From the NCBI GenBank assembly GCA_017475265.1, contig JAFVFY010000012.1, positions 1 through 51,378 of the forward strand: a DNA stretch of 51,378 nt, read 5' to 3'. The notes below the pieces were generated by a model. That model was not told the origin of the DNA and searched no databases. It saw only the letters and a program-made list of their open reading frames with translations. The stretch comes from Prevotella sp. Lineage in GTDB: Bacteria > Bacteroidota > Bacteroidia > Bacteroidales > Bacteroidaceae. Numbering within the stretch: the first letter of the stretch is position 1; the number at the start of each line of letters is the position of its first letter. A program made the translations under genes and the position numbers. Positions 1 through 51,378 of the stretch are shown here, one piece after another.

Positions 1-1246
1 CCAAGTAGAAACGCTGGTCAGGGGTGAAGCCGTCGACATTGCCGAGGGGCTCGGAGGCCATGCGATTCTTGTAGGCACGATAGGCAATCTTCAGACCGCC
101 ATTGTCGCTGACGTTCTCGCCGAGGGTTTTCTGACCGTTCACTTTCAGACCTGGCACGGCTTCCTGCTCACTGAACCAGTCGGCGATGACCTTGGTGCGC
201 TCGTCGTAGCGGGCTTTGTCGTCAGCCGTCCACCAATTGGCGAGATTACCGTCTTTGTCGAACTGACAGCCCTGGTCGTCAAAGCCGTGGGTCATCTCAT
301 GGCCAATGACAGCTCCTATGGCACCGTAGTTGCAGACATAATCGGCCTCGGGGTCGAAGAACGGGGGCTGCAGGATGGCGGCGGGGAAATTGATGCTGTT
401 GAAGAGCGGGTGATAGAAGGCGTTGACCGTCTGCGGCGAGCAGGGCATCATGGTCTTGTCGACTGGCTGGTGCCAGTACTTGCGCAGTTGGGCCTGACGC
501 GACTCCTGCCTGATGCGGATGAAGTTCTCGACGAGGTTCTCCGTCTCGCGGATGTCAATGAACTTCTCCATGTCCTGCCACTTGTCGGGATAGCCCACGT
601 TGATGTGCATGGCGTGCAGTTTCTCAAGAGCCTTGGCTTTAGTCGAGTCGCTCATCCAGGGACGATTGGTGCTCACCATCGTCTTCTCCTTCAGACGGTC
701 CTCGAAGGCTTGCTGCAAGTCCTTCACCAGACGGTAGACGCGCTGTTTGCTGGTCTCGGGGAAGAATTCCTTGACGTAGAGTTTGCCGATGGTCTCGCCC
801 AGACAGCCACTGATGGTAGCGACGGCACGCTTCCAGCGGGGCTGCTGCTCCTGCACGCCGTTGATGACCTTCGAGGCCTCGAAGGCGCGGTCGGTGAAGG
901 CATCGCTCAGGAGACTCGCATAGGCGTTGATGACGTGCAACTCCATATATGACTTCAAGTCCTCTACGCTCGTCTCGGCCAGCACCTTCTCTACCTCGTG
1001 TATCGCATCAAGCTCACCGACGTTCACCACGTCAATGTCCTTCGGCAGGCTCAAGGCATCGCGATAGGCCACGTAGTCGATGCCCTTGAAGTCGCCCAGC
1101 AGCTGCTCCCACGGCATCGGGTGGTTCGTGGCCATCGGGTCGCGACGGGCCACCTGGTCGAGTGTCTTCATACCTATTCTATACTCTATGGCCCATGCGG
1201 CCTGCATCTTCTGCTCGGCGGCGGCATCGCTGTAGCCCACCATCTT
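1..1246 (-). pseudogene. M13 (neprilysin/PepO-type) metallopeptidase, N-terminal part missing; 3' end outside window
   Basis: The minus strand from about 1246 down to the window edge reads as the C-terminal two thirds of an M13 zinc endopeptidase. Seen: the zinc motif HEMTH followed by GFDDQG (codons 301-287) and ENVSDNGG (ENIADxGG in the family, carrying the third zinc ligand Glu). Recognisable homology starts near MVGYSDAAAEQKM (Met codon 1243-1241). Upstream in the same frame there are a few unrelated codons and then a TAG at about 1277-1279. Full M13 enzymes are about 660-700 residues with a signal peptide and about 200 residues of N-terminal domain; none of that is present between here and the ATPase gene at 1317, nor beyond that gene. 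I infer a 5'-deleted relic, probably made when the ATPase gene arrived. The catalytic part is still open, so decay may be recent. It would be an intact gene only if a short start is used, which would be unusual for the family. Confidence 0.8.
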
Positions 1247-1316
1247 CAGTTGTACTCCTGATGTGGGTGGAGAATACTACGTCAAAGTGACTGTTGTTGT
1301 TATTACATTCTGTATC

Positions 1317-2774
1317 CTACCTAAACAAATCATCGAGTGTCACCACACGCTGTATCCGGCTGCTGTACATATTCATCTTCAGCCCGAAAGTCGTCACCAG
1401 CGTTATCTGAATATTCCGCTTGCCGCCAGTCCGTTCTATCAGGGCAGACAATTTTCTCCTCAGTCGCTCGTCATAGTCCTTCGTAATCACGAAGTCATCC
1501 TGCGTGAACTTCATCTCGCACAGGTTCACCACCCTGTCAGCCCGCTCTATCAGCATATCAATCTGGGCTCCGGCGCTTGCAGCGTCACCCGTTGCGTGCC
1601 ACGGGTATACCTCTGCTTGCACACCGTCGATGCCCAATGCATGCCTCACCTGTTCCTGATGCACAAAACACACATCCTCAAACGCCCTACCTCTCCACGA
1701 GTTCAGCCGCGGACTGTTCTGGTTGTCGCTCCAGAACGTGCGATTACTGGTAGGGTTCCGCTGTACAAACCCCAGATAGAACAGGCAGAACATGTCCGTC
1801 AGCTTATAGTACTGCGTCTTCTTCGACTCCCCGAAGTTCCAGTATGTGTTTATCAGGTCGCTCTGTACCAATGCTTTCAGCATATTGCTCAGCGAGCCAC
1901 CCAACGCTATGCCAGCTTTCGCCGATATAGTCTCTCGTGTTAGCCCGTATCTGTTGCCACTGAGCACCTCAACGATACGCCGATAGCCTGCATTATCCGC
2001 AAACAGCGACGTAAACAGCCTGTCATATTCTTTTTGTAAGAACCCGCCATCGGCAAAGAACAGTTCGTCCACATTCTGCGCCAGTGAAAGCCCTGGCTTG
2101 AAATACGACAGATAGTAAGCCACACCTCCTGTCAGCATATATGCCTGGGCCGTGTCATAACGGTCTAACGTCAGTCCGCGCCAGGTTAGGTAAGCCTCGG
2201 TCTCCTTCAGCGTGAATGGGTGGATATGCATCTCGCACGTCGAACGGCCATACAGTCCTCCTTTGTTGTTAATCAGATTGTCCAACATCCAGCTTGTCGC
2301 TGAGCCACATACTATTAATAGCAGATTGTGCTTGCCCGATCCATAGTCGTTCCAGAAATGCTCGAACGCCGACAGGAATCCAGCTCTCGGTGTGTCTAAC
2401 CACGGTAGCTCGTCCATGAACACCACCATCTTCCCCTTCTTGCGCCTACTGTCCAACAGGGTCTCCAAACGATGGAAAGCCTCGAACCAGTCAGCTACAG
2501 GCGTGGCATCCTTGCTGCCATATTTCCGTAGTGATGCAGCAAATTCATTCAGCTGTACGCGGTAGATGAGTTCTCCGCCATCCCGTTCCTTCAGCTCCAT
2601 AGGCGACACTGCCGTATGCTTAAAGGCGAAGCTATCATCAAAATATTCCCTCACAAGGAATGTTTTTCCCGTTCTTCGCCTACCATATACTGCCAACAGT
2701 TGCGCTGTTGGCTCCTTTACAAGTCGCTCCAGCTCAGCCTGTTCCTTCTCTCTCGCTATAATCAGATTCTTCAT
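1317..2774 (-). CDS. AAA ATPase with DUF234-type C-terminal nuclease-like domain
   Basis: The 485-residue protein is a P-loop ATPase of the archaeal-ATPase/DUF234 family, common in Bacteroidetes and of unknown cellular role. Seen: Walker A GRRRTGKTFL at about residues 31-40; Walker B MVVFMDELPW at about 116-125; a sensor-like LLIVCGSATSW; a winged-helix-like middle part; and a C-terminal region with GRAFEDVC, QIDMLIERAD and LCEMKF. The spaced Glu, Asp and ExK residues match a PD-(D/E)xK nuclease fold, which the DUF234 domain is thought to have. The start is the only ATG near the N-terminus and has its own TACCTTTG promoter element upstream. It stands alone between the truncated M13 gene and nadA. 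Such genes often occur in many copies per genome, so mobility is plausible but not shown here. Confidence 0.85.
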   Translation of the reverse strand: MKNLIIAREKEQAELERLVKEPTAQLLAVYGRRRTGKTFLVREYFDDSFAFKHTAVSPMELKERDGGELIYRVQLNEFAASLRKYGSKDATPVADWFEAFHRLETLLDSRRKKGKMVVFMDELPWLDTPRAGFLSAFEHFWNDYGSGKHNLLLIVCGSATSWMLDNLINNKGGLYGRSTCEMHIHPFTLKETEAYLTWRGLTLDRYDTAQAYMLTGGVAYYLSYFKPGLSLAQNVDELFFADGGFLQKEYDRLFTSLFADNAGYRRIVEVLSGNRYGLTRETISAKAGIALGGSLSNMLKALVQSDLINTYWNFGESKKTQYYKLTDMFCLFYLGFVQRNPTSNRTFWSDNQNSPRLNSWRGRAFEDVCFVHQEQVRHALGIDGVQAEVYPWHATGDAASAGAQIDMLIERADRVVNLCEMKFTQDDFVITKDYDERLRRKLSALIERTGGKRNIQITLVTTFGLKMNMYSSRIQRVVTLDDLFR

Positions 2775-2784
2775 AGCTACTAAA

Positions 2785-2834
2785 AATTATTCAGCCGCAA
2801 AGGTACATTTTTTCCTTTAAACGGCTGAATAATT
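2785..2834 (-). promoter_or_regulatory. ATPase promoter inside a 13-base perfect inverted repeat
   Basis: AATTATTCAGCCG (2785-2797) is repeated inverted as CGGCTGAATAATT (2822-2834), with 24 bases between. The minus-strand -7 element TACCTTTG lies at 2798-2805, directly beside the left arm. The arms therefore cover the start-site side and the -33 side of the promoter, as an operator would. No good -33 TTG is visible. The spacer is too short for a typical invertible promoter. Confidence 0.6.
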
Positions 2835-2968
2835 TCCTTTTTATTTTCAAATTTTACTCATTTTTCTTATATTTCTCAAATAATACTGCACCAATAGCTT
2901 TCGGGCATTTTCTTTTACTTTTTTTGTTTTTTTCAATCTTTTATGGTGGGTAAACGATTTAATCTTTG

Positions 2969-2976
2969 TAATTTTG
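2969..2976 (+). promoter_or_regulatory. -7 element of nadA promoter
   Basis: TAATTTTG fits the Bacteroidetes -7 consensus TAnnTTTG and lies 28 bases before the nadA ATG. A convincing -33 TTG at the usual distance was not found, so this is only moderately supported. Confidence 0.45.
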
Positions 2977-3004
2977 TAGCCGAAAACAAAAAAACGAAAA
3001 AGAT

Positions 3005-3997
3005 ATGCTGTTGAAATCTGAATGGAAAGCCCAGGGCTTTATCGATGAACCCGCACCCGAGGGTATAGACTTGGCGGCTGAGATACGCCGCCTTTGTGAG
3101 GAGAAGCACGCCGTTATCCTGGCTCATTACTACACCGAAGGCCCTGTGCAGGAGGTGGCCGACTTTATTGGCGACTCGCTGGCACTGGCTCGTCAGGCCG
3201 CAAAGACCGACGCCCGCATCATTGTGATGTGTGGTGTACACTTCATGGCAGAGACCTGCAAGTTGCTCTCGCCTGAGAAGCTCGTGCTCTGTCCCGACCT
3301 CAATGCTGGCTGCTCACTGGCTGACAGCTGTAATGCTGACGACCTGCGCCGATTCAAGGAAGAGCATCCAGGCTATAAGGTGGTGAGCTATGTGAATACC
3401 ACCGCTGCCGTGAAAGCCTTGACGGACATCGTCGTCACCAGCGGCAATGCTAAGAAGGTCATCGACACTTTCCCCCAGGACGAGAAAATCATCTTCGGCC
3501 CCGACTATAACCTCGGCAGCTATATCAACAGCATCACGGGTCGCGAGATGCTGCTATGGAATGGTGGTTGTCACGTTCACGAGCGTTTCTCCGTAGAGGC
3601 CATCGTGAAGCTGATGGAGGAACACCCCGATGCATTAGTACTGGCTCATCCCGAGTGCAAGGGTCCGGTGCTGAAGATTGCTGACGTTGTGGGCAGTACC
3701 GCTGTCCTGCTGAAGTATGCTACAGATAATCCTGAGAATGAGTATATCGTAGCCACCGAAGCCGGCATTCTCCACGAGATGCAGCGCCAGTGCCCCGACA
3801 CAAAGTTCTATCCCGTTCCGCCAGAGGTGAGCGAGGGAACCATCGGCTGCCATTGCAACGAGTGCCAGTACATGAAAATGAACACGCTGCTCAAGATTTA
3901 CAACTGCCTCCGCTACGAGTGGCCCTCTGTGGATGTAGATTCCTCCATTGCCGCCGATGCCGTCAAGCCCATTGAGCGGATGCTGGAAATAAGCTAA
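3005..3997 (+). CDS. nadA: Quinolinate synthase A
   Basis: NadA condenses iminoaspartate with dihydroxyacetone phosphate to give quinolinate in de novo NAD synthesis; it is a cytoplasmic [4Fe-4S] enzyme. The 330-residue length is normal. Seen: AVILAHYYTEGPVQEVADF, MCGVHFMAETCKLL, LCPDLNAGCSLADSC, and the cluster cysteines C85 (AETCKLL), C189 (GGCHVHERF) and the IGCHCNECQYMKMN group (C282, C284, C287). The start follows the promoter element closely and leaves the usual short N-terminal extension. A MATE transporter follows 9 bases downstream, probably in the same transcript. nadB and nadC are not in the window. Confidence 0.97.
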   Translation: MLLKSEWKAQGFIDEPAPEGIDLAAEIRRLCEEKHAVILAHYYTEGPVQEVADFIGDSLALARQAAKTDARIIVMCGVHFMAETCKLLSPEKLVLCPDLNAGCSLADSCNADDLRRFKEEHPGYKVVSYVNTTAAVKALTDIVVTSGNAKKVIDTFPQDEKIIFGPDYNLGSYINSITGREMLLWNGGCHVHERFSVEAIVKLMEEHPDALVLAHPECKGPVLKIADVVGSTAVLLKYATDNPENEYIVATEAGILHEMQRQCPDTKFYPVPPEVSEGTIGCHCNECQYMKMNTLLKIYNCLRYEWPSVDVDSSIAADAVKPIERMLEIS

Positions 3998-4006
3998 ATC
4001 CTATTA

Positions 4007-5377
4007 ATGGATAATAAACAGAAAGCACTGGAGCTGGGTCAGAAGCCTGTGGGCCGACTGCTGTGGCAGTATGCCTTACCGGCTATTGTGGCGATGACCG
4101 CCTCCTCATTATATAATATAATAGACCGGGCGTTCATCGGTCAGGTGGTGGGTCCTGATGCCATCGCCGGCCTAGGTATCACCTTCCCCTTTATGAATCT
4201 CAGTGCGGCTTTCGGTGCCGCCGTGGGTGTGGGAGCCTCCACGTGCATCAGCGTGAAACTGGGTCAGCGTGACTACGACACAGCCGAGCACCTTTTGGGA
4301 AACACCGTGACGCTTAATATTGTCATCGGCCTCATCTTCATGGTGGTCTGCATGATATTCCTCGACCCCATCCTGCGCTTCTTTGGAGCCTCCGACGTGA
4401 CGTTGCCCTACGCCCGCGAGTTTATGGAGATTATCCTGCTGGGCAACATCATCACCCACATGTACTTCGGCATGAACGCCGTTTTGCGTGCCGTAGGCAA
4501 GCCCCGCCATGCTATGTGGGCTACGCTCTTCACCGTGGGGTGCAACATCGTGCTTGTCATTGCTTTCGTATGGTGGCTGCGCTGGGGCATACGTGGTGCC
4601 GCGCTGGCCACCGTCACTTCACAGACGATAGCACTCTGCTGGCAAATGTGGATTTTCAGCGACCAGAAGGAATTGCTTCACCTGAAACGGGGCATCTACA
4701 AGCTGAAGGCCATCCTGGTGCGCAATATTATCGCCATCGGCATCTCTCCTTTTCTGATGCAGACCACGTCGTGTGTCATTGTCATCGCGATGAACAACCA
4801 GTTCGTGCGTTATGGTGGCGACATGGCTGTGGGTGCTTACTCCATTGCCAACTCCATGGTCTTGGCATTCTTCATGTTTGTCATGGGTATGTGCCAGGGC
4901 ATGCAGCCCATCGTGGGCTACAACTACGGCGCGGAGAAGTACGACCGCATGTTGCGCTGCCTGTGGCTCACCATCGCCTCAGCCACCATTTTCCTCCTGG
5001 TAGGCTGGACGCTGTCCATGCTCTTCCCCAGGCAGATAGCCCGTATCTTCACCACCGACCCTGAGCTCATCGACCTGGCCGCTCGCGGACTGGTGTTCGA
5101 CATGTTGGTGTTCTTCGTGGTAGGCTCTCAGGCCGTCATCACCAACTTCTTCCAGTGTATCGGCAAGGTGAAAATCAGTATTTTCCTTTCCCTCTCCCGT
5201 CAGCTCATCCTCCTGTTGCCTCTGGCATGTCTGCTACCCCTGTGGTGGGGTCTCGACGGTGTATGGGCCGCCATGCCCGTCAGCGACTTCCTGGCCTTCG
5301 CCTTCACCATCCCCATCCTGATGTGGTATCTGAAAAAACTGAAAAGAGTCTCATCAAATAACTCCCAAAAGGTATAA
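4007..5377 (+). CDS. MATE family efflux transporter
   Basis: The 456-residue polytopic membrane protein has about 12 hydrophobic segments in two similar halves, as in the multidrug and toxic compound extrusion family (Na+ or H+ antiport across the inner membrane). Seen: an N-terminal LWQYALPAIVAMTASSLYN, the typical FIGQVVGPDAIAGLGITFP loop, and the second-half equivalent AVGAYSIANSMVLAFFMFVM with GMCQGMQPIVGYNYGA. It starts 9 bases after nadA and is probably co-transcribed with it; the functional reason is not obvious. The last codons overlap the outermost half-site of a symmetric repeat array that continues downstream (5361-5426). The substrate cannot be told from sequence. Confidence 0.93.
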   Translation: MDNKQKALELGQKPVGRLLWQYALPAIVAMTASSLYNIIDRAFIGQVVGPDAIAGLGITFPFMNLSAAFGAAVGVGASTCISVKLGQRDYDTAEHLLGNTVTLNIVIGLIFMVVCMIFLDPILRFFGASDVTLPYAREFMEIILLGNIITHMYFGMNAVLRAVGKPRHAMWATLFTVGCNIVLVIAFVWWLRWGIRGAALATVTSQTIALCWQMWIFSDQKELLHLKRGIYKLKAILVRNIIAIGISPFLMQTTSCVIVIAMNNQFVRYGGDMAVGAYSIANSMVLAFFMFVMGMCQGMQPIVGYNYGAEKYDRMLRCLWLTIASATIFLLVGWTLSMLFPRQIARIFTTDPELIDLAARGLVFDMLVFFVVGSQAVITNFFQCIGKVKISIFLSLSRQLILLLPLACLLPLWWGLDGVWAAMPVSDFLAFAFTIPILMWYLKKLKRVSSNNSQKV

Positions 5378-5454
5378 ATCGACTCCCATTTCGCGAAATG
5401 GGAGTAAAAATATGTGAAATGAGAGTTGTTTTTCGCAACTTTTTTTTACTTTTG
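5361..5454 (+). promoter_or_regulatory. Promoter of the C10 protease gene with a nested four-half-site palindrome
   Basis: Core promoter: TTG at 5426-5428, 18 bases, TACTTTTG at 5447-5454. Upstream lie four 10-base half-sites: ACTCCCAAAA (5361), ACTCCCATTT (5382), AAATGGGAGT (5396) and AAATGAGAGT (5417). The inner two form a perfect 24-base palindrome (5382-5405), and the outer two are placed exactly symmetrically, each 21 bases from its inner copy. This looks like a regulator binding array ending at the -33 box. The inner palindrome could also act as a terminator for the MATE gene, although no T-run follows. Confidence 0.6.
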
Positions 5455-5481
5455 CGGAAAATTTTCTCTTAAGCTATTATT

Positions 5482-8400
5482 ATGAACAGACATTTTCTAT
5501 TCTTACTGGGACTGATGCTTTGTGTCCCAGCCTTGTGGGCCAGACCCATAGACAAGGAGCAAGCGATGCAGAAGGCACAGCGGTTCTATAGCGACCGTGG
5601 CCAGACATCGAAAGTAAGGAAGCTGAAGCAGGTTCCCCGTGCCGCCGAAGTGAACACGGCAATGGAGAACGACTGTTTCTATGTGTTTAACGCAGGTGAG
5701 GATGATGGCTACGTCATCATCAGTGGTGATGACCGCACGCCCGATGTGCTGGGCTACTGCGACAGCGGCACCTTCAGGGCCGACGACATGCCCGAGAACA
5801 TGAAGGCGTGGCTCGATAGCTATGCCGACCAGATTCGCTTGCTGCAACAGGGCGATAAAGAGGATGATGACCCTACGGTTGACAGACTGGGCCTGAGGGC
5901 CGCACCTGCCAAGCTGCCTACGCACGCTGCGGTAGCCCCGCTGATGACTTCCAAGTGGGGTCAAGATTCGCCTTACAACAATAAGTGTCCCGTGTTCTTC
6001 AAGGAGAGCGAATACGGAAGGACGGTGACGGGTTGCGTAGCCACGGCTATGGCGCAGATTATGTACTACCACAAGCACCCGGCCAAGACGACACAGCAGA
6101 TACCGGCCTATACGTGCGACACCAACTGGAAAGATTTCCTGAAAGCCTCGTCGGATTCGTATATCAAAGTGTCCGCCGTTCCCGTCACAACCTTCGACTG
6201 GAACAATATGCTCGACACCTACGACGACAGCGAGACCGCCACGCAGAAAAATGCCGTGGCCACTCTGATGCTGGCCTGCGGAGCATCTGTAAAAATGAAC
6301 TATGGCATCGACGAGAACGGAGGCAGCAGTGCCTCTTCCTGGCTTTTGAAGGACGCCTTCACCACCTATTTCGACTATGACAAGAGCATGAGACGCGTCT
6401 CACGTGCCGACTATACGGCAACGGAGTGGGACCAGCTCATCTATGCGGAGATGGCTGCCGGACGTCCCGTGTGCTTCAGCGGCCAGTCAACGGGTGGTGG
6501 CCATGAGTTTGTGATTGACGGATACGACGGCAGCGGCTACTACCACCTGAACTGGGGCTGGGGCGGATGGCAGGACGGCTATTTCCTGTTGGGAGCACTC
6601 ACCCCGTCCGACAACTCGGGCATTGGCGCCGGTGACGGTGGCTACAACGCCTTCCAAGACGCAATCATAGGCATCATGCCCAACAGGGGCGGCTCCAACT
6701 CCACCGACGACGTGCTCACCACCGACTCTATCGGGGCTACCGTGAACGAGGTGTTCTGGCGCTCCAATTCCAGTGTTGGCTTCCAGGGCGTCGGCGTGAA
6801 GGCCAGCTTCTGGAACCGCAACGGATACCAAGGCTCCTTCGACCTCGGCTATGGCATCTATGACATCAACGGCAACTTGAAGACCGTATTCACGAAGTGG
6901 ACGAATGTCAGCCTTCAGCACCAATACGGCTGGTTTGCTTATAAATGCGAGAAGGAACTGAATTTCGGTGCCGGATGGGCGGACGGCAAATACCGCATCA
7001 TGCCCGTCAGCCGTGTGTCGGGCACCACGCAGTGGAAACCGAACTCAGGGGCGAACACCTACTACCTCCTGGCCGTCATCAGCGGAACCAAATTGGAGCT
7101 GTCCGTGCCCTCAGAAGAGATAGATATAGATGTCGCCTCCACCAACAGCCCTGAGGTTGGCGGCCCGGCCGACTTTAAGATTACCATCGCCAACCACGGG
7201 GCCGACTACATAGGCCATGTGCTGCTCTACACCCCAGACCTGGAAGACGGCAAGTACATCAGCGAGGAGCTTATCGAGCTGAAGGCCGGCGAGACGCTGA
7301 CGCGGACGGCCACCGTCTTTTTTGAGGAGGCGGGCAAATACAATGTCTGGCTCTCCTTGGATGACAACGAGTTCAAGGCATCGACGACCGTGACGGTAAC
7401 GGCGGCAAAGGCACATTCCCTCACTTGCACCTACAATGTGAAAAACGCCAACAGCTCAACCCGCATCATTGACGGAGACTACATGGACATGGACATCACC
7501 TACACCAACACCGGCAACAATACCTATGACAACGTAGTGAATATCTGGCTGGCAAAGAAGAACGCCGACGGTTCTACTTACAGCTGGCCTGTCTGCCTGA
7601 ACGACCGTCTGACCCTGGCAGCGGGTGCGAAGGTGACGCGCAACTATATGTTCCGCGACTTGGAGGATGGAGGGGTCTATTGCGCTAAGATGTTCTACAT
7701 GAGCGGAGGAGATAGCAAAAGCGATAATAACAGCTATTTCTACACCATCCACCACACCAGCGCGCCTCCTGCCGCCAAGGAGGCCTACGCCGTGGTCGAT
7801 GGCACCACCCTCACCTTCTATTATGATAGCAACAAAAGCAGCCGCTCGGGAAAGAAGTACGCCATGAACGTGGGCAACGACTATCCCGCCTGGGTCGTTG
7901 ACAGCATGAGCATCAAGAAGGCTGTCTTCGACACTTCATTTGCCGGCTACCAGCCCGTCAGCACGGCGCACTGGTTCCGCCATCAGGTAAACCTCACCAG
8001 CATACAGGGAATATCCAACCTCAAGACATCGGCTACTACCACGATGCGATGCATGTTCTATGAGTGCTATCAACTGGGAAGCGTCGATGTGAGCGGCTTC
8101 GACACGGGCAATGTGACGGACATGGGATGGCTGTTCTTTGGGTGTAATGCGCTGAAGAGCATCAACGTGAAGAATTTCAACACCTCGAAGGTCACCAACA
8201 TGAAGTCGATGTTCTGTAACTGCTCGAGCCTCACAAGCCTCGATGTCAGCTCGTTTGACACGAAGAATGTCACCAATATGAGCTATTACTTCGACGACTG
8301 TTCGTCGCTGACGAGCGTGAATCTCAGCAGTTTCAACACCGCCAACGTGACCGACATTTCATTTATGTTCTACGGATGTGGTGCGCTGCAAAACATCAAC

Positions 8401-10521
8401 CTGAAGAACTTCAATACGGCGAAGGTCATCGATTTCCAGGCAATGTTCTACGAATGTGCCTCGCTGACAAGTCTCGACGTCAGTGGCTTCAACACAAGCA
8501 ATGCTACGGACATCGGATGGATGTTCTACGGATGCAGCGCACTGAAGAGTATCGACGTGAGCAATTTCAACACCGCGAAGGTGACGAACATGAAGTCGAT
8601 GTTCTGCTATGACAGCGCATTGACCAGCCTCAATCTCAGCTCCTTCAACACCAGCAACGTGACGGATATGCCATGGATGTTCTATGATTGTAACGCCTTG
8701 AACACCATCTATGCCTCCAACAATTTCTCCACGGCGAAGGTGACCAGCAGTCAATACATGTTCACGAATTGCACCAGCCTCGTCGGCGGAATGGGCACCA
8801 AATACAACGAGAACTACACCGATAAGACCTACGCCCGCATCGACGGTGGCACCGCCGCCCCCGGCTACTTCACCCAGGTCTCGACATCGGCCAAGGAGGC
8901 CTATGCCGTTGTCAATGGCACCACCCTCACCTTCTATTATGACAGCAACAAAAGCAGCCGCTCGGGAAAGAAGTACGCCATGAACGTGGACAACGACTAT
9001 CCCGCCTGGGCCGTTGACAGCATGAGCATCAAGAAGGCTGTCTTCGATACTTCATTTGTCGGCTACCAGCCCGTCAGCACGGCGCACTGGTTCCGTCACC
9101 AGGTCAACCTCACCAGCATACAGGGAATATCCAACCTCAAGACATCGGCTACTACCACGATGCGGTGCATGTTCTATGAGTGCTATCAACTGGGAAGCGT
9201 CGATGTGAGCGGCTTCGACACAGGCAATGTGACGGACATGGGATGGCTGTTCTATGGGTGTAATGCGCTGAAGAGCCTCAACGTGAAGAATTTCAACACC
9301 TCAAAGGTCACCAACATGAAGTCGATGTTCTGTGGCTGCTCAAGCCTCACAAGTCTCGACGCTAGCTCGTTTGACACGAAGAATGTCACCAATATGAGCT
9401 ATTACTTCGACGACTGTTTGTCGCTGACGAGCGTGAATCTCAGCTCATTCAACACGGTGAAGGTGACATCCATGTGCAGCATGTTCGAAAGCTGCGAAAA
9501 GCTCACGTCGCTCGACCTCAGCAATTTCAACACCGCCAACGTGACCGACATGGGATGGATGTTCTTCAAGTGTTCAGCACTGAAGAGCCTAAACGTCAAG
9601 AGCTTCAACACCGCAAAAGTCACCATCATGCAATCGATGTTCTACGGATGCGAAGCACTTACAAGCCTCGATGTCACCTCGTTTGACACGCGGAATGTAA
9701 CTAAAATGGGATGGATGTTCTATGGATGTAAATCATTAAAAAACATCAACTTGAGTAATTTCAGGACACCGAAAGTGGACGACATTCAGTCATTGTTCGA
9801 GGAATGTTCATCCCTTACCAGTGCCGACCTCAGTTCGTTTAACACCCAAAACGTGATTTACATGGGATGGATGTTCTACGGTTGTACGTCGCTTACTCAG
9901 GCCAACGTCAGTTCGTTCAACACCCAGAACGTCACGACCATGAAGTGCATGTTCTACGACTGCGAGAACCTCACAACTTTGGACGTGAGTGGTTTCCGTA
10001 CATTTAATTTGCAGGACATGGCGTTTATGTTCCGTGGCTGTAGTAAGCTGGAGGTGCTCGACCTGAGTGGCTTCACCACTGGCCCCGTCGAGTATATGAA
10101 CGCTACCTTCTATGGCTGCACATCGTTAAAGACCATTTATGCTGGTTTGGACTGGGCTACATATAATGTGGACAATAGCGACTGGATGTTCGGCAATTGC
10201 TACAGCCTCGTGGGCGGCGCCGGTACCAAATATGACCCCGACCACATTCGGCACGAATACGCTCGTATTGACAAAGGAACATCCCGGCCAGGATACTTCA
10301 CCTATAAAGCACCCTCTGTGAAGGGCGATGTCAACGGCGACGGCTCGGTCGACGTGGCCGACATAGCCACCATTATCGACGCGATGGCTGGTAGTGGGAA
10401 CGTCTTGTTAGCAATGGCCGACGTGAACGGCGACGGCACAATCGATGTGGCTGACATCGCCAGTGTCATCGATATCATGGCCGCCAATGCACGAAGGTCG
10501 AAGATAGCAAATCCTCTCTAA
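5482..10521 (+). CDS. Secreted C10 (streptopain-type) cysteine protease fused to BspA-type leucine-rich repeats and a dockerin-like tail
   Basis: This 1679-residue secreted protein has, in order: a signal peptide (residues 1 to about 20, ending WARP); a Spi/C10 propeptide; a C10 peptidase domain with nucleophile Cys185 in TVTGCVATAMAQ and His341 in GGGHEFVIDGYDG followed by HLNWGWGGW; a CARDB-like beta region (about 545-760); two long blocks of DUF285/BspA repeats (about 766-1610, units with a pattern like MFYGCxxLxSLDVSxFNT); and a C-terminal pair of DVNGDGxxDVADIAxxID calcium-loop motifs (about 1615-1665) like a type I dockerin. C10 peptidases include SpeB and Bacteroides fragilis Bfp enzymes; BspA repeats bind host or bacterial surfaces. 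I infer a surface or secreted protease. It has its own promoter and a large internal duplication. Confidence 0.92.
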   Translation: MNRHFLFLLGLMLCVPALWARPIDKEQAMQKAQRFYSDRGQTSKVRKLKQVPRAAEVNTAMENDCFYVFNAGEDDGYVIISGDDRTPDVLGYCDSGTFRADDMPENMKAWLDSYADQIRLLQQGDKEDDDPTVDRLGLRAAPAKLPTHAAVAPLMTSKWGQDSPYNNKCPVFFKESEYGRTVTGCVATAMAQIMYYHKHPAKTTQQIPAYTCDTNWKDFLKASSDSYIKVSAVPVTTFDWNNMLDTYDDSETATQKNAVATLMLACGASVKMNYGIDENGGSSASSWLLKDAFTTYFDYDKSMRRVSRADYTATEWDQLIYAEMAAGRPVCFSGQSTGGGHEFVIDGYDGSGYYHLNWGWGGWQDGYFLLGALTPSDNSGIGAGDGGYNAFQDAIIGIMPNRGGSNSTDDVLTTDSIGATVNEVFWRSNSSVGFQGVGVKASFWNRNGYQGSFDLGYGIYDINGNLKTVFTKWTNVSLQHQYGWFAYKCEKELNFGAGWADGKYRIMPVSRVSGTTQWKPNSGANTYYLLAVISGTKLELSVPSEEIDIDVASTNSPEVGGPADFKITIANHGADYIGHVLLYTPDLEDGKYISEELIELKAGETLTRTATVFFEEAGKYNVWLSLDDNEFKASTTVTVTAAKAHSLTCTYNVKNANSSTRIIDGDYMDMDITYTNTGNNTYDNVVNIWLAKKNADGSTYSWPVCLNDRLTLAAGAKVTRNYMFRDLEDGGVYCAKMFYMSGGDSKSDNNSYFYTIHHTSAPPAAKEAYAVVDGTTLTFYYDSNKSSRSGKKYAMNVGNDYPAWVVDSMSIKKAVFDTSFAGYQPVSTAHWFRHQVNLTSIQGISNLKTSATTTMRCMFYECYQLGSVDVSGFDTGNVTDMGWLFFGCNALKSINVKNFNTSKVTNMKSMFCNCSSLTSLDVSSFDTKNVTNMSYYFDDCSSLTSVNLSSFNTANVTDISFMFYGCGALQNINLKNFNTAKVIDFQAMFYECASLTSLDVSGFNTSNATDIGWMFYGCSALKSIDVSNFNTAKVTNMKSMFCYDSALTSLNLSSFNTSNVTDMPWMFYDCNALNTIYASNNFSTAKVTSSQYMFTNCTSLVGGMGTKYNENYTDKTYARIDGGTAAPGYFTQVSTSAKEAYAVVNGTTLTFYYDSNKSSRSGKKYAMNVDNDYPAWAVDSMSIKKAVFDTSFVGYQPVSTAHWFRHQVNLTSIQGISNLKTSATTTMRCMFYECYQLGSVDVSGFDTGNVTDMGWLFYGCNALKSLNVKNFNTSKVTNMKSMFCGCSSLTSLDASSFDTKNVTNMSYYFDDCLSLTSVNLSSFNTVKVTSMCSMFESCEKLTSLDLSNFNTANVTDMGWMFFKCSALKSLNVKSFNTAKVTIMQSMFYGCEALTSLDVTSFDTRNVTKMGWMFYGCKSLKNINLSNFRTPKVDDIQSLFEECSSLTSADLSSFNTQNVIYMGWMFYGCTSLTQANVSSFNTQNVTTMKCMFYDCENLTTLDVSGFRTFNLQDMAFMFRGCSKLEVLDLSGFTTGPVEYMNATFYGCTSLKTIYAGLDWATYNVDNSDWMFGNCYSLVGGAGTKYDPDHIRHEYARIDKGTSRPGYFTYKAPSVKGDVNGDGSVDVADIATIIDAMAGSGNVLLAMADVNGDGTIDVADIASVIDIMAANARRSKIANPL
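7777..8330 (+). repeat. Internal duplication, copy 1 (BspA-type block)
   Basis: About 554 bases starting at the codons for KEAYAVVDGTTLTFYYDSN are repeated almost unchanged 1116 bases downstream, within the C10/BspA gene. Similarity fades after LTSVNLSSFNT. Confidence 0.9.
8893..9446 (+). repeat. Internal duplication, copy 2 (BspA-type block)
   Basis: This is the second copy of the block at 7777-8330, differing by scattered bases only (for example KEAYAVVNG for KEAYAVVDG). Such close identity suggests recent duplication or gene conversion. It could let the repeat number change by recombination. Confidence 0.9.
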
Positions 10522-10563
10522 ATGAGGAAAAATACAGGAAATAAGACATTTAGAAGGAAAAAA

Positions 10564-10595
10564 TTTGGAGGGTATTGATAAAAGCACTATCTTTG
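10564..10595 (+). promoter_or_regulatory. Promoter of outer-membrane barrel gene
   Basis: TTTG (10564-10567), 20 bases, TATCTTTG (10588-10595); this matches the Bacteroidetes housekeeping promoter. The ATG is 44 bases further on. Confidence 0.8.
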
Positions 10596-10639
10596 CACCG
10601 ACAAACTTATTGTTTCACATTTAAAAAAACAGAAAAAGT

Positions 10640-11239
10640 ATGAAAAAGTTATTTATGATTGCAGTAGCCGCCTTTATGGTTACTATGGGTGCTAACGCTC
10701 AGAACATGTTTATCAAACCCATGGTCGGTGGAACGCTGGCAACATTTACAGGCGATGCTGAAGGCACGAAGATGAAACTCGGCCTTGTAGCAGGTGCAGA
10801 GTTTGGCTATCATGTTGCAGAGCCATTTGCCATTACCGCCGGTGCTCTCGTGACAATGAAGGGTTCGGCCTTCAAAGATGGTGGTAGCACTAAAGACATG
10901 AAAACGACATTGACCTATATTGATGTTCCCATCATGGCCAACTACTACATCCTTCCCGGCTTGGCAGTTAAGGCTGGTGTGCAGCCTGGATTCCTGCTCT
11001 CGCGTAAGACTAAATGGAGCGAAAACGTTTTAGGCGCGTGGTCAGACTATGATACCACCGATAAAAGCGGCATGAAGAAAGTGGAATTCTCCATTCCTCT
11101 TGGCCTGTCGTATGAAATCTCCGATTTCGTCATCGATGCCCGCTACAACATTGGACTTACAAACATCAACGACACCGATCACTACAAGTCAAAGAACGCT
11201 GTCATCATGCTCACTTTGGGTTACAAGATTCCGCTCTAA
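10640..11239 (+). CDS. Small outer-membrane beta-barrel (porin family/OMP_b-brl) protein
   Basis: The 199-residue protein has a clear signal peptide (MKKLFMIAVAAFMVTMGANAQ). The rest alternates polar and hydrophobic residues with glycines, as in an eight-stranded barrel: the pattern starts at FIKPMVGGTLATF and ends with the aromatic-type strand IMLTLGYKIPL. It resembles the PorT/OmpA-like porin family proteins common in Bacteroidales. It has its own promoter and a strong terminator, so it is a single-gene unit. A specific role cannot be read from the sequence. Confidence 0.85.
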   Translation: MKKLFMIAVAAFMVTMGANAQNMFIKPMVGGTLATFTGDAEGTKMKLGLVAGAEFGYHVAEPFAITAGALVTMKGSAFKDGGSTKDMKTTLTYIDVPIMANYYILPGLAVKAGVQPGFLLSRKTKWSENVLGAWSDYDTTDKSGMKKVEFSIPLGLSYEISDFVIDARYNIGLTNINDTDHYKSKNAVIMLTLGYKIPL

Positions 11240-11267
11240 GCCAATGATTTAATTGATAAAAATAATG

Positions 11268-11300
11268 AAGGGTTCACTTCAACCGAAGTGAACCCTTTTT
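11268..11300 (+). terminator. Rho-independent terminator after barrel gene
   Basis: AAGGGTTCACTTC and GAAGTGAACCCTT form a 13-base perfect stem with loop AACC, and the right arm runs into a T tract ending at 11300. Confidence 0.93.
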
Positions 11301-11316
11301 CTGCTTTCGGAGTCTC

Positions 11317-11410
11317 GTCAACTCTCAACTCTCCGCTCGGCCCAACGGGACGCTTGCGGAGCCCGTCGGAGCAAGAACTCTCAATTCTCAATTCTCAATT
11401 CTCAACTCTC
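11317..11410 (+). repeat. Dispersed repeat family A, intergenic copy (heptamers plus GC-rich core)
   Basis: CTCAACT/CTCAATT heptamers flank a core beginning CCGCTCGGCCCAACGGGACG and ending CCCGTCGGAGCAAGAA. The core contains CTTGC/GCAAG and CTCCGC/GCGGAG stems. The same core occurs at 13387-13470 and 23120-23193, and a shorter variant at 13070-13140. Here it lies between the terminator and the end of the DUF4468 gene. Confidence 0.9.
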
Positions 11411-12166
11411 TTACCACTCATCGTCCTCGTTGCCGACGATGCCGTTCTTCAGTGCTTCCTCCACCTTGTCCATGATGGCGTTGCTGTAGGCGTGGGTCAT
11501 GACGAGGGCCTTGGAGCAGGTGCGTTTCTGTGTGTCCTTGGGCACGAAGGGGTAGTGCTTGGCTATCTCCCACTGCTCATCGTAAAGGCGGCGGTCGGTT
11601 TTGTCTTCCTTCATGCGCTTGCCGTCGCTGTGGATGTTCTGGTTGTTCTGGCGGTTGTCGCTGTTGTCTAGCAGACCGCCCAGCCATCCAGCATCCTCAG
11701 CTTTCAGTATGTCGTAGTTCTGCACGGTGTAGGTGACTCGGACACGTCCATCCTTGATATCGATCTTGATAATGGGAGTGATGCTGACGACGTAGCGGTT
11801 GACCGTTCCTGTGTGGTCGGCGATGCCATCGATGGTCGACGAAATGATGATGCATCCTGCTTCCTTGTCGTTGAGTGTGATAGCCTGTTTATCCTTGAAG
11901 GTGGCGGTGACCCAGTAGTTCAGGGCGACGTAGAGCTGCTGTTTTGTCTTTCCTGGTGCCTCGATGACCTGTTGGTAGGTGAGGCTCTCGTTCTTGTCGA
12001 GGGTTAGCGTGCTGGCCAGGTTGGCGGCGGCATCGAGCCACTTGTCGCCATAGCGCTGCTTGGCGTACTTCTCCAGGTCGGCAGCCTTCATCACTTGTGC
12101 CTGTGCACAGGTTGCGCCGCAGAACGTGAGGATGGCGGCAAACATCCAGAATTTTAGCATTTTCAT
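11411..12166 (-). CDS. Secreted DUF4468 protein
   Basis: The 251-residue protein has a signal peptide (MKMLKFWMFAAILTFCGA, ending AQAQ). The middle part (LTYQQVIEAPGKTKQQLYVALNYW, DKEAGCIIISSTIDGIA, KIDIKDGRVRVTYTVQNY) fits the DUF4468 family with a TBP-like fold, which is frequent in Bacteroidales envelope proteins and has no known function. It follows the nitroreductase by 39 bases on the same strand with no visible promoter, so both are probably one transcript. The stop codon abuts dispersed repeat family A. Confidence 0.8.
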   Translation of the reverse strand: MKMLKFWMFAAILTFCGATCAQAQVMKAADLEKYAKQRYGDKWLDAAANLASTLTLDKNESLTYQQVIEAPGKTKQQLYVALNYWVTATFKDKQAITLNDKEAGCIIISSTIDGIADHTGTVNRYVVSITPIIKIDIKDGRVRVTYTVQNYDILKAEDAGWLGGLLDNSDNRQNNQNIHSDGKRMKEDKTDRRLYDEQWEIAKHYPFVPKDTQKRTCSKALVMTHAYSNAIMDKVEEALKNGIVGNEDDEW

Positions 12167-12205
12167 ATTACACTGATTTTTTATTTTAGTTTTAATCCGT
12201 TGTTT

Positions 12206-12943
12206 TTAAAGGAATCCCTGTCGGCGCAGCGTATCGATGAGCGTCTGGCTCATGGCTTCGTTGTCGGCCTTGGTGTAGCGGATGTCGGTGAACACTTGGG
12301 CAAGGGTCTCCTTGTGGTTAATCTCGCAGAAATGCAGGTTCTCTGCCAGTTGCTCCTTGGGTGTGTAATAGCGGTCGATGTCCTCGGGCGTGTAGTCGTG
12401 GTAAGTCTCCTGATGTACGAAGCTTTCTACGGGCAGACGGTCGGTGAGTGGCGGCTCCTCGGCGGGCCATCCCACGGTGAGCGTTGCCACGGGCATGACC
12501 AGAGCGGGCAGCTGAAGCACGTTGATGATTTGCTGTGGTTGGTAGACCGTAGTGCCCAGGAAGCAGTAGCCCAGCCCTTCCTCGTCCATGAGGCAGCAGA
12601 GCGTCTGGGTGAAGAGCAAAGCATCGGTGGCGGCGTTCTGGTAAGAGAGCAGGTTGTCGTAGCCTGGCGAAGCTTTCCGGCAGCGTGCCCACTGTGTGGT
12701 GCGGCGGAAGTCAGCGCAGACGGTGAGCACGACGGGAGCCTCGGTGACCATCGGCTGGTTGAAGTGTGCTGGCGCCAATCGTGCCTTCTGCTTGGCAGAG
12801 CGTGTGACGACGACACTATAGAGCTGTAGGTTGCCCATGGTCTGCGTGCGGGCAGCGAGGGTGAAAAGGCGGTTGAGCAGCTCGTCGCTGACATCCTTCG
12901 AAGTGTAGCGGCGTATGGTGTGCCGGTTTTCCAGATTCTTCAT
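12206..12943 (-). CDS. Nitroreductase family FMN oxidoreductase
   Basis: The 245-residue protein starts with the family signature NRHTIRRYTSKDVSDELLNRL (FMN phosphate-binding Arg residues). It continues with SYQNAATDALLFTQTLCCLMDEEGLGYCFLG and MPVATLTVGWPAEEP, as in NfsA/FRP-like enzymes that reduce flavins or nitro compounds with NAD(P)H. It starts 15 bases beyond the alternative-frame stop of the M6 protease (12959) and 68 bases from the annotated one. No separate promoter is evident, so it is likely the second gene of an M6-nitroreductase-DUF4468 transcript. The natural substrate is unknown. Confidence 0.88.
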   Translation of the reverse strand: MKNLENRHTIRRYTSKDVSDELLNRLFTLAARTQTMGNLQLYSVVVTRSAKQKARLAPAHFNQPMVTEAPVVLTVCADFRRTTQWARCRKASPGYDNLLSYQNAATDALLFTQTLCCLMDEEGLGYCFLGTTVYQPQQIINVLQLPALVMPVATLTVGWPAEEPPLTDRLPVESFVHQETYHDYTPEDIDRYYTPKEQLAENLHFCEINHKETLAQVFTDIRYTKADNEAMSQTLIDTLRRQGFL

Positions 12944-12958
12944 TATGTTGTGGAATTA

Positions 12959-13066
12959 TTATTTACGACTGGCTGGCGTAGGGTTCTCCCCTATTTTTCC
13001 TGCCATGATGTCTATGACCATTGAGATGTCGGACACATCAACTGTACCGTCGCTATTAACGTCAGC
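12959..13066 (-). other. Out-of-frame second half of the M6 protease dockerin
   Basis: One frame away from the open M6 frame, the minus strand encodes LTADVNSDGTVDVSDIS, then MVIDIMAGKIGENPTPASRK and a TAA at 12961-12959. This is a good match to the second repeat of a dockerin pair whose first repeat is in frame just upstream. Between them lies a heptamer array; adding one 7-base unit, or removing two, would join the two halves. Confidence 0.8.
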
Positions 13067-15378
13067 AGTGAGATTTGAGATTTGAGATTTGAGAGTTCTT
13101 GCTGCGCAAGCGTCCTTCGGCCGAGCGGAGCGTTGAGCGTGCCAGCCATGACGTCGATAATGGCAGCGATGTCGGCCACGTCAACTGTGCCGTCGCCATT
13201 CACATCGCCCAGTATGACGGGTGGTGTCTCATTCTCTCTGAGCACGAGCACCTCGTCGAGGAAGAATCGTTTCTCAGGGGTGAAACGGATGCATGCAACA
13301 CCTTTGCCAGTGATGGTTACCGTATAATCTTTCCATGAGAAGGAGTCCATGGAGAACTGGCTTTGGTCAAGGGTTGGGATGGAATCGAGAGTTGAGAGTT
13401 CTTGCTCCGACGGGCTCCGCAAGCGTCCCGTTGGGCCGAGCGGAGAGTTGAGAGTTGAGAGTTGAGGGTTATAGATGGCTAGTTTAAGTTGGTCACCGTC
13501 GGTGTTCCAGCTGGTGGCACGGAAGGTCAGCGTTGCCTTACCGTCGATGGTGAAGGGTGGGGTAGTGGCTTCACCTATTTTCGAACCATTGCCGAAGCGG
13601 GCGCACTGGTAGCCGGCGTAGGCTGCGTTGTATTCCCAACCTTTATTGTCGGTGGCGAACTTCGATGATGAACCGGCGATGGTCGTGCCCCATTTACCGT
13701 CGTTAGCTCCAGTGCCGGCGCATTTGTCGAACGACTCATAGAAGAGCGTGTCGCCACGGGCCACAATGGGGATGATGGTGTCGATGGGCTCCACAGGGTC
13801 AATGATCTCTGTCGTGTCGACCTCGATACGGTAGATGAAGTTCATCGACTTGTCGCTATTCTGCGTGATATTCAGGATGGCGCCCTGCATGAACTTCTTG
13901 CCCTTACTGTTCTTGTTGAAAAGGGTGGCGGCAGGCTTCGACGTGGAGGTGAGGCTGTCGTTCTTGTTATAGGGGTAGAGGTCGGTGCTGAGGGTCCGAT
14001 TCGTAAAGTAACCGTATGTACTCCAGTACTTTGAGTCATCCTCGTCGTCAGCATGGAAGATGGTGCAGCGTTGATGGTCGTTGGTCTTCGTATAGTCGCC
14101 ATCAGAATGAAGTATGTCCGACTGCGTCACTTTCGAGTTAGGCGTGTTTTGCTCCCAGATTTCCTTGTCGAAGTCCACATGTGTAATCATGAGTCCTTTT
14201 CCTGGCAGACTGGCGTCCCAATTGGTCTTCTGCCGGTTCTCTATGATGTAGAATTCGTCTTGGTGAGCATCGTTGTACATGATGAATGAACCGCCGTTCT
14301 CGCTGGTTGCCACAAGATTGTTCACGGTGTCGTTCTTTTCTGCCAGCACGGTAGGCTCAATCCATCCGGCCATCCACTTCTCGTAGGCTGAATATCCGGC
14401 AGGGCAGAAGGAATTGCCATTGTAGCTGCCTGCGTCCATAAGGTCGAACTCGCTCAGGCCAAACCATCCCTGATATGCTATGTCGTAGAAGTCAGGGTAG
14501 CCAAGACAATGGCTGAACTCATGGCAGAAGCACCCGATGCCAGTGATGGAATTGCCAGACAGCTCGTTGGCGCAGGCGTAGATGTCGATGGTCACGTCGT
14601 CCAGTTCAAGCGACATGTTGGTTTCTGACAGCCAGTACATGTGAGGCCAGATAGTGCTTGAGTTGCCACCGTCGGCCTCGCCCTTTCCGGCATAGACCAC
14701 GAACACCTGGTCTACCTGTCCGTCGCCGTCCCAGTCGTAGTCCTTGAAGTCTACCTCAGCATCGGCGGCCTTCACTGCCTCCACGATGAGCTCGTCAGGA
14801 TGCTTGTCGTTACCTGATGAGTCGTTACTGCCGTAGTAGGATGTAGATTTATTCGCAGTAAAGGGGCCTACGACATCGAATTTCAGCTCAAACTGTCCAT
14901 TGCTCTGTGCCTTGAAGTAGTCGGCCACGCTACCCTTAAATGACCCTGTGACATAGTTTTCCTTGTTCAGGATGTCATAGTACTTTGCCGAATCGTTGGC
15001 TGTCTGGAACTTCTTGTCGCTAAATTGCATAAGAATCACGATGCCCTTCTTCTGACCCGTATAGTGGGTTCTGTCACCGATATGTGATTTTTTCGGAGAG
15101 CGTAGGCGTTTAGTAGTAGGAGCACCGCTACGGCGGGCTATAGCGTGTGCCCGCATCTTCTTCATATCTGCCTTCACGGCAATGCCGTCGGGCTCTATGG
15201 TATATTGCTGGCCGTCTTCTGTCTGCCAGAAGTGAATATGCTCGTCACCTACCAGCTGGGCGCGCACTTCTGTGCCGTCCTTAAGAGTGAGCGTTTGCCA
15301 CTGGCCGCGCTTGGCGGGAATCGCCAGGACGATAAGAGAGGACAGTGCTAAAGATAAAGAAACGATAAGTCTTTTCAT
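13012..15378 (-). CDS. Secreted M6 family metalloprotease with dockerin-like tail (tail frameshifted)
   Basis: The 788-residue protein is of the immune-inhibitor-A type. Seen: a signal peptide (MKRLIVSLSLALSSLIVLA); a prodomain with WQTLTLKDGTEVRA; and the M6 zinc site HEFSHCLGYPD (H286, E287, H290, D296). A carbohydrate-binding-like beta module follows (about 545-720), interrupted by an in-frame family A repeat encoding LSTLNSPLGPTGRLRSPSEQ. Then comes one dockerin-like motif GDVNGDGTVDVADIAAIID. After a second repeat insertion the frame runs to a non-homologous end (SLLTLIATVQLMC), while the proper second dockerin half is out of frame (12959-13066). The promoter lies at 15422-15453. Expected action is degradation of extracellular proteins. 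The protease part is intact; the tail may be phase variable. Confidence 0.9.
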   Translation of the reverse strand: MKRLIVSLSLALSSLIVLAIPAKRGQWQTLTLKDGTEVRAQLVGDEHIHFWQTEDGQQYTIEPDGIAVKADMKKMRAHAIARRSGAPTTKRLRSPKKSHIGDRTHYTGQKKGIVILMQFSDKKFQTANDSAKYYDILNKENYVTGSFKGSVADYFKAQSNGQFELKFDVVGPFTANKSTSYYGSNDSSGNDKHPDELIVEAVKAADAEVDFKDYDWDGDGQVDQVFVVYAGKGEADGGNSSTIWPHMYWLSETNMSLELDDVTIDIYACANELSGNSITGIGCFCHEFSHCLGYPDFYDIAYQGWFGLSEFDLMDAGSYNGNSFCPAGYSAYEKWMAGWIEPTVLAEKNDTVNNLVATSENGGSFIMYNDAHQDEFYIIENRQKTNWDASLPGKGLMITHVDFDKEIWEQNTPNSKVTQSDILHSDGDYTKTNDHQRCTIFHADDEDDSKYWSTYGYFTNRTLSTDLYPYNKNDSLTSTSKPAATLFNKNSKGKKFMQGAILNITQNSDKSMNFIYRIEVDTTEIIDPVEPIDTIIPIVARGDTLFYESFDKCAGTGANDGKWGTTIAGSSSKFATDNKGWEYNAAYAGYQCARFGNGSKIGEATTPPFTIDGKATLTFRATSWNTDGDQLKLAIYNPQLSTLNSPLGPTGRLRSPSEQELSTLDSIPTLDQSQFSMDSFSWKDYTVTITGKGVACIRFTPEKRFFLDEVLVLRENETPPVILGDVNGDGTVDVADIAAIIDVMAGTLNAPLGRRTLAQQELSNLKSQISLLTLIATVQLMCPTSQWS
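13070..13140 (-). repeat. Family A variant with heptamer array inside the dockerin tail
   Basis: On the plus strand three GAGATTT units and one GAGAGTT (13070-13097) are followed by CTTGCTGCGCAAGCG and CGGCCGAGCGGAG, a shortened family A core. It sits between the two dockerin halves of the M6 protease and separates their frames. Confidence 0.85.
13387..13470 (-). repeat. Family A repeat inserted in frame in the M6 protease
   Basis: This carries the same core as 11317-11410, in the orientation of the gene, flanked by CTCAACT heptamers on the coding strand. It adds about 28 residues to the beta module without a stop. Confidence 0.9.
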
Positions 15379-15380
15379 TA

Positions 15381-15415
15381 ATTCTCAATTAATTCTCAAT
15401 TCTCAATTCTCAATT
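15381..15415 (-). repeat. Heptamer array in the M6 protease leader
   Basis: Four ATTCTCA units (one separated by three bases) lie between the promoter and the ATG of the M6 gene. Confidence 0.85.
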
Positions 15416-15421
15416 CCCCTG

Positions 15422-15453
15422 CAAAGGTAGTCATATTTATGCCAAATGACAAA
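15422..15453 (-). promoter_or_regulatory. Promoter of M6 protease gene
   Basis: On the minus strand: TTTG (15453-15450), 20 bases, TACCTTTG (15429-15422). This fits the Bacteroidetes consensus well. Confidence 0.82.
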
Positions 15454-15490
15454 ATTAATCGTTCGTTTTGGGAAAAAATAGGGAAAAGGC

Positions 15491-15521
15491 TTGGCCGTTT
15501 GACCTTTTTTAGCTAATTTTG
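15491..15521 (+). promoter_or_regulatory. Promoter of NrdJ-tail-like gene
   Basis: TTG (15491-15493), 20 bases, TAATTTTG (15514-15521). An in-frame TTG inside the -7 box (15519) could be taken as a start, but it cannot be transcribed with a leader, so the ATG at 15573 is chosen. Confidence 0.75.
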
Positions 15522-15536
15522 CAGCCAAACTCTAAT

Positions 15537-15567
<31 letters not shown>

Positions 15568-15572
15568 AAACT

Positions 15573-16238
15573 ATGGATACAATTACTGATAGCCCATTGA
15601 AGAACATCATCGTGGCTTGTGGCGGCGAGGAGCAACTTATTGACGAGCTGCTGGCCATGGAAAAGGGCGAGGCCGACGCTGCCACCCGGGGACAGATAGC
15701 CAGGCTTGCCTCGCACCTCAAGGAGCTGGCTCGCTCGCGCAATCTGAATGTTAGCATCGGCCCACGTGTGACTGAAGTTCGTCCGCAGGAACTGGAGTGC
15801 GACGTGGTGCGCTTCCAGAACAACAAGGAGAAGTGGGTGGCTCTTGTAGGTTTGCTCGACGGCTATCCCTATGAGATTTTCACTGGTCTGCAAGATGACG
15901 ACGAGGGCATCATGCTCCCCAAGTCGGTCACGAAGGGGAAAATCATCAAGCAAGTCAGTGCCGACGGAACAAAGCGCTACGACTTGCAGTTCACCAACAC
16001 CCGAGGCTACAAGGTCACCGTCGAGGGACTCTCGGAGAGGTTCAACCCTGAGTACTGGAACTATGCCAAGCTCATCAGCGGCGTACTGCGCTATCGCATG
16101 CCCATAGAAAACGTTATCAAGCTTGTCGCCTCGCTCCAGCTCAGTCACGATAGCATCAACACATGGAAGAACGGCGTGGAACGTGCCTTGAAGAAATACC
16201 TACCCGGCAACATCGATGCCGACGACCAAGACCTCTAA
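15573..16238 (+). CDS. Stand-alone protein like the C-terminal region of class II (NrdJ) ribonucleotide reductase
   Basis: The 221-residue protein starts MDTITDSPLKN. Its second half (ECDVVRFQNNKEKWVALVGL, DGYPYEIFTG, LPKSVTKGKIIK, then YKVTVEGLSERFNPEYWNYA and INTWKNGVERALKKY) reads like the C-terminal region of Bacteroidetes adenosylcobalamin-dependent ribonucleotide reductases, as I recall that family. No reductase catalytic barrel is encoded nearby. It could be a regulatory or accessory subunit encoded apart, or a remnant under selection. The upstream extension from TTG 15519 would encode the heptamer array (LSTLNSQLST) and is rejected. folB follows after another array. Confidence 0.6.
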   Translation: MDTITDSPLKNIIVACGGEEQLIDELLAMEKGEADAATRGQIARLASHLKELARSRNLNVSIGPRVTEVRPQELECDVVRFQNNKEKWVALVGLLDGYPYEIFTGLQDDDEGIMLPKSVTKGKIIKQVSADGTKRYDLQFTNTRGYKVTVEGLSERFNPEYWNYAKLISGVLRYRMPIENVIKLVASLQLSHDSINTWKNGVERALKKYLPGNIDADDQDL

Positions 16239-16240
16239 AT

Positions 16241-16289
16241 CTCAATTCTCAACTCTCAATTCTCAACTCTCAACTCTCAACCCTCAACT
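16241..16289 (+). repeat. Seven-unit heptamer array between NrdJ-tail-like gene and folB
   Basis: Exactly seven CTCAA(C/T)(T/C) units fill the gap between the upstream stop codon and the folB ATG at 16291, leaving no room for a conventional ribosome binding site. Confidence 0.92.
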
Positions 16290-16290
16290 C

Positions 16291-16647
16291 ATGACCATTT
16301 TCCTCGACGGCATCCGCCTCTATGCTTTTCACGGCGTTCTGGAGCAAGAGCGTCGCGTGGGAGGATGGTTCACCGTGAGCGTCCGTGTGCAGTATGACTT
16401 CAGTCGTGCCATGGAGACCGACAGCGTCAACGACACCCTCAATTATGCCGATGTGCTTCAGGTCGTAAAGCGCGAGATGGAACAGCCCTCACAGTTGCTT
16501 GAACATGTTGCCGGACGCATAGCACGCGCCGTCATCAGTGAGTTTCCTGGTGTGGAGGCCGTCAAGGTCACCTTAGTCAAGCAGAATCCCCCCATGGGGG
16601 CCAACTGCGACGGAGCAGGAGTCGATGTTGAGCTAATCAGAGCTTAA
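16291..16647 (+). CDS. folB: Dihydroneopterin aldolase
   Basis: FolB converts 7,8-dihydroneopterin to hydroxymethyl-dihydropterin and glycolaldehyde in folate synthesis. The 118-residue protein shows IFLDGIRLYAFHGVLEQERRVG (catalytic Glu in the loop), then the conserved LNYADVLQVVKREM, a core LLEHVAGRIARAV and the Lys of VTLVKQNPPMG. The chosen ATG gives the normal N-terminus MTIFLDG; an upstream start would only add translated heptamers (FSTLNSQLSTLNPQ). Its 3' end overlaps the convergent hemerythrin-LuxR gene by 11 bases. Confidence 0.93.
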   Translation: MTIFLDGIRLYAFHGVLEQERRVGGWFTVSVRVQYDFSRAMETDSVNDTLNYADVLQVVKREMEQPSQLLEHVAGRIARAVISEFPGVEAVKVTLVKQNPPMGANCDGAGVDVELIRA

Positions 16648-17596
16648 CAGAAGAGATATCTACCAGGTTATTCACAATCGCATAGATGGTGAGGCCCGCA
16701 GGACTGTGTATCTGCAACTTGCGGGCGATGTTTCGGCGGTGAGTGATAACCGTGTTCACCGATATGCAGAGGTGGTCGGCAATCTCCTTGTTCGACATGC
16801 CTTGCACCAATGAGACAATCACGTCTTTCTCCCTGTCGCTGAGCGTCTCGTCACCGTTCATGCCGTTTTTGAAAACCATTTCTGATATGTTGCGTGTCAC
16901 GTCGCTCTGCCTGACCAGTTGTTCTAAGCGACGGATGGCAGGAACGAAAATATGGTCCTCTACCATCGCATGTTGACGGAGCCACACCTCGTTCTCATAG
17001 ATGTCGTGGAGCGTCGCCGTCAGCTGGTTGTTGTGGAATCCGTCCTGCGGCAGGTATTTGATGATGAGCAGTTTCAGCTCGCGCAGTTTCTTGTCGGCAG
17101 CCCCGTGGTGCTTTGAGAAGGTCTCCACGTTGTAGTCGTTCTCAGGGTGGCCGTCTATCAGCGACTGTACGTAGGGGAAGAGCGTCTTCTGCTCATAGCG
17201 CATGTGACGGCGTATCTCATGGGCATATTCATCATAGAAGCGCAGTATCAGCTTTGCCAGTGACTCATGTTCATCGAGCGATTCTTGCAGCTCCTTTCTG
17301 ATATAGGGCAACTGGAAGTCAAGGAAATAGGCATGACTGGCCTCCAGATAACGCAGCAGCGTGGGAACGCTCATATTCTCATCGGCATCAAACTCTCCAT
17401 AGCCATTAATCGTGAAGTTCACCACCGCTAAGAAGGTGTAGGTGTCTACGCCATTGTCCTCGCAGGTCTCCTTCACCGTCTTATCGCCAAATCCCAGGCT
17501 GATGCCGAAGCTACCCAACGACTGCAACAGGTCGTAGTTGTCGCGTATCATCGATATCATCTTGTCGTCAGCCTCATATATCTTCTGGTTTTTCAT
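16637..17596 (-). CDS. Hemerythrin-like sensor fused to LuxR-type DNA-binding domain
   Basis: The 319-residue protein has three parts. Residues about 25-60 (LGSFGISLGFGDKTVKETC) resemble the DUF542/ScdA N-terminal domain of RIC-type di-iron proteins, but without the usual Cys-Cys-Gly. Residues about 85-235 resemble a hemerythrin/HHE four-helix bundle with repeated His/Glu pairs (ASHAYFLDFQLP, IRRHMRYEQKTLFPYV, SKHHGAADKK, RQHAMVEDHIFVP). Residues about 250-315 form a LuxR helix-turn-helix (LSDREKDVIVSLVQGMSNKEIADHL, with SVNTVITHRRNIARKL). RIC proteins handle nitric oxide and oxidative damage to iron centres; hemerythrins bind oxygen or NO at di-iron. I infer an O2/NO-responsive regulator. 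It is divergent from the porin-imelysin-diheme-CcsBA cluster, its likely target. Confidence 0.82.
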   Translation of the reverse strand: MKNQKIYEADDKMISMIRDNYDLLQSLGSFGISLGFGDKTVKETCEDNGVDTYTFLAVVNFTINGYGEFDADENMSVPTLLRYLEASHAYFLDFQLPYIRKELQESLDEHESLAKLILRFYDEYAHEIRRHMRYEQKTLFPYVQSLIDGHPENDYNVETFSKHHGAADKKLRELKLLIIKYLPQDGFHNNQLTATLHDIYENEVWLRQHAMVEDHIFVPAIRRLEQLVRQSDVTRNISEMVFKNGMNGDETLSDREKDVIVSLVQGMSNKEIADHLCISVNTVITHRRNIARKLQIHSPAGLTIYAIVNNLVDISSVKL

Positions 17597-17603
17597 AACT
17601 CTA

Positions 17604-17631
17604 AACTATGAACTATGCACTATGAACTACT
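17604..17631 (-). repeat. Heptamer array (AACTATG type) in regulator leader
   Basis: AACTATG, AACTATG, CACTATG and AACTACT follow in tandem between the minus-strand promoter (17651-17681) and the ATG at 17596. Confidence 0.85.
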
Positions 17632-17650
17632 TAATAATGATTACAGGGTG

Positions 17651-17681
17651 CAAAGGTAGGCATTATTCCCGACATGCGCAA
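17651..17681 (-). promoter_or_regulatory. Promoter of hemerythrin-LuxR gene
   Basis: On the minus strand: TTG (17681-17679), 20 bases, TACCTTTG (17658-17651). The divergent plus-strand promoter begins about 78 bases away, so a shared operator between them is possible. Confidence 0.8.
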
Positions 17682-17758
17682 TAATCACAATTAGGTATTT
17701 TCGGGCTTGCACATCTCCATAAATGGCCGCTTTTTGGTGTTTTCATTATTTTTAGGTA

Positions 17759-17789
17759 TTGGCTTCCCGCTTGAACCGCCGTACCTTTG
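17759..17789 (+). promoter_or_regulatory. Promoter of the porin-imelysin-diheme-ccsBA cluster
   Basis: TTG (17759-17761), 20 bases, TACCTTTG (17782-17789). This is a strong match to the consensus. Confidence 0.82.
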
Positions 17790-17897
17790 CGCCCAGTTTT
17801 TGAACTGGTCGCGAAACTCGGCTGCGCCTCAGCAATTCAAGCGAGCTTGATTGCGTTCGGCTTGCACGAGCTTTGCACCTCCAAAAAAAAGATAAAA
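17790..17897 (+). other. Structured 5' leader of the porin gene
   Basis: About 108 bases separate the promoter from the ATG at 17898. They contain the near-perfect hairpin CAATTCAAGC-GAGCTTGATTG (17833-17853) and further GC-rich dyads around GCTTGCACGAGC. The frame upstream of the ATG is open by chance (reading MRPVFELVAK), but it lacks a signal peptide and starts inside the promoter. It may be a regulatory leader or another dispersed palindromic repeat. Confidence 0.45.
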
Positions 17898-19322
17898 ATG
17901 AAAACGATGATGCTTACAGCCGCCCTTGCGATTCTGGCTTGCGCGGCAAATGCTCAGGAAGAGGTTGACGGTGTGACCGGAGCCACACGGCAGGCCGCAA
18001 AGACAGAAAAGCAGAAGGGCATTCTCTCTCGCCTGCACATCGGCGGCTACGGTGAGGCCGTGATGACCCGCAATTTCTACAGCCAGAGCTTCAACCGCTA
18101 CAAGAAGCCGGAGAATTATGCCGACGACAAGAGCCACGGACGCTTTGACCTGCCTCACGTGTGTCTGAATATTGGTTATGACTTCGGCAAAGGCTGGACG
18201 GTGGGGTCTGAGATAGAGTTTGAGCACGGGGGTAATGGTACTGCCGTGGAGATAGAGGCCGAGGAGGCTGGCGAATACGAGGCCGAGGTGGAGAAAGGCG
18301 GCGAGGTGAATATCGAGCAGTTCTGGCTCAACAAGGCTTTTGCCGGTGGAAAGTTCAACATCAAGGCGGGCGAGATTATTGTACCCGTGGGCTACTCGAA
18401 TGCCTACCACGAGCCTAACCAGTTCTTTACGGTTTATCGTCCTGAGGGCGAGGCCACCATCATGCCCAACACGTGGCATCAGGTGGGTGTGTCGCTGTGG
18501 GGCCGGGTGAAGAACTGGCGCTATGAAGCGCAATTCTTGTCAGGGCTGAACTCCGAGAGCTTCACGGCTGAGAACTTCGTACACTATGGGGCGACGAGCC
18601 CGTATGAGTTCAAGGTGGCGAATAACTACGCGGCAGCGGCGAGAGTCGATTACTACGCGGGGGGAGCGGCGGCGAGGAGCAGCGCGAACCCGAGGCTGAC
18701 GCCTCAGGCACCGTGGCTGCGCGTAGGACTGAGCGGCTATTACGGCTACACGTTCCGCAACACGCTGCGCACGCCGGGGGCGAAGTACGACGACGTGACA
18801 GGGGCGCTGGGCATCGTAGCGCTGGACTTTACGCTGAACCGCTGGAACTGGATAGTGCGTGGCAACGTGGACTATGCGCACTTCAGCGATGCGGATGAGA
18901 TTTCTGCCTACAACCAGGCCAACTGGACACACCACAAATATCAGGACGGTAATCCGCACCACTATAGTAATATAGGTAAGAATGCGTTGGCGTATGCCAT
19001 CGAGGCAGGCTATAATGTCTTCTCACAGATACCTAAACTGAAGGACGAGAAATTGTTTGTATTCGGACGGTTCGAGCACTACAACACGATGGCGTCGGGC
19101 ACCTACACGTCGATGTATAAGTACACAAAGAAATACCGCTATGCCTTTGGGGTGAACTACCAGCCCGTGAAACAGATAACCATCAAAGGTGAGTACTCGT
19201 ACCGCTTCTTTGAGAAGCCCAACAACAACGGCCTGGCGTCGGACAGTCCGCTGTATAAGCAGCCCTATAATAATGAGCCGAGCGTGAGTCTGGGCGTGAC
19301 TTACACGGGATGGTTCCTCTAA
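17898..19322 (+). CDS. Outer-membrane porin, OprO/OprP-like barrel
   Basis: The 474-residue protein starts with a clear signal peptide (MKTMMLTAALAILACAANAQ). It continues as alternating beta strands typical of phosphate-selective-porin-like barrels: LHIGGYGEAVMTRNFY, NIGYDFGKGWTVGSEIEFEHG, WLNKAFAGGKFNIKAGEIIVPVGY, ending SVSLGVTYTGWFL with a terminal aromatic region. The ATG at 17898 is preferred over upstream in-frame codons because it begins the signal peptide. It is first in a cluster with an imelysin lipoprotein and a di-heme lipoprotein, suggesting uptake of an iron-related substrate. A short stretch around 18600-18740 is noticeably richer in G and C. Confidence 0.78.
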   Translation: MKTMMLTAALAILACAANAQEEVDGVTGATRQAAKTEKQKGILSRLHIGGYGEAVMTRNFYSQSFNRYKKPENYADDKSHGRFDLPHVCLNIGYDFGKGWTVGSEIEFEHGGNGTAVEIEAEEAGEYEAEVEKGGEVNIEQFWLNKAFAGGKFNIKAGEIIVPVGYSNAYHEPNQFFTVYRPEGEATIMPNTWHQVGVSLWGRVKNWRYEAQFLSGLNSESFTAENFVHYGATSPYEFKVANNYAAAARVDYYAGGAAARSSANPRLTPQAPWLRVGLSGYYGYTFRNTLRTPGAKYDDVTGALGIVALDFTLNRWNWIVRGNVDYAHFSDADEISAYNQANWTHHKYQDGNPHHYSNIGKNALAYAIEAGYNVFSQIPKLKDEKLFVFGRFEHYNTMASGTYTSMYKYTKKYRYAFGVNYQPVKQITIKGEYSYRFFEKPNNNGLASDSPLYKQPYNNEPSVSLGVTYTGWFL

Positions 19323-19328
19323 CTCTAA

Positions 19329-19453
19329 GCCCCCTAAGTTAGGGGGATGGGGGGTCTGAAGAAGCTAACATGCTAATCATAAAGAAATAGTAATAATAGT
19401 ATTAACAATTAACGGGTGGTCGTTCAGACCCCCAACCCCCTAACTTAGGGGGC
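19329..19453. repeat. 125-base long inverted repeat (CCCCCTAAGTTAGGGGG type)
   Basis: The arms GCCCCCTAAGTTAGGGGGAT (start 19329) and its complement ending AACTTAGGGGGC (to 19453) each span about 31 bases and end in GGTCTGAA/TTCAGACC, with about 62 bases between. Each arm is itself palindromic. It lies between the porin and imelysin genes and may act as a partial terminator or processing site. It resembles a small mobile element, but no target duplication is visible. Confidence 0.8.
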
Positions 19454-19464
19454 AAAAAACAAAA

Positions 19465-20661
19465 ATGAACATGAAAAAGTATCTGACGATGGCAACAATG
19501 ATTGCCGCAATGACCTTCGGCCTCACCGCTTGTTCGAGCGATGACGATGCCGACAACAGTGTAGTAACGGGTTCGCAGGCTACCCTTGACAAGGCTTGTG
19601 CCGACTGGAAGGTGGCTCGCGCCAACTGGGAGAACACCGAGGCGTTCCTCTTCGGTGCCGCCGATGTCTATTCCATCGACCCTCACACCGACACATGGCC
19701 AGTGGCCGCTAACGACCTGGCCGACGTGCTGCGCGATGAAAAGGCGATGTCGAACCTCGACAACTTCATCAAGACGGCCAATGCGGGCATCTTAGGCTAT
19801 CACGGTCTGGAGTATGTGCTCTTCCGTCAGGGGCAGCCCCGCAAAATTGACCAGATCACCAACTTGGAGTACAACTACATCTGTGCTGTGGCCAAGGACC
19901 TTTACAACGCTACGGCCACGCTCGAGGCTGCCTGGGACTCGAAGGAGAGCAATGCCGAGCGTCTGCGGATAGCCAAGGACTACGTAGCCACGCATCTGGC
20001 CATCGACGATGACGGCAATCAGGAAGGGGCGCTAGGTTCATTCCAGAACTTCGGCAAGGCATTCAAGAATCCTGGCACTGGCGACTGGGCTACGGCATTA
20101 GAGGCAACGCTGGAGATTATCTCCGGCTGTCAAGAAATCATCGGCGAGGTGGGCGACTCAAAGATAGGTCTGCCCTACACTGGCGAGGATGCCACCTACA
20201 TCGAGTCGCCCTACGCCTACAACTCCATCACCGACTTCTATGACAACATCGTGTCGTGCAAGAATGCCCTCTATGGTCAGATGGGAGCCACCACGCCTAA
20301 CGAGAAGTCGCTCATCTACTTCTGTCTGAACGCTGGCAACGCTACGCTCGCTGCCCAGGCCAAGACTGTGCAGTCGAAACTTGACAACGCGCTGGCCAAG
20401 ATCAAGGCGATGAAGGCACCGTTTGCACTCTACTACAGCGATACTTCGTGCAAGGCAGCCATCGATGCCCTCGGCGAACTCGACGACGCCCTCAAAGCAA
20501 TGGCAGAGACACTCGGTGGCTATGCCGACAACGCCACTGTTGAGGCGCAATGCAAGGTCATCAACGAGAACTACGTCGACAACGTCGTCCTCGCCACCTA
20601 CCGTCTACTCGCCGACAACGCGCAGAAGCTCTACCAGTCCATCGTGAACATCAAGAAATAA
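19465..20661 (+). CDS. Imelysin family (EfeO/IrpA-like) lipoprotein
   Basis: The 398-residue protein has a lipoprotein signal (MNMKKYLTMATMIAAMTFG, then LTACSS with Cys at the lipobox). The imelysin signature GxHxxE appears as GYHGLEY (G111, H113, E116). Two helical-bundle halves follow (YNYICAVAKDLYNATATLE and SITDFYDNIVSCKNAL). Imelysins are linked to periplasmic or surface iron acquisition; in several proteobacteria they pair with DUF1111 di-heme proteins, exactly as here (8 bases to the next start). It lies downstream of the porin and a 125-base inverted repeat. Confidence 0.9.
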   Translation: MNMKKYLTMATMIAAMTFGLTACSSDDDADNSVVTGSQATLDKACADWKVARANWENTEAFLFGAADVYSIDPHTDTWPVAANDLADVLRDEKAMSNLDNFIKTANAGILGYHGLEYVLFRQGQPRKIDQITNLEYNYICAVAKDLYNATATLEAAWDSKESNAERLRIAKDYVATHLAIDDDGNQEGALGSFQNFGKAFKNPGTGDWATALEATLEIISGCQEIIGEVGDSKIGLPYTGEDATYIESPYAYNSITDFYDNIVSCKNALYGQMGATTPNEKSLIYFCLNAGNATLAAQAKTVQSKLDNALAKIKAMKAPFALYYSDTSCKAAIDALGELDDALKAMAETLGGYADNATVEAQCKVINENYVDNVVLATYRLLADNAQKLYQSIVNIKK

Positions 20662-20668
20662 AAAGCAC

Positions 20669-22363
20669 ATGTACAAACATTTTATTATTGGTATGCTTGT
20701 TGCTGCCCTCGTCGCCTGCTCTGACGACGAACCGCAGCCCCTCTCCTGGGACATCGGCGACCCTACCGCCACCGATTATCCAGAGGACTACTATGCCGGA
20801 GGACTGTTAGGCACAACAGCCGTAAATACTGCCACCGCTTTTCAGCAACCCTCGAAAGCGGTGGAGAACGCCAACATGATGACCGCCTTCAATGAGGGTG
20901 AGTATCTCTTTGAAAAAGACTATAACACCAATACCGATGGTGCTTTCCACGGTCTCGGCCCTGTCTTTGTGCGTCGTGGCTGTCTCTATTGCCACCCGGG
21001 CTACGGTCATGGTGCCCGCCAGACGGAGTACAAGGCCGACGCCCATCGCAACGGCTATCTGCTCGTCATCTACGATAAGACCACCAACGCCTATATCCGC
21101 TCGGTGGCTGGTATGCCGCAGACAGGTGCCGTGAAGCCTTTCAAGGCGCCTATCGACGAGAGCCAAATCAAGATAGCGTGGAACGACTATACCGACGAGT
21201 GGGGCAACAAATTTCCCGACGGCGAAAGTTACTCGCTCATCTACCCAGAGGTGACGATTCCCTACACAGCCTACTATGCCCCTGTTGTTGTGGCTCGTGG
21301 CGGCAAGGACGTGACGCTTAGCGAGGCGGAATATAACAATGAGATTGGCGTGCTGCTCGAATCGACCATCGGCATCTACGGCACTGGCTTGACCGATGCC
21401 ATCCCCGATGAGGACATCACGGCACAATGGGAGTCAGAAAGCAAATACTTCAACAGCATCGGCAGGACAGACGCCCTGAACCCGGCGATGTGGGACCAGC
21501 AGACCAATACTTGGAAGAGCTATTACAGCAACTCGCTGCAGGGCGATGGCACGAAATATGTGCGCCGCTATACCTACGCCCTTTCGCGTGGGCCTATCCT
21601 CGATGCTGCCGGTGCCAATGCCATCTGGAACATCACCAACGTCACGCGTTCTGACCGTCGCTACCACTACCTCGATTTGGCTGGCACCTACTATGCCGCG
21701 CAGTCGTCGAAAGACCCAGAGGTGCAGGCGGGATTTACCGAGTACATCAACCGCATAGACCCCACAGGAGCGCACCCAGAGTGGCATACGGGCAATCTGG
21801 AGAAGGACATCTACACCTATCTGACCAGCAAGCAACTGGATGCTGAGATGAGCGATGCGCAGTACAAGAACCTCATGATATGGCATCGAGGACTGGCTGT
21901 GCCGGCTGCCCGCAATACCACTACCGAGGACTTCAGGAAAGGTAAGGAACTCTTCTCGCAGATAGGCTGTGCCGCCTGTCACCGTCCCTCATGGCAGACG
22001 GGCGACGACCATATCCAAGACCCCGCGAAGTTCTTCACCTCCGACAGCGACATGCCTCGCTACCCGCATCAGAAGATATGGCCCTATACCGACTTCGTGC
22101 AGCATCGGCTGTGGATGAAGAACGACATCCGCACGGGCTGGTGCCGTACTACGCCGTTGTGGGGAAGGGGACTGGCCGACAAGTGTGGCAGTGGTGTGGA
22201 GCGCCTGCACGACTGTAGAGCCCGCAATGTATTGGAGGCCATCCTATGGCACGGATGCAAGAACGAGGGCGGCACGAGCGATGCCTACAACAGCGTCGTG
22301 AAGTTCCGCAGCCTGTCGAAGAAGGAACGCGAACAAATCATCTATTTCATCGAATCCATCTGA
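20669..22363 (+). CDS. Di-heme oxidoreductase (DUF1111) lipoprotein
   Basis: The 564-residue protein has a lipoprotein signal (MYKHFIIGMLVAALVACSDD) and two c-type heme sites: CLYCH at 105-109 and CAACH at 434-438. The region KKGKELFSQIGC-like (FRKGKELFSQIGCAACHRP) and the following LWGRGLADKCG match the DUF1111 'thiol oxidoreductase' family. It is probably an envelope electron-transfer enzyme. Together with imelysin it may change the redox state of iron before uptake; this is inference. The CcsBA heme-attachment protein is encoded 7 bases downstream and could mature its hemes. Confidence 0.88.
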   Translation: MYKHFIIGMLVAALVACSDDEPQPLSWDIGDPTATDYPEDYYAGGLLGTTAVNTATAFQQPSKAVENANMMTAFNEGEYLFEKDYNTNTDGAFHGLGPVFVRRGCLYCHPGYGHGARQTEYKADAHRNGYLLVIYDKTTNAYIRSVAGMPQTGAVKPFKAPIDESQIKIAWNDYTDEWGNKFPDGESYSLIYPEVTIPYTAYYAPVVVARGGKDVTLSEAEYNNEIGVLLESTIGIYGTGLTDAIPDEDITAQWESESKYFNSIGRTDALNPAMWDQQTNTWKSYYSNSLQGDGTKYVRRYTYALSRGPILDAAGANAIWNITNVTRSDRRYHYLDLAGTYYAAQSSKDPEVQAGFTEYINRIDPTGAHPEWHTGNLEKDIYTYLTSKQLDAEMSDAQYKNLMIWHRGLAVPAARNTTTEDFRKGKELFSQIGCAACHRPSWQTGDDHIQDPAKFFTSDSDMPRYPHQKIWPYTDFVQHRLWMKNDIRTGWCRTTPLWGRGLADKCGSGVERLHDCRARNVLEAILWHGCKNEGGTSDAYNSVVKFRSLSKKEREQIIYFIESI

Positions 22364-22370
22364 TAAGACA

Positions 22371-24572
22371 TTGACTAAAATAATCATTATCGCCCTATAC
22401 ACACTCATCGTGGTGTGTATAGGGTTTGCCACCATCATAGAGAAATACCACGGCACCGCCTTTGTTAGTGAACATATCTACGGCGCTTGGTGGTTTTCGA
22501 CACTGTGGGCTGTGCTCACGGTGGTGGCTTGTGCCTATATGCTGAAGCAGCATCTGTACAGGCGGTTGGCAGTATTCCTGCTCCATGCATCGTTCGTGGT
22601 CATTCTGGCCGGCGCACTTGTTACCCACCTCTTTGCCAAGCAAGGCACCGTCAGGCTCCGTACTGGCATCGCTGAGATTAACTACGTTGACAAAGAAGGT
22701 AAGGTGGAAAGGTTTCCATTCTCTCTGACGCTGAAAGAATTCCGCATAGTGAACTATCCAGGTACCGATGCGCCACTCGACTACCAGAGCGTCGTAGAAC
22801 ATTCTCGGACAGATGTTCCGACGCCCTCTAACGTCCCTTGGAGAGGGGTTAGGGATGAGGCAGTTCTCGTATCCATGAACAATGTAGGCAACATTGACGG
22901 CTACCGTTTGTTCCAGCAGAGCTACGACACAGACGGAGAGGGCGTAACGCTGGGTGTGAGCTACGACCCTTGGGGCATCGCCATCACCTATACAGGCTAC
23001 CTCCTGCTGCTCATCGGCATTTTCGCTACCCTGCTGTCACGAAAGACCCAGATGCGTGCGCTCTATCGGAAGGCTGTCCTGATGATCATGCTATTGGTGA
23101 GCATTCATGTCAGTGCAGAAAATTCTCAATTCTCCGCTCGGCCCAACGGGACGCTTGCGGAGCCCGTCGGAGCAAGAATTCTCAATTCTCAATTTGTCCT
23201 GGACAAGGACATTGCTCATCGTATGGGCACCATCCAAGTGCTCTACAACAACCGTATCTGTCCGCTGAACACCGTGGCTACCGACTTCGTTATGAAGATG
23301 ACTGGCAGCGCCTCGTGGCATGGTTATTCCGCCGACGAGGTTTTCTTCAGTTGGATGATTTACTACTCGCCGTGGGAGAAGGAACTGCTGCTGAACAACA
23401 AAAGAAAAGGAGCCGACGAAAGAAATGCCGTTGCAGAGATGTTCTACAACGGACAGTTCACCAAGATTTTCCCCTATAAGCTCACCTCAGACCCCTCTCC
23501 CAGTAACCACTCCCCTCTCCTTGGGAGAGGGGTCGGGGGTGAGGTTATCTGGTTCTCCCCCGGCTCCCAGATTCTCCCCCGCGAGATTCCTGTCAAGGAA
23601 CAGTTCTTCATCAAGCAGTCAATGGACTTCCTGACGGAAGCTATCGTGACAGGACAAAAAGACAGGGCTTTTGAAATCATTGCGAAGATAAAGCTCTTCC
23701 AGCGCGATATGATTGGCGACCTGCTACCCAGCGAAAGCACCACGAAAGCGGAATTGTTCTACAACTCGCTGAGAAGTCAGAAATGGCCAGTATTCCTTTC
23801 ATTGACCCTCAGCATACTACTCTGCGTTTTAATGCTTATGTCTGTTAAGGGTAAATGGCTCAGGTTGTTAAACCTGTCCTTTGTCACCCTTCTCATGGCT
23901 TATGTTACCTTGCAGCTCGGTTTGCGCTGGTGGCTTAGCGGTCACATCCCTGTGAGCAATGGTCCTGAGACGATGCTGTTTATGGCGTGGGTGTTGCTCC
24001 TGTTCTCTCTCTCAACTCTTAACTCTAAGCTCTCAACAATAATCACAGCTTTCGCTCCGCTCATAAGCTCCTTCTGTCTGCTGGTAGCCATGCTTGGTGG
24101 TAGCAGCTCACAAATCTCCCCGCTCATGCCTGTGCTCCAGTCTCCGCTGCTCTCTGTCCACGTGATGACGGTGATGTGTGCCTATGCCCTCTTTGCCCTG
24201 CAACTGCTGTTAGGCATATACGCTCTTCTTGGCCACCGCTTTTCACTTTTCACTATTCACTTTTCACTAGAAAGAGCGACTGCTCTTTCGCAACTATTGC
24301 TCTATCCTGCCGTGTTCTTGCTCACCATCGGCATTTTCCTCGGAGCCGTCTGGGCTAATGTGTCCTGGGGCAATTACTGGTCGTGGGACCCCAAGGAGAC
24401 CTGGGCGCTCATCACCCTCATGGTCTATGCCGTCCCTTTCCACAGTACCTCCATCCCCATGTTCCGCCGTCCACTCGTTTACCACCTCTATATGGTCTGT
24501 GCCTTTCTCTCCGTCGTTATCACCTATTTCGGTGTCAACTACCTACTCGGAGGAATGCACAGTTATGCCTAG
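22371..24572 (+). CDS. Fused cytochrome c biogenesis protein CcsBA (ResB + CcsA)
   Basis: The 733-residue membrane protein starts at TTG 22371, giving MTKIIIIALYTLIVVCIGFATII. The N-terminal ResB/CcsB part has four transmembrane segments with a large periplasmic domain. The C-terminal CcsA part (from about residue 490) carries the WWD heme-handling motif in WANVSWGNYWSWDPKETWALI (about 660-680) and conserved histidines in LSVHVMTV and VPFHSTS. System II proteins export heme and attach it to CxxCH motifs, fitting the di-heme protein just upstream. Five small dispersed repeats lie inside the gene, all in frame (22823-22860, 23120-23193, 23481-23545, 24008-24036, 24240-24267), which makes it longer than a compact version would be. 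They fall between membrane segments. Confidence 0.9.
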   Translation: MTKIIIIALYTLIVVCIGFATIIEKYHGTAFVSEHIYGAWWFSTLWAVLTVVACAYMLKQHLYRRLAVFLLHASFVVILAGALVTHLFAKQGTVRLRTGIAEINYVDKEGKVERFPFSLTLKEFRIVNYPGTDAPLDYQSVVEHSRTDVPTPSNVPWRGVRDEAVLVSMNNVGNIDGYRLFQQSYDTDGEGVTLGVSYDPWGIAITYTGYLLLLIGIFATLLSRKTQMRALYRKAVLMIMLLVSIHVSAENSQFSARPNGTLAEPVGARILNSQFVLDKDIAHRMGTIQVLYNNRICPLNTVATDFVMKMTGSASWHGYSADEVFFSWMIYYSPWEKELLLNNKRKGADERNAVAEMFYNGQFTKIFPYKLTSDPSPSNHSPLLGRGVGGEVIWFSPGSQILPREIPVKEQFFIKQSMDFLTEAIVTGQKDRAFEIIAKIKLFQRDMIGDLLPSESTTKAELFYNSLRSQKWPVFLSLTLSILLCVLMLMSVKGKWLRLLNLSFVTLLMAYVTLQLGLRWWLSGHIPVSNGPETMLFMAWVLLLFSLSTLNSKLSTIITAFAPLISSFCLLVAMLGGSSSQISPLMPVLQSPLLSVHVMTVMCAYALFALQLLLGIYALLGHRFSLFTIHFSLERATALSQLLLYPAVFLLTIGIFLGAVWANVSWGNYWSWDPKETWALITLMVYAVPFHSTSIPMFRRPLVYHLYMVCAFLSVVITYFGVNYLLGGMHSYA
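22823..22860 (+). repeat. GAGAGGGG-type repeat in frame in ccsBA
   Basis: CCCTCTAACGTCCCTTGG, then GAGAGGGGTTAGGGATGAGG: a common form of the CCCTCTCC/GGAGAGGGG family. It is translated as TPSNVPWRGVRDEA. Confidence 0.8.
23120..23193 (+). repeat. Family A repeat in frame in ccsBA
   Basis: The core is identical to the copy at 11317-11410, flanked by ATTCTCA units. It is translated as NSQFSARPNGTLAEPVGARI just after a signal-like membrane segment. Confidence 0.92.
23481..23545 (+). repeat. CCCCTCTCC/GGAGAGGGG palindrome in frame in ccsBA
   Basis: CCCCTCTCC (23512-23520) pairs with GGAGAGGGG (23524-23532), inside outer CTCACCTCA...GGGGTGAGG sequence. It is translated as DPSPSNHSPLLGRGVGGE. Confidence 0.88.
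24008..24036 (+). repeat. CTCAACT heptamers in frame in ccsBA
   Basis: Four imperfect CTCAACT-type units, translated as LSTLNSKLST, in a loop between membrane helices. Confidence 0.75.
24240..24267 (+). repeat. TTTTCAC heptamers in frame in ccsBA
   Basis: TTTTCAC, TTTTCAC, TATTCAC and TTTTCAC in tandem, translated as FSLFTIHFSL. This is a different unit from the family A arrays but the same 7-base period. Confidence 0.85.
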
Positions 24573-24892
24573 TGATTCCAACTTTTATCCGTTGTGTCGC
24601 CATCTTGTTCGTCTTGTTTTTCTCAGTATTTCTTGTTTTTTCCTGTATTTCTAAAAAACAAAAAGTGAAAACCATTTGACTACTTAATTAAATCACAGTT
24701 CCTAAGGAGTCAAGGAGTGGCTGCGCGCAGCTTCCTATATTCCTAGAGAACAAAGGTCGTGCTGAAAAATCTTTACATTGACCCCTCTGAGAATCCGATT
24801 TTTTGAATGAGTTGCTTAGTGGATTGCGTATGGGCCAGTTTTGAGAGGGGTCGTTTCCGCGTTTTTCACGCTGCTGCTCAGCTATGGGCTGA

Positions 24893-25171
24893 TTGCCCCT
24901 TAAAACTGTTTCGTTTTAGTCGGTTTTTAACGAAAAGGGTGAGGAGGTAGTACAAACCAGCCGAGGAGGTAGTACAAACCCGCTGCGGAGGTAGTACAAA
25001 CCCGCTGCGGAGGGTGAACAAAACCAGTGCTTTTCTACTACCAACCCGCACACTTACTACCATTAGACTGGCAGGTTGGGTCCAAAAAGGCACCAACGGA
25101 CACCTCGAAGACCCTTTTTCGGGGTATTTTCCAACCGCGAAAAACGCCAGTTTTAAACGAAATAGGGGCAA
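24893..25171. repeat. 279-base element with imperfect inverted ends
   Basis: The left end TTGCCCCTTAAAACTGTTTC and the complement of the right end TTGCCCCTATTTCGTTTAAA continue as similar TTTCGTTT...GG(C)GTTTTT sequence for about 50 bases. Inside, GGTAGTACAAACCCGC on the left is mirrored by CTACTACCAACCCGCACAC on the right. It could fold into one long imperfect hairpin: a MITE-like element or a structured RNA. Confidence 0.55.
24944..25025 (+). repeat. 22-base tandem repeat, about 3.7 units
   Basis: GAGGTAGTACAAACC begins at 24944, 24966 and 24988, and a degenerate GAGGGTGAACAAAACC at 25010. The period is exactly 22 bases, about two helical turns. Confidence 0.9.
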
Positions 25172-25336
25172 ACAACTGTTAAGTTTATGTAATTTTAAGT
25201 TACTTTCTGCACAAAAGAGGGGGATTTGTGCAGGGCTATGAAGTGCGATTCCTGCAAAAAACGGTCGGTTTGGGCAGGTTTTTGCGCTAGATGGTCATCT
25301 TTTAGGAACACTTTTTTCTGTACTTTTTCTTTACAT

Positions 25337-25423
25337 TTCAACAACGACAATCTCACCCAGGACGAGACCCCCGGCGACAGCTGGAACGATGCCATGAGCC
25401 GCAAGGGCGCCTGGGAAGAGTAA
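25337..25423 (+). pseudogene. Possible 3' relic of a lost gene
   Basis: The codons for FNNDNLTQDETPGDSWNDAM, then SRKGAWEE and TAA, look like ordinary coding sequence in base use. Everything upstream in the frame (low complexity, Cys and Phe rich) does not. It is followed by a hairpin that could be the old terminator. The family was not recognised. Confidence 0.4.
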
Positions 25424-25450
25424 GAGAACTGATAATATTCTGAAGCAATC

Positions 25451-25489
25451 ATCGTGGGGCGATGTGCAGCAGTGCGCATCGCCCCCGAT
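25451..25489 (+). terminator. GC-rich hairpin after gene relic
   Basis: ATCGTGGGGCGATGTGC pairs with GCGCATCGCCCCCGAT (core GGGGCGATG/CATCGCCCC). No clear T-run follows, so terminator function is uncertain. Confidence 0.5.
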
Positions 25490-25512
25490 GTGTTATTAGC
25501 GAAAAATGACGT

Positions 25513-25569
25513 AATGGTGAAAGTTTTCAGGAAAACTTTTGGCCATTAGTGCGTTTTTTCGTAATTTTG
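25513..25569 (+). promoter_or_regulatory. Amidase promoter with overlapping palindrome
   Basis: TTG (25539-25541), 20 bases, TAATTTTG (25562-25569). The palindrome AAAGTTTTC-AG-GAAAACTTT (25520-25539), with outer AATGG/CCATT, covers the -33 element, as expected for an operator. Confidence 0.75.
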
Positions 25570-25599
25570 CGCCGCAAATCGTAAATTGCAACTCCATAG

Positions 25600-26742
25600 A
25601 TGTTAAAGGTAATCATATTATTGGTTTTTCATTTCTTCTGTCTCACCTCTCCGGCAGCAGGGGCGAAAAAGTTCACGCTGGTCATCGATGCGGGTCATGG
25701 TGGCAAGGACGCTGGGGCTTTGGGGAAATATTCCAAGGAGAAGACCATCAATCTGAACGTTGCCCTGGCCTTTGGCCGCTATGTGGAGCAGAACTGCCCT
25801 GACGTGAAGGTTATCTACACCCGCAAGACCGACGTGTTCATCCCTTTGCATGAGCGTGCTGCTATTGCTAACCGCAACAAGGCCGACGTATTCATCAGCA
25901 TACACACCAACTCCGTGGCCAGCAGGAGGCCAATCTCAGGTCTGGAGACCTATACCATGGGTATGCGCCGCATGGACGAGAAGCTTTCTGCCGCCATGCG
26001 CGAGAACGAGGTGGTGCTCATCGAGGACAATTTCCAGCAGCATTATTCCGGCTTCGACCCTCGCTCGCCTGAGAGTTACATCATCTTCGATATGATTAAC
26101 GATGCAAACATGCTGGAGAGTGTTAACCTGGCAAAGAAAATACAGAAGAGTGTCTGCCGCACCGCCAGTCGGCCCGACAAGGGTGTGAAGCAGGATGCCT
26201 TCCTCGTGCTCCGCGAGACATCGATGCCCGCCTGCCTCATAGAGCTGGGCTACATTACTACTGCTTCGGAAGAGACTTATCTTAACAACAAGAAGAACAT
26301 CGATGCCCTGGGACGAGGAATCTACCAGGCATTCGTGGATTATAAAGCTGGGAAAACGGGAACGAGCAAACCCTCTGATAAACCCTCTGCCGAGCCCTCC
26401 CCAGAAAGGAGGGGAGTAGATAACCCTGGTGGAGGGGGAGAGGCGAGTCTCGGCGGGGGAACCGCCGAGGGCGGGTCTGCTATCATCTTCAAAGTGCAGT
26501 TCCTCACCAGTGACCGCAAGCTGAAGGCCACCGACTCGCGCCTGAAGGGCATCAAGGATTTCGACTGCTACAAAGAGGGTGCATTGTGGAAATACACCGT
26601 GGGCAGTTCCACTAGTTATCGAGAGATTCAACAGAAACGAAGGGAAGTGGCAAAGAAATTCCCGCAGGCCTTCATTGCTGCTTTCCGCGATGGAAAGCGC
26701 ATGGACCTAGATGAGGCAAAGAAGGCCGTAGGCGTGCATTGA
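25600..26742 (+). CDS. N-acetylmuramoyl-L-alanine amidase (Amidase_3) with C-terminal SPOR-like part
   Basis: This 380-residue exported zinc amidase cleaves the bond between muramic acid and the peptide stem. Seen: a signal peptide (LKVIILLVFHFFCLTSPAAG); zinc and catalytic residues H33 in DAGHGGKD, Glu in KEKTINLN, H102 in SIHTNS and E215 in CLIELGY. A linker of about 40 residues rich in Pro and Gly follows; it coincides with palindromic repeat DNA. A terminal domain (IIFKVQFLTSDRKLKATD, DCYKEGALWKYTVGSSTSY) resembles SPOR peptidoglycan-binding domains. The chosen ATG follows the promoter by 30 bases. glmS lies 41 bases downstream with no visible promoter, a sensible cell-wall pairing. Confidence 0.92.
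   Translation: MLKVIILLVFHFFCLTSPAAGAKKFTLVIDAGHGGKDAGALGKYSKEKTINLNVALAFGRYVEQNCPDVKVIYTRKTDVFIPLHERAAIANRNKADVFISIHTNSVASRRPISGLETYTMGMRRMDEKLSAAMRENEVVLIEDNFQQHYSGFDPRSPESYIIFDMINDANMLESVNLAKKIQKSVCRTASRPDKGVKQDAFLVLRETSMPACLIELGYITTASEETYLNNKKNIDALGRGIYQAFVDYKAGKTGTSKPSDKPSAEPSPERRGVDNPGGGGEASLGGGTAEGGSAIIFKVQFLTSDRKLKATDSRLKGIKDFDCYKEGALWKYTVGSSTSYREIQQKRREVAKKFPQAFIAAFRDGKRMDLDEAKKAVGVH
26371..26480 (+). repeat. Palindromic GC-rich repeats forming the amidase linker
   Basis: CCCTCC...GGAGGGG and CTCGGCGGGGG-AACCGCCGAGG type dyads sit between the catalytic and SPOR-like parts, in frame. They are related in sequence style to the ccsBA copies at 22823 and 23481. Confidence 0.7.
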
Positions 26743-26783
26743 AAAACGTATAACAACACAAACCAAATTAAATAGTAAAAATT

Positions 26784-28631
26784 ATGTGTGGAATAGTAGG
26801 TTACATTGGCCAAAAGACGGCCTATCCCATTTTGATTAAAGGACTCCAACGACTGGAGTACCGCGGTTATGACAGCGCTGGCGTGGCGATGATTGCCACC
26901 GACGGCAACCTCAACGTCTATAAGGCGAAGGGGAAGGTGGCTGACCTCGAAGCGTTCTGCGAGGACAAGGATGTCAGCGGCTGTGCAGGTATTGCCCATA
27001 CTCGCTGGGCCACCCACGGGGAACCCAACAGCACCAACGCTCACCCCCATTATTCTGCCTCTGGACGGTTGGCACTCATTCATAATGGTATCATCGAGAA
27101 CTATGCCACAATCAAGGAAAACCTCATCGCACGTGGTATCCAGTTCAAGAGTGTCACGGACACCGAGGTGCTGGTGCAGCTTATCGAGCATATCATGCTC
27201 AGCAACGACCTTCCGCTGCTCGAAGCCGTGCAGGTGGCCCTGCATCAGGTGATTGGTGCATACGCCATTGCCATCCTTGACCGTGAGCACCCTGACACCA
27301 TTATCTGTGCCCGTCAGAGCTCGCCGCTCGTCGTGGGCCTTGGTGCCGACGGTGAATTCTTCCTCGCCTCCGATGCCAGCCCCATTGCCGAATATACCGA
27401 CAAGGTGGTCTATCTGAATGATGGTGACATCGCCGTGATGAGGCTTGGCGAGGAGCTGAAGGTGGTGAACATCGACAACGAGACGCAGCATCCGAAAGTG
27501 AAGCAGATTGACGTCACGCTCGGTCAGCTGGAGAAGGGCGGGTATCCGTTCTTCATGCTCAAGGAGATTTTCGAACAGCCCAATTGCCTCCGCGACTGTA
27601 TGCGTGGACGTATCAACGTGGACTGTGACCGCATCACCCTCTCCGCTGTTATCGACTATCGCGAGAAGTTGGCAGGTGCACGACGTATCATCATTGTGGC
27701 CTGTGGCACCAGCTGGCATGCCGGACTTATCGGCAAGCAGCTCATTGAGAGCCTTTGCCGCATCCCTGTAGAGGTGGAATATGCCTCGGAGTTCCGCTAT
27801 CGCGAGCCAGTCATCTTCCCCGACGACGTGGTCATTGCCATCTCGCAGAGCGGTGAGACTGCCGACACGCTGGCCGCCATCGAACAGGCTCGTAAGGCTG
27901 GTGCTTTCGTCTTCGGTGTCTGCAATGCCATCGGCGCCAGCATTCCCCGTCAGACACAGACGGGTGTGTATATCCATGTAGGGCCGGAAATCGGCGTGGC
28001 TTCCACGAAGGCCTTTACAGGACAGGTCACCGTGCTGTCGATGCTTGCCCTCTGCATTGCCAACGAGCGCCGCACCATCCCTGGCGACCAGTACAAGGCG
28101 ATGGTGGCCGAGCTGACCCGCATCCCAGAAAAGATGGAGGAGGCCTTGAAGACCAACGAGCAGATAGAGCGCTTGGCACCTATCTTCACCTACGCCAAGA
28201 ACTGTCTCTACCTCGGTCGTGGCTATAACTACCCCGTAGCTCTCGAAGGTGCCCTGAAGCTGAAGGAAATATCCTATATCCATGCCGAGGGCTATCCCGC
28301 TGCCGAGATGAAGCACGGCCCCATCGCCCTCATCGACTCCGAGATGCCAGTCTTCGTGATTGCTACTCGTGATAAGCTCTACGAGAAGGTCATTAGTAAT
28401 ATACAGGAGGTACGCGCGCGTGGGGGACGAGTGACCGCCCTTGTTACTGCCGGTGATGAGCAGATTCGTCGTCTTGCCGACCACGTCATCGAGCTGCCCG
28501 ACACGCTGGAGTGCTTCCAGCCCCTCGTGGCTAGCATCCCCCTGCAGCTTTTGGCCTATCACATCGCCGTCTGCAAGGGTAAGGACGTAGACCGTCCGCG
28601 CAATCTCGCCAAGAGTGTCACCGTGGAATAG
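26784..28631 (+). CDS. glmS: Glutamine--fructose-6-phosphate aminotransferase (isomerizing)
   Basis: GlmS makes glucosamine-6-phosphate, the first step to UDP-GlcNAc for peptidoglycan and lipid A. The 615-residue length is normal. Seen: MCGIVGYIG with nucleophile Cys2 after Met removal; GAT2 motifs RWATHG, HNGIIENY and TDTEVLVQLIEH; two SIS domains with ACGTSWHAGL, AISQSGETADTLAA and ASTKAFTGQV; and the C-terminal KSVTVE. No GlmS ribozyme-like structure is evident in the 41-base leader. It is probably transcribed with the upstream amidase. Confidence 0.97.
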   Translation: MCGIVGYIGQKTAYPILIKGLQRLEYRGYDSAGVAMIATDGNLNVYKAKGKVADLEAFCEDKDVSGCAGIAHTRWATHGEPNSTNAHPHYSASGRLALIHNGIIENYATIKENLIARGIQFKSVTDTEVLVQLIEHIMLSNDLPLLEAVQVALHQVIGAYAIAILDREHPDTIICARQSSPLVVGLGADGEFFLASDASPIAEYTDKVVYLNDGDIAVMRLGEELKVVNIDNETQHPKVKQIDVTLGQLEKGGYPFFMLKEIFEQPNCLRDCMRGRINVDCDRITLSAVIDYREKLAGARRIIIVACGTSWHAGLIGKQLIESLCRIPVEVEYASEFRYREPVIFPDDVVIAISQSGETADTLAAIEQARKAGAFVFGVCNAIGASIPRQTQTGVYIHVGPEIGVASTKAFTGQVTVLSMLALCIANERRTIPGDQYKAMVAELTRIPEKMEEALKTNEQIERLAPIFTYAKNCLYLGRGYNYPVALEGALKLKEISYIHAEGYPAAEMKHGPIALIDSEMPVFVIATRDKLYEKVISNIQEVRARGGRVTALVTAGDEQIRRLADHVIELPDTLECFQPLVASIPLQLLAYHIAVCKGKDVDRPRNLAKSVTVE

Positions 28632-28679
28632 AAACATTCTTATATTAATCAATTAACCCGCGAATTATCTGAACGCAGC

Positions 28680-29579
28680 ATGAAACCGATTAGAAACGAA
28701 GTGAAAATAGCCCTGGTGGGCATTGTGGCCATCATCATCCTCTACTTTGGGATGCAGTTCCTCAAGGGTCTCACCATGGTATCTTCCGACAACAATTACT
28801 ATGCCCACTTCAAGGATGTGAGCGGTTTGTCGGCCTCCAGTCCCGTCTATGCCAATGGCTACCGCGTGGGCGTGGTGGAGGATATCGACTATGACTACTC
28901 ACGGCCCAACAATGTCGTGGCTACTATCGGTCTGGACAGTAAGATGAAGTTGCCTCGTGGCACACGTGCCGAGATTACCAGCGACCTGCTGGGCAACGTA
29001 AAGCTGGAGCTGCGTTTTGGAGACAACCCCCTTGACCTGCTGCAGCGTGGCGACACCATCGAAGGTGGTGCACAGGAGGGGCTGATGAGCAAGGCTGGTG
29101 CCATGGTGCCACAGATAGAGCTGATGCTGCCGAAGCTTGACTCCATCCTCACGTCGGTGAACGCGCTGCTCGCCGACCCTGCCATACGCAATTCGCTGGG
29201 AAACATTGAGGACATCACCGCCAACCTCACCACTACCACCCGTCAGCTGAACCAGCTCTCTGCACAGTTGAATCATCAGGTGCCGCAGATGCTGGTCAAG
29301 GTTGACACCATGTTGGAGAACACCAACGGACTGACTCGACAGTTCAACGACATCAACCTTCCGCAGACCATGCAGCGTGTGGATAAAACTATGGCTAATC
29401 TGGAGCAGACCACCGCCGCCATGAACAGCCGTGAGGGAACGTTGGGAATGCTCTTGCACGATGCAGGACTCTATCGCAATCTTAATGCCACGATGAACAG
29501 CGCCGACTCGCTGCTCATCGACCTCAAGCAGCACCCCAAACGCTACGTCCACTTCTCCCTCTTCGGCAGAAAGAACTAG
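28680..29579 (+). CDS. MCE/MlaD family protein
   Basis: The 299-residue protein has one N-terminal membrane anchor (VKIALVGIVAIIILYFGMQFL) and an MCE domain (YYAHFKDVSGLSASSPVYANGYRVGVV with AEITSDLLGNVKLELRF). A helical C-terminal half follows (IEDITANLTTTTRQLNQLSA...MANLEQTTAAM). In other Gram-negatives MlaD is the periplasmic subunit of a phospholipid-transport ABC system; the ATPase and permease partners are not adjacent here. It follows glmS by 48 bases. Confidence 0.9.
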   Translation: MKPIRNEVKIALVGIVAIIILYFGMQFLKGLTMVSSDNNYYAHFKDVSGLSASSPVYANGYRVGVVEDIDYDYSRPNNVVATIGLDSKMKLPRGTRAEITSDLLGNVKLELRFGDNPLDLLQRGDTIEGGAQEGLMSKAGAMVPQIELMLPKLDSILTSVNALLADPAIRNSLGNIEDITANLTTTTRQLNQLSAQLNHQVPQMLVKVDTMLENTNGLTRQFNDINLPQTMQRVDKTMANLEQTTAAMNSREGTLGMLLHDAGLYRNLNATMNSADSLLIDLKQHPKRYVHFSLFGRKN

Positions 29580-29585
29580 GTTGTT

Positions 29586-29620
29586 GGTTATCGGTTATTG
29601 GTTATTGTTTATTGTTTATT
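29586..29620 (+). repeat. GGTTATT heptamer array before sufS
   Basis: GGTTATC, GGTTATT, GGTTATT, GTTTATT and GTTTATT in tandem fill the gap between the MCE gene stop and the sufS ATG at 29626. Confidence 0.9.
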
Positions 29621-29625
29621 GGACA

Positions 29626-30867
29626 ATGTACGATATAAGCAAAGTGCGGACAGACTTCCCCATACTCTCTCGCGAGGTGTATGGGCGTCCGCTGGTATAT
29701 CTCGATAACGCGGCGACGACGCAGAAACCTCTACAGGTGCTCGATGCCATGCGTGAGGAATACCTCAACGTGAATGCCAACGTGCACCGTGGCGTTCACT
29801 ACCTCTCGCAACAGGCCACCGACCTGCATGAGGCAGCACGCGAGACCGTGCGCCGTTTCATCAATGCACGTAAGACCGAGGAAATCGTCTTCACCCGTGG
29901 TACTACGGAGGCCATCAACCTTGTCGCGTCCACGTTCTGCCAGTGGTTAACTCTCAACTCTCAATATGAGGTTCTCGTCACCGATATGGAGCACCACTCG
30001 AACATCGTTCCATGGCAGTTGGAGGCCCAGCGTAGTGGAGGCAAGGTTATCGTGCGTCACCTGCCTATCAGCGATGACGGTCAGTTGCCACAGGGCGATG
30101 AGCTAGACCAGTACTTTAACGAGAATACCCGTTTACTCAGTCTGGCACATGTGAGCAACGTCCTGGGAACGGTGAACCCTATAGCGGACATCATCAAGAA
30201 AGCCCACGAGCATGGTGTGGCCGTTCTGGTGGATGCTGCCCAGAGTGCTCCTCATATACAACTTGACGTACAACAGCTCGACTGTGACTTCCTCGCTTTC
30301 AGCGGACATAAGATGTACGGCCCCACGGGCATCGGCGTGCTCTATGGCAAAGAGGAGTGGCTCGAGCGTCTGCCGCCATACCAGGGTGGAGGCGAGATGA
30401 TAGACCGTGTCTCTTGGGACAAGACCACCTTCGAGCGTCCTCCTCTGAAGTTCGAGGCCGGCACTCCTGACTATGTCGCCACTCACGGACTCGCCAAGGC
30501 AATAGAGTACATGGAGTCTCTCGGCATGGAGAATATTGAGCAACACGAGCGCGACCTCACCCGCTACTGCCTGGAGCAGATGCAGACCATTCCCAACATC
30601 CGCATCTTCGGCCCAATGTTCAATGTTCAATGTTCAATGTTCAATGGCCCTGTCTCCTTCCTCGTCGGTGACATCCACCACCTCGACATGGGCACGCTCT
30701 TGGACCGATTAGGTATTGCCGTGCGCACAGGTCACCACTGCGCCCAGCCGCTCATGAACCGTCTAGGCATAACCGGCACCGTCCGAGCCTCCTTCGCCCT
30801 CTACAATACCAAGGAAGAAATCGACAGATTAGTGGAAGGAATAAACAGAGTAAGTAAAATGTTCTAA
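29626..30867 (+). CDS. sufS: Cysteine desulfurase, SufS type
   Basis: SufS removes sulfur from cysteine for Fe-S cluster assembly and uses pyridoxal phosphate. Seen: YLDNAATTQKP, the PLP lysine K229 in FSGHKMYGPTG, VLVDAAQSAPH, and the active Cys372 in RTGHHCAQPLMNRL. The ATG at 29626 gives the normal start MYDISKVRTDFPIL; an upstream TTG would only translate the GGTTATT array. Two heptamer insertions sit inside: 29948-29965 (LTLNSQ) and 30616-30646 (MFNVQCSMFNG). The second replaces a surface loop between the IRIFG and VSFLVGDIHH strands. sufB, sufC and sufD are not adjacent. Confidence 0.94.
   Translation: MYDISKVRTDFPILSREVYGRPLVYLDNAATTQKPLQVLDAMREEYLNVNANVHRGVHYLSQQATDLHEAARETVRRFINARKTEEIVFTRGTTEAINLVASTFCQWLTLNSQYEVLVTDMEHHSNIVPWQLEAQRSGGKVIVRHLPISDDGQLPQGDELDQYFNENTRLLSLAHVSNVLGTVNPIADIIKKAHEHGVAVLVDAAQSAPHIQLDVQQLDCDFLAFSGHKMYGPTGIGVLYGKEEWLERLPPYQGGGEMIDRVSWDKTTFERPPLKFEAGTPDYVATHGLAKAIEYMESLGMENIEQHERDLTRYCLEQMQTIPNIRIFGPMFNVQCSMFNGPVSFLVGDIHHLDMGTLLDRLGIAVRTGHHCAQPLMNRLGITGTVRASFALYNTKEEIDRLVEGINRVSKMF
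29948..29965 (+). repeat. Short CTCAACT array in frame in sufS
   Basis: About two and a half units (TAACTCTCAACTCTCAAT) encoding LTLNSQ, in a loop after the helix ending CQW. Confidence 0.65.
30616..30646 (+). repeat. ATGTTCA heptamer array in frame in sufS
   Basis: Four exact ATGTTCA units followed by ATG. Loss or gain of a single unit would shift the frame and remove the active cysteine. Confidence 0.93.
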
Positions 30868-30929
30868 AATATTTTCAAAAAACTGTAACTTTCCTTTCAG
30901 TTAATCGTCTTAATATAAGTATAGAGAGC

Positions 30930-31451
30930 ATGAGCGAAGCTAGTTTCCGTACTGATGTGTTGCCTCTGAAAAACGAACTTTTCCGGTTGGCTATGCGCAT
31001 CACTCTCAATCGTCAGGATGCAGAGGACATAGTACAGGAGACAATGCTCAAGGTATGGAGCCGGCGCGAGCAATGGGCAGAGATAGACTCTATGGAAGCG
31101 TTTTGCCTGACCATTTGCCACAACCTGGCGTTAGACCGCGTTAAACGCATGAGCCGGCAGACAAGCACATCGCTCGACAGTGAGACGCACGACCGTGCCG
31201 ACCACTCATACAATTCAAATCCCGAAGAGCAAACCGTGCAGCGGGACAGGCTGAGGATGGTGAGACACCTCATGGACACTCTTCCTGAGAAACAGCGCAT
31301 CTGTATGCAGTTGCGCGACGTCGAGGGGAAACCTTACAAAGACATAGCCACCATTATGGCTATTACGGAACAACAAGTGAAGGTGAACATCTTCCGAGCA
31401 AGACAGACGATAAAAAAGAAATTCATTGAAAACGACAAGTATGGATTATAA
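30930..31451 (+). CDS. ECF-type RNA polymerase sigma factor
   Basis: The 173-residue protein has sigma region 2 (LFRLAMRITLNRQDAEDIVQ with ETMLKVW) and region 4 (LPEKQRICMQLRDVEGKPYKDIATIM, then TEQQVKVNIFRARQTIKKKF). The downstream gene overlaps its last 11 bases and encodes a membrane protein, the usual arrangement for a sigma factor and its partner. The leader contains TAACTTTC (30886-30893), close to but not a full match to the housekeeping -7 box. The regulon is unknown. Confidence 0.92.
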   Translation: MSEASFRTDVLPLKNELFRLAMRITLNRQDAEDIVQETMLKVWSRREQWAEIDSMEAFCLTICHNLALDRVKRMSRQTSTSLDSETHDRADHSYNSNPEEQTVQRDRLRMVRHLMDTLPEKQRICMQLRDVEGKPYKDIATIMAITEQQVKVNIFRARQTIKKKFIENDKYGL

Positions 31452-31974
31452 GTACATCGAGCAACTCCTCAGCCGGTACTTTGAGGCTACCGCATCATTG
31501 AAGGAGGAGCAAATACTCAAGGCATTCTTCGCCCAGGACGACGAGGAACTGCCAGAGGCATTGCGCCAATACAAGCCCCTCTTCGAGGCTATGGAGAAAG
31601 GCGATGTGCTAGACACAGACTTCGATGACCGCATCCTCAGTCTGATAGGCCGGCAAACAACGGATAACTCTCAAAGTGAGGTGAGCAAGGCTCGCATCAT
31701 CAGCCTCCAAGAGCGTTTCCGCCCCTTGCTGCGTGCCGCCGCCGTTGTGGCAGTTATTCTTACACTGAGCACTGCCATCAACCAGTCGTTCCGCAACGAC
31801 AACGTTTGGACCGATGAGGACCAGATTGCACACTACCAGGACGAGATACGCAAGGCTGCACTTGCTGCTGCCACTGCTGACTCCGTGCTGCTCTACAGTG
31901 AAGGTATAAGCATCAAGGCCGACTCCCTTGCTGCCGACACGATGCACCTTGCACCCACAGGATATTTAGAATGA
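31441..31974 (+). CDS. Small membrane protein, probable anti-sigma-like partner
   Basis: The 177-residue protein overlaps the sigma factor stop (ATG 31441, sigma stop 31449-31451). The N-terminal part is helical and acidic (YIEQLLSRYFEATASLKEEQILKAFF); one membrane segment lies at about residues 98-115 (RPLLRAAAVVAVILTLS); a short periplasmic tail follows. No zinc-type anti-sigma motif is seen, so the role comes from position only. A TTG at 31426 would add five residues and is less likely. Confidence 0.75.
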   Translation: MDYKYIEQLLSRYFEATASLKEEQILKAFFAQDDEELPEALRQYKPLFEAMEKGDVLDTDFDDRILSLIGRQTTDNSQSEVSKARIISLQERFRPLLRAAAVVAVILTLSTAINQSFRNDNVWTDEDQIAHYQDEIRKAALAAATADSVLLYSEGISIKADSLAADTMHLAPTGYLE

Positions 31975-32067
31975 ACTTTTATTTTCTATGCTTTCTCTAT
32001 ATCATTTAAAACAATCTTTTCTGAAGCTGTGAAGCTTCCTCTATTAAAACTAATGCCATTAGTTTAG

Positions 32068-32108
32068 AAGGCCACCAACGTCGTGCTGACGCGTGGCCTT
32101 TATTTTTT
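32068..32108 (+). terminator. Terminator after the sigma operon
   Basis: AAGGCCAC...GTGGCCTT with an inner CGTC/GACG extension, followed by TATTTTTT. It lies between convergent genes. Confidence 0.88.
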
Positions 32109-32139
32109 GACAAAACTTTCTATCTTAAATCTGATGATT

Positions 32140-33276
32140 CTATCTCACGTATTTCCTGCCGTCTTTGATGTACACGCCTTTACGATATTTACTATTTACG
32201 GATTTACTATTTTCGATTTTGCGGCCCTGCAGGTCGAAGCATTTTTCATTTATCATTTCTCCTTTATCATTTAGCGTAGCGTCAATGCCCACGACGATGC
32301 CCGTCTCGGGATTCGTGCAGTGGTACGGGTCCTCCACGGCCAGCATGGCTGCCTTATGGGCAATAGGCCTGGTATTGTCATCGACCGAAATCATGGGCGA
32401 GGCGACGGTCATCCACTCTTTCAGGAGCAGTGTCTTGTCTTCGGTCACAGGTATGCCCGTCCTGGGGGCAATAATCGTCTGGTAGTAGCAGCACGAGGCG
32501 GCATAGCGGGTGAGGAGGAACTCGCAGTGTGCGCCGTCGCAGGTCAAATCCTCGGCGTTGTTCAGCGAGCTGGCGCGCATGTTCTGCACCGCCGTGCCGT
32601 AGGGCAGCACGAGGTCTATGCCATAGTCGGCGCAGCAATGCTCCACCGACTGGGCGATGAGCTTCCAGCGCTCCAGCGATGAATGTTCGGCATTGTCCAT
32701 ATAGTCGCTGGCATAGCTGTGCAGGAGCATCAGGCCGATGGTGGCCTGCGGCTGTTGCTTCTTCAGGATGGCGAGCAACTCGTTCAGGTAGCCTCCGTAG
32801 GTGTTGCCCGCCCACAGTTCATAGTAGGGCGAGTACAGGGGCGAGGGCTGCAGGAAGATGATGTCCCACTGCTCGCCGGTGAGTGCCTGGCGCAGCAGCG
32901 AGCCGTCGCTGCCATTGGCGGTGCCGGTGGCGATGCTGGCGTCGATTCCGCCAATGACCTTCGCTATCTGGTAGTCCTGCCAGGGATAGCTGTCGTTGTA
33001 AGTGTCCACCCAGTCCCTGAACGACGCGCCGCCCAGCATTGTGCGGTAGATGCACAGGTCGCTGATGTCGGCTCCCGTGCCCTTCACGATGTCCGGCAGG
33101 TAGCAGACGGCATCGAAGGTGAAGCTGTGGCCTATGTGCAGGATCTTCAGGCCGGGCTTCGTTAGCACGTTGTTAATACTTGTGTCAAGTCCTTGTGCGG
33201 CGGCACCGCAGCCGCACAGTCCGGGCTGGCCAGGCTGGACGGCAACGACCAGCATGGCAATTAAAAATTGCTTCAT
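32140..33276 (-). CDS. Secreted DUF4886 SGNH-type hydrolase
   Basis: The protein is about 378 residues from ATG 33276 (MKQFLIAMLVVAVQPGQPG), a start chosen because it begins the signal peptide. SGNH features: the Ser of block I in ILHIGHSFTFDA; an Asn/Gly region in IIFLQPSPLYSP; and the C-terminal Asp-His pair in CDGAHCEFLLTRYAASC. The family is likely an esterase, perhaps on polysaccharide acetyl groups; the substrate is unknown. The C-terminus (FDLQGRK...KGVYIKDGRKYVR) is the typical Prevotella tail on secreted proteins. The 3' end contains degenerate 7-base repeats (about 32185-32275). It is last in a minus-strand series of secreted proteins. Confidence 0.82.
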   Translation of the reverse strand: MKQFLIAMLVVAVQPGQPGLCGCGAAAQGLDTSINNVLTKPGLKILHIGHSFTFDAVCYLPDIVKGTGADISDLCIYRTMLGGASFRDWVDTYNDSYPWQDYQIAKVIGGIDASIATGTANGSDGSLLRQALTGEQWDIIFLQPSPLYSPYYELWAGNTYGGYLNELLAILKKQQPQATIGLMLLHSYASDYMDNAEHSSLERWKLIAQSVEHCCADYGIDLVLPYGTAVQNMRASSLNNAEDLTCDGAHCEFLLTRYAASCCYYQTIIAPRTGIPVTEDKTLLLKEWMTVASPMISVDDNTRPIAHKAAMLAVEDPYHCTNPETGIVVGIDATLNDKGEMINEKCFDLQGRKIENSKSVNSKYRKGVYIKDGRKYVR

Positions 33277-33373
33277 GTTTCTGTTATTATTTACACAAAA
33301 GACCACCCAGGGCACAGCCTTAGGCGGTCATGCCTGATGATGTTTTAAAAAGAATTTGTAATGACCCCTTTTC

Positions 33374-33418
33374 AGGACTGCAAGTCCTTATACTCAGTTC
33401 CAACTGATTGCAAATCCG
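33374..33418 (-). repeat. Family D palindrome pair (TTGCAA-centred), intergenic
   Basis: AGGACTGCAAGTCCT (33374-33388), then TATACTCAG, then GATTGCAAATCC. On the minus strand the order is GGATTTGCAATC, CTGAGTATA, GGACTTGCAGTCC. The same order, palindrome-GAGTAT-palindrome, occurs at 48484-48529. Confidence 0.8.
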
Positions 33419-33445
33419 GCGGAACGGCAGGGAAACTGCACTGCA

Positions 33446-34441
33446 CTATCTAGCCATGCTGTCGATGATTCTGGCGATGTCGGCCACGTCGATGGTGCCG
33501 TCGCCGTTTACATCGCAATTGCCGTCCTCGTCCAATATGACGCTGCTGAAGCCCTCCATCACTGGCCGTCCGTTGCGCCAGCCGATGGTGGCCACGGCCA
33601 CGTCGCTGTCCTCATAGCCGTCAAGGGTGGCATGGATGCGGATCTCGTAAGTCTGGCTGAGGCTTACCTCGCCGCCACGCCCGCTGCTGGCATCTGTGCA
33701 TTTTATCTCATAGATGCACTCAGCGCCCTCTGTCTCGCAGGAGAATACCAGTCTGCCATTATCGTAAGTGATGGTCGGGGTGGTGCATTTTGCCGCAACA
33801 AAAGCGGATACCTCAAAATCACTGGCAGTGAAAATGACATTATCGTCAAGCAGACACTCCCTCATCTTGACTGAAGACTCCATACCCCATCCGTGAGGTT
33901 TTTCCAGGCCGTAATTACAGCCGATGTTTTCCACCCAGTAGCCTTGCAAGGCATTTCCATACCGCTTGTCCGTCTCCGTCAGCCACAGTCTCCTTAGCTT
34001 CCTGCCGTTGACAAGTATGGTGTCCACCTTTGTCACCAGCTGCACATAGTTGTCATCCTCGAAAGACACGTCGCCGACATTCAGGCTGAAGTCGTAGAGA
34101 ACGCCCTTATGGCCATACTTGTCAAGGTGGTACACCTTGCCGTCGTGTTCCTGAAGAAAGGCTATCACGCCTGGCCCGTAGGTCACGGGCTCTGTTCCCC
34201 CCTGCTGGCCTTTTATGTCCTTCGGGGTGATGACCAGGGTCTGGAAAAGCTTCTTGTAGCTCTCGCCACCTATCACCGTGTCGCCGGAGATGGTGTAGTA
34301 GAAGTCATAGCTAACAATCTCCGTATAGCTCTGCTCGTGCCACTGCTTGCCTTCAATCACAAGGGGGAGGTAGCCCTCTCCTGAAACTGAAGTGCTAGGA
34401 ATCACAGATGATAAAAGAAAAAACAGGAAATAATGATTCAT
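33446..34441 (-). CDS. Secreted protein with a single dockerin-like half at its C-terminus
   Basis: The 331-residue protein has a signal peptide (MNHYFLFFLLSSVIPSTSVSG). The main domain (YYTISGDTVIGGESYKKLFQ, KVYHLDKYGHKGVLYDFSLN) is also found in the protein starting at 50656 (GPDTIIGQNTYKQVF); this is a common Prevotella secreted family of unknown function. The last 23 residues, CDVNGDGTIDVADIARIIDS then MAR, are one calcium-loop repeat; true dockerins have two. It starts 63 bases after the papain-like gene and no clear promoter was seen, so it is probably in that operon. Confidence 0.78.
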   Translation of the reverse strand: MNHYFLFFLLSSVIPSTSVSGEGYLPLVIEGKQWHEQSYTEIVSYDFYYTISGDTVIGGESYKKLFQTLVITPKDIKGQQGGTEPVTYGPGVIAFLQEHDGKVYHLDKYGHKGVLYDFSLNVGDVSFEDDNYVQLVTKVDTILVNGRKLRRLWLTETDKRYGNALQGYWVENIGCNYGLEKPHGWGMESSVKMRECLLDDNVIFTASDFEVSAFVAAKCTTPTITYDNGRLVFSCETEGAECIYEIKCTDASSGRGGEVSLSQTYEIRIHATLDGYEDSDVAVATIGWRNGRPVMEGFSSVILDEDGNCDVNGDGTIDVADIARIIDSMAR

Positions 34442-34504
34442 ATTATTGAAAATTGAAATGCTATTTTTTTAACGTTAATAGAATCCAGATATTGTAAGTT
34501 TTAT

Positions 34505-36490
34505 CTATTTCCGGCAGTATGGCTTACAAACTTGTCCTTCCTCTATCTCAAAAACGCAGCCTGTAGGGATTATCAAGTCTTTGTTCTTTTTCATATAAAT
34601 ACTACCGCCATTCCTTATTATTAAAGAACATGGGGGTACTAATTCTATATCTGCATTGGCAAGAACGCCACCGTCCACGATGATGGTTCCTCCACAATTC
34701 TTAATCTTGACATTCTCCAGGCAATAAGCAGCTCCTGTTATAGTCAGTGTAACATCATGATTTATCTCCAAATTATTTGTCAGGCTCTCGTTAATTGAAA
34801 TTGTACTATTGTTTAAAAGGATGTCCGTGCCTAATGGGAAAGTATACACTTCTGGAAAATTCCCAAAAGTATCCATAAAGTGAATAGTCGGGTCAGAGTC
34901 ATCGCCATCACGTTCATTCGGTATCCAACTTGGACAAGATGAAGGTTTGGGGCCTATACCCCAGTTATAGTATCCATCGCCATCCTCATCTACAATGGCT
35001 ATGTCTGCTTCTGTTCTGGTTTGTGAGTTTATAGGTGTCTTAAGATATATTGGCGATAATAGCCCCCGAAGATATGTATGCCCATTTGGCATTGTTTCTT
35101 CTGGGAACATAATTGAAATGTAGCCGTCTTCTTGATGCGTCAAGCCTGTACCATAACTATCCTTGAAAATCCAACATGTAGCTCCAATTATAGCCGAGTC
35201 GTTCTCGTTAATTGAGGCAATAAATGTCTTTGTATCATTTCTTGGGTTATAATAAAAGACGGAATCCCCCACATTAAGCGTATTATATCCTACTAGAACC
35301 ATGGCATGACCATCGCCATTATTTGGCTTCCAACCAGACACTATGGGACCCTTTGATAATAATGCTTGTTTGACATTATCACTGATATTAACAACCATAT
35401 TGTCACCATTAGTCCTTATTAGATCATGTGGAGTAATAGAATTGCTCAAACACTCCAATGGCACTGATGGGTCAAAACAAAAATTTTCGGGATAATCCGA
35501 TTCCAGACAGATGCCATGATTTGTCAGATAATTAAGTACGGTTAAAAAGTCGAAACCGTCCCCTCCATAGTGAGGTTCTGTATCTGCACAGTCGACCACT
35601 TCTTGCTCCGAAAGGTTCAGATCAATTAATTTGTTGTAATACAGATTTGTCATAGCTTCCAAGCATCCTACACCTGCAAAAACCGTACAAAAATTTGACC
35701 ATCCTTGATATTTTACACTAGTAATCCAATTCTTCCCATGCCGGCTCCGCCAGTCAAAGTGGTCTACGTAATTGGAACTTCTTTCCCTGCTGGGTTGAGC
35801 TGAATGGCCAAATTGAAAAATACCTCCAAGATAGTACTCCAACCCTCCAGAGGAATCACTGTCTGAAAGTCCAAGGATCATTTTTCTTGAAGTATAATTG
35901 TATTTTGAAATTTCAGTTTCACCTGCCAGCCAAAGCCTTTTGTTTGCTCTGTTATAGGCATTTATCCTTTCAACGATTGTAGAGACTTGGGCCTGTCTTC
36001 TCACCTTCTTTGCGTCTGCAAGGGAACCTCTAAGCTCGTTTTGCGTCTGCGTAGTTTGCATTTCGTTTAGCTGCAGGGTCGCATCCTTCAAGTATATTTT
36101 CAGACTGTCTGGGGTTATATTATCCATCAAGGCCGTTTCTTCACAATGACGAGAGAAAGAAACGATGCTGTCGCTGTTTATTTCTTCGTATGACTCCAAG
36201 ACAAGATGCTCTTTACTGTTCGTGTCTTTCAGAACAACCCTGACTACATATTCTGGACTCGTTTTCCTAATAATACCGCTGATAGAAAGTCCTGTTATGG
36301 TTCCCAAATCCGTAAAAGGCTTATATGCCATACTGGAAGAAAAAGTCTGCTTTGATTGTACAGAGCATACGGTAACCTCCTGGGGCAGTTGAAAGCATGA
36401 TTGTCCCCATGCATTGTCTGGGACAAGTCCCACCAGCATCATAATTATAATATGTTTTGTGAGTCTCATTGTATTACCAATTTTCGTCAT
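34505..36490 (-). CDS. Secreted papain-like (C1A) cysteine protease, divergent
   Basis: The 661-residue protein's ATG (36490) overlaps the upstream stop as ATGA; a second ATG at 36469 starts the signal peptide directly (MRLTKHIIIMMLVGLVPDNA). The C1A domain has FDWRSRHGKNWITSVKYQGW, SNFCTVFAGVGCLEAM with the expected nucleophile Cys, and GHAMVLVGYN with the His. The usual Asn of the NSWG motif is replaced: WIFKDSYGTG has Asp. A calcium-binding-like VDEDGDGYYNWG...RDGDDSDP segment follows, then a repetitive beta tail (CSLIIRNGGSIYMKKNKDL) ending in FEIEEGQVC. The DNA is clearly richer in A and T than its neighbours, suggesting transfer. Confidence 0.8.
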   Translation of the reverse strand: MTKIGNTMRLTKHIIIMMLVGLVPDNAWGQSCFQLPQEVTVCSVQSKQTFSSSMAYKPFTDLGTITGLSISGIIRKTSPEYVVRVVLKDTNSKEHLVLESYEEINSDSIVSFSRHCEETALMDNITPDSLKIYLKDATLQLNEMQTTQTQNELRGSLADAKKVRRQAQVSTIVERINAYNRANKRLWLAGETEISKYNYTSRKMILGLSDSDSSGGLEYYLGGIFQFGHSAQPSRERSSNYVDHFDWRSRHGKNWITSVKYQGWSNFCTVFAGVGCLEAMTNLYYNKLIDLNLSEQEVVDCADTEPHYGGDGFDFLTVLNYLTNHGICLESDYPENFCFDPSVPLECLSNSITPHDLIRTNGDNMVVNISDNVKQALLSKGPIVSGWKPNNGDGHAMVLVGYNTLNVGDSVFYYNPRNDTKTFIASINENDSAIIGATCWIFKDSYGTGLTHQEDGYISIMFPEETMPNGHTYLRGLLSPIYLKTPINSQTRTEADIAIVDEDGDGYYNWGIGPKPSSCPSWIPNERDGDDSDPTIHFMDTFGNFPEVYTFPLGTDILLNNSTISINESLTNNLEINHDVTLTITGAAYCLENVKIKNCGGTIIVDGGVLANADIELVPPCSLIIRNGGSIYMKKNKDLIIPTGCVFEIEEGQVCKPYCRK

Positions 36491-37668
36491 TTTGAAAGTA
36501 TCATTCTCTTGGTGTCAATCTCCTGGCCGCCGACCACGAGGGAGTAGAGGTAGATGCCTGCAGACAGCTCGTAGCCGTTGATAGTGACGCTTTGCTGGCT
36601 AGGGTTCACGGGAATCTGCTTCTGCATCTTGCCAGTCATGTCGAAGACGTAGATGTAGGCCTGGGGCGCATCGTCGGGAAGGGAGAAGCGTATCTCTGTC
36701 TGGGCGGTGAAGGGGTTGGGGGCGTTCTGGTAGAGCGTGGCCTTTGTCTTTGAGGCCGTTCCGTCGATGGACGTCATTTGATTTCGGGCTGACACGGGGT
36801 CTGCCCCTACACCGTAAACGAAATCCTTGCCCTTCAGCTCGTCAAGCTCAGCCTTCAGCTCCTGCATGGAGCGCAGCAGCAGAGGAACCATCTCCACATA
36901 GTTCACGCTGAGGTAGCCGTCATCGCCCTCACGGACAAGGTCAGGATACAGCTCTTTCAACTCCTGTGCCGACACGCCGTAGTGGCGGATGTCAAGGTTT
37001 GGGTCTTTTCCCGTGGGCTTCATGCTGTCGGGCAGTTCTGCGATGGCATCCTGCATCGGTGTGCGCAGCCCATACTCCAGCACCCTGAGGCTAGTGAGAT
37101 TCTCCAACGTACTACCCTTCTCCTGCTCCTTGTCAGCAATGTCTACGACATCGTGCTTCAGCCGCATGTCAGAAGGGTTGTATATGCCTGAAGTAGCGGA
37201 TATATGTCCTTCTATGTGCACCGGACCGTAGAAATAGCCGGCATAGTTGCCCGATAAGCCAAGAAGTACATGACCCTGATTAGAACCTAATATACCTGCG
37301 CCCCCTGAGTTGGTGCGTAAAAAACCTGCTACACCGTAATTATAGCCAGTGTTTGCGCCGCTACCCACGCCATTCACTCCAATGGACATCCAATACTGAC
37401 TGGTATTTGTCAGGCTAGCCTCGCCAAAGACACCTATGCAGTGACCTGTATTGATTGGATTTTTTGCCAGTACACGCAGCCCAGTGTTGTAATAATAGCC
37501 GTCAAGGTATGTCATCCCTGGATGACGGTTGCCAATGTTCACTAATGTATGGCCATAGACTGAGTCGGCATTCATGTAAATAGTGCCGTCGGAGTTAACC
37601 TTCAGCTGTGCGCTGGCGGTGAGGGCAGTGCCGAGGAGGCAAAGCCCGATGAATAAGGTTTTCTTCAT
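36487..37668 (-). CDS. Secreted S74-chaperone-type protein with T9SS type A sorting tail
   Basis: The 393-residue protein has a signal peptide (MKKTLFIGLCLLGTALTASA). A glycine-rich repetitive N-terminal half (VNGVGSGANTGYNYGVAGFL) is followed by an intramolecular-chaperone/Peptidase_S74 domain with the diagnostic SDMRLKHDVVDI and a C-terminal coiled part (SMQELKAELDELKG). The end is a T9SS type-A domain: LYQNAPNPFTAQTEIRFSLP, then GYELSAGIYLYSLVVGGQ and KRMILSK. S74 domains normally help phage tail fibres fold and then cut themselves off. The protein is expected to cross the outer membrane via the T9SS whose SprA is encoded at 40259. It is translationally coupled (ATGA) to the papain-like gene. 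Confidence 0.88.
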   Translation of the reverse strand: MKKTLFIGLCLLGTALTASAQLKVNSDGTIYMNADSVYGHTLVNIGNRHPGMTYLDGYYYNTGLRVLAKNPINTGHCIGVFGEASLTNTSQYWMSIGVNGVGSGANTGYNYGVAGFLRTNSGGAGILGSNQGHVLLGLSGNYAGYFYGPVHIEGHISATSGIYNPSDMRLKHDVVDIADKEQEKGSTLENLTSLRVLEYGLRTPMQDAIAELPDSMKPTGKDPNLDIRHYGVSAQELKELYPDLVREGDDGYLSVNYVEMVPLLLRSMQELKAELDELKGKDFVYGVGADPVSARNQMTSIDGTASKTKATLYQNAPNPFTAQTEIRFSLPDDAPQAYIYVFDMTGKMQKQIPVNPSQQSVTINGYELSAGIYLYSLVVGGQEIDTKRMILSK

Positions 37669-37750
37669 ATTAGTATTATATTAAAAGTTGTGGTGATGAA
37701 TAGTAATTGGCCATGACGGCATGTTATTGCCGTCACGGCCGGAAGAGAAT

Positions 37751-38110
37751 TTAGAACATTACGTATCCGTAGAAGTAGATACTGCTGCCGTCGGGTATCA
37801 GGCGGAGCTGGTAAGTGCCGCTGAGGGTGGCGGGAAGATTGACAGTTGTCAGGCAGGAAGGCACGTAGACGGTATAGACGATGTCTTCATTCATGTCAAC
37901 AATACAGAGGGTATAGTCTTCATGACCCACGTCGAAAGTTAGAACATTGTCATCAAGGTCTATCTCGGGAATTATTTCCGGTGATTTGGGAACAGGTTTT
38001 GTAGTGGGCTTGGGATCAAAATACCCCTGGGTTAAGATTACTCTGGCAGACCATGCATGATTTACCATACCCAGCATCAGGAAAGCTAATAGAATTGACT
38101 TTATCTTCAT
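37751..38110 (-). CDS. Small secreted DUF3244 protein
   Basis: The 119-residue protein has a signal peptide (MKIKSILLAFLMLGMVNHAWS) and a single Ig-like beta domain (NVLTFDVGHEDYTLCIVDMN, then VYTVYVPSC and GTYQLRLIPDGSSIYFYGYV) as in DUF3244. Function is unknown. It has its own promoter and is first of the minus-strand series DUF3244, S74/T9SS, papain-like, dockerin-half, SGNH. The TPR regulator at 38318 lies directly upstream in the same orientation. Confidence 0.8.
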   Translation of the reverse strand: MKIKSILLAFLMLGMVNHAWSARVILTQGYFDPKPTTKPVPKSPEIIPEIDLDDNVLTFDVGHEDYTLCIVDMNEDIVYTVYVPSCLTTVNLPATLSGTYQLRLIPDGSSIYFYGYVMF

Positions 38111-38174
38111 AAATATTCGGATAATTAATAATTTGGTTAACTACTAAAGCGGAATCTTTGCAAAAATTCAAGTG

Positions 38175-38205
38175 CAAAGTTACGCATCTTTCCAGGCATC
38201 TGCAA
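38175..38205 (-). promoter_or_regulatory. Promoter of DUF3244 gene series
   Basis: On the minus strand: TTG (38205-38203), 20 bases, TAACTTTG (38182-38175). Confidence 0.78.
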
Positions 38206-38317
38206 GGAAATCTCCGACAAAGAATTAACCCAAAAATTAACCAGCTAACAATCTGAATACCAGGAAGAAATCATTGTCCATGACAAATAAAGAAAAACTT
38301 TATAGACACTCTTCCAA

Positions 38318-40120
38318 TTACGAATTTGCCTTTTTTGCCTCAAATGTGTCGCACATTTCTTCCAAGACCTGTTTGAGCTCTTTGCTGCTACCCGTCATTT
38401 TCCACACCTTCTTAAGTATTTCTGAACTCAGCTTTGATATATAGGAAGGTTTGACGCCCATCATGTTTGCCGTTTCTTTCACCCTGACTGGATAGCACAG
38501 CAGCAAACAGATGCGGCTACCGTTTATACCCATCAATGATTTGTTGCTGTTTACGAAGCGGTACAGTTCTGGCCTCTCACTGCTTACGAGGAGCATAATC
38601 CTTTCCCATTCGCTGTCTGTTATTTTTTCCCTTCTTTCTGCAAGTTGCTTAATGAGAGTATATGTTTCGGACATCATGTTATCTGTATAGCCATGATTCT
38701 TGCCTAATGATGAAGTATGTCTGCATTTAAATATGGCAATTTTGGCCTTAAGCCTTTCCGTTTCTTTCTCTTTAGTGACTATCAGATGCTTCAGCTCTGC
38801 CTCCTGCTTCCTCCATTGTTCTTCATTGAAGACATTCATCATGTCTCTTTCCCTTAGCAGGGCGAGGTTCTCCATCTGGTTTTCAAGGGTTTTTTGCTCT
38901 CTGGTGAGCATATCAAGTTTTTCAACAGCTTCATTATACTGTCGGTGTTCTTCCCTCCTTTTTTGGAAGATGCGGTGCATTATTATGGCAGAAGCAACGC
39001 AAACACCTATGGTTAAGAATGTAAGGATAAGTGATATGGTCTTAGCTGCCTCTGAGCGTTGTTCTGCTATCAGAGCTGCTTTCTGATGCCAGCCATAGTT
39101 ATACATCTGGTGCATACGCTCTACGTCGTGTGTGGTTTTTTGTGCGTAAAGCGAATCATTCATTTCGTAGCTATACAGTGCATATTTCGCTGATGAGTCA
39201 GGTTGCCCAGTCTGCTGAAACAATAGAGCCAGTCCCCTTGAAGCTGAGTTTTGACAATTGTAGTCTCTGCCTTCATTGAGTTCTTTCCTGAAGAAATAAC
39301 ATGCTGAATCGAATTCTTGTACAGACAGATGATACATGCCTCTCAAGTAGTAATATGCCTCACGCCCTGTTTCGATGCTCCCGTCCTCCGTGAAATATCC
39401 AGATGCCGACTCATAAAATTCCATACATTTCCTGGCTTCTTCTAAACGTCCGCATTTCAGATAGCTTCCAATTGCCAATGAAGAAAAAGCTGCCGCATCC
39501 TGAATATAGCCCCTGTCGCACAAGCCTCTTTTCACTTCGTCATAGACTTTCAGCACACATTCCGGCCTGTTAGTCCTTTCGTATGCGAGTGTCTTGTAAG
39601 CCAGCATGTTGAGGGCAATGATGGTATCGCACCCTTTCAGTGCAGCCGAAACAGCCCTTTCAAGATACTCCAGGTTGTCATCCATCAAGTTCTGATCATA
39701 GAATATGTCTGCCATCTGCGCATATACCCGGCACAGCTGCCTGTAGTTACAGTCTGTAGCGGTGGTGTCTGCACGGTCTATGGCATCGTGGTAGGCGGCG
39801 AGGGCTGCGGGTGCCTCGCCGCGGTCGGCATGGGTGCGGCCGAGGAGGTAGTGGGCCTCCATCTGCTCGTTGGGCGTGCCGTGGCGGTCGAAGTAGTCGG
39901 CGAGGGCCTGGGCCAAGGAGTCGTCGGTGAGGACGCTGTCGGCCCGGTTCAAGGCCTGGAGGGCGGCCAGCTGCTGCTGCATGCGCTCGTGGCGGCCAGG
40001 GTCACAGGCCGTGAGCAGTAGCGCTACGCTAAATGACAAATGATAAATGATAAATCGGAGGAATCCCGGCAGACGGAGCCAACGGGTGATTGAAGATGGA
40101 ATGATGAGGAGTCTTGTCAT
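38318..40120 (-). CDS. TPR lipoprotein/membrane regulator with coiled coil and C-terminal helix-turn-helix-like region
   Basis: The 600-residue protein has a lipobox-like N-terminus (SFSVALLLTACDPG), several TPR repeats (about 60-340; MEAHYLLGRTHADRGEAPAALAAYHDA), one membrane segment (about 352-375; ISLILTFLTIGVCVASAIIM) and a long coiled coil (about 380-460). The cytoplasmic C-terminus contains VKETANMMGVKPSYISKLSSEIL, which reads as a DNA-binding helix-turn-helix. I infer a one-component sensor-regulator. Its N-terminal 100 residues are nearly identical to those of the gene at 48389 in inverted orientation, while the C-termini differ. A heptamer array (40031-40058) forms the start of the signal peptide. 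It precedes the DUF3244/T9SS/protease series, its likely target. Confidence 0.82.
   Translation of the reverse strand: MTRLLIIPSSITRWLRLPGFLRFIIYHLSFSVALLLTACDPGRHERMQQQLAALQALNRADSVLTDDSLAQALADYFDRHGTPNEQMEAHYLLGRTHADRGEAPAALAAYHDAIDRADTTATDCNYRQLCRVYAQMADIFYDQNLMDDNLEYLERAVSAALKGCDTIIALNMLAYKTLAYERTNRPECVLKVYDEVKRGLCDRGYIQDAAAFSSLAIGSYLKCGRLEEARKCMEFYESASGYFTEDGSIETGREAYYYLRGMYHLSVQEFDSACYFFRKELNEGRDYNCQNSASRGLALLFQQTGQPDSSAKYALYSYEMNDSLYAQKTTHDVERMHQMYNYGWHQKAALIAEQRSEAAKTISLILTFLTIGVCVASAIIMHRIFQKRREEHRQYNEAVEKLDMLTREQKTLENQMENLALLRERDMMNVFNEEQWRKQEAELKHLIVTKEKETERLKAKIAIFKCRHTSSLGKNHGYTDNMMSETYTLIKQLAERREKITDSEWERIMLLVSSERPELYRFVNSNKSLMGINGSRICLLLCYPVRVKETANMMGVKPSYISKLSSEILKKVWKMTGSSKELKQVLEEMCDTFEAKKANS
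40031..40058 (-). repeat. AAATGAT heptamer array in the signal peptide of the TPR regulator
   Basis: AAATGAC, AAATGAT, AAATGAT and AAATCGG in tandem on the plus strand; on the coding strand they read FIIYHLSFS, immediately before the lipobox. Confidence 0.88.
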
Positions 40121-40152
40121 TGAGGTCGTTGCTTTTCAGTACATTTGAGGTG

Positions 40153-40183
40153 CAAAGGTACACATTTTCTACTTCATGGCAAA
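40153..40183 (-). promoter_or_regulatory. Promoter of TPR regulator
   Basis: On the minus strand: TTTG (40183-40180), 19 bases, TACCTTTG (40160-40153). The divergent sprA start is about 100 bases away, with no clear promoter of its own on the plus strand. Confidence 0.8.
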
Positions 40184-40258
40184 ATAAAAAGGGGCGTATA
40201 AGCGTTTATTTGAATAGTGTCTTCCCCTGCTCCTTCCTGTGGAGGATGCTTAGGATAA

Positions 40259-43200
40259 ATGAAACGCTTTGCGTACATATTAATATTACTGCTGGGCATC
40301 ACTGCTCTTGCCATGCCCCCGCAGGATGATGTTACGCGGTCTGGAGGCAGACCTGCGCAACGTAATCGTACTGTGGGCGGTGGCGATGACACACCCGATG
40401 GCCTTGCACGTGGAGCCCGTCCGGCACGTGGGGCACGTCCGGTGCGTGGTGCTATCCAGGGCGACAGCGCAAAGAACCAACCCAAGGCTCAGCCTAAGGC
40501 TCAGCCGCGGTCGCTGAAGGTGGAGGACGAGACAATCCCCGATTCACTGCTCAACGCCCGCTGGCGCATACAGCCCACTGCCCCCATCCTCTACCACGAC
40601 CTCGACTCTTCGGCCCTTGACCTGCGCATGCCGGAGAACATCAGGCAGGAGGCCGTCTATAATGACTCGCTTAACCTCTACTTCATTGGCTCCATCCTGA
40701 GCGGACAGTCGACGGGAAGCGGAGGGAAAGGACAAGGGTCTTCCTCCACCATTGGCACCAACTATCTCAACGCGCCCATCGTGATGACACCCGAGGAGTA
40801 CATGCTTTGGAGCGAGAAGCAAGCGCGCTCGCTTTATTTTCGCCAGAAAGACCTGGAGAACTTCAAGAGCAAGGGCGAGAACAAGTTCGACTTCACCGAC
40901 CTGCAGTTTGACCTGGGTCCGGCAGAGAAAATCTTCGGCCCCGGCGGCGTGCGCGTAAAAACACAGGGAACGGCTGAGCTGAAGGTGGGTGCCACGCTGA
41001 AGAGCATCGACAACCCCTCGCTGCCCATCAACAACCGTAAGACGACAGCCTTCGACTTCGACGAGAAAATCAACCTGAGTGTCAACGGCAAGGTGGGCGA
41101 CAAGGTGAACATGAACCTGAACTACAACACCGATGCCACCTTCGACTTCGACACAAAGAATATCAAGCTGAAATACGATGGTAAGGAGGACGAGATGATA
41201 AAGCTGGTGGAGGCCGGTAACGTCACCTTCCCTTCTAACAACTCACTTGTACATGGTGCCTCGTCGCTCTTCGGCATCCGCACGGACTGGCAGTTCGGCA
41301 AGCTGAAGCTGCAGACGGTGTTGTCGCAGAAGAAATCGACGTCGAAGAGTGTCTCCAGCAAGGGCGGCACGCAGACCACGCCCTACGAAATCGACGTGGC
41401 CGACTATGAGGAGAACCGCCACTTCTTCCTCTCGCACTTCTTCCGCGAGATGTACGACCGCGCCATGAGCACCCTGCCCAACATCACCACAGGCGTACAG
41501 ATCAACCGCGTGGAGGTGTGGGTGACGAACAAGACGGGCACGACATCGAACTCCAGAAACATCATCGCCTTCTCCGACCTGGGTGAGAACCGCAGGATAA
41601 AGAACACGAAACGGTGGTCGCCCACGGGCATGAACGTGCCGTCGAACCTGGCCAACGACGAATACTCAACGCTCGTTTCGGTCATCGACACCGCCTCGCG
41701 CTCCATGGAGGCCGTCACTGCCGAGCTGGAGTCATGGGACCACTTCGTGGGCGGCGAGGACTATGAGAAACTGTCCAGCTCGCGTCTGCTCAACTCCACG
41801 GAGTACACGGTGAACACGAGTCTGGGCTTCATCTCGCTGAAGACCGGCTTGCAGACCGACCAGGTGCTCGCCGTGGCCTACGAGTACACCTATGGCGGTC
41901 GCACCTACCAGGTGGGTGAGTTTGCCTCCGACATGACGAACACCAACAACTGCCTCTTTGTCAAGGCACTGAAGAACACGTCGAACAATCCTTACCAGGC
42001 CAACTGGGACCTGATGATGAAGAATGTCTACTACCTGGCATCGAGTGTGGAGCAGACAGAATTCCGCATGGACATCAAGTACCAGAGCGACACCACCGGC
42101 ACCTACCTCACCTACCTGCCCGAAGAGTCCCTGAAGAGCGTCACCCTGCTGAAGATGATGGGTCTGGACCGCCTTGACGCGAACATGAAGACTCACTCAA
42201 ACGGACAGTTCGACTTCGTCAGCGGATATACCGTCGCCAATGGACGCATCTTCCTGCCCTCGGCAGAGCCTTTCGGCGACTACCTGCGCAATTACCTGAA
42301 CGAGAAGGGCATGGGACACGTGGCCGATACTTACTGCTTCGACGAGCTATACGACTCCACAAAGACCGTGGCACGGCAGATAGCCGAGAAAGACAAATAC
42401 CTGCTCACGGGACAGTACAAGGGCAACTCGGCCAACGTCATTTCGCTGGGTGCCTACAACGTGCCGCGTGGCTCAGTGGTGGTTACCGCTGGAGGTGTCA
42501 CGCTTACCGAAGGCAGCGACTATAGCGTGGACTATTCTGCCGGTGAGGTGACCATTCTCAACCAGAGCATCCTCGATGCTGGCACTAACGTGCAGGTGTC
42601 GTTGGAAGACAACACCACCTACGGCATGCAACGCAAGACCATGCTGGGACTGAACTGGGAGTATGACTTCAACAAGAACTTCACCCTCGGAGGTACCGTC
42701 ATGCACCTCTCAGAACAAGCCATCACCACGAAAGTGACGATGGGCGAGGAGCCGCTCAACAACACTATTTGGGGCCTGAACGTGAACTGGAAGCAGGACT
42801 CGCAGTGGCTCACTAACGTGCTCGACAAGCTGCCCCTGCTCCACTGCACGCAGCCCTCGTCGCTGACGTTCACCGGCGAGTTTGCTCAGCTCATCGCGGG
42901 CAAGGCCAGCGGCACCCAGGACAACGCCTCCTATATTGATGACTTCGAGAGCGCAAAAGACCTCTACGACGTCAGCGACCCTAAGGCGTGGGTGCTCTCC
43001 AGCGTGCCACCCATGTTCCCCAACTATAACGACAAGACGAATGTCTCCTCAGGCTATGACCGCGCCCGACTTGCGTGGTACACCGTGGACCCCATCTTCA
43101 CCCGCCGCTCGTCGAGCCTCACGCCTGCCCACATCAAGAGCGACTTGGAACAGCTGTCGAACCACTATGTGCGCGAGGTCTACGTGCGCGAGCTATACCC

Positions 43201-46200
43201 CAACCGCGACCAGTCGTCATACAACGGTGCAACCTCCACCCTGCCCGTCCTCAACCTGGCCTACTACCCCAACGAGCGCGGCCCCTACAACTTGACCACA
43301 CGCCTCAACGCAGACGGCTCGCTACAAGACCCCGCATCGAAGTGGGGAGGCATGATGCGCCGTCTGGAGACCACTGACTTCGAGCAGGCCAATATAGAAT
43401 ATGTGGAGTTCTGGATGCTCGACCCCTTTATCTACACCCGCAAAGACGGAACCGCAAGCCGTCACAGCGGCGAACTCTACATCAACCTGGGAGAAATCTC
43501 CGAGGACGTGTTGCGCGACGGCAAGAAGTTCTACGAGAGCGGCATGCCCGTCGACGGTACCAGCAGTTTTGAGACCACACAGTGGGGAAAGATTCCACGC
43601 CAGGCCACGGAGACTTACGCCTTCGCCACCACCAGCGGTTCTCGCGAGCTGCAGGACGTGGGACTCAACGGATTGACCGACGAGGAAGAGCAGACCTTTG
43701 AGGCCTATACCAACTGGCTCAACCAGATAGGCGGCATCGTTACCTCCAACGACAGCATCCTCGAAGCATGGCGCAATGACCCCGCCGGCGATGACTACCA
43801 CTATTACCGAGGCTCTGACTTCGATGCCGAGCAGAAGAGCATCATGGACCGCTACAAGCGCATTAACAACCCGCAGGGCAACTCGCCTTCCAGCGATAAC
43901 CAGACAGAGACCTACGACACCTCCTACAAGACCGGCCCCGACGTGGAGGATATCAATCAGGACTACACGCTCAACGAGTATGAGCGTTACTATCAGTATC
44001 GCATACCTATCAGCGACCAAGAGCTCCAGGACTACAATCGGGGACAGAAGAGCGACAAGTCGTACATCGTTGACCACCGCGACTACAACGCCAAGCTGCG
44101 CAACGGTGACTCGTGCACCGTGCGTTGGTACCAGTACCGCATACCGCTTGCCAAGTATGACTCGAAGCACGGCAGCATCAACGACTTCACCTCCATCCGT
44201 TTCATGCGTATGTTCCTCACCGGCTTCGAAGAGGACATCGTGCTGCGCTTCGGTGCACTCGACCTCGTGCGCGGCACTTGGCGACAGTACAAGCAGAGCC
44301 TGCAGACAGGTGCCAGCGCAGAGACGGGTGTGCTGGAGATGAGTGCTGTCAACGTGGAGGAGAACACCGAGCGCCAGCCCGTGGCTTACGTCTTGCCACC
44401 AGGCATCACCCGCGTCAGCGACCCCAACCAGCCACAGCTCACCGAGGAGAACGAACAAGCACTCTGCCTTATCGTGAAGAACCTCAGCCAGAACGAGTCG
44501 AAGGCCGTCTACAAGAATACCAACCTGAACCTGCGGCAGTACAACCACCTGCAGATGTTCGTACACGCCAACCACCTCGTGCCCAACAGCACCCAGCTCG
44601 AGGACAACCAACTGGCAGTGTTCATCCGCCTGGGTAGCGACTACAAGGGCAACTACTACGAATACCTCATCCCCCTGAAGCTCACCCCCGAGGGACGCTA
44701 CCGCTGGGGCGTGCCCTCAGACCGCATCCTCGTCTGGCCAGAGGAGAACATGATTGATATAGACCTCAACATCTTCACCGAACTGAAGAGGAAGCGCAAC
44801 CTGGCACGTGGCGAAGGTTTGGCTAGCTACACCTCGCTCTACACCGACTACGACCCCAACAAGCCGAACAACAAGATAGGCATCATGGGTAACCCCTCGT
44901 TAGGAGAGGTCAAGACCATGATTATCGGCGTGCGTAACCTCAGCAACACGCTCAAGAGCGGCGAGATATGGGTAAACGAGCTGCGACTGCAAGACCCCGT
45001 CATAGATGGTGGTTGGGCAGCATCAGGAGCCATGGCCCTCAAGCTGAGCGACATCGGAACCATCAATGTCAGTGGACGGTACATGACCGACGGCTTCGGT
45101 GGATTGGAGGAGACCGTGCTGCAGCGCTCCACCGAGACGCAGAAGTCCTACGCCATTACGGCAAATGTCGAGTTGGGTAAGTTCTTCCCCGATAAGGCGA
45201 AGGTCAGTGCACCACTCTATTACTCGTACAGCAAGGATATCGTCAGCCCGAAGTACAACCCGCTCGACACCGATATGGAGCTTGACAATGCCCTGGATGC
45301 CGCCCTCAACAAGCAGGAGCACGACAGCATAGAGTCTATTGCCGTCACCAAGCGCATTAACAGCAACTTCTCGCTCTCCAACATGCGCGTGGACATCAAG
45401 AACAAGAAGTTCCCGCTGCCTATAGACCCTGCGAACTTCTCTATCTCCTACGCCCACTCCCACTCGCAAAACACGGGAAAGACCACCGTCTACGACAAAC
45501 GCGATGACTGGAGGGCTGTACTCAACTATGCCTATTCGCCGGTCTACAAGACCTGGGAACCGTTCAATAAGTCGAAGAAGTCAAAGGACACCCAGAAAAC
45601 CCAAAAAACCCAGAAAACCCAGCAGACCCAGAAAACCCAATCTTCCAATAGTAAGTGGTCACAGTTCACACAGGCCTTCGGCATCAACTATCTGCCACAG
45701 AACCTCTCCATCAACAGCGAGTGGCACCGCTCTTACTCGGAGCTGCAGGAGCGTGACCTGCAGAACACGGAGAACCCGTCACTGCCCCTGACCTTCTCCG
45801 AGCAGTTCCTCTGGAACCGTGAGCTCTCCCTGCGTTGGGACCTCACCAAGAACCTGCACATGAACTTCTCGTCGGCTACACGAGCAGAGATTGAGGAACC
45901 CTATACACCCGTGAACAAAGACCTCTACCCCGATGCCTATGAGGCTTGGAAAGACTCCGTGTGGACCAGTCTCAAACACTGGGGAACGCCGCTCGACTAC
46001 CACCAGAACTTCTCTGCCAGCTATCAGCCCCCACTCGATAAGATTCCCATCTTCGACTGGATCAAGGCCGATGCCAAGTATACCTCCTCCTATTCCTGGC
46101 AGCGAGGCACAGAGCTTGATGACGGTACTTCGCTTGGTAACACCATCGCCAACAACCGTAGCGTTGACATCAATGGTACTATCAACCTCGAAACGCTCTA

Positions 46201-48322
46201 TAACCACATCCCCTTCCTGAAGAAGACCAACGAGCGGTTCAAGCAGAACAAGAAGAAGGACGACAAAAAGACGGAAAAGAAGCCCAAGCAGTCAAAGAAG
46301 GAAAAGGACGCTGAAAGAGGGGAAGAAGGAGGGAATGACAAAAAGGCATCCGCCGACAAGGCCAAGCAAAAGGAAAAGGATGAGCTGCCAAAGAACAAGA
46401 ACACCTTCCAGAAGGAGATAACGCTCTACCCTGACTCCACGATAGAAATACAGCATGGCAAGAAGTCGAAGAGACTCCTCATTTCGGCCAAGAACAAGGA
46501 TGGAAAACAGGTCAAGGTGAAGTGGAAAACCGTTGACGAGAACAAGATTAAGGTATGGCTTCCCAAGGAGAAAACAAAGAAGGAGAAGAAACAGAAAGAC
46601 AAAGGCAAAACTGCCCTTCCCGACTCGCTTCAGGCTGTCAACGACTCGCTGCTGGCTGCCACTGATTCCTTGTTGCAGCCCAAAGACTCCTTGCTCGCAA
46701 AGAATCAAATGCCGAAAAAGGTAAAAGGCAAAATATCAACACCCGACTCTGAACTCTCAACTCTCAACTCACCCCTCGAACTCAAGCTCTCCGTCACCCC
46801 GAAAGCACCACTTGAGGACAAGCTGTGGTACAACATCGCCCAGCAGACAGCACGCTTCCTGATGATGGTACGCAACGTCAATGTCACCTACCGCAACCAG
46901 CGCAGCATGGCACTACCGGGATTCATGCCTAACATAGGCGACATGTTCGGACAGCGCACGGGAGGTGTCATGGCGCCCGGACTAGGCTTTGCCTTCGGAC
47001 TCACTGGCGACGAATACATCGACAAGGCACAGAGAAACGGATGGCTCCTCGGTTACAATCCAGAGGACAGCACCACCACGCGCAACACCTCGGCCGCCAC
47101 CACCTCGGCCACCGAGGACCTGCAGATACGCGCCACCCTCGAACCCCTTCGTGACCTCAAGATCGACCTCAACGCATCGCGTACTACTAACCAGACACGC
47201 TCCGTGCAGTTCATGTACGAAGGATCGCCCACCACCTACGGCGGCACCTTCACCATGACCACCATTTCCATAGGCAGTGCCCTTGAAGGCATGGGCGATG
47301 CCAACAACGGCTACCAGTCGAACACCTTCGACCGCTTCTGCGCCAGCATCGAAGGCTACCGAGACCGCGTGCAGGCACAATATCCATCGGGAGAACGGGC
47401 ACAGAGCAACTCTCAACCCTCAACCCTCAACCCTGTAGACCCCTATTCCGCTGACGTGCTCATACCGGCCTTCCTCAACACATACACCCTTAGCGGAGGT
47501 TCCTCGCTCAACATCTTCCCGGCACTCTCACGAATCCTCCCCAACTGGACCTTCAAATACTCCGGACTGGCAAAACTGCCGTGGATACAAGACCACTTCA
47601 AGAGCGTCAATATCAATCACTCTTACAAGAGCGTTTACGCCGTAGGCTCTTACGCTAGCTACAGCTCATGGGTGGCCTTCAATGGCGACCTCGGCTACAT
47701 ACAGGCTGCCGACGGCTCCTATACACCATCTTCCCGCTACAACATCTCCACCGTAAGCATCACCGAGTCCTTCTCACCGTTGCTTGGACTCGATGTCACC
47801 TTCAACAACAACCTCACCGCCAAGGTAGAATATAAGACCACACGCGGACTGAACCTCTCCATGACCAGCGTGCAAATCAACGAAGCCCTCAGCAAAGACT
47901 GGGTCATCGGGCTGGGCTACAAAATCAACGACTTTAACATCTTCGGGTCTGGCAGCAACCGGGAGGCGAAGGGCAACAAGAAAGGCAAGAAAGGCAACAA
48001 TGACCAGCAGGATGCTCAGAAAACCCAGAAAACCCAAAAGACCCAGAAAGGCCAGGTCAACCACGACCTGAACATGCGTGTTGACTTCTCCCTACGCAAG
48101 CAGGCCGCCATCACCCGCGACATCCGCACAGGTGTCTCCTCCGCCAGCAGTGGCAACTCTGCACTCAAAATCTCGCTCCGTGCCGACTACACCCTTTCCC
48201 GGTATCTCACACTGACCGCCTACTACGACCGGCAGACCAACACACCGCTCCTCTCATCGAGCAGCTATCCCACCACTACCCACGACTTCGGATTCTCCAT
48301 GCGCTTCTCCCTGACGAGGTAA
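40259..48322 (+). CDS. sprA: SprA/Sov, outer-membrane translocon of the type IX secretion system
   Basis: This 2687-residue giant barrel protein is the channel through which T9SS substrates leave the cell. Seen: a signal peptide (MKRFAYILILLLGITALAMP); a proline/arginine-rich segment; the SprA N-terminal motifs APIVMTPEEYMLWSEKQARS with FDFTDLQFDLGPAEKIFGPG and VKTQGTAELKVGATLKSIDN; two halves with EYVEFWMLDPFIY-type and ELRLQDPVIDGGWAASGAM motifs; and a C-terminal strand (TTHDFGFSMRFSLTR). It is longer than Flavobacterium SprA (about 2400 residues). The excess includes Lys-rich stretches (46205-46600), 9-base tandem repeats encoding TQK units (45591-45641, 48013-48060) and two CTCAACT arrays. 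Its substrate with a sorting tail is encoded at 36487. Confidence 0.95.
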   Translation: MKRFAYILILLLGITALAMPPQDDVTRSGGRPAQRNRTVGGGDDTPDGLARGARPARGARPVRGAIQGDSAKNQPKAQPKAQPRSLKVEDETIPDSLLNARWRIQPTAPILYHDLDSSALDLRMPENIRQEAVYNDSLNLYFIGSILSGQSTGSGGKGQGSSSTIGTNYLNAPIVMTPEEYMLWSEKQARSLYFRQKDLENFKSKGENKFDFTDLQFDLGPAEKIFGPGGVRVKTQGTAELKVGATLKSIDNPSLPINNRKTTAFDFDEKINLSVNGKVGDKVNMNLNYNTDATFDFDTKNIKLKYDGKEDEMIKLVEAGNVTFPSNNSLVHGASSLFGIRTDWQFGKLKLQTVLSQKKSTSKSVSSKGGTQTTPYEIDVADYEENRHFFLSHFFREMYDRAMSTLPNITTGVQINRVEVWVTNKTGTTSNSRNIIAFSDLGENRRIKNTKRWSPTGMNVPSNLANDEYSTLVSVIDTASRSMEAVTAELESWDHFVGGEDYEKLSSSRLLNSTEYTVNTSLGFISLKTGLQTDQVLAVAYEYTYGGRTYQVGEFASDMTNTNNCLFVKALKNTSNNPYQANWDLMMKNVYYLASSVEQTEFRMDIKYQSDTTGTYLTYLPEESLKSVTLLKMMGLDRLDANMKTHSNGQFDFVSGYTVANGRIFLPSAEPFGDYLRNYLNEKGMGHVADTYCFDELYDSTKTVARQIAEKDKYLLTGQYKGNSANVISLGAYNVPRGSVVVTAGGVTLTEGSDYSVDYSAGEVTILNQSILDAGTNVQVSLEDNTTYGMQRKTMLGLNWEYDFNKNFTLGGTVMHLSEQAITTKVTMGEEPLNNTIWGLNVNWKQDSQWLTNVLDKLPLLHCTQPSSLTFTGEFAQLIAGKASGTQDNASYIDDFESAKDLYDVSDPKAWVLSSVPPMFPNYNDKTNVSSGYDRARLAWYTVDPIFTRRSSSLTPAHIKSDLEQLSNHYVREVYVRELYPNRDQSSYNGATSTLPVLNLAYYPNERGPYNLTTRLNADGSLQDPASKWGGMMRRLETTDFEQANIEYVEFWMLDPFIYTRKDGTASRHSGELYINLGEISEDVLRDGKKFYESGMPVDGTSSFETTQWGKIPRQATETYAFATTSGSRELQDVGLNGLTDEEEQTFEAYTNWLNQIGGIVTSNDSILEAWRNDPAGDDYHYYRGSDFDAEQKSIMDRYKRINNPQGNSPSSDNQTETYDTSYKTGPDVEDINQDYTLNEYERYYQYRIPISDQELQDYNRGQKSDKSYIVDHRDYNAKLRNGDSCTVRWYQYRIPLAKYDSKHGSINDFTSIRFMRMFLTGFEEDIVLRFGALDLVRGTWRQYKQSLQTGASAETGVLEMSAVNVEENTERQPVAYVLPPGITRVSDPNQPQLTEENEQALCLIVKNLSQNESKAVYKNTNLNLRQYNHLQMFVHANHLVPNSTQLEDNQLAVFIRLGSDYKGNYYEYLIPLKLTPEGRYRWGVPSDRILVWPEENMIDIDLNIFTELKRKRNLARGEGLASYTSLYTDYDPNKPNNKIGIMGNPSLGEVKTMIIGVRNLSNTLKSGEIWVNELRLQDPVIDGGWAASGAMALKLSDIGTINVSGRYMTDGFGGLEETVLQRSTETQKSYAITANVELGKFFPDKAKVSAPLYYSYSKDIVSPKYNPLDTDMELDNALDAALNKQEHDSIESIAVTKRINSNFSLSNMRVDIKNKKFPLPIDPANFSISYAHSHSQNTGKTTVYDKRDDWRAVLNYAYSPVYKTWEPFNKSKKSKDTQKTQKTQKTQQTQKTQSSNSKWSQFTQAFGINYLPQNLSINSEWHRSYSELQERDLQNTENPSLPLTFSEQFLWNRELSLRWDLTKNLHMNFSSATRAEIEEPYTPVNKDLYPDAYEAWKDSVWTSLKHWGTPLDYHQNFSASYQPPLDKIPIFDWIKADAKYTSSYSWQRGTELDDGTSLGNTIANNRSVDINGTINLETLYNHIPFLKKTNERFKQNKKKDDKKTEKKPKQSKKEKDAERGEEGGNDKKASADKAKQKEKDELPKNKNTFQKEITLYPDSTIEIQHGKKSKRLLISAKNKDGKQVKVKWKTVDENKIKVWLPKEKTKKEKKQKDKGKTALPDSLQAVNDSLLAATDSLLQPKDSLLAKNQMPKKVKGKISTPDSELSTLNSPLELKLSVTPKAPLEDKLWYNIAQQTARFLMMVRNVNVTYRNQRSMALPGFMPNIGDMFGQRTGGVMAPGLGFAFGLTGDEYIDKAQRNGWLLGYNPEDSTTTRNTSAATTSATEDLQIRATLEPLRDLKIDLNASRTTNQTRSVQFMYEGSPTTYGGTFTMTTISIGSALEGMGDANNGYQSNTFDRFCASIEGYRDRVQAQYPSGERAQSNSQPSTLNPVDPYSADVLIPAFLNTYTLSGGSSLNIFPALSRILPNWTFKYSGLAKLPWIQDHFKSVNINHSYKSVYAVGSYASYSSWVAFNGDLGYIQAADGSYTPSSRYNISTVSITESFSPLLGLDVTFNNNLTAKVEYKTTRGLNLSMTSVQINEALSKDWVIGLGYKINDFNIFGSGSNREAKGNKKGKKGNNDQQDAQKTQKTQKTQKGQVNHDLNMRVDFSLRKQAAITRDIRTGVSSASSGNSALKISLRADYTLSRYLTLTAYYDRQTNTPLLSSSSYPTTTHDFGFSMRFSLTR
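45591..45641 (+). repeat. 9-base tandem repeat in sprA (TQK units)
   Basis: About five ACCCAGAAA-type units encode TQKTQKTQKTQQTQKTQ. The period is a multiple of three, so copy changes keep the frame. Confidence 0.9.
46751..46770 (+). repeat. CTCAACT array in frame in sprA
   Basis: Nearly three units, encoding ELSTLNS in a linker after the Lys-rich segment. Confidence 0.75.
47406..47433 (+). repeat. CAACCCT heptamers in frame in sprA
   Basis: CAACTCT followed by three CAACCCT units, encoding NSQPSTLNP. Confidence 0.85.
48013..48060 (+). repeat. Second 9-base tandem repeat in sprA
   Basis: The units are the same type as 45591-45641 (AAACCCAGA), encoding AQKTQKTQKTQKGQ. They sit in a predicted loop between late barrel strands. 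Confidence 0.88.
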
Positions 48323-48388
48323 GACCTTGCACAAAAGTGCCCAAGAAGACAAAGGAGCACCAGTGCAAGATTGAAAGGCTTAAGATGA

Positions 48389-50152
48389 ATGAACCATAAC
48401 CGCTTTCCGCTTTTGTACATGGGTTCGGACATACATAAAGTAAGTCCCTACAATGGACATCAACCAACTTCTGCTACTGACCTGGGATTTGCAATCCCAG
48501 CCCTGCGAGTATTGGGGTTTGCAATCCCCCTTCTCCTTCTGCTGCTCACGGCCTGTGACCCTGGACGCCACGAGCGCATGCAGCAGGAGCTTGCCGCCCT
48601 GCAGGCCTTGAACCAGGCCGACAGCGTACTCACTAATGACTCCCTTGCCCAGGCTCTCGCTGACTACTTCGACCATCACGGTACGCCTAACGAGCAGATG
48701 GAGGCTCACTATCTCCTCGGCCGCACCTACGCCGACCGTGGCGAGGCTCCCGCAGCCCTCGCCGCCTACCACGATGCCATAGACCGTGCAGACACCACAG
48801 CCGTAGACTGTAACTTTAGGCAGCTTTCCAAGGTCTATGGGCAGATGGGAGAGTTGTTCTATTGGCAGGATCTCCTGCGTAATGCTTTGCAGGCATACGA
48901 TATGGGTTACTGGAACGCGATGAAAAGCAGGGACACATTGCTGGCTTTGGTATATTTTGAACAGAAAGGCAAGTGCTATTACGACCTGGGAAGAAAAGAC
49001 AGTGCAAAGATTGCCATTCAGAGGGTACATAGGCAGTACTTGCAATATGGTGACACATTGTCCGCCAGCACCGTTGCCGGGCCACTCATCTATCTGTCTG
49101 TTGAGGAAAATGATTTCAGCAAAGCTGCCGAGTATATCAGTCTATATGGCCAACATTCCATTGCAGCAAAGGACTCTCTTCGCTACCGAGAGCTATGGGG
49201 ACTGTTCAAGATACATACGGGATTCTATCACCTAAGACTTCACCATCTTGATTCTGCAGTATGTAATTTCCGCAATGGGCTTGCTCTTGCCCAAAACCCC
49301 TATAACCGCTTCCTGGCCTACAAATGGCTTTATGAAGCATACAAGGAGCTGGACATGACCGACTCCATTGCCAAATATGCAGAGAAAAGCGTTAGGGCCA
49401 AGGACAGCACTGCCAACACCCATATTGCCGACCAGATGCAGCGCGTGCAGGCACTGTACAACTACGACAGGTTCAGGCAGGAGGCCGACAGGCTCTCCAT
49501 AGAAGCCGGCGAGGCCAGACAGAAAATCACCTTCCTGTCGTTTCTGCTCGCTGCAATTGTTGCTGTAGTGATTGCCACCATTGCCGTTATCGTCATCCGC
49601 CGTCACCGAAAGCGGGCCAGGAAGCTGAAACTGCGGATAAGATACACGGCTGACACCCTGCTTGTCAGGACTTTCCATGAGGAGCTGAGGAGAAGTGCCA
49701 GGCAGTCAGGTCAGGAAGCGGCCATAGCAGAGAAAATCCATTTTCTTGAGGATAGCCTCTCTAAGCAGCCAAAGAGCCTGGGGGCCGAAGCCCTAACGGA
49801 GTCATTCCAGGAATGTGATGTCGTAGAGATGATAAGGAAATACGGACGGGAGGGCAGACCGTTGCCAGACTCCTGCTGGATCAGCCTGCGGCAGGCCATC
49901 AATGTCTATGCCCCCTCCTTCATGTACGCCCTGGCAGGGATGAACGCCACCCTTGACCTTTCCGACACGCAGGTATGCCAGCTCGCCATCATCCGCAACA
50001 TGCCCCAGAAGGCCAAGGCCGCCGTGATGGGACTGGAATATCATGCCGCAGCCATGAAGCGCAAGAGGCTCTTCAAGGCCCTCTTCGGCAGGGAGAGTTC
50101 AGCTAAGAATCTGGAAGCGTCTCTCCAGAAAATAGCCTTCGGCATCACCTGA
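48389..50152 (+). CDS. TPR membrane regulator, inverted paralogue of the gene at 38318
   Basis: The 587-residue protein begins 66 bases after sprA. The N-terminus is odd: about 40 residues (including LGFAIPALRVLGFAIP, encoded by a family D repeat) precede the lipobox LLLLTACDPG. Then come TPR repeats (DSVLTNDSLAQALADYF, MEAHYLLGRTYADRGEAPAA), one membrane segment (about 385-407; LLAAIVAVVIATIAVIVI), a basic juxtamembrane stretch and a helical C-terminus (ATLDLSDTQVCQLAIIRNM) that may bind DNA. The first 100 mature residues are close to identical to the 38318 protein; the rest diverges. Small secreted proteins follow downstream. The true start is uncertain because of the repeat insertion. Confidence 0.78.
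   Translation: MNHNRFPLLYMGSDIHKVSPYNGHQPTSATDLGFAIPALRVLGFAIPLLLLLLTACDPGRHERMQQELAALQALNQADSVLTNDSLAQALADYFDHHGTPNEQMEAHYLLGRTYADRGEAPAALAAYHDAIDRADTTAVDCNFRQLSKVYGQMGELFYWQDLLRNALQAYDMGYWNAMKSRDTLLALVYFEQKGKCYYDLGRKDSAKIAIQRVHRQYLQYGDTLSASTVAGPLIYLSVEENDFSKAAEYISLYGQHSIAAKDSLRYRELWGLFKIHTGFYHLRLHHLDSAVCNFRNGLALAQNPYNRFLAYKWLYEAYKELDMTDSIAKYAEKSVRAKDSTANTHIADQMQRVQALYNYDRFRQEADRLSIEAGEARQKITFLSFLLAAIVAVVIATIAVIVIRRHRKRARKLKLRIRYTADTLLVRTFHEELRRSARQSGQEAAIAEKIHFLEDSLSKQPKSLGAEALTESFQECDVVEMIRKYGREGRPLPDSCWISLRQAINVYAPSFMYALAGMNATLDLSDTQVCQLAIIRNMPQKAKAAVMGLEYHAAAMKRKRLFKALFGRESSAKNLEASLQKIAFGIT
48484..48529 (+). repeat. Family D palindrome pair in a signal peptide
   Basis: GGGATTTGCAATCCC (48484-48498) and GGGGTTTGCAATCCCC (48514-48529) flank AGCCCTGCGAGTATT. 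The arrangement is the same as 33374-33418. It is translated as LGFAIPALRVLGFAIP. Confidence 0.88.
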
Positions 50153-50159
50153 GACACCC

Positions 50160-50224
50160 TTTTGTTACATTTGTTACATCGGTTTCCTGCCCATACGCTG
50201 TTTTGTTACATTTGTTACATCGGT
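50160..50224 (+). promoter_or_regulatory. Direct repeats of TTTGTTACA upstream of the small secreted gene
   Basis: A 24-base unit (TTTTGTTACATTTGTTACAT then CGGT) occurs at 50160-50183 and 50201-50224. Each holds two TTTGTTACA motifs, and the second unit ends just before the -33 box at 50228. These are likely activator sites, possibly for the TPR regulator upstream. Confidence 0.7.
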
Positions 50225-50227
50225 AAA

Positions 50228-50259
50228 TTTGCAGGAAGTCCCTATTCTTCATACTTTTG
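50228..50259 (+). promoter_or_regulatory. Promoter of the 93-residue secreted protein
   Basis: TTTG (50228-50231), 20 bases, TACTTTTG (50252-50259). Confidence 0.82.
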
Positions 50260-50297
50260 CAGCCGAGAATTCTCATTAACTTTTAAAACACAAAAGT

Positions 50298-50579
50298 ATG
50301 AAAAAACTAATTTTTGCCGCGCTGCTGCTTGTAGGCAGCACCCGTCATAGTGTCGGCAACTATTGTGTGAACGACCAGGTGTTGACCGCTTTCCCCCAGG
50401 CCAATCAATCGAATCTTGTGCTTTTCAGGGCTGCAAACAGCATTACAGTATCACAGAATTTCATCATTCCTGCCAATGTTCACGTGGTTTTCGACGCGCC
50501 GACGGTCATCATCAATCCACAATTCATTTGTCCTGTGGGTGCATCATTTGAGATACGCAATGAAGGCTGCGAGCTATAG
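50298..50579 (+). CDS. Small secreted protein, 93 residues
   Basis: A signal peptide (MKKLIFAALLLVGSTRHSVG) is followed by a short repetitive beta region (ITVSQNFIIPANVHVVFD, VIINPQFICPVGASFEI). The end, ICPVGASFEIRNEGCEL, resembles the end of the papain-like protein at 34505 (IIPTGCVFEIEEGQVC). The family was not recognised. It has its own promoter and the TTTGTTACA repeats upstream, so it is probably strongly regulated. Confidence 0.75.
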   Translation: MKKLIFAALLLVGSTRHSVGNYCVNDQVLTAFPQANQSNLVLFRAANSITVSQNFIIPANVHVVFDAPTVIINPQFICPVGASFEIRNEGCEL

Positions 50580-50617
50580 AGAATGTTAAAAACGCTATAA
50601 CTACAGGAAAAACTTCT

Positions 50618-50625
50618 TATCTTTG
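50618..50625 (+). promoter_or_regulatory. -7 element of the last gene
   Basis: TATCTTTG, 30 bases before the ATG at 50656. No clear -33 box is visible. Confidence 0.5.
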
Positions 50626-50655
50626 CATAATATAAAGACATATACAACAACCAAT

Positions 50656-51378
50656 ATGAAAAACAACAACATTTTTTTATCTGCTTTTCTGCTTGTCATC
50701 CCCTTCTGCGTGGTGGCTCAGGAAGAGATGTTCCCCACGGGTACAGTGTGGAAAGAGGTGAGAGAGGAATTTTACGATTCAAGGCATCCGGAATACCATA
50801 CGCCCATGGATACGCTGATGGCCCATGTTTTCGAGATAGGACCAGATACGATTATAGGCCAGAATACATACAAGCAAGTGTTCAAGGACGATGCCCCATG
50901 GGACTGCGTCATCCGCGAGGAGGATGGTTGCGTGTGGATGCTGGCCGATGGGTACGCGGAGGAGTTCAAGCTCTACGACTTCAACTGGGATGGCCGTGAC
51001 ACCATCGTGACGCAGTTCCTGCGTGAGCAGGACCGCTATGCCTCGTGGGTGGCTCCAGAAGATGACCTCTTCCCTCTGGATGCGCTCAGAACAGAGCAGG
51101 GAGTGCAAATTGCCAGCAATTTTTGCCGTATTATCATACGTAATTTAGGCTGTGTCGCCGACTTGAATCGCAGGCATTGCCTGTTGGCACACAGGATGAT
51201 GTATAACGAGCCTCCAGGCCTGTTGTTCTATAGAGTGCTATGGCTGAAGAAGAACGGTAAGGAAGTGTACCGATATTACGGAAAAGACGAGTGGATGTGT
51301 GACATGGAATCTATAAGCAGTGTTGAATCGGTTGCTGCCGATAATACAGACCGGCACGAAGGGCTTTATGACCTGCAG
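50656..51378 (+). CDS. Secreted protein related to the one at 33446; 3' end outside window
   Basis: At least 241 residues. Signal peptide (MKNNNIFLSAFLLVIPFCVV, ending AQ). The body (FEIGPDTIIGQNTYKQVF, GCVWMLADGYAEEFKLYDFN) matches the family of the 33446 protein. The window ends at GLYDLQ, where the YDLQG-type C-terminal tail is expected to begin, so only a few dozen codons are probably missing. Function unknown. Confidence 0.8.
   Translation, partial: MKNNNIFLSAFLLVIPFCVVAQEEMFPTGTVWKEVREEFYDSRHPEYHTPMDTLMAHVFEIGPDTIIGQNTYKQVFKDDAPWDCVIREEDGCVWMLADGYAEEFKLYDFNWDGRDTIVTQFLREQDRYASWVAPEDDLFPLDALRTEQGVQIASNFCRIIIRNLGCVADLNRRHCLLAHRMMYNEPPGLLFYRVLWLKKNGKEVYRYYGKDEWMCDMESISSVESVAADNTDRHEGLYDLQ

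Follow-up and report, generated by a model that had tools for sequence, protein, structure and literature searches.

The window analysed here is a stretch of 51,378 nt from a Prevotella genome (contig JAFVFY010000012.1). Pfam matches back three of its genes, which encode SprA, a peptidase M6 and a class-V aminotransferase. The labels ccsBA, sufS and TPR regulator are names given in a preliminary description made from the sequence alone, the last being without Pfam support. That description reported dispersed arrays with a 7-base period, and hairpin elements, placed repeatedly in genes without breaking the frame. The repeat features of the window are as follows; for sprA, the comparison covers seven relatives only (L046-L048, L051, L058, L065 and L066).

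11318..11410, plus strand: intergenic composite of a CTCAACT array, a hairpin core (11334-11375) and a CTCAATT array (array and core matches)
13069..13130, minus strand: CTCAAAT heptamer array (13069-13094) and short core (about 13098-13130), both within the M6 protease reading frame (Pfam Peptidase_M6)
13401..13470, minus strand: core (13401-13442) and CTCAACT array (13443-13470) inside the M6 protease reading frame
15377..15416, plus strand: AATTCTC array between genes
15528..15567, plus strand: CTCAACT array 5' of the likely start of the next gene
16233..16290, plus strand: mixed CTCAACT/CTCAATT array directly 5' of the ATG at 16291, and also within a longer reading frame from 16216
17604..17629, plus strand: intergenic AACTATG array (TRF)
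22809..22856, plus strand: 48-bp extra GC-rich block in ccsBA, missing from the sole full-length ortholog found (genome G395)
23121..23183, plus strand: 63 bp of extra sequence in ccsBA, made up of the core (23135-23176) with CTCAATT units on either side; missing from the G395 ortholog
23476..23548, plus strand: long GC-rich inverted repeat in ccsBA, with 51 bp (23481-23531) extra relative to the G395 ortholog
24009..24037, plus strand: CTCAACT-type array in ccsBA that exceeds the G395 ortholog by two residues
24239..24268, plus strand: TTTTCAC array in ccsBA, with unrelated sequence at that place in the G395 ortholog
29579..29622, plus strand: GGTTATT array at the gene junction before sufS
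29949..29964, plus strand: short CTCAACT array in sufS
30614..30646, plus strand: ATGTTCA array in sufS (PMFNVQCSMFNG; Pfam Aminotran_5)
40030..40055, minus strand: AAATGAT array at the N-terminal end of the reading frame 38318-40120, where it may be leader
46746..46770, plus strand: CTCAACT array in sprA (Pfam SprA_N), in a segment whose length varies among the seven relatives
47407..47434, plus strand: CAACCCT array in a part of sprA that is gap-prone among the seven relatives

The arrays lie where the preliminary description had placed them, including those inside ccsBA, sufS, sprA and the M6 protease gene. The hairpin elements are also real: the window holds three identical 42-nt cores (at 11334, 13401 and 23135), one short form (at 13098) and the long inverted repeat at 23476-23548.

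Heptamer arrays in the window and the genome sample

Exact runs of at least nine matches at a lag of seven numbered 15 in the window, against 0.25 expected from 20 first-order Markov resamples, and arrays were also located by TRF. Other periods gave no exact runs (5 and 8), one (6) or six (9). The same genome was sampled more widely in 709,751 bp, consisting of the window and 40 fetched stretches (15% of the 4.75-Mb genome). Here, 129 period-7 runs of at least ten matches were found, against 1.0 in second-order resamples (three per stretch), while periods 5, 6, 8 and 9 gave 0, 11, 10 and 20 runs. The preliminary description had staked its claim on an excess of period 7 over periods 5, 6 and 8, and this excess is present; like that of heptanucleotide LSSRs, it holds both against the resamples and against the other short periods. 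Longer periods are over-represented as well (14, 83 runs; 21, 95; 22, 71), of which 14 and 21 can be derived from 7, and 22 is another repeat.

Relatives show the 7-nt excess too (29 against 2), and no 7-nt arrays were present in 99.6 kb of the sister pair G003/G042, which are 93-98% identical. The choice of unit is non-random, with AACTCTC (21 arrays), AATTCTC (13), AAATCTC (13) and AATGGTC (12) recurring among the 129. A reversed-pattern control is uninformative for the CTCAACT unit, since CTCAACT reversed is a rotation of itself. Half of the sampled arrays (65/129) lie wholly in predicted genes, which cover about 613 kb. A further 53 lie between genes in about 97 kb, a density about five times that inside genes.

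A dispersed hairpin core within the arrays

Within the arrays lies a hairpin core, an element dispersed in its own right, which the preliminary description missed. It measures about 30-42 nt, begins CGCTCGG, ends GCAAG or GAAAG, and follows the pattern CGCTCGGC..G.GACGCTT..GCAAG. Each of ten genomes had between 7 and 112 matches (37 in G000, 64 in G220 and 112 in G374), compared with 0-4 per genome for the reversed pattern. Three column pairs of the core covary (9-15, 23-39 and 28-34), against a mean of 0.27 and a maximum of two in 100 column shuffles. Some pairs of the fold as initially drawn fail, with 2-39 pairing in 20 of 29 forms and 20-28 in 22, and single-strand DNA folding of three cores was no better than that of shuffles (z -1.2, 0.4 and 0.0). 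Other palindromes occur as well: long inverted repeats inside genes number 14 in 710 kb, and one in-gene palindrome carries GTAG..CTAC (L028).

The immediate surroundings of the core were examined in 44 copies, namely those away from stretch ends whose G[CGA]AAG end comes no later than 40 nt. The two positions 3' of the core, with the boundary set by that end, are A in 42/44 and 41/44 copies. Over 7 nt, the flanks on the two sides of the core resemble each other with 59.4% identity, against 42.1% in shuffles (sd 2.1, highest of 500 shuffles 49.0%). A 7-bp target-site duplication was considered as the source of this match and rejected, as it is explained by the arrays and an array-free empty site lacks any duplication; within arrays, a 7-bp duplication is indistinguishable from none plus slippage.

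The empty site comes from the sister species G101 and G157, which differ in the presence of the core at four places in 37 kb of aligned sequence; either state may be the older. This rate is biased upward, because each aligned contig pair was chosen for holding a core or a Y1_Tnp gene. One difference is a clean 32 bp at an array-free site without target-site duplication, the only array-free empty site, while another is an 83-bp block that includes heptamers.

No cognate HUH transposase of the IS200/IS605 type was found for the core. Y1_Tnp was not found at E 1e-3 in four of 16 genomes (three of them 71-84% complete and one 90%), including the core-rich G374 (84% complete) and G186 (71% complete). 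By the pattern used, a core lay beside none of 27 Y1_Tnp loci; a loop-length variant outside the pattern adjoins a Y1_Tnp locus in G157, whereas in the sister species G101 it does not. A link between Y1 transposases and the core was set aside for want of consistent association.

Repeats inside reading frames

The preliminary description had proposed comparing orthologous genes with and without an array, and this comparison shows directly, in ccsBA and in threonine synthase (thrC), that repeats within genes keep the frame. Relative to its 81% identical ortholog, the window ccsBA has three extra in-frame blocks of 48, 63 and 51 bp, lengths whose divisibility by three follows from the protein-guided alignment, and both frames are open.

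In thrC, the effect spans many species and replaces whole loops, which the preliminary description did not see. The loci compared are best matches only, from the 339 of 398 genomes with a match, plus 19 further loci. The set of 27 leaves out L094, which is the window's own genome, along with L099, L101, L102 and L105, which over 3.9-4.4 kb are 100% identical to L087, L083, L082 and L081, respectively. Loop 1 has 27 different sequences in 27 genomes and loop 2 differs in 26 of 27; the two loops hold 2246 of 2304 internal gap cells of the alignment (97%), and the frame is open across both in every genome. Repeats that keep the frame are translated into flexible loops that differ from species to species. 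Similar heptamer-armed hairpins occupy loop 2 in G000 and loop 1 in G088, and a CCCC-rich palindrome occupies loop 1 in L092 and loop 2 in G088. A thrC hairpin folds as single-strand DNA better than its shuffles (z -6.6). In a predicted model built from 17 sequences (mean pLDDT 71), the loops (residues 129-145 and 263-280) are coil with pLDDT below 50 between a helix and a strand; other segments of the model fall below 50 too. The affected group is mostly rumen Prevotella.

Orientation is a lesser guide than ortholog comparison. The preliminary description held that every CTCAACT array within a gene has the stop-free orientation, and this stands for the window, where all six CTCAACT-type runs of at least ten matches in reading frames have the stop-free sense (one, at 16261, may be leader). 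In the sample, the same holds for 37 of 38 arrays of the AACTCTC, AATTCTC, AAATCTC, AAACCTC, AAAACTC and AACCCTC families, while the AATGGTC family is divided 4 to 6. The bias is weak evidence, because three perfect CTCAACT units in antisense put a stop into all three frames; it was set aside as independent evidence, being largely forced by the open frame. A stop in the gene-sense unit occurs in 9 of 65 in-gene arrays, all shorter than 21 nt. As a rule, the stop-free orientation fails: antisense CATTGAC arrays occur in genes (L013, two genes of L027, and L030), with TGA changed to TCA in every third unit, giving CATTCAC exactly where the stop would be read.

Origin of the arrays and relation to known systems

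The explanation that we consider probable combines a REP-like hairpin moving as single-stranded DNA with slipping 7-nt arrays, both filtered in genes by selection on the frame. The arrays would gain and lose units, and switch to other units, by slipped-strand synthesis, for which the unit-number differences between relatives speak, while the core (about 30-42 nt) and other palindromes would move about the genome. The core appears to insert immediately 5' of AA, with arrays as a very frequent landing place; target-site duplication is missing at the single clean empty site, and at one place core and heptamers would have entered as a single block. Peel-and-paste single-strand transposition of the REP/IS200 type by a putative enzyme would fit entry 5' of AA without duplication. 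Insertions that survive in genes would be those that leave the frame intact, introduce no stop and sit in a spare loop. Arrays may pass this filter easily, as they give the same heptapeptide in any frame; antisense arrays would pass it if every third TGA is changed. The overwriting of core-enzyme loops with repeat-coded peptides, differently in each species, would then follow from such surviving insertions, and benefit to the host would not be needed. Counted against this combined explanation are the failure to tie a transposase to the core, the single array-free empty site, and the finding that most listed CTCAACT-type arrays have no core beside them, a point that bears on how one unit reaches many sites.

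It is possible, but unlikely, that array and hairpin form a two-part selfish system and spread together, the array serving as a landing pad that is carried, seeded and left behind on precise excision. Coding DNA might then be open to colonisation, as three units of 7 nt encode a peptide without a stop in each frame of one strand. If this is true, protein loops across the genus would be a record of element activity.

Plain polymerase slippage of heptanucleotides without a mobile element, as in other LSSR-rich bacteria, is rather improbable. Unit numbers do differ between relatives (by 7 and about 28 nt in one comparison, and by 7 and 8 nt between G101 and G157), and the 7-nt class dominates among short units, as is reported for LSSR-rich prokaryotes (Mrazek 2007, as given in an excerpt of PMC4679880). 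However, one unit recurs at unrelated places (AACTCTC in 21 of 129 arrays, against about 1170 possible unit classes, 16384/14), whole cores and palindromes are present in one relative and missing in another, and slippage cannot bring a new palindromic block of 48 to 63 bp into a gene.

Phase variation at contingency loci, where gain or loss of units shifts the frame and toggles genes, is quite improbable. Seven is not a multiple of three, arrays lie in genes and leaders, and unit numbers vary, as it would require; yet the repeat-bearing genes include enzymes expected to be always needed (threonine synthase, sufS and a gene judged by eye to be purB-like), and none of the 27 thrC frames is interrupted in either loop. 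Selection for a function of the inserts, for example as flexible linkers with a useful peptide property, is slightly harder still to credit: they occur in many species and in what the model predicts to be loops, but their sequence, length and type vary between species, and array density is higher between genes. Seeding of arrays genome-wide by a telomerase-like reverse transcriptase of the DRT10 kind, adding tandem repeats at broken ends, is most improbable. DRT10 does copy RNA into tandem-repeat cDNA (with a 9-nt repeat in one system; excerpt of PMC12632851), and G000 has four RVT_1 matches; but RVT_1 was not found at E 1e-3 in array-rich G008 and G018 (both 90% complete), no consistent association was seen, and many units per genome would require many templates.

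The integron attC motif is RYYYAAC, which ACTCAAC resembles; this idea was dropped, since other units lack the motif.

The parallels drawn in the preliminary description, to STRRs and to Rickettsia palindromic elements (RPEs), are apt. Palindromes in coding genes of Rickettsia were reportedly described by Ogata in 2000. RPEs are inserted in-frame in unrelated coding genes and viewed as selfish DNA (excerpts of PMC6649704 and PMC3733652). The likeness lies in such insertions (ccsBA and thrC), whereas here heptamer arrays take part and form the arms of several hairpins, and the two thrC loops differ in nearly every species compared. Heptanucleotide LSSRs or STRRs occur in cyanobacteria, in Xanthomonas and Nostoc (GGGAATC) and in Beggiatoaceae (TAACTGA), at hundreds of loci with patchy, mainly intergenic distribution (excerpts of PMC4679880 and PMC4692102). 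The 7-nt tandem units are alike, but here half of the sampled arrays lie wholly within predicted genes, there are many units, and a dispersed hairpin sits inside arrays. REPs are short high-copy hairpins, many intergenic and some inside reading frames, and those tagged with CGTC lack a flanking dedicated transposase (excerpts of PMC3733652). The core shares the 20-40 nt high-copy palindrome of REP/RAYT systems, but lacks a terminal GTAG or CGTC (GCGTC is inside it on one strand, not at its end), has no conserved RAYT link that was found, and sits between matching 7-nt words, mostly arrays. In Nematomorpha mitochondria, inverted repeats also lie in coding genes, with template switching proposed to keep the arms complementary (excerpt of PMC6649704); both arms there encode conserved amino acids, whereas here they lie in variable loops.

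The predominance of heptamers among long simple repeats (Mrazek 2007, in an excerpt of PMC4679880) and intragenic REPs (excerpt of PMC3733652) are already in print. A search on Prevotella and Bacteroidetes, covering titles and abstract beginnings with subscription literature outside its scope, gave no description of such a system among the matches listed. The findings suggest that selfish DNA can rewrite loops of core enzymes in many species of a group common in gut and rumen, and bear on why bacterial simple repeats favour seven as their long unit. The 27 thrC loops, together with the sister species G101 and G157, provide material for testing hairpin movement and the growth of 7-nt repeats. 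In annotation and modelling, such inserts in Prevotella proteins should not be mistaken for domain features.

Arrays of 7-nt units in the genome and its relatives

The preliminary description reported dispersed arrays with a 7-base period, and the counts agree. The window contains 15 such arrays against 0.25 expected (TRF and exact-run count), and a 710-kb sample of the source genome contains 129 against 1.0; this genome comprises 4.75 Mb in 135 contigs, is 99% complete, and has the window as its entire contig C4. The relatives compared include uncultured Prevotella (mostly from rumen), Prevotella communis E15-14 and Xylanibacter brevis ATCC 19188, which places the host in the Prevotella group. 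In 48 of their loci, picked by gene rather than by repeat (609 kb), there are 29 arrays versus 2 expected. A larger set of 1.99 Mb gives 222 versus 3, although many of its 128 stretches, other than those 48, were chosen for holding arrays or cores. Period 7 exceeds periods 5, 6, 8 and 10 in every set. Periods 14, 21 and 22 likewise occur more often than expected (period 22 in relatives, 146 versus 2). A 22-bp unit occurs three times downstream of ccsBA (24943-25013). No period-7 arrays were found in the samples of relatives G003/G042, G016, G040 and G048. The CTCAACTCTCAACT pattern occurs in 12 of 40 genomes searched, the source genome among them and the 12 all belonging to one genus, and in none of 16 genomes from other families of the same order. 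Among the matches listed for the three-contig genome G010, 35 of 50 fall within about 194 kb (C3:1488792-1682833), perhaps an acquired island. Across the whole of genome G008, matches to this pattern are unequal between the strands (7 forward versus 39 reverse).

The heptamer and hairpin phenomenon is real and strong in this group. Both kinds of element are already known: heptanucleotides are given as the most abundant long simple repeat class in most genomes studied (Mrazek 2007, cited in PMC4679880), and passages of PMC3733652 and PMC6649704 place REPs and RPEs within ORFs, perhaps at flexible linkers or loops. PMC12632851 treats DRT10, a reverse transcriptase that makes tandem-repeat cDNA, and PMC4692102 treats heptanucleotide repeats in other bacteria. 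A search of the literature by title and abstract found no description of such a system in Prevotella; the partnership of array and hairpin, and the extent of loop turnover, appear to be new.

A hairpin core within the arrays

The hairpin core is present in the window as three copies identical across 42 nt (at 11334, 13401 and 23135), with a shorter form near 13098. With at most two mismatches, it is matched 112, 64, 60 and 57 times in genomes G374, G220, G340 and G216, 37 times in the source genome and 7-37 times in each of five others; the reversed pattern gives 0-4 matches per genome. Within the genus, 18 of 398 genomes, among them the source genome, contain a longer pattern (at most three mismatches). 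Beyond the genus, 2 of 294 other genomes of the order have one core match each, with a mismatch.

Among 29 distinct 42-nt forms, column pairs 9-15, 23-39 and 28-34 covary; 100 shuffles of the columns gave 0.27 such pairs on average and never more than 2. This covariation of three pairs speaks for a hairpin whose shape is conserved, although single-strand folding energy is ordinary for the three cores tested. The 7 nt on either side of 44 copies are 59.4% identical, compared with 42.1% (sd 2.1) for shuffled pairs, and identity is highest at the 7-nt register; the flanks are in phase. The flanking word varies by copy and species (AACTCTC, AATGGTC, AACTATG, AATTCAT and others), and in some copies is 8 nt long.

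The core is present or absent at four places between the sister species G101 and G157, which are 90-94% identical across 37 kb aligned; all contigs compared were fetched for a core or Y1_Tnp gene in one of the pair. One place is a clean 32-bp difference without site duplication; beside it are GTAG..CTAC palindromes and a Y1-type transposase gene, the end of which was read by eye. Another is an 83-bp block that holds, besides the core, heptamers and a partial second core. In the remaining two, the difference lies within 7-nt arrays present in both species. Each could be a gain or a loss. Unit number also differs, by 7 and 8 nt between these sisters. Between P. communis and an 84% identical relative, an AATTATC array differs by 7 nt and a TCTTACW array by about 28 nt.

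Arrays and hairpins inside genes

Repeats and core are dispersed, and occur in genes in frame. Using a purpose-made simple gene finder (474 genes, 86% coding), 65 of the 129 arrays lie wholly in genes, 53 between genes and 11 across an edge; density between genes is therefore about five times that inside. The preliminary description saw the CTCAACT arrays inside genes of the window in the stop-free orientation throughout. In the sample, six C/T-rich families (AACTCTC, AATTCTC, AAATCTC, AAACCTC, AAAACTC and AACCCTC) have 37 in-gene arrays in the stop-free sense and 1 opposite; AATGGTC divides 4 versus 6. In perfect arrays, moreover, an open frame demands this orientation, since a TGA every 7 bases hits all three frames within 21. 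Of the in-gene arrays, 52 are stop-free in the gene-sense unit with a stop in the antisense unit, 4 lack a stop in either sense, and in 9, all shorter than 21 nt, the gene-sense unit itself contains a stop; all 23 arrays of at least 21 nt are of the first kind.

Antisense CATTGAC arrays occur in four genes (L013:10346-10362, L027:2449-2487, L027:4310-4350 and L030:504-523, all stretches of the source genome). In every third unit, whose TGA would otherwise fall in frame, TCA stands instead, as in ATT GAC CAT TCA CCA TTG ACC ATT GAC CAT TCA, and LTIDHSP-like repeats are encoded. This stop-avoiding third unit shows a frame filter at work, and explains some of the 21-nt periodicity.

That arrays and hairpins lie inside genes without breaking the frame is borne out by ccsBA. 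A search of 12 genomes gave one full-length ortholog (G395, 81% identical), and both frames are open.

Segments of ccsBA compared with the G395 ortholog (window positions)
22809-22856: extra block, 48 bp; no counterpart
23121-23183: extra block, 63 bp, heptamers-core-heptamers; no counterpart
23481-23531: extra block, 51 bp, GC-rich palindrome; no counterpart
24239-24268: TTTTCAC array; unrelated sequence at this place

The block lengths are all multiples of three because the alignment was made by codon. The three blocks may be insertions into the window gene or losses in G395. In sprA, a 9-bp repeat ACCCAGAAA (45590-45639) encodes TQKTQKTQK, and is missing from the relatives' loci L046-L048, L051, L058, L065 and L066.

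In threonine synthase (thrC), aligned from 27 genomes without duplicates (the source genome, 19 named loci and 7 others), 2246 of 2304 internal gap cells fall within two loops that differ by species. Loop 1 has 11-46 residues and 27 distinct sequences; loop 2 has 12-47 residues and 26 forms. Read by eye, the loop DNA contains heptamer arrays in several species (CTCACCT, CTCAACT, AACACCC, CTTGCCC, GAGAGGA). Arrays with units of 8 or 9 nt also occur, as do short hairpins and two palindromes of larger size; some loops are short with no visible repeat. A heptamer-armed hairpin lies in loop 2 of the source genome, loop 1 of G088 and, as a tandem duplicate, loop 1 of G113; L092 carries a CCCC-rich palindrome in loop 1, and G088 carries it in loop 2. 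AlphaFold2 (17 sequences, mean pLDDT 71) models both inserts as coil between helix and strand, with pLDDT below 50. At the RUG13388 thrC locus (L090:10001-11260), 79 bp are missing near the start, and an upstream gene is 134 bp short, relative to L079; these are possibly broken genes or assembly faults.

Candidate enzymes and other palindromes

Array length would change by slippage, and the core would move by single-strand transposition, the enzyme being hypothetical. Y1_Tnp was not found in 4 of the 16 genomes examined (these four 71-90% complete), nor RVT_1 in two array-rich genomes (both 90%). Going by these searches, neither gene is an obligatory partner. CGTC-tagged REPs seemingly lack a dedicated transposase, according to a passage of PMC3733652.

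In L192 and L193 (G101 and G157), a Y1-type transposase gene is followed by GTAG..CTAC palindromes, likely a RAYT-REP unit. The 710-kb sample has 14 long inverted repeats inside genes, 22 between genes and 6 at edges. Palindromes with GTAG/CTAC-like feet lie in predicted genes of the source genome at L019:8469-8533, L028:3948-4034 and L034:2095-2159 (for example, GTAGTAGCCCACGCTTCCCAGCGTGGG), and resemble REPs. Another in-gene inverted repeat, at L029:2447-2520, L029:3289-3382 and L036:10881-10954, has heptamer-like arms around the common centre GGGGCTGCG or a close variant.
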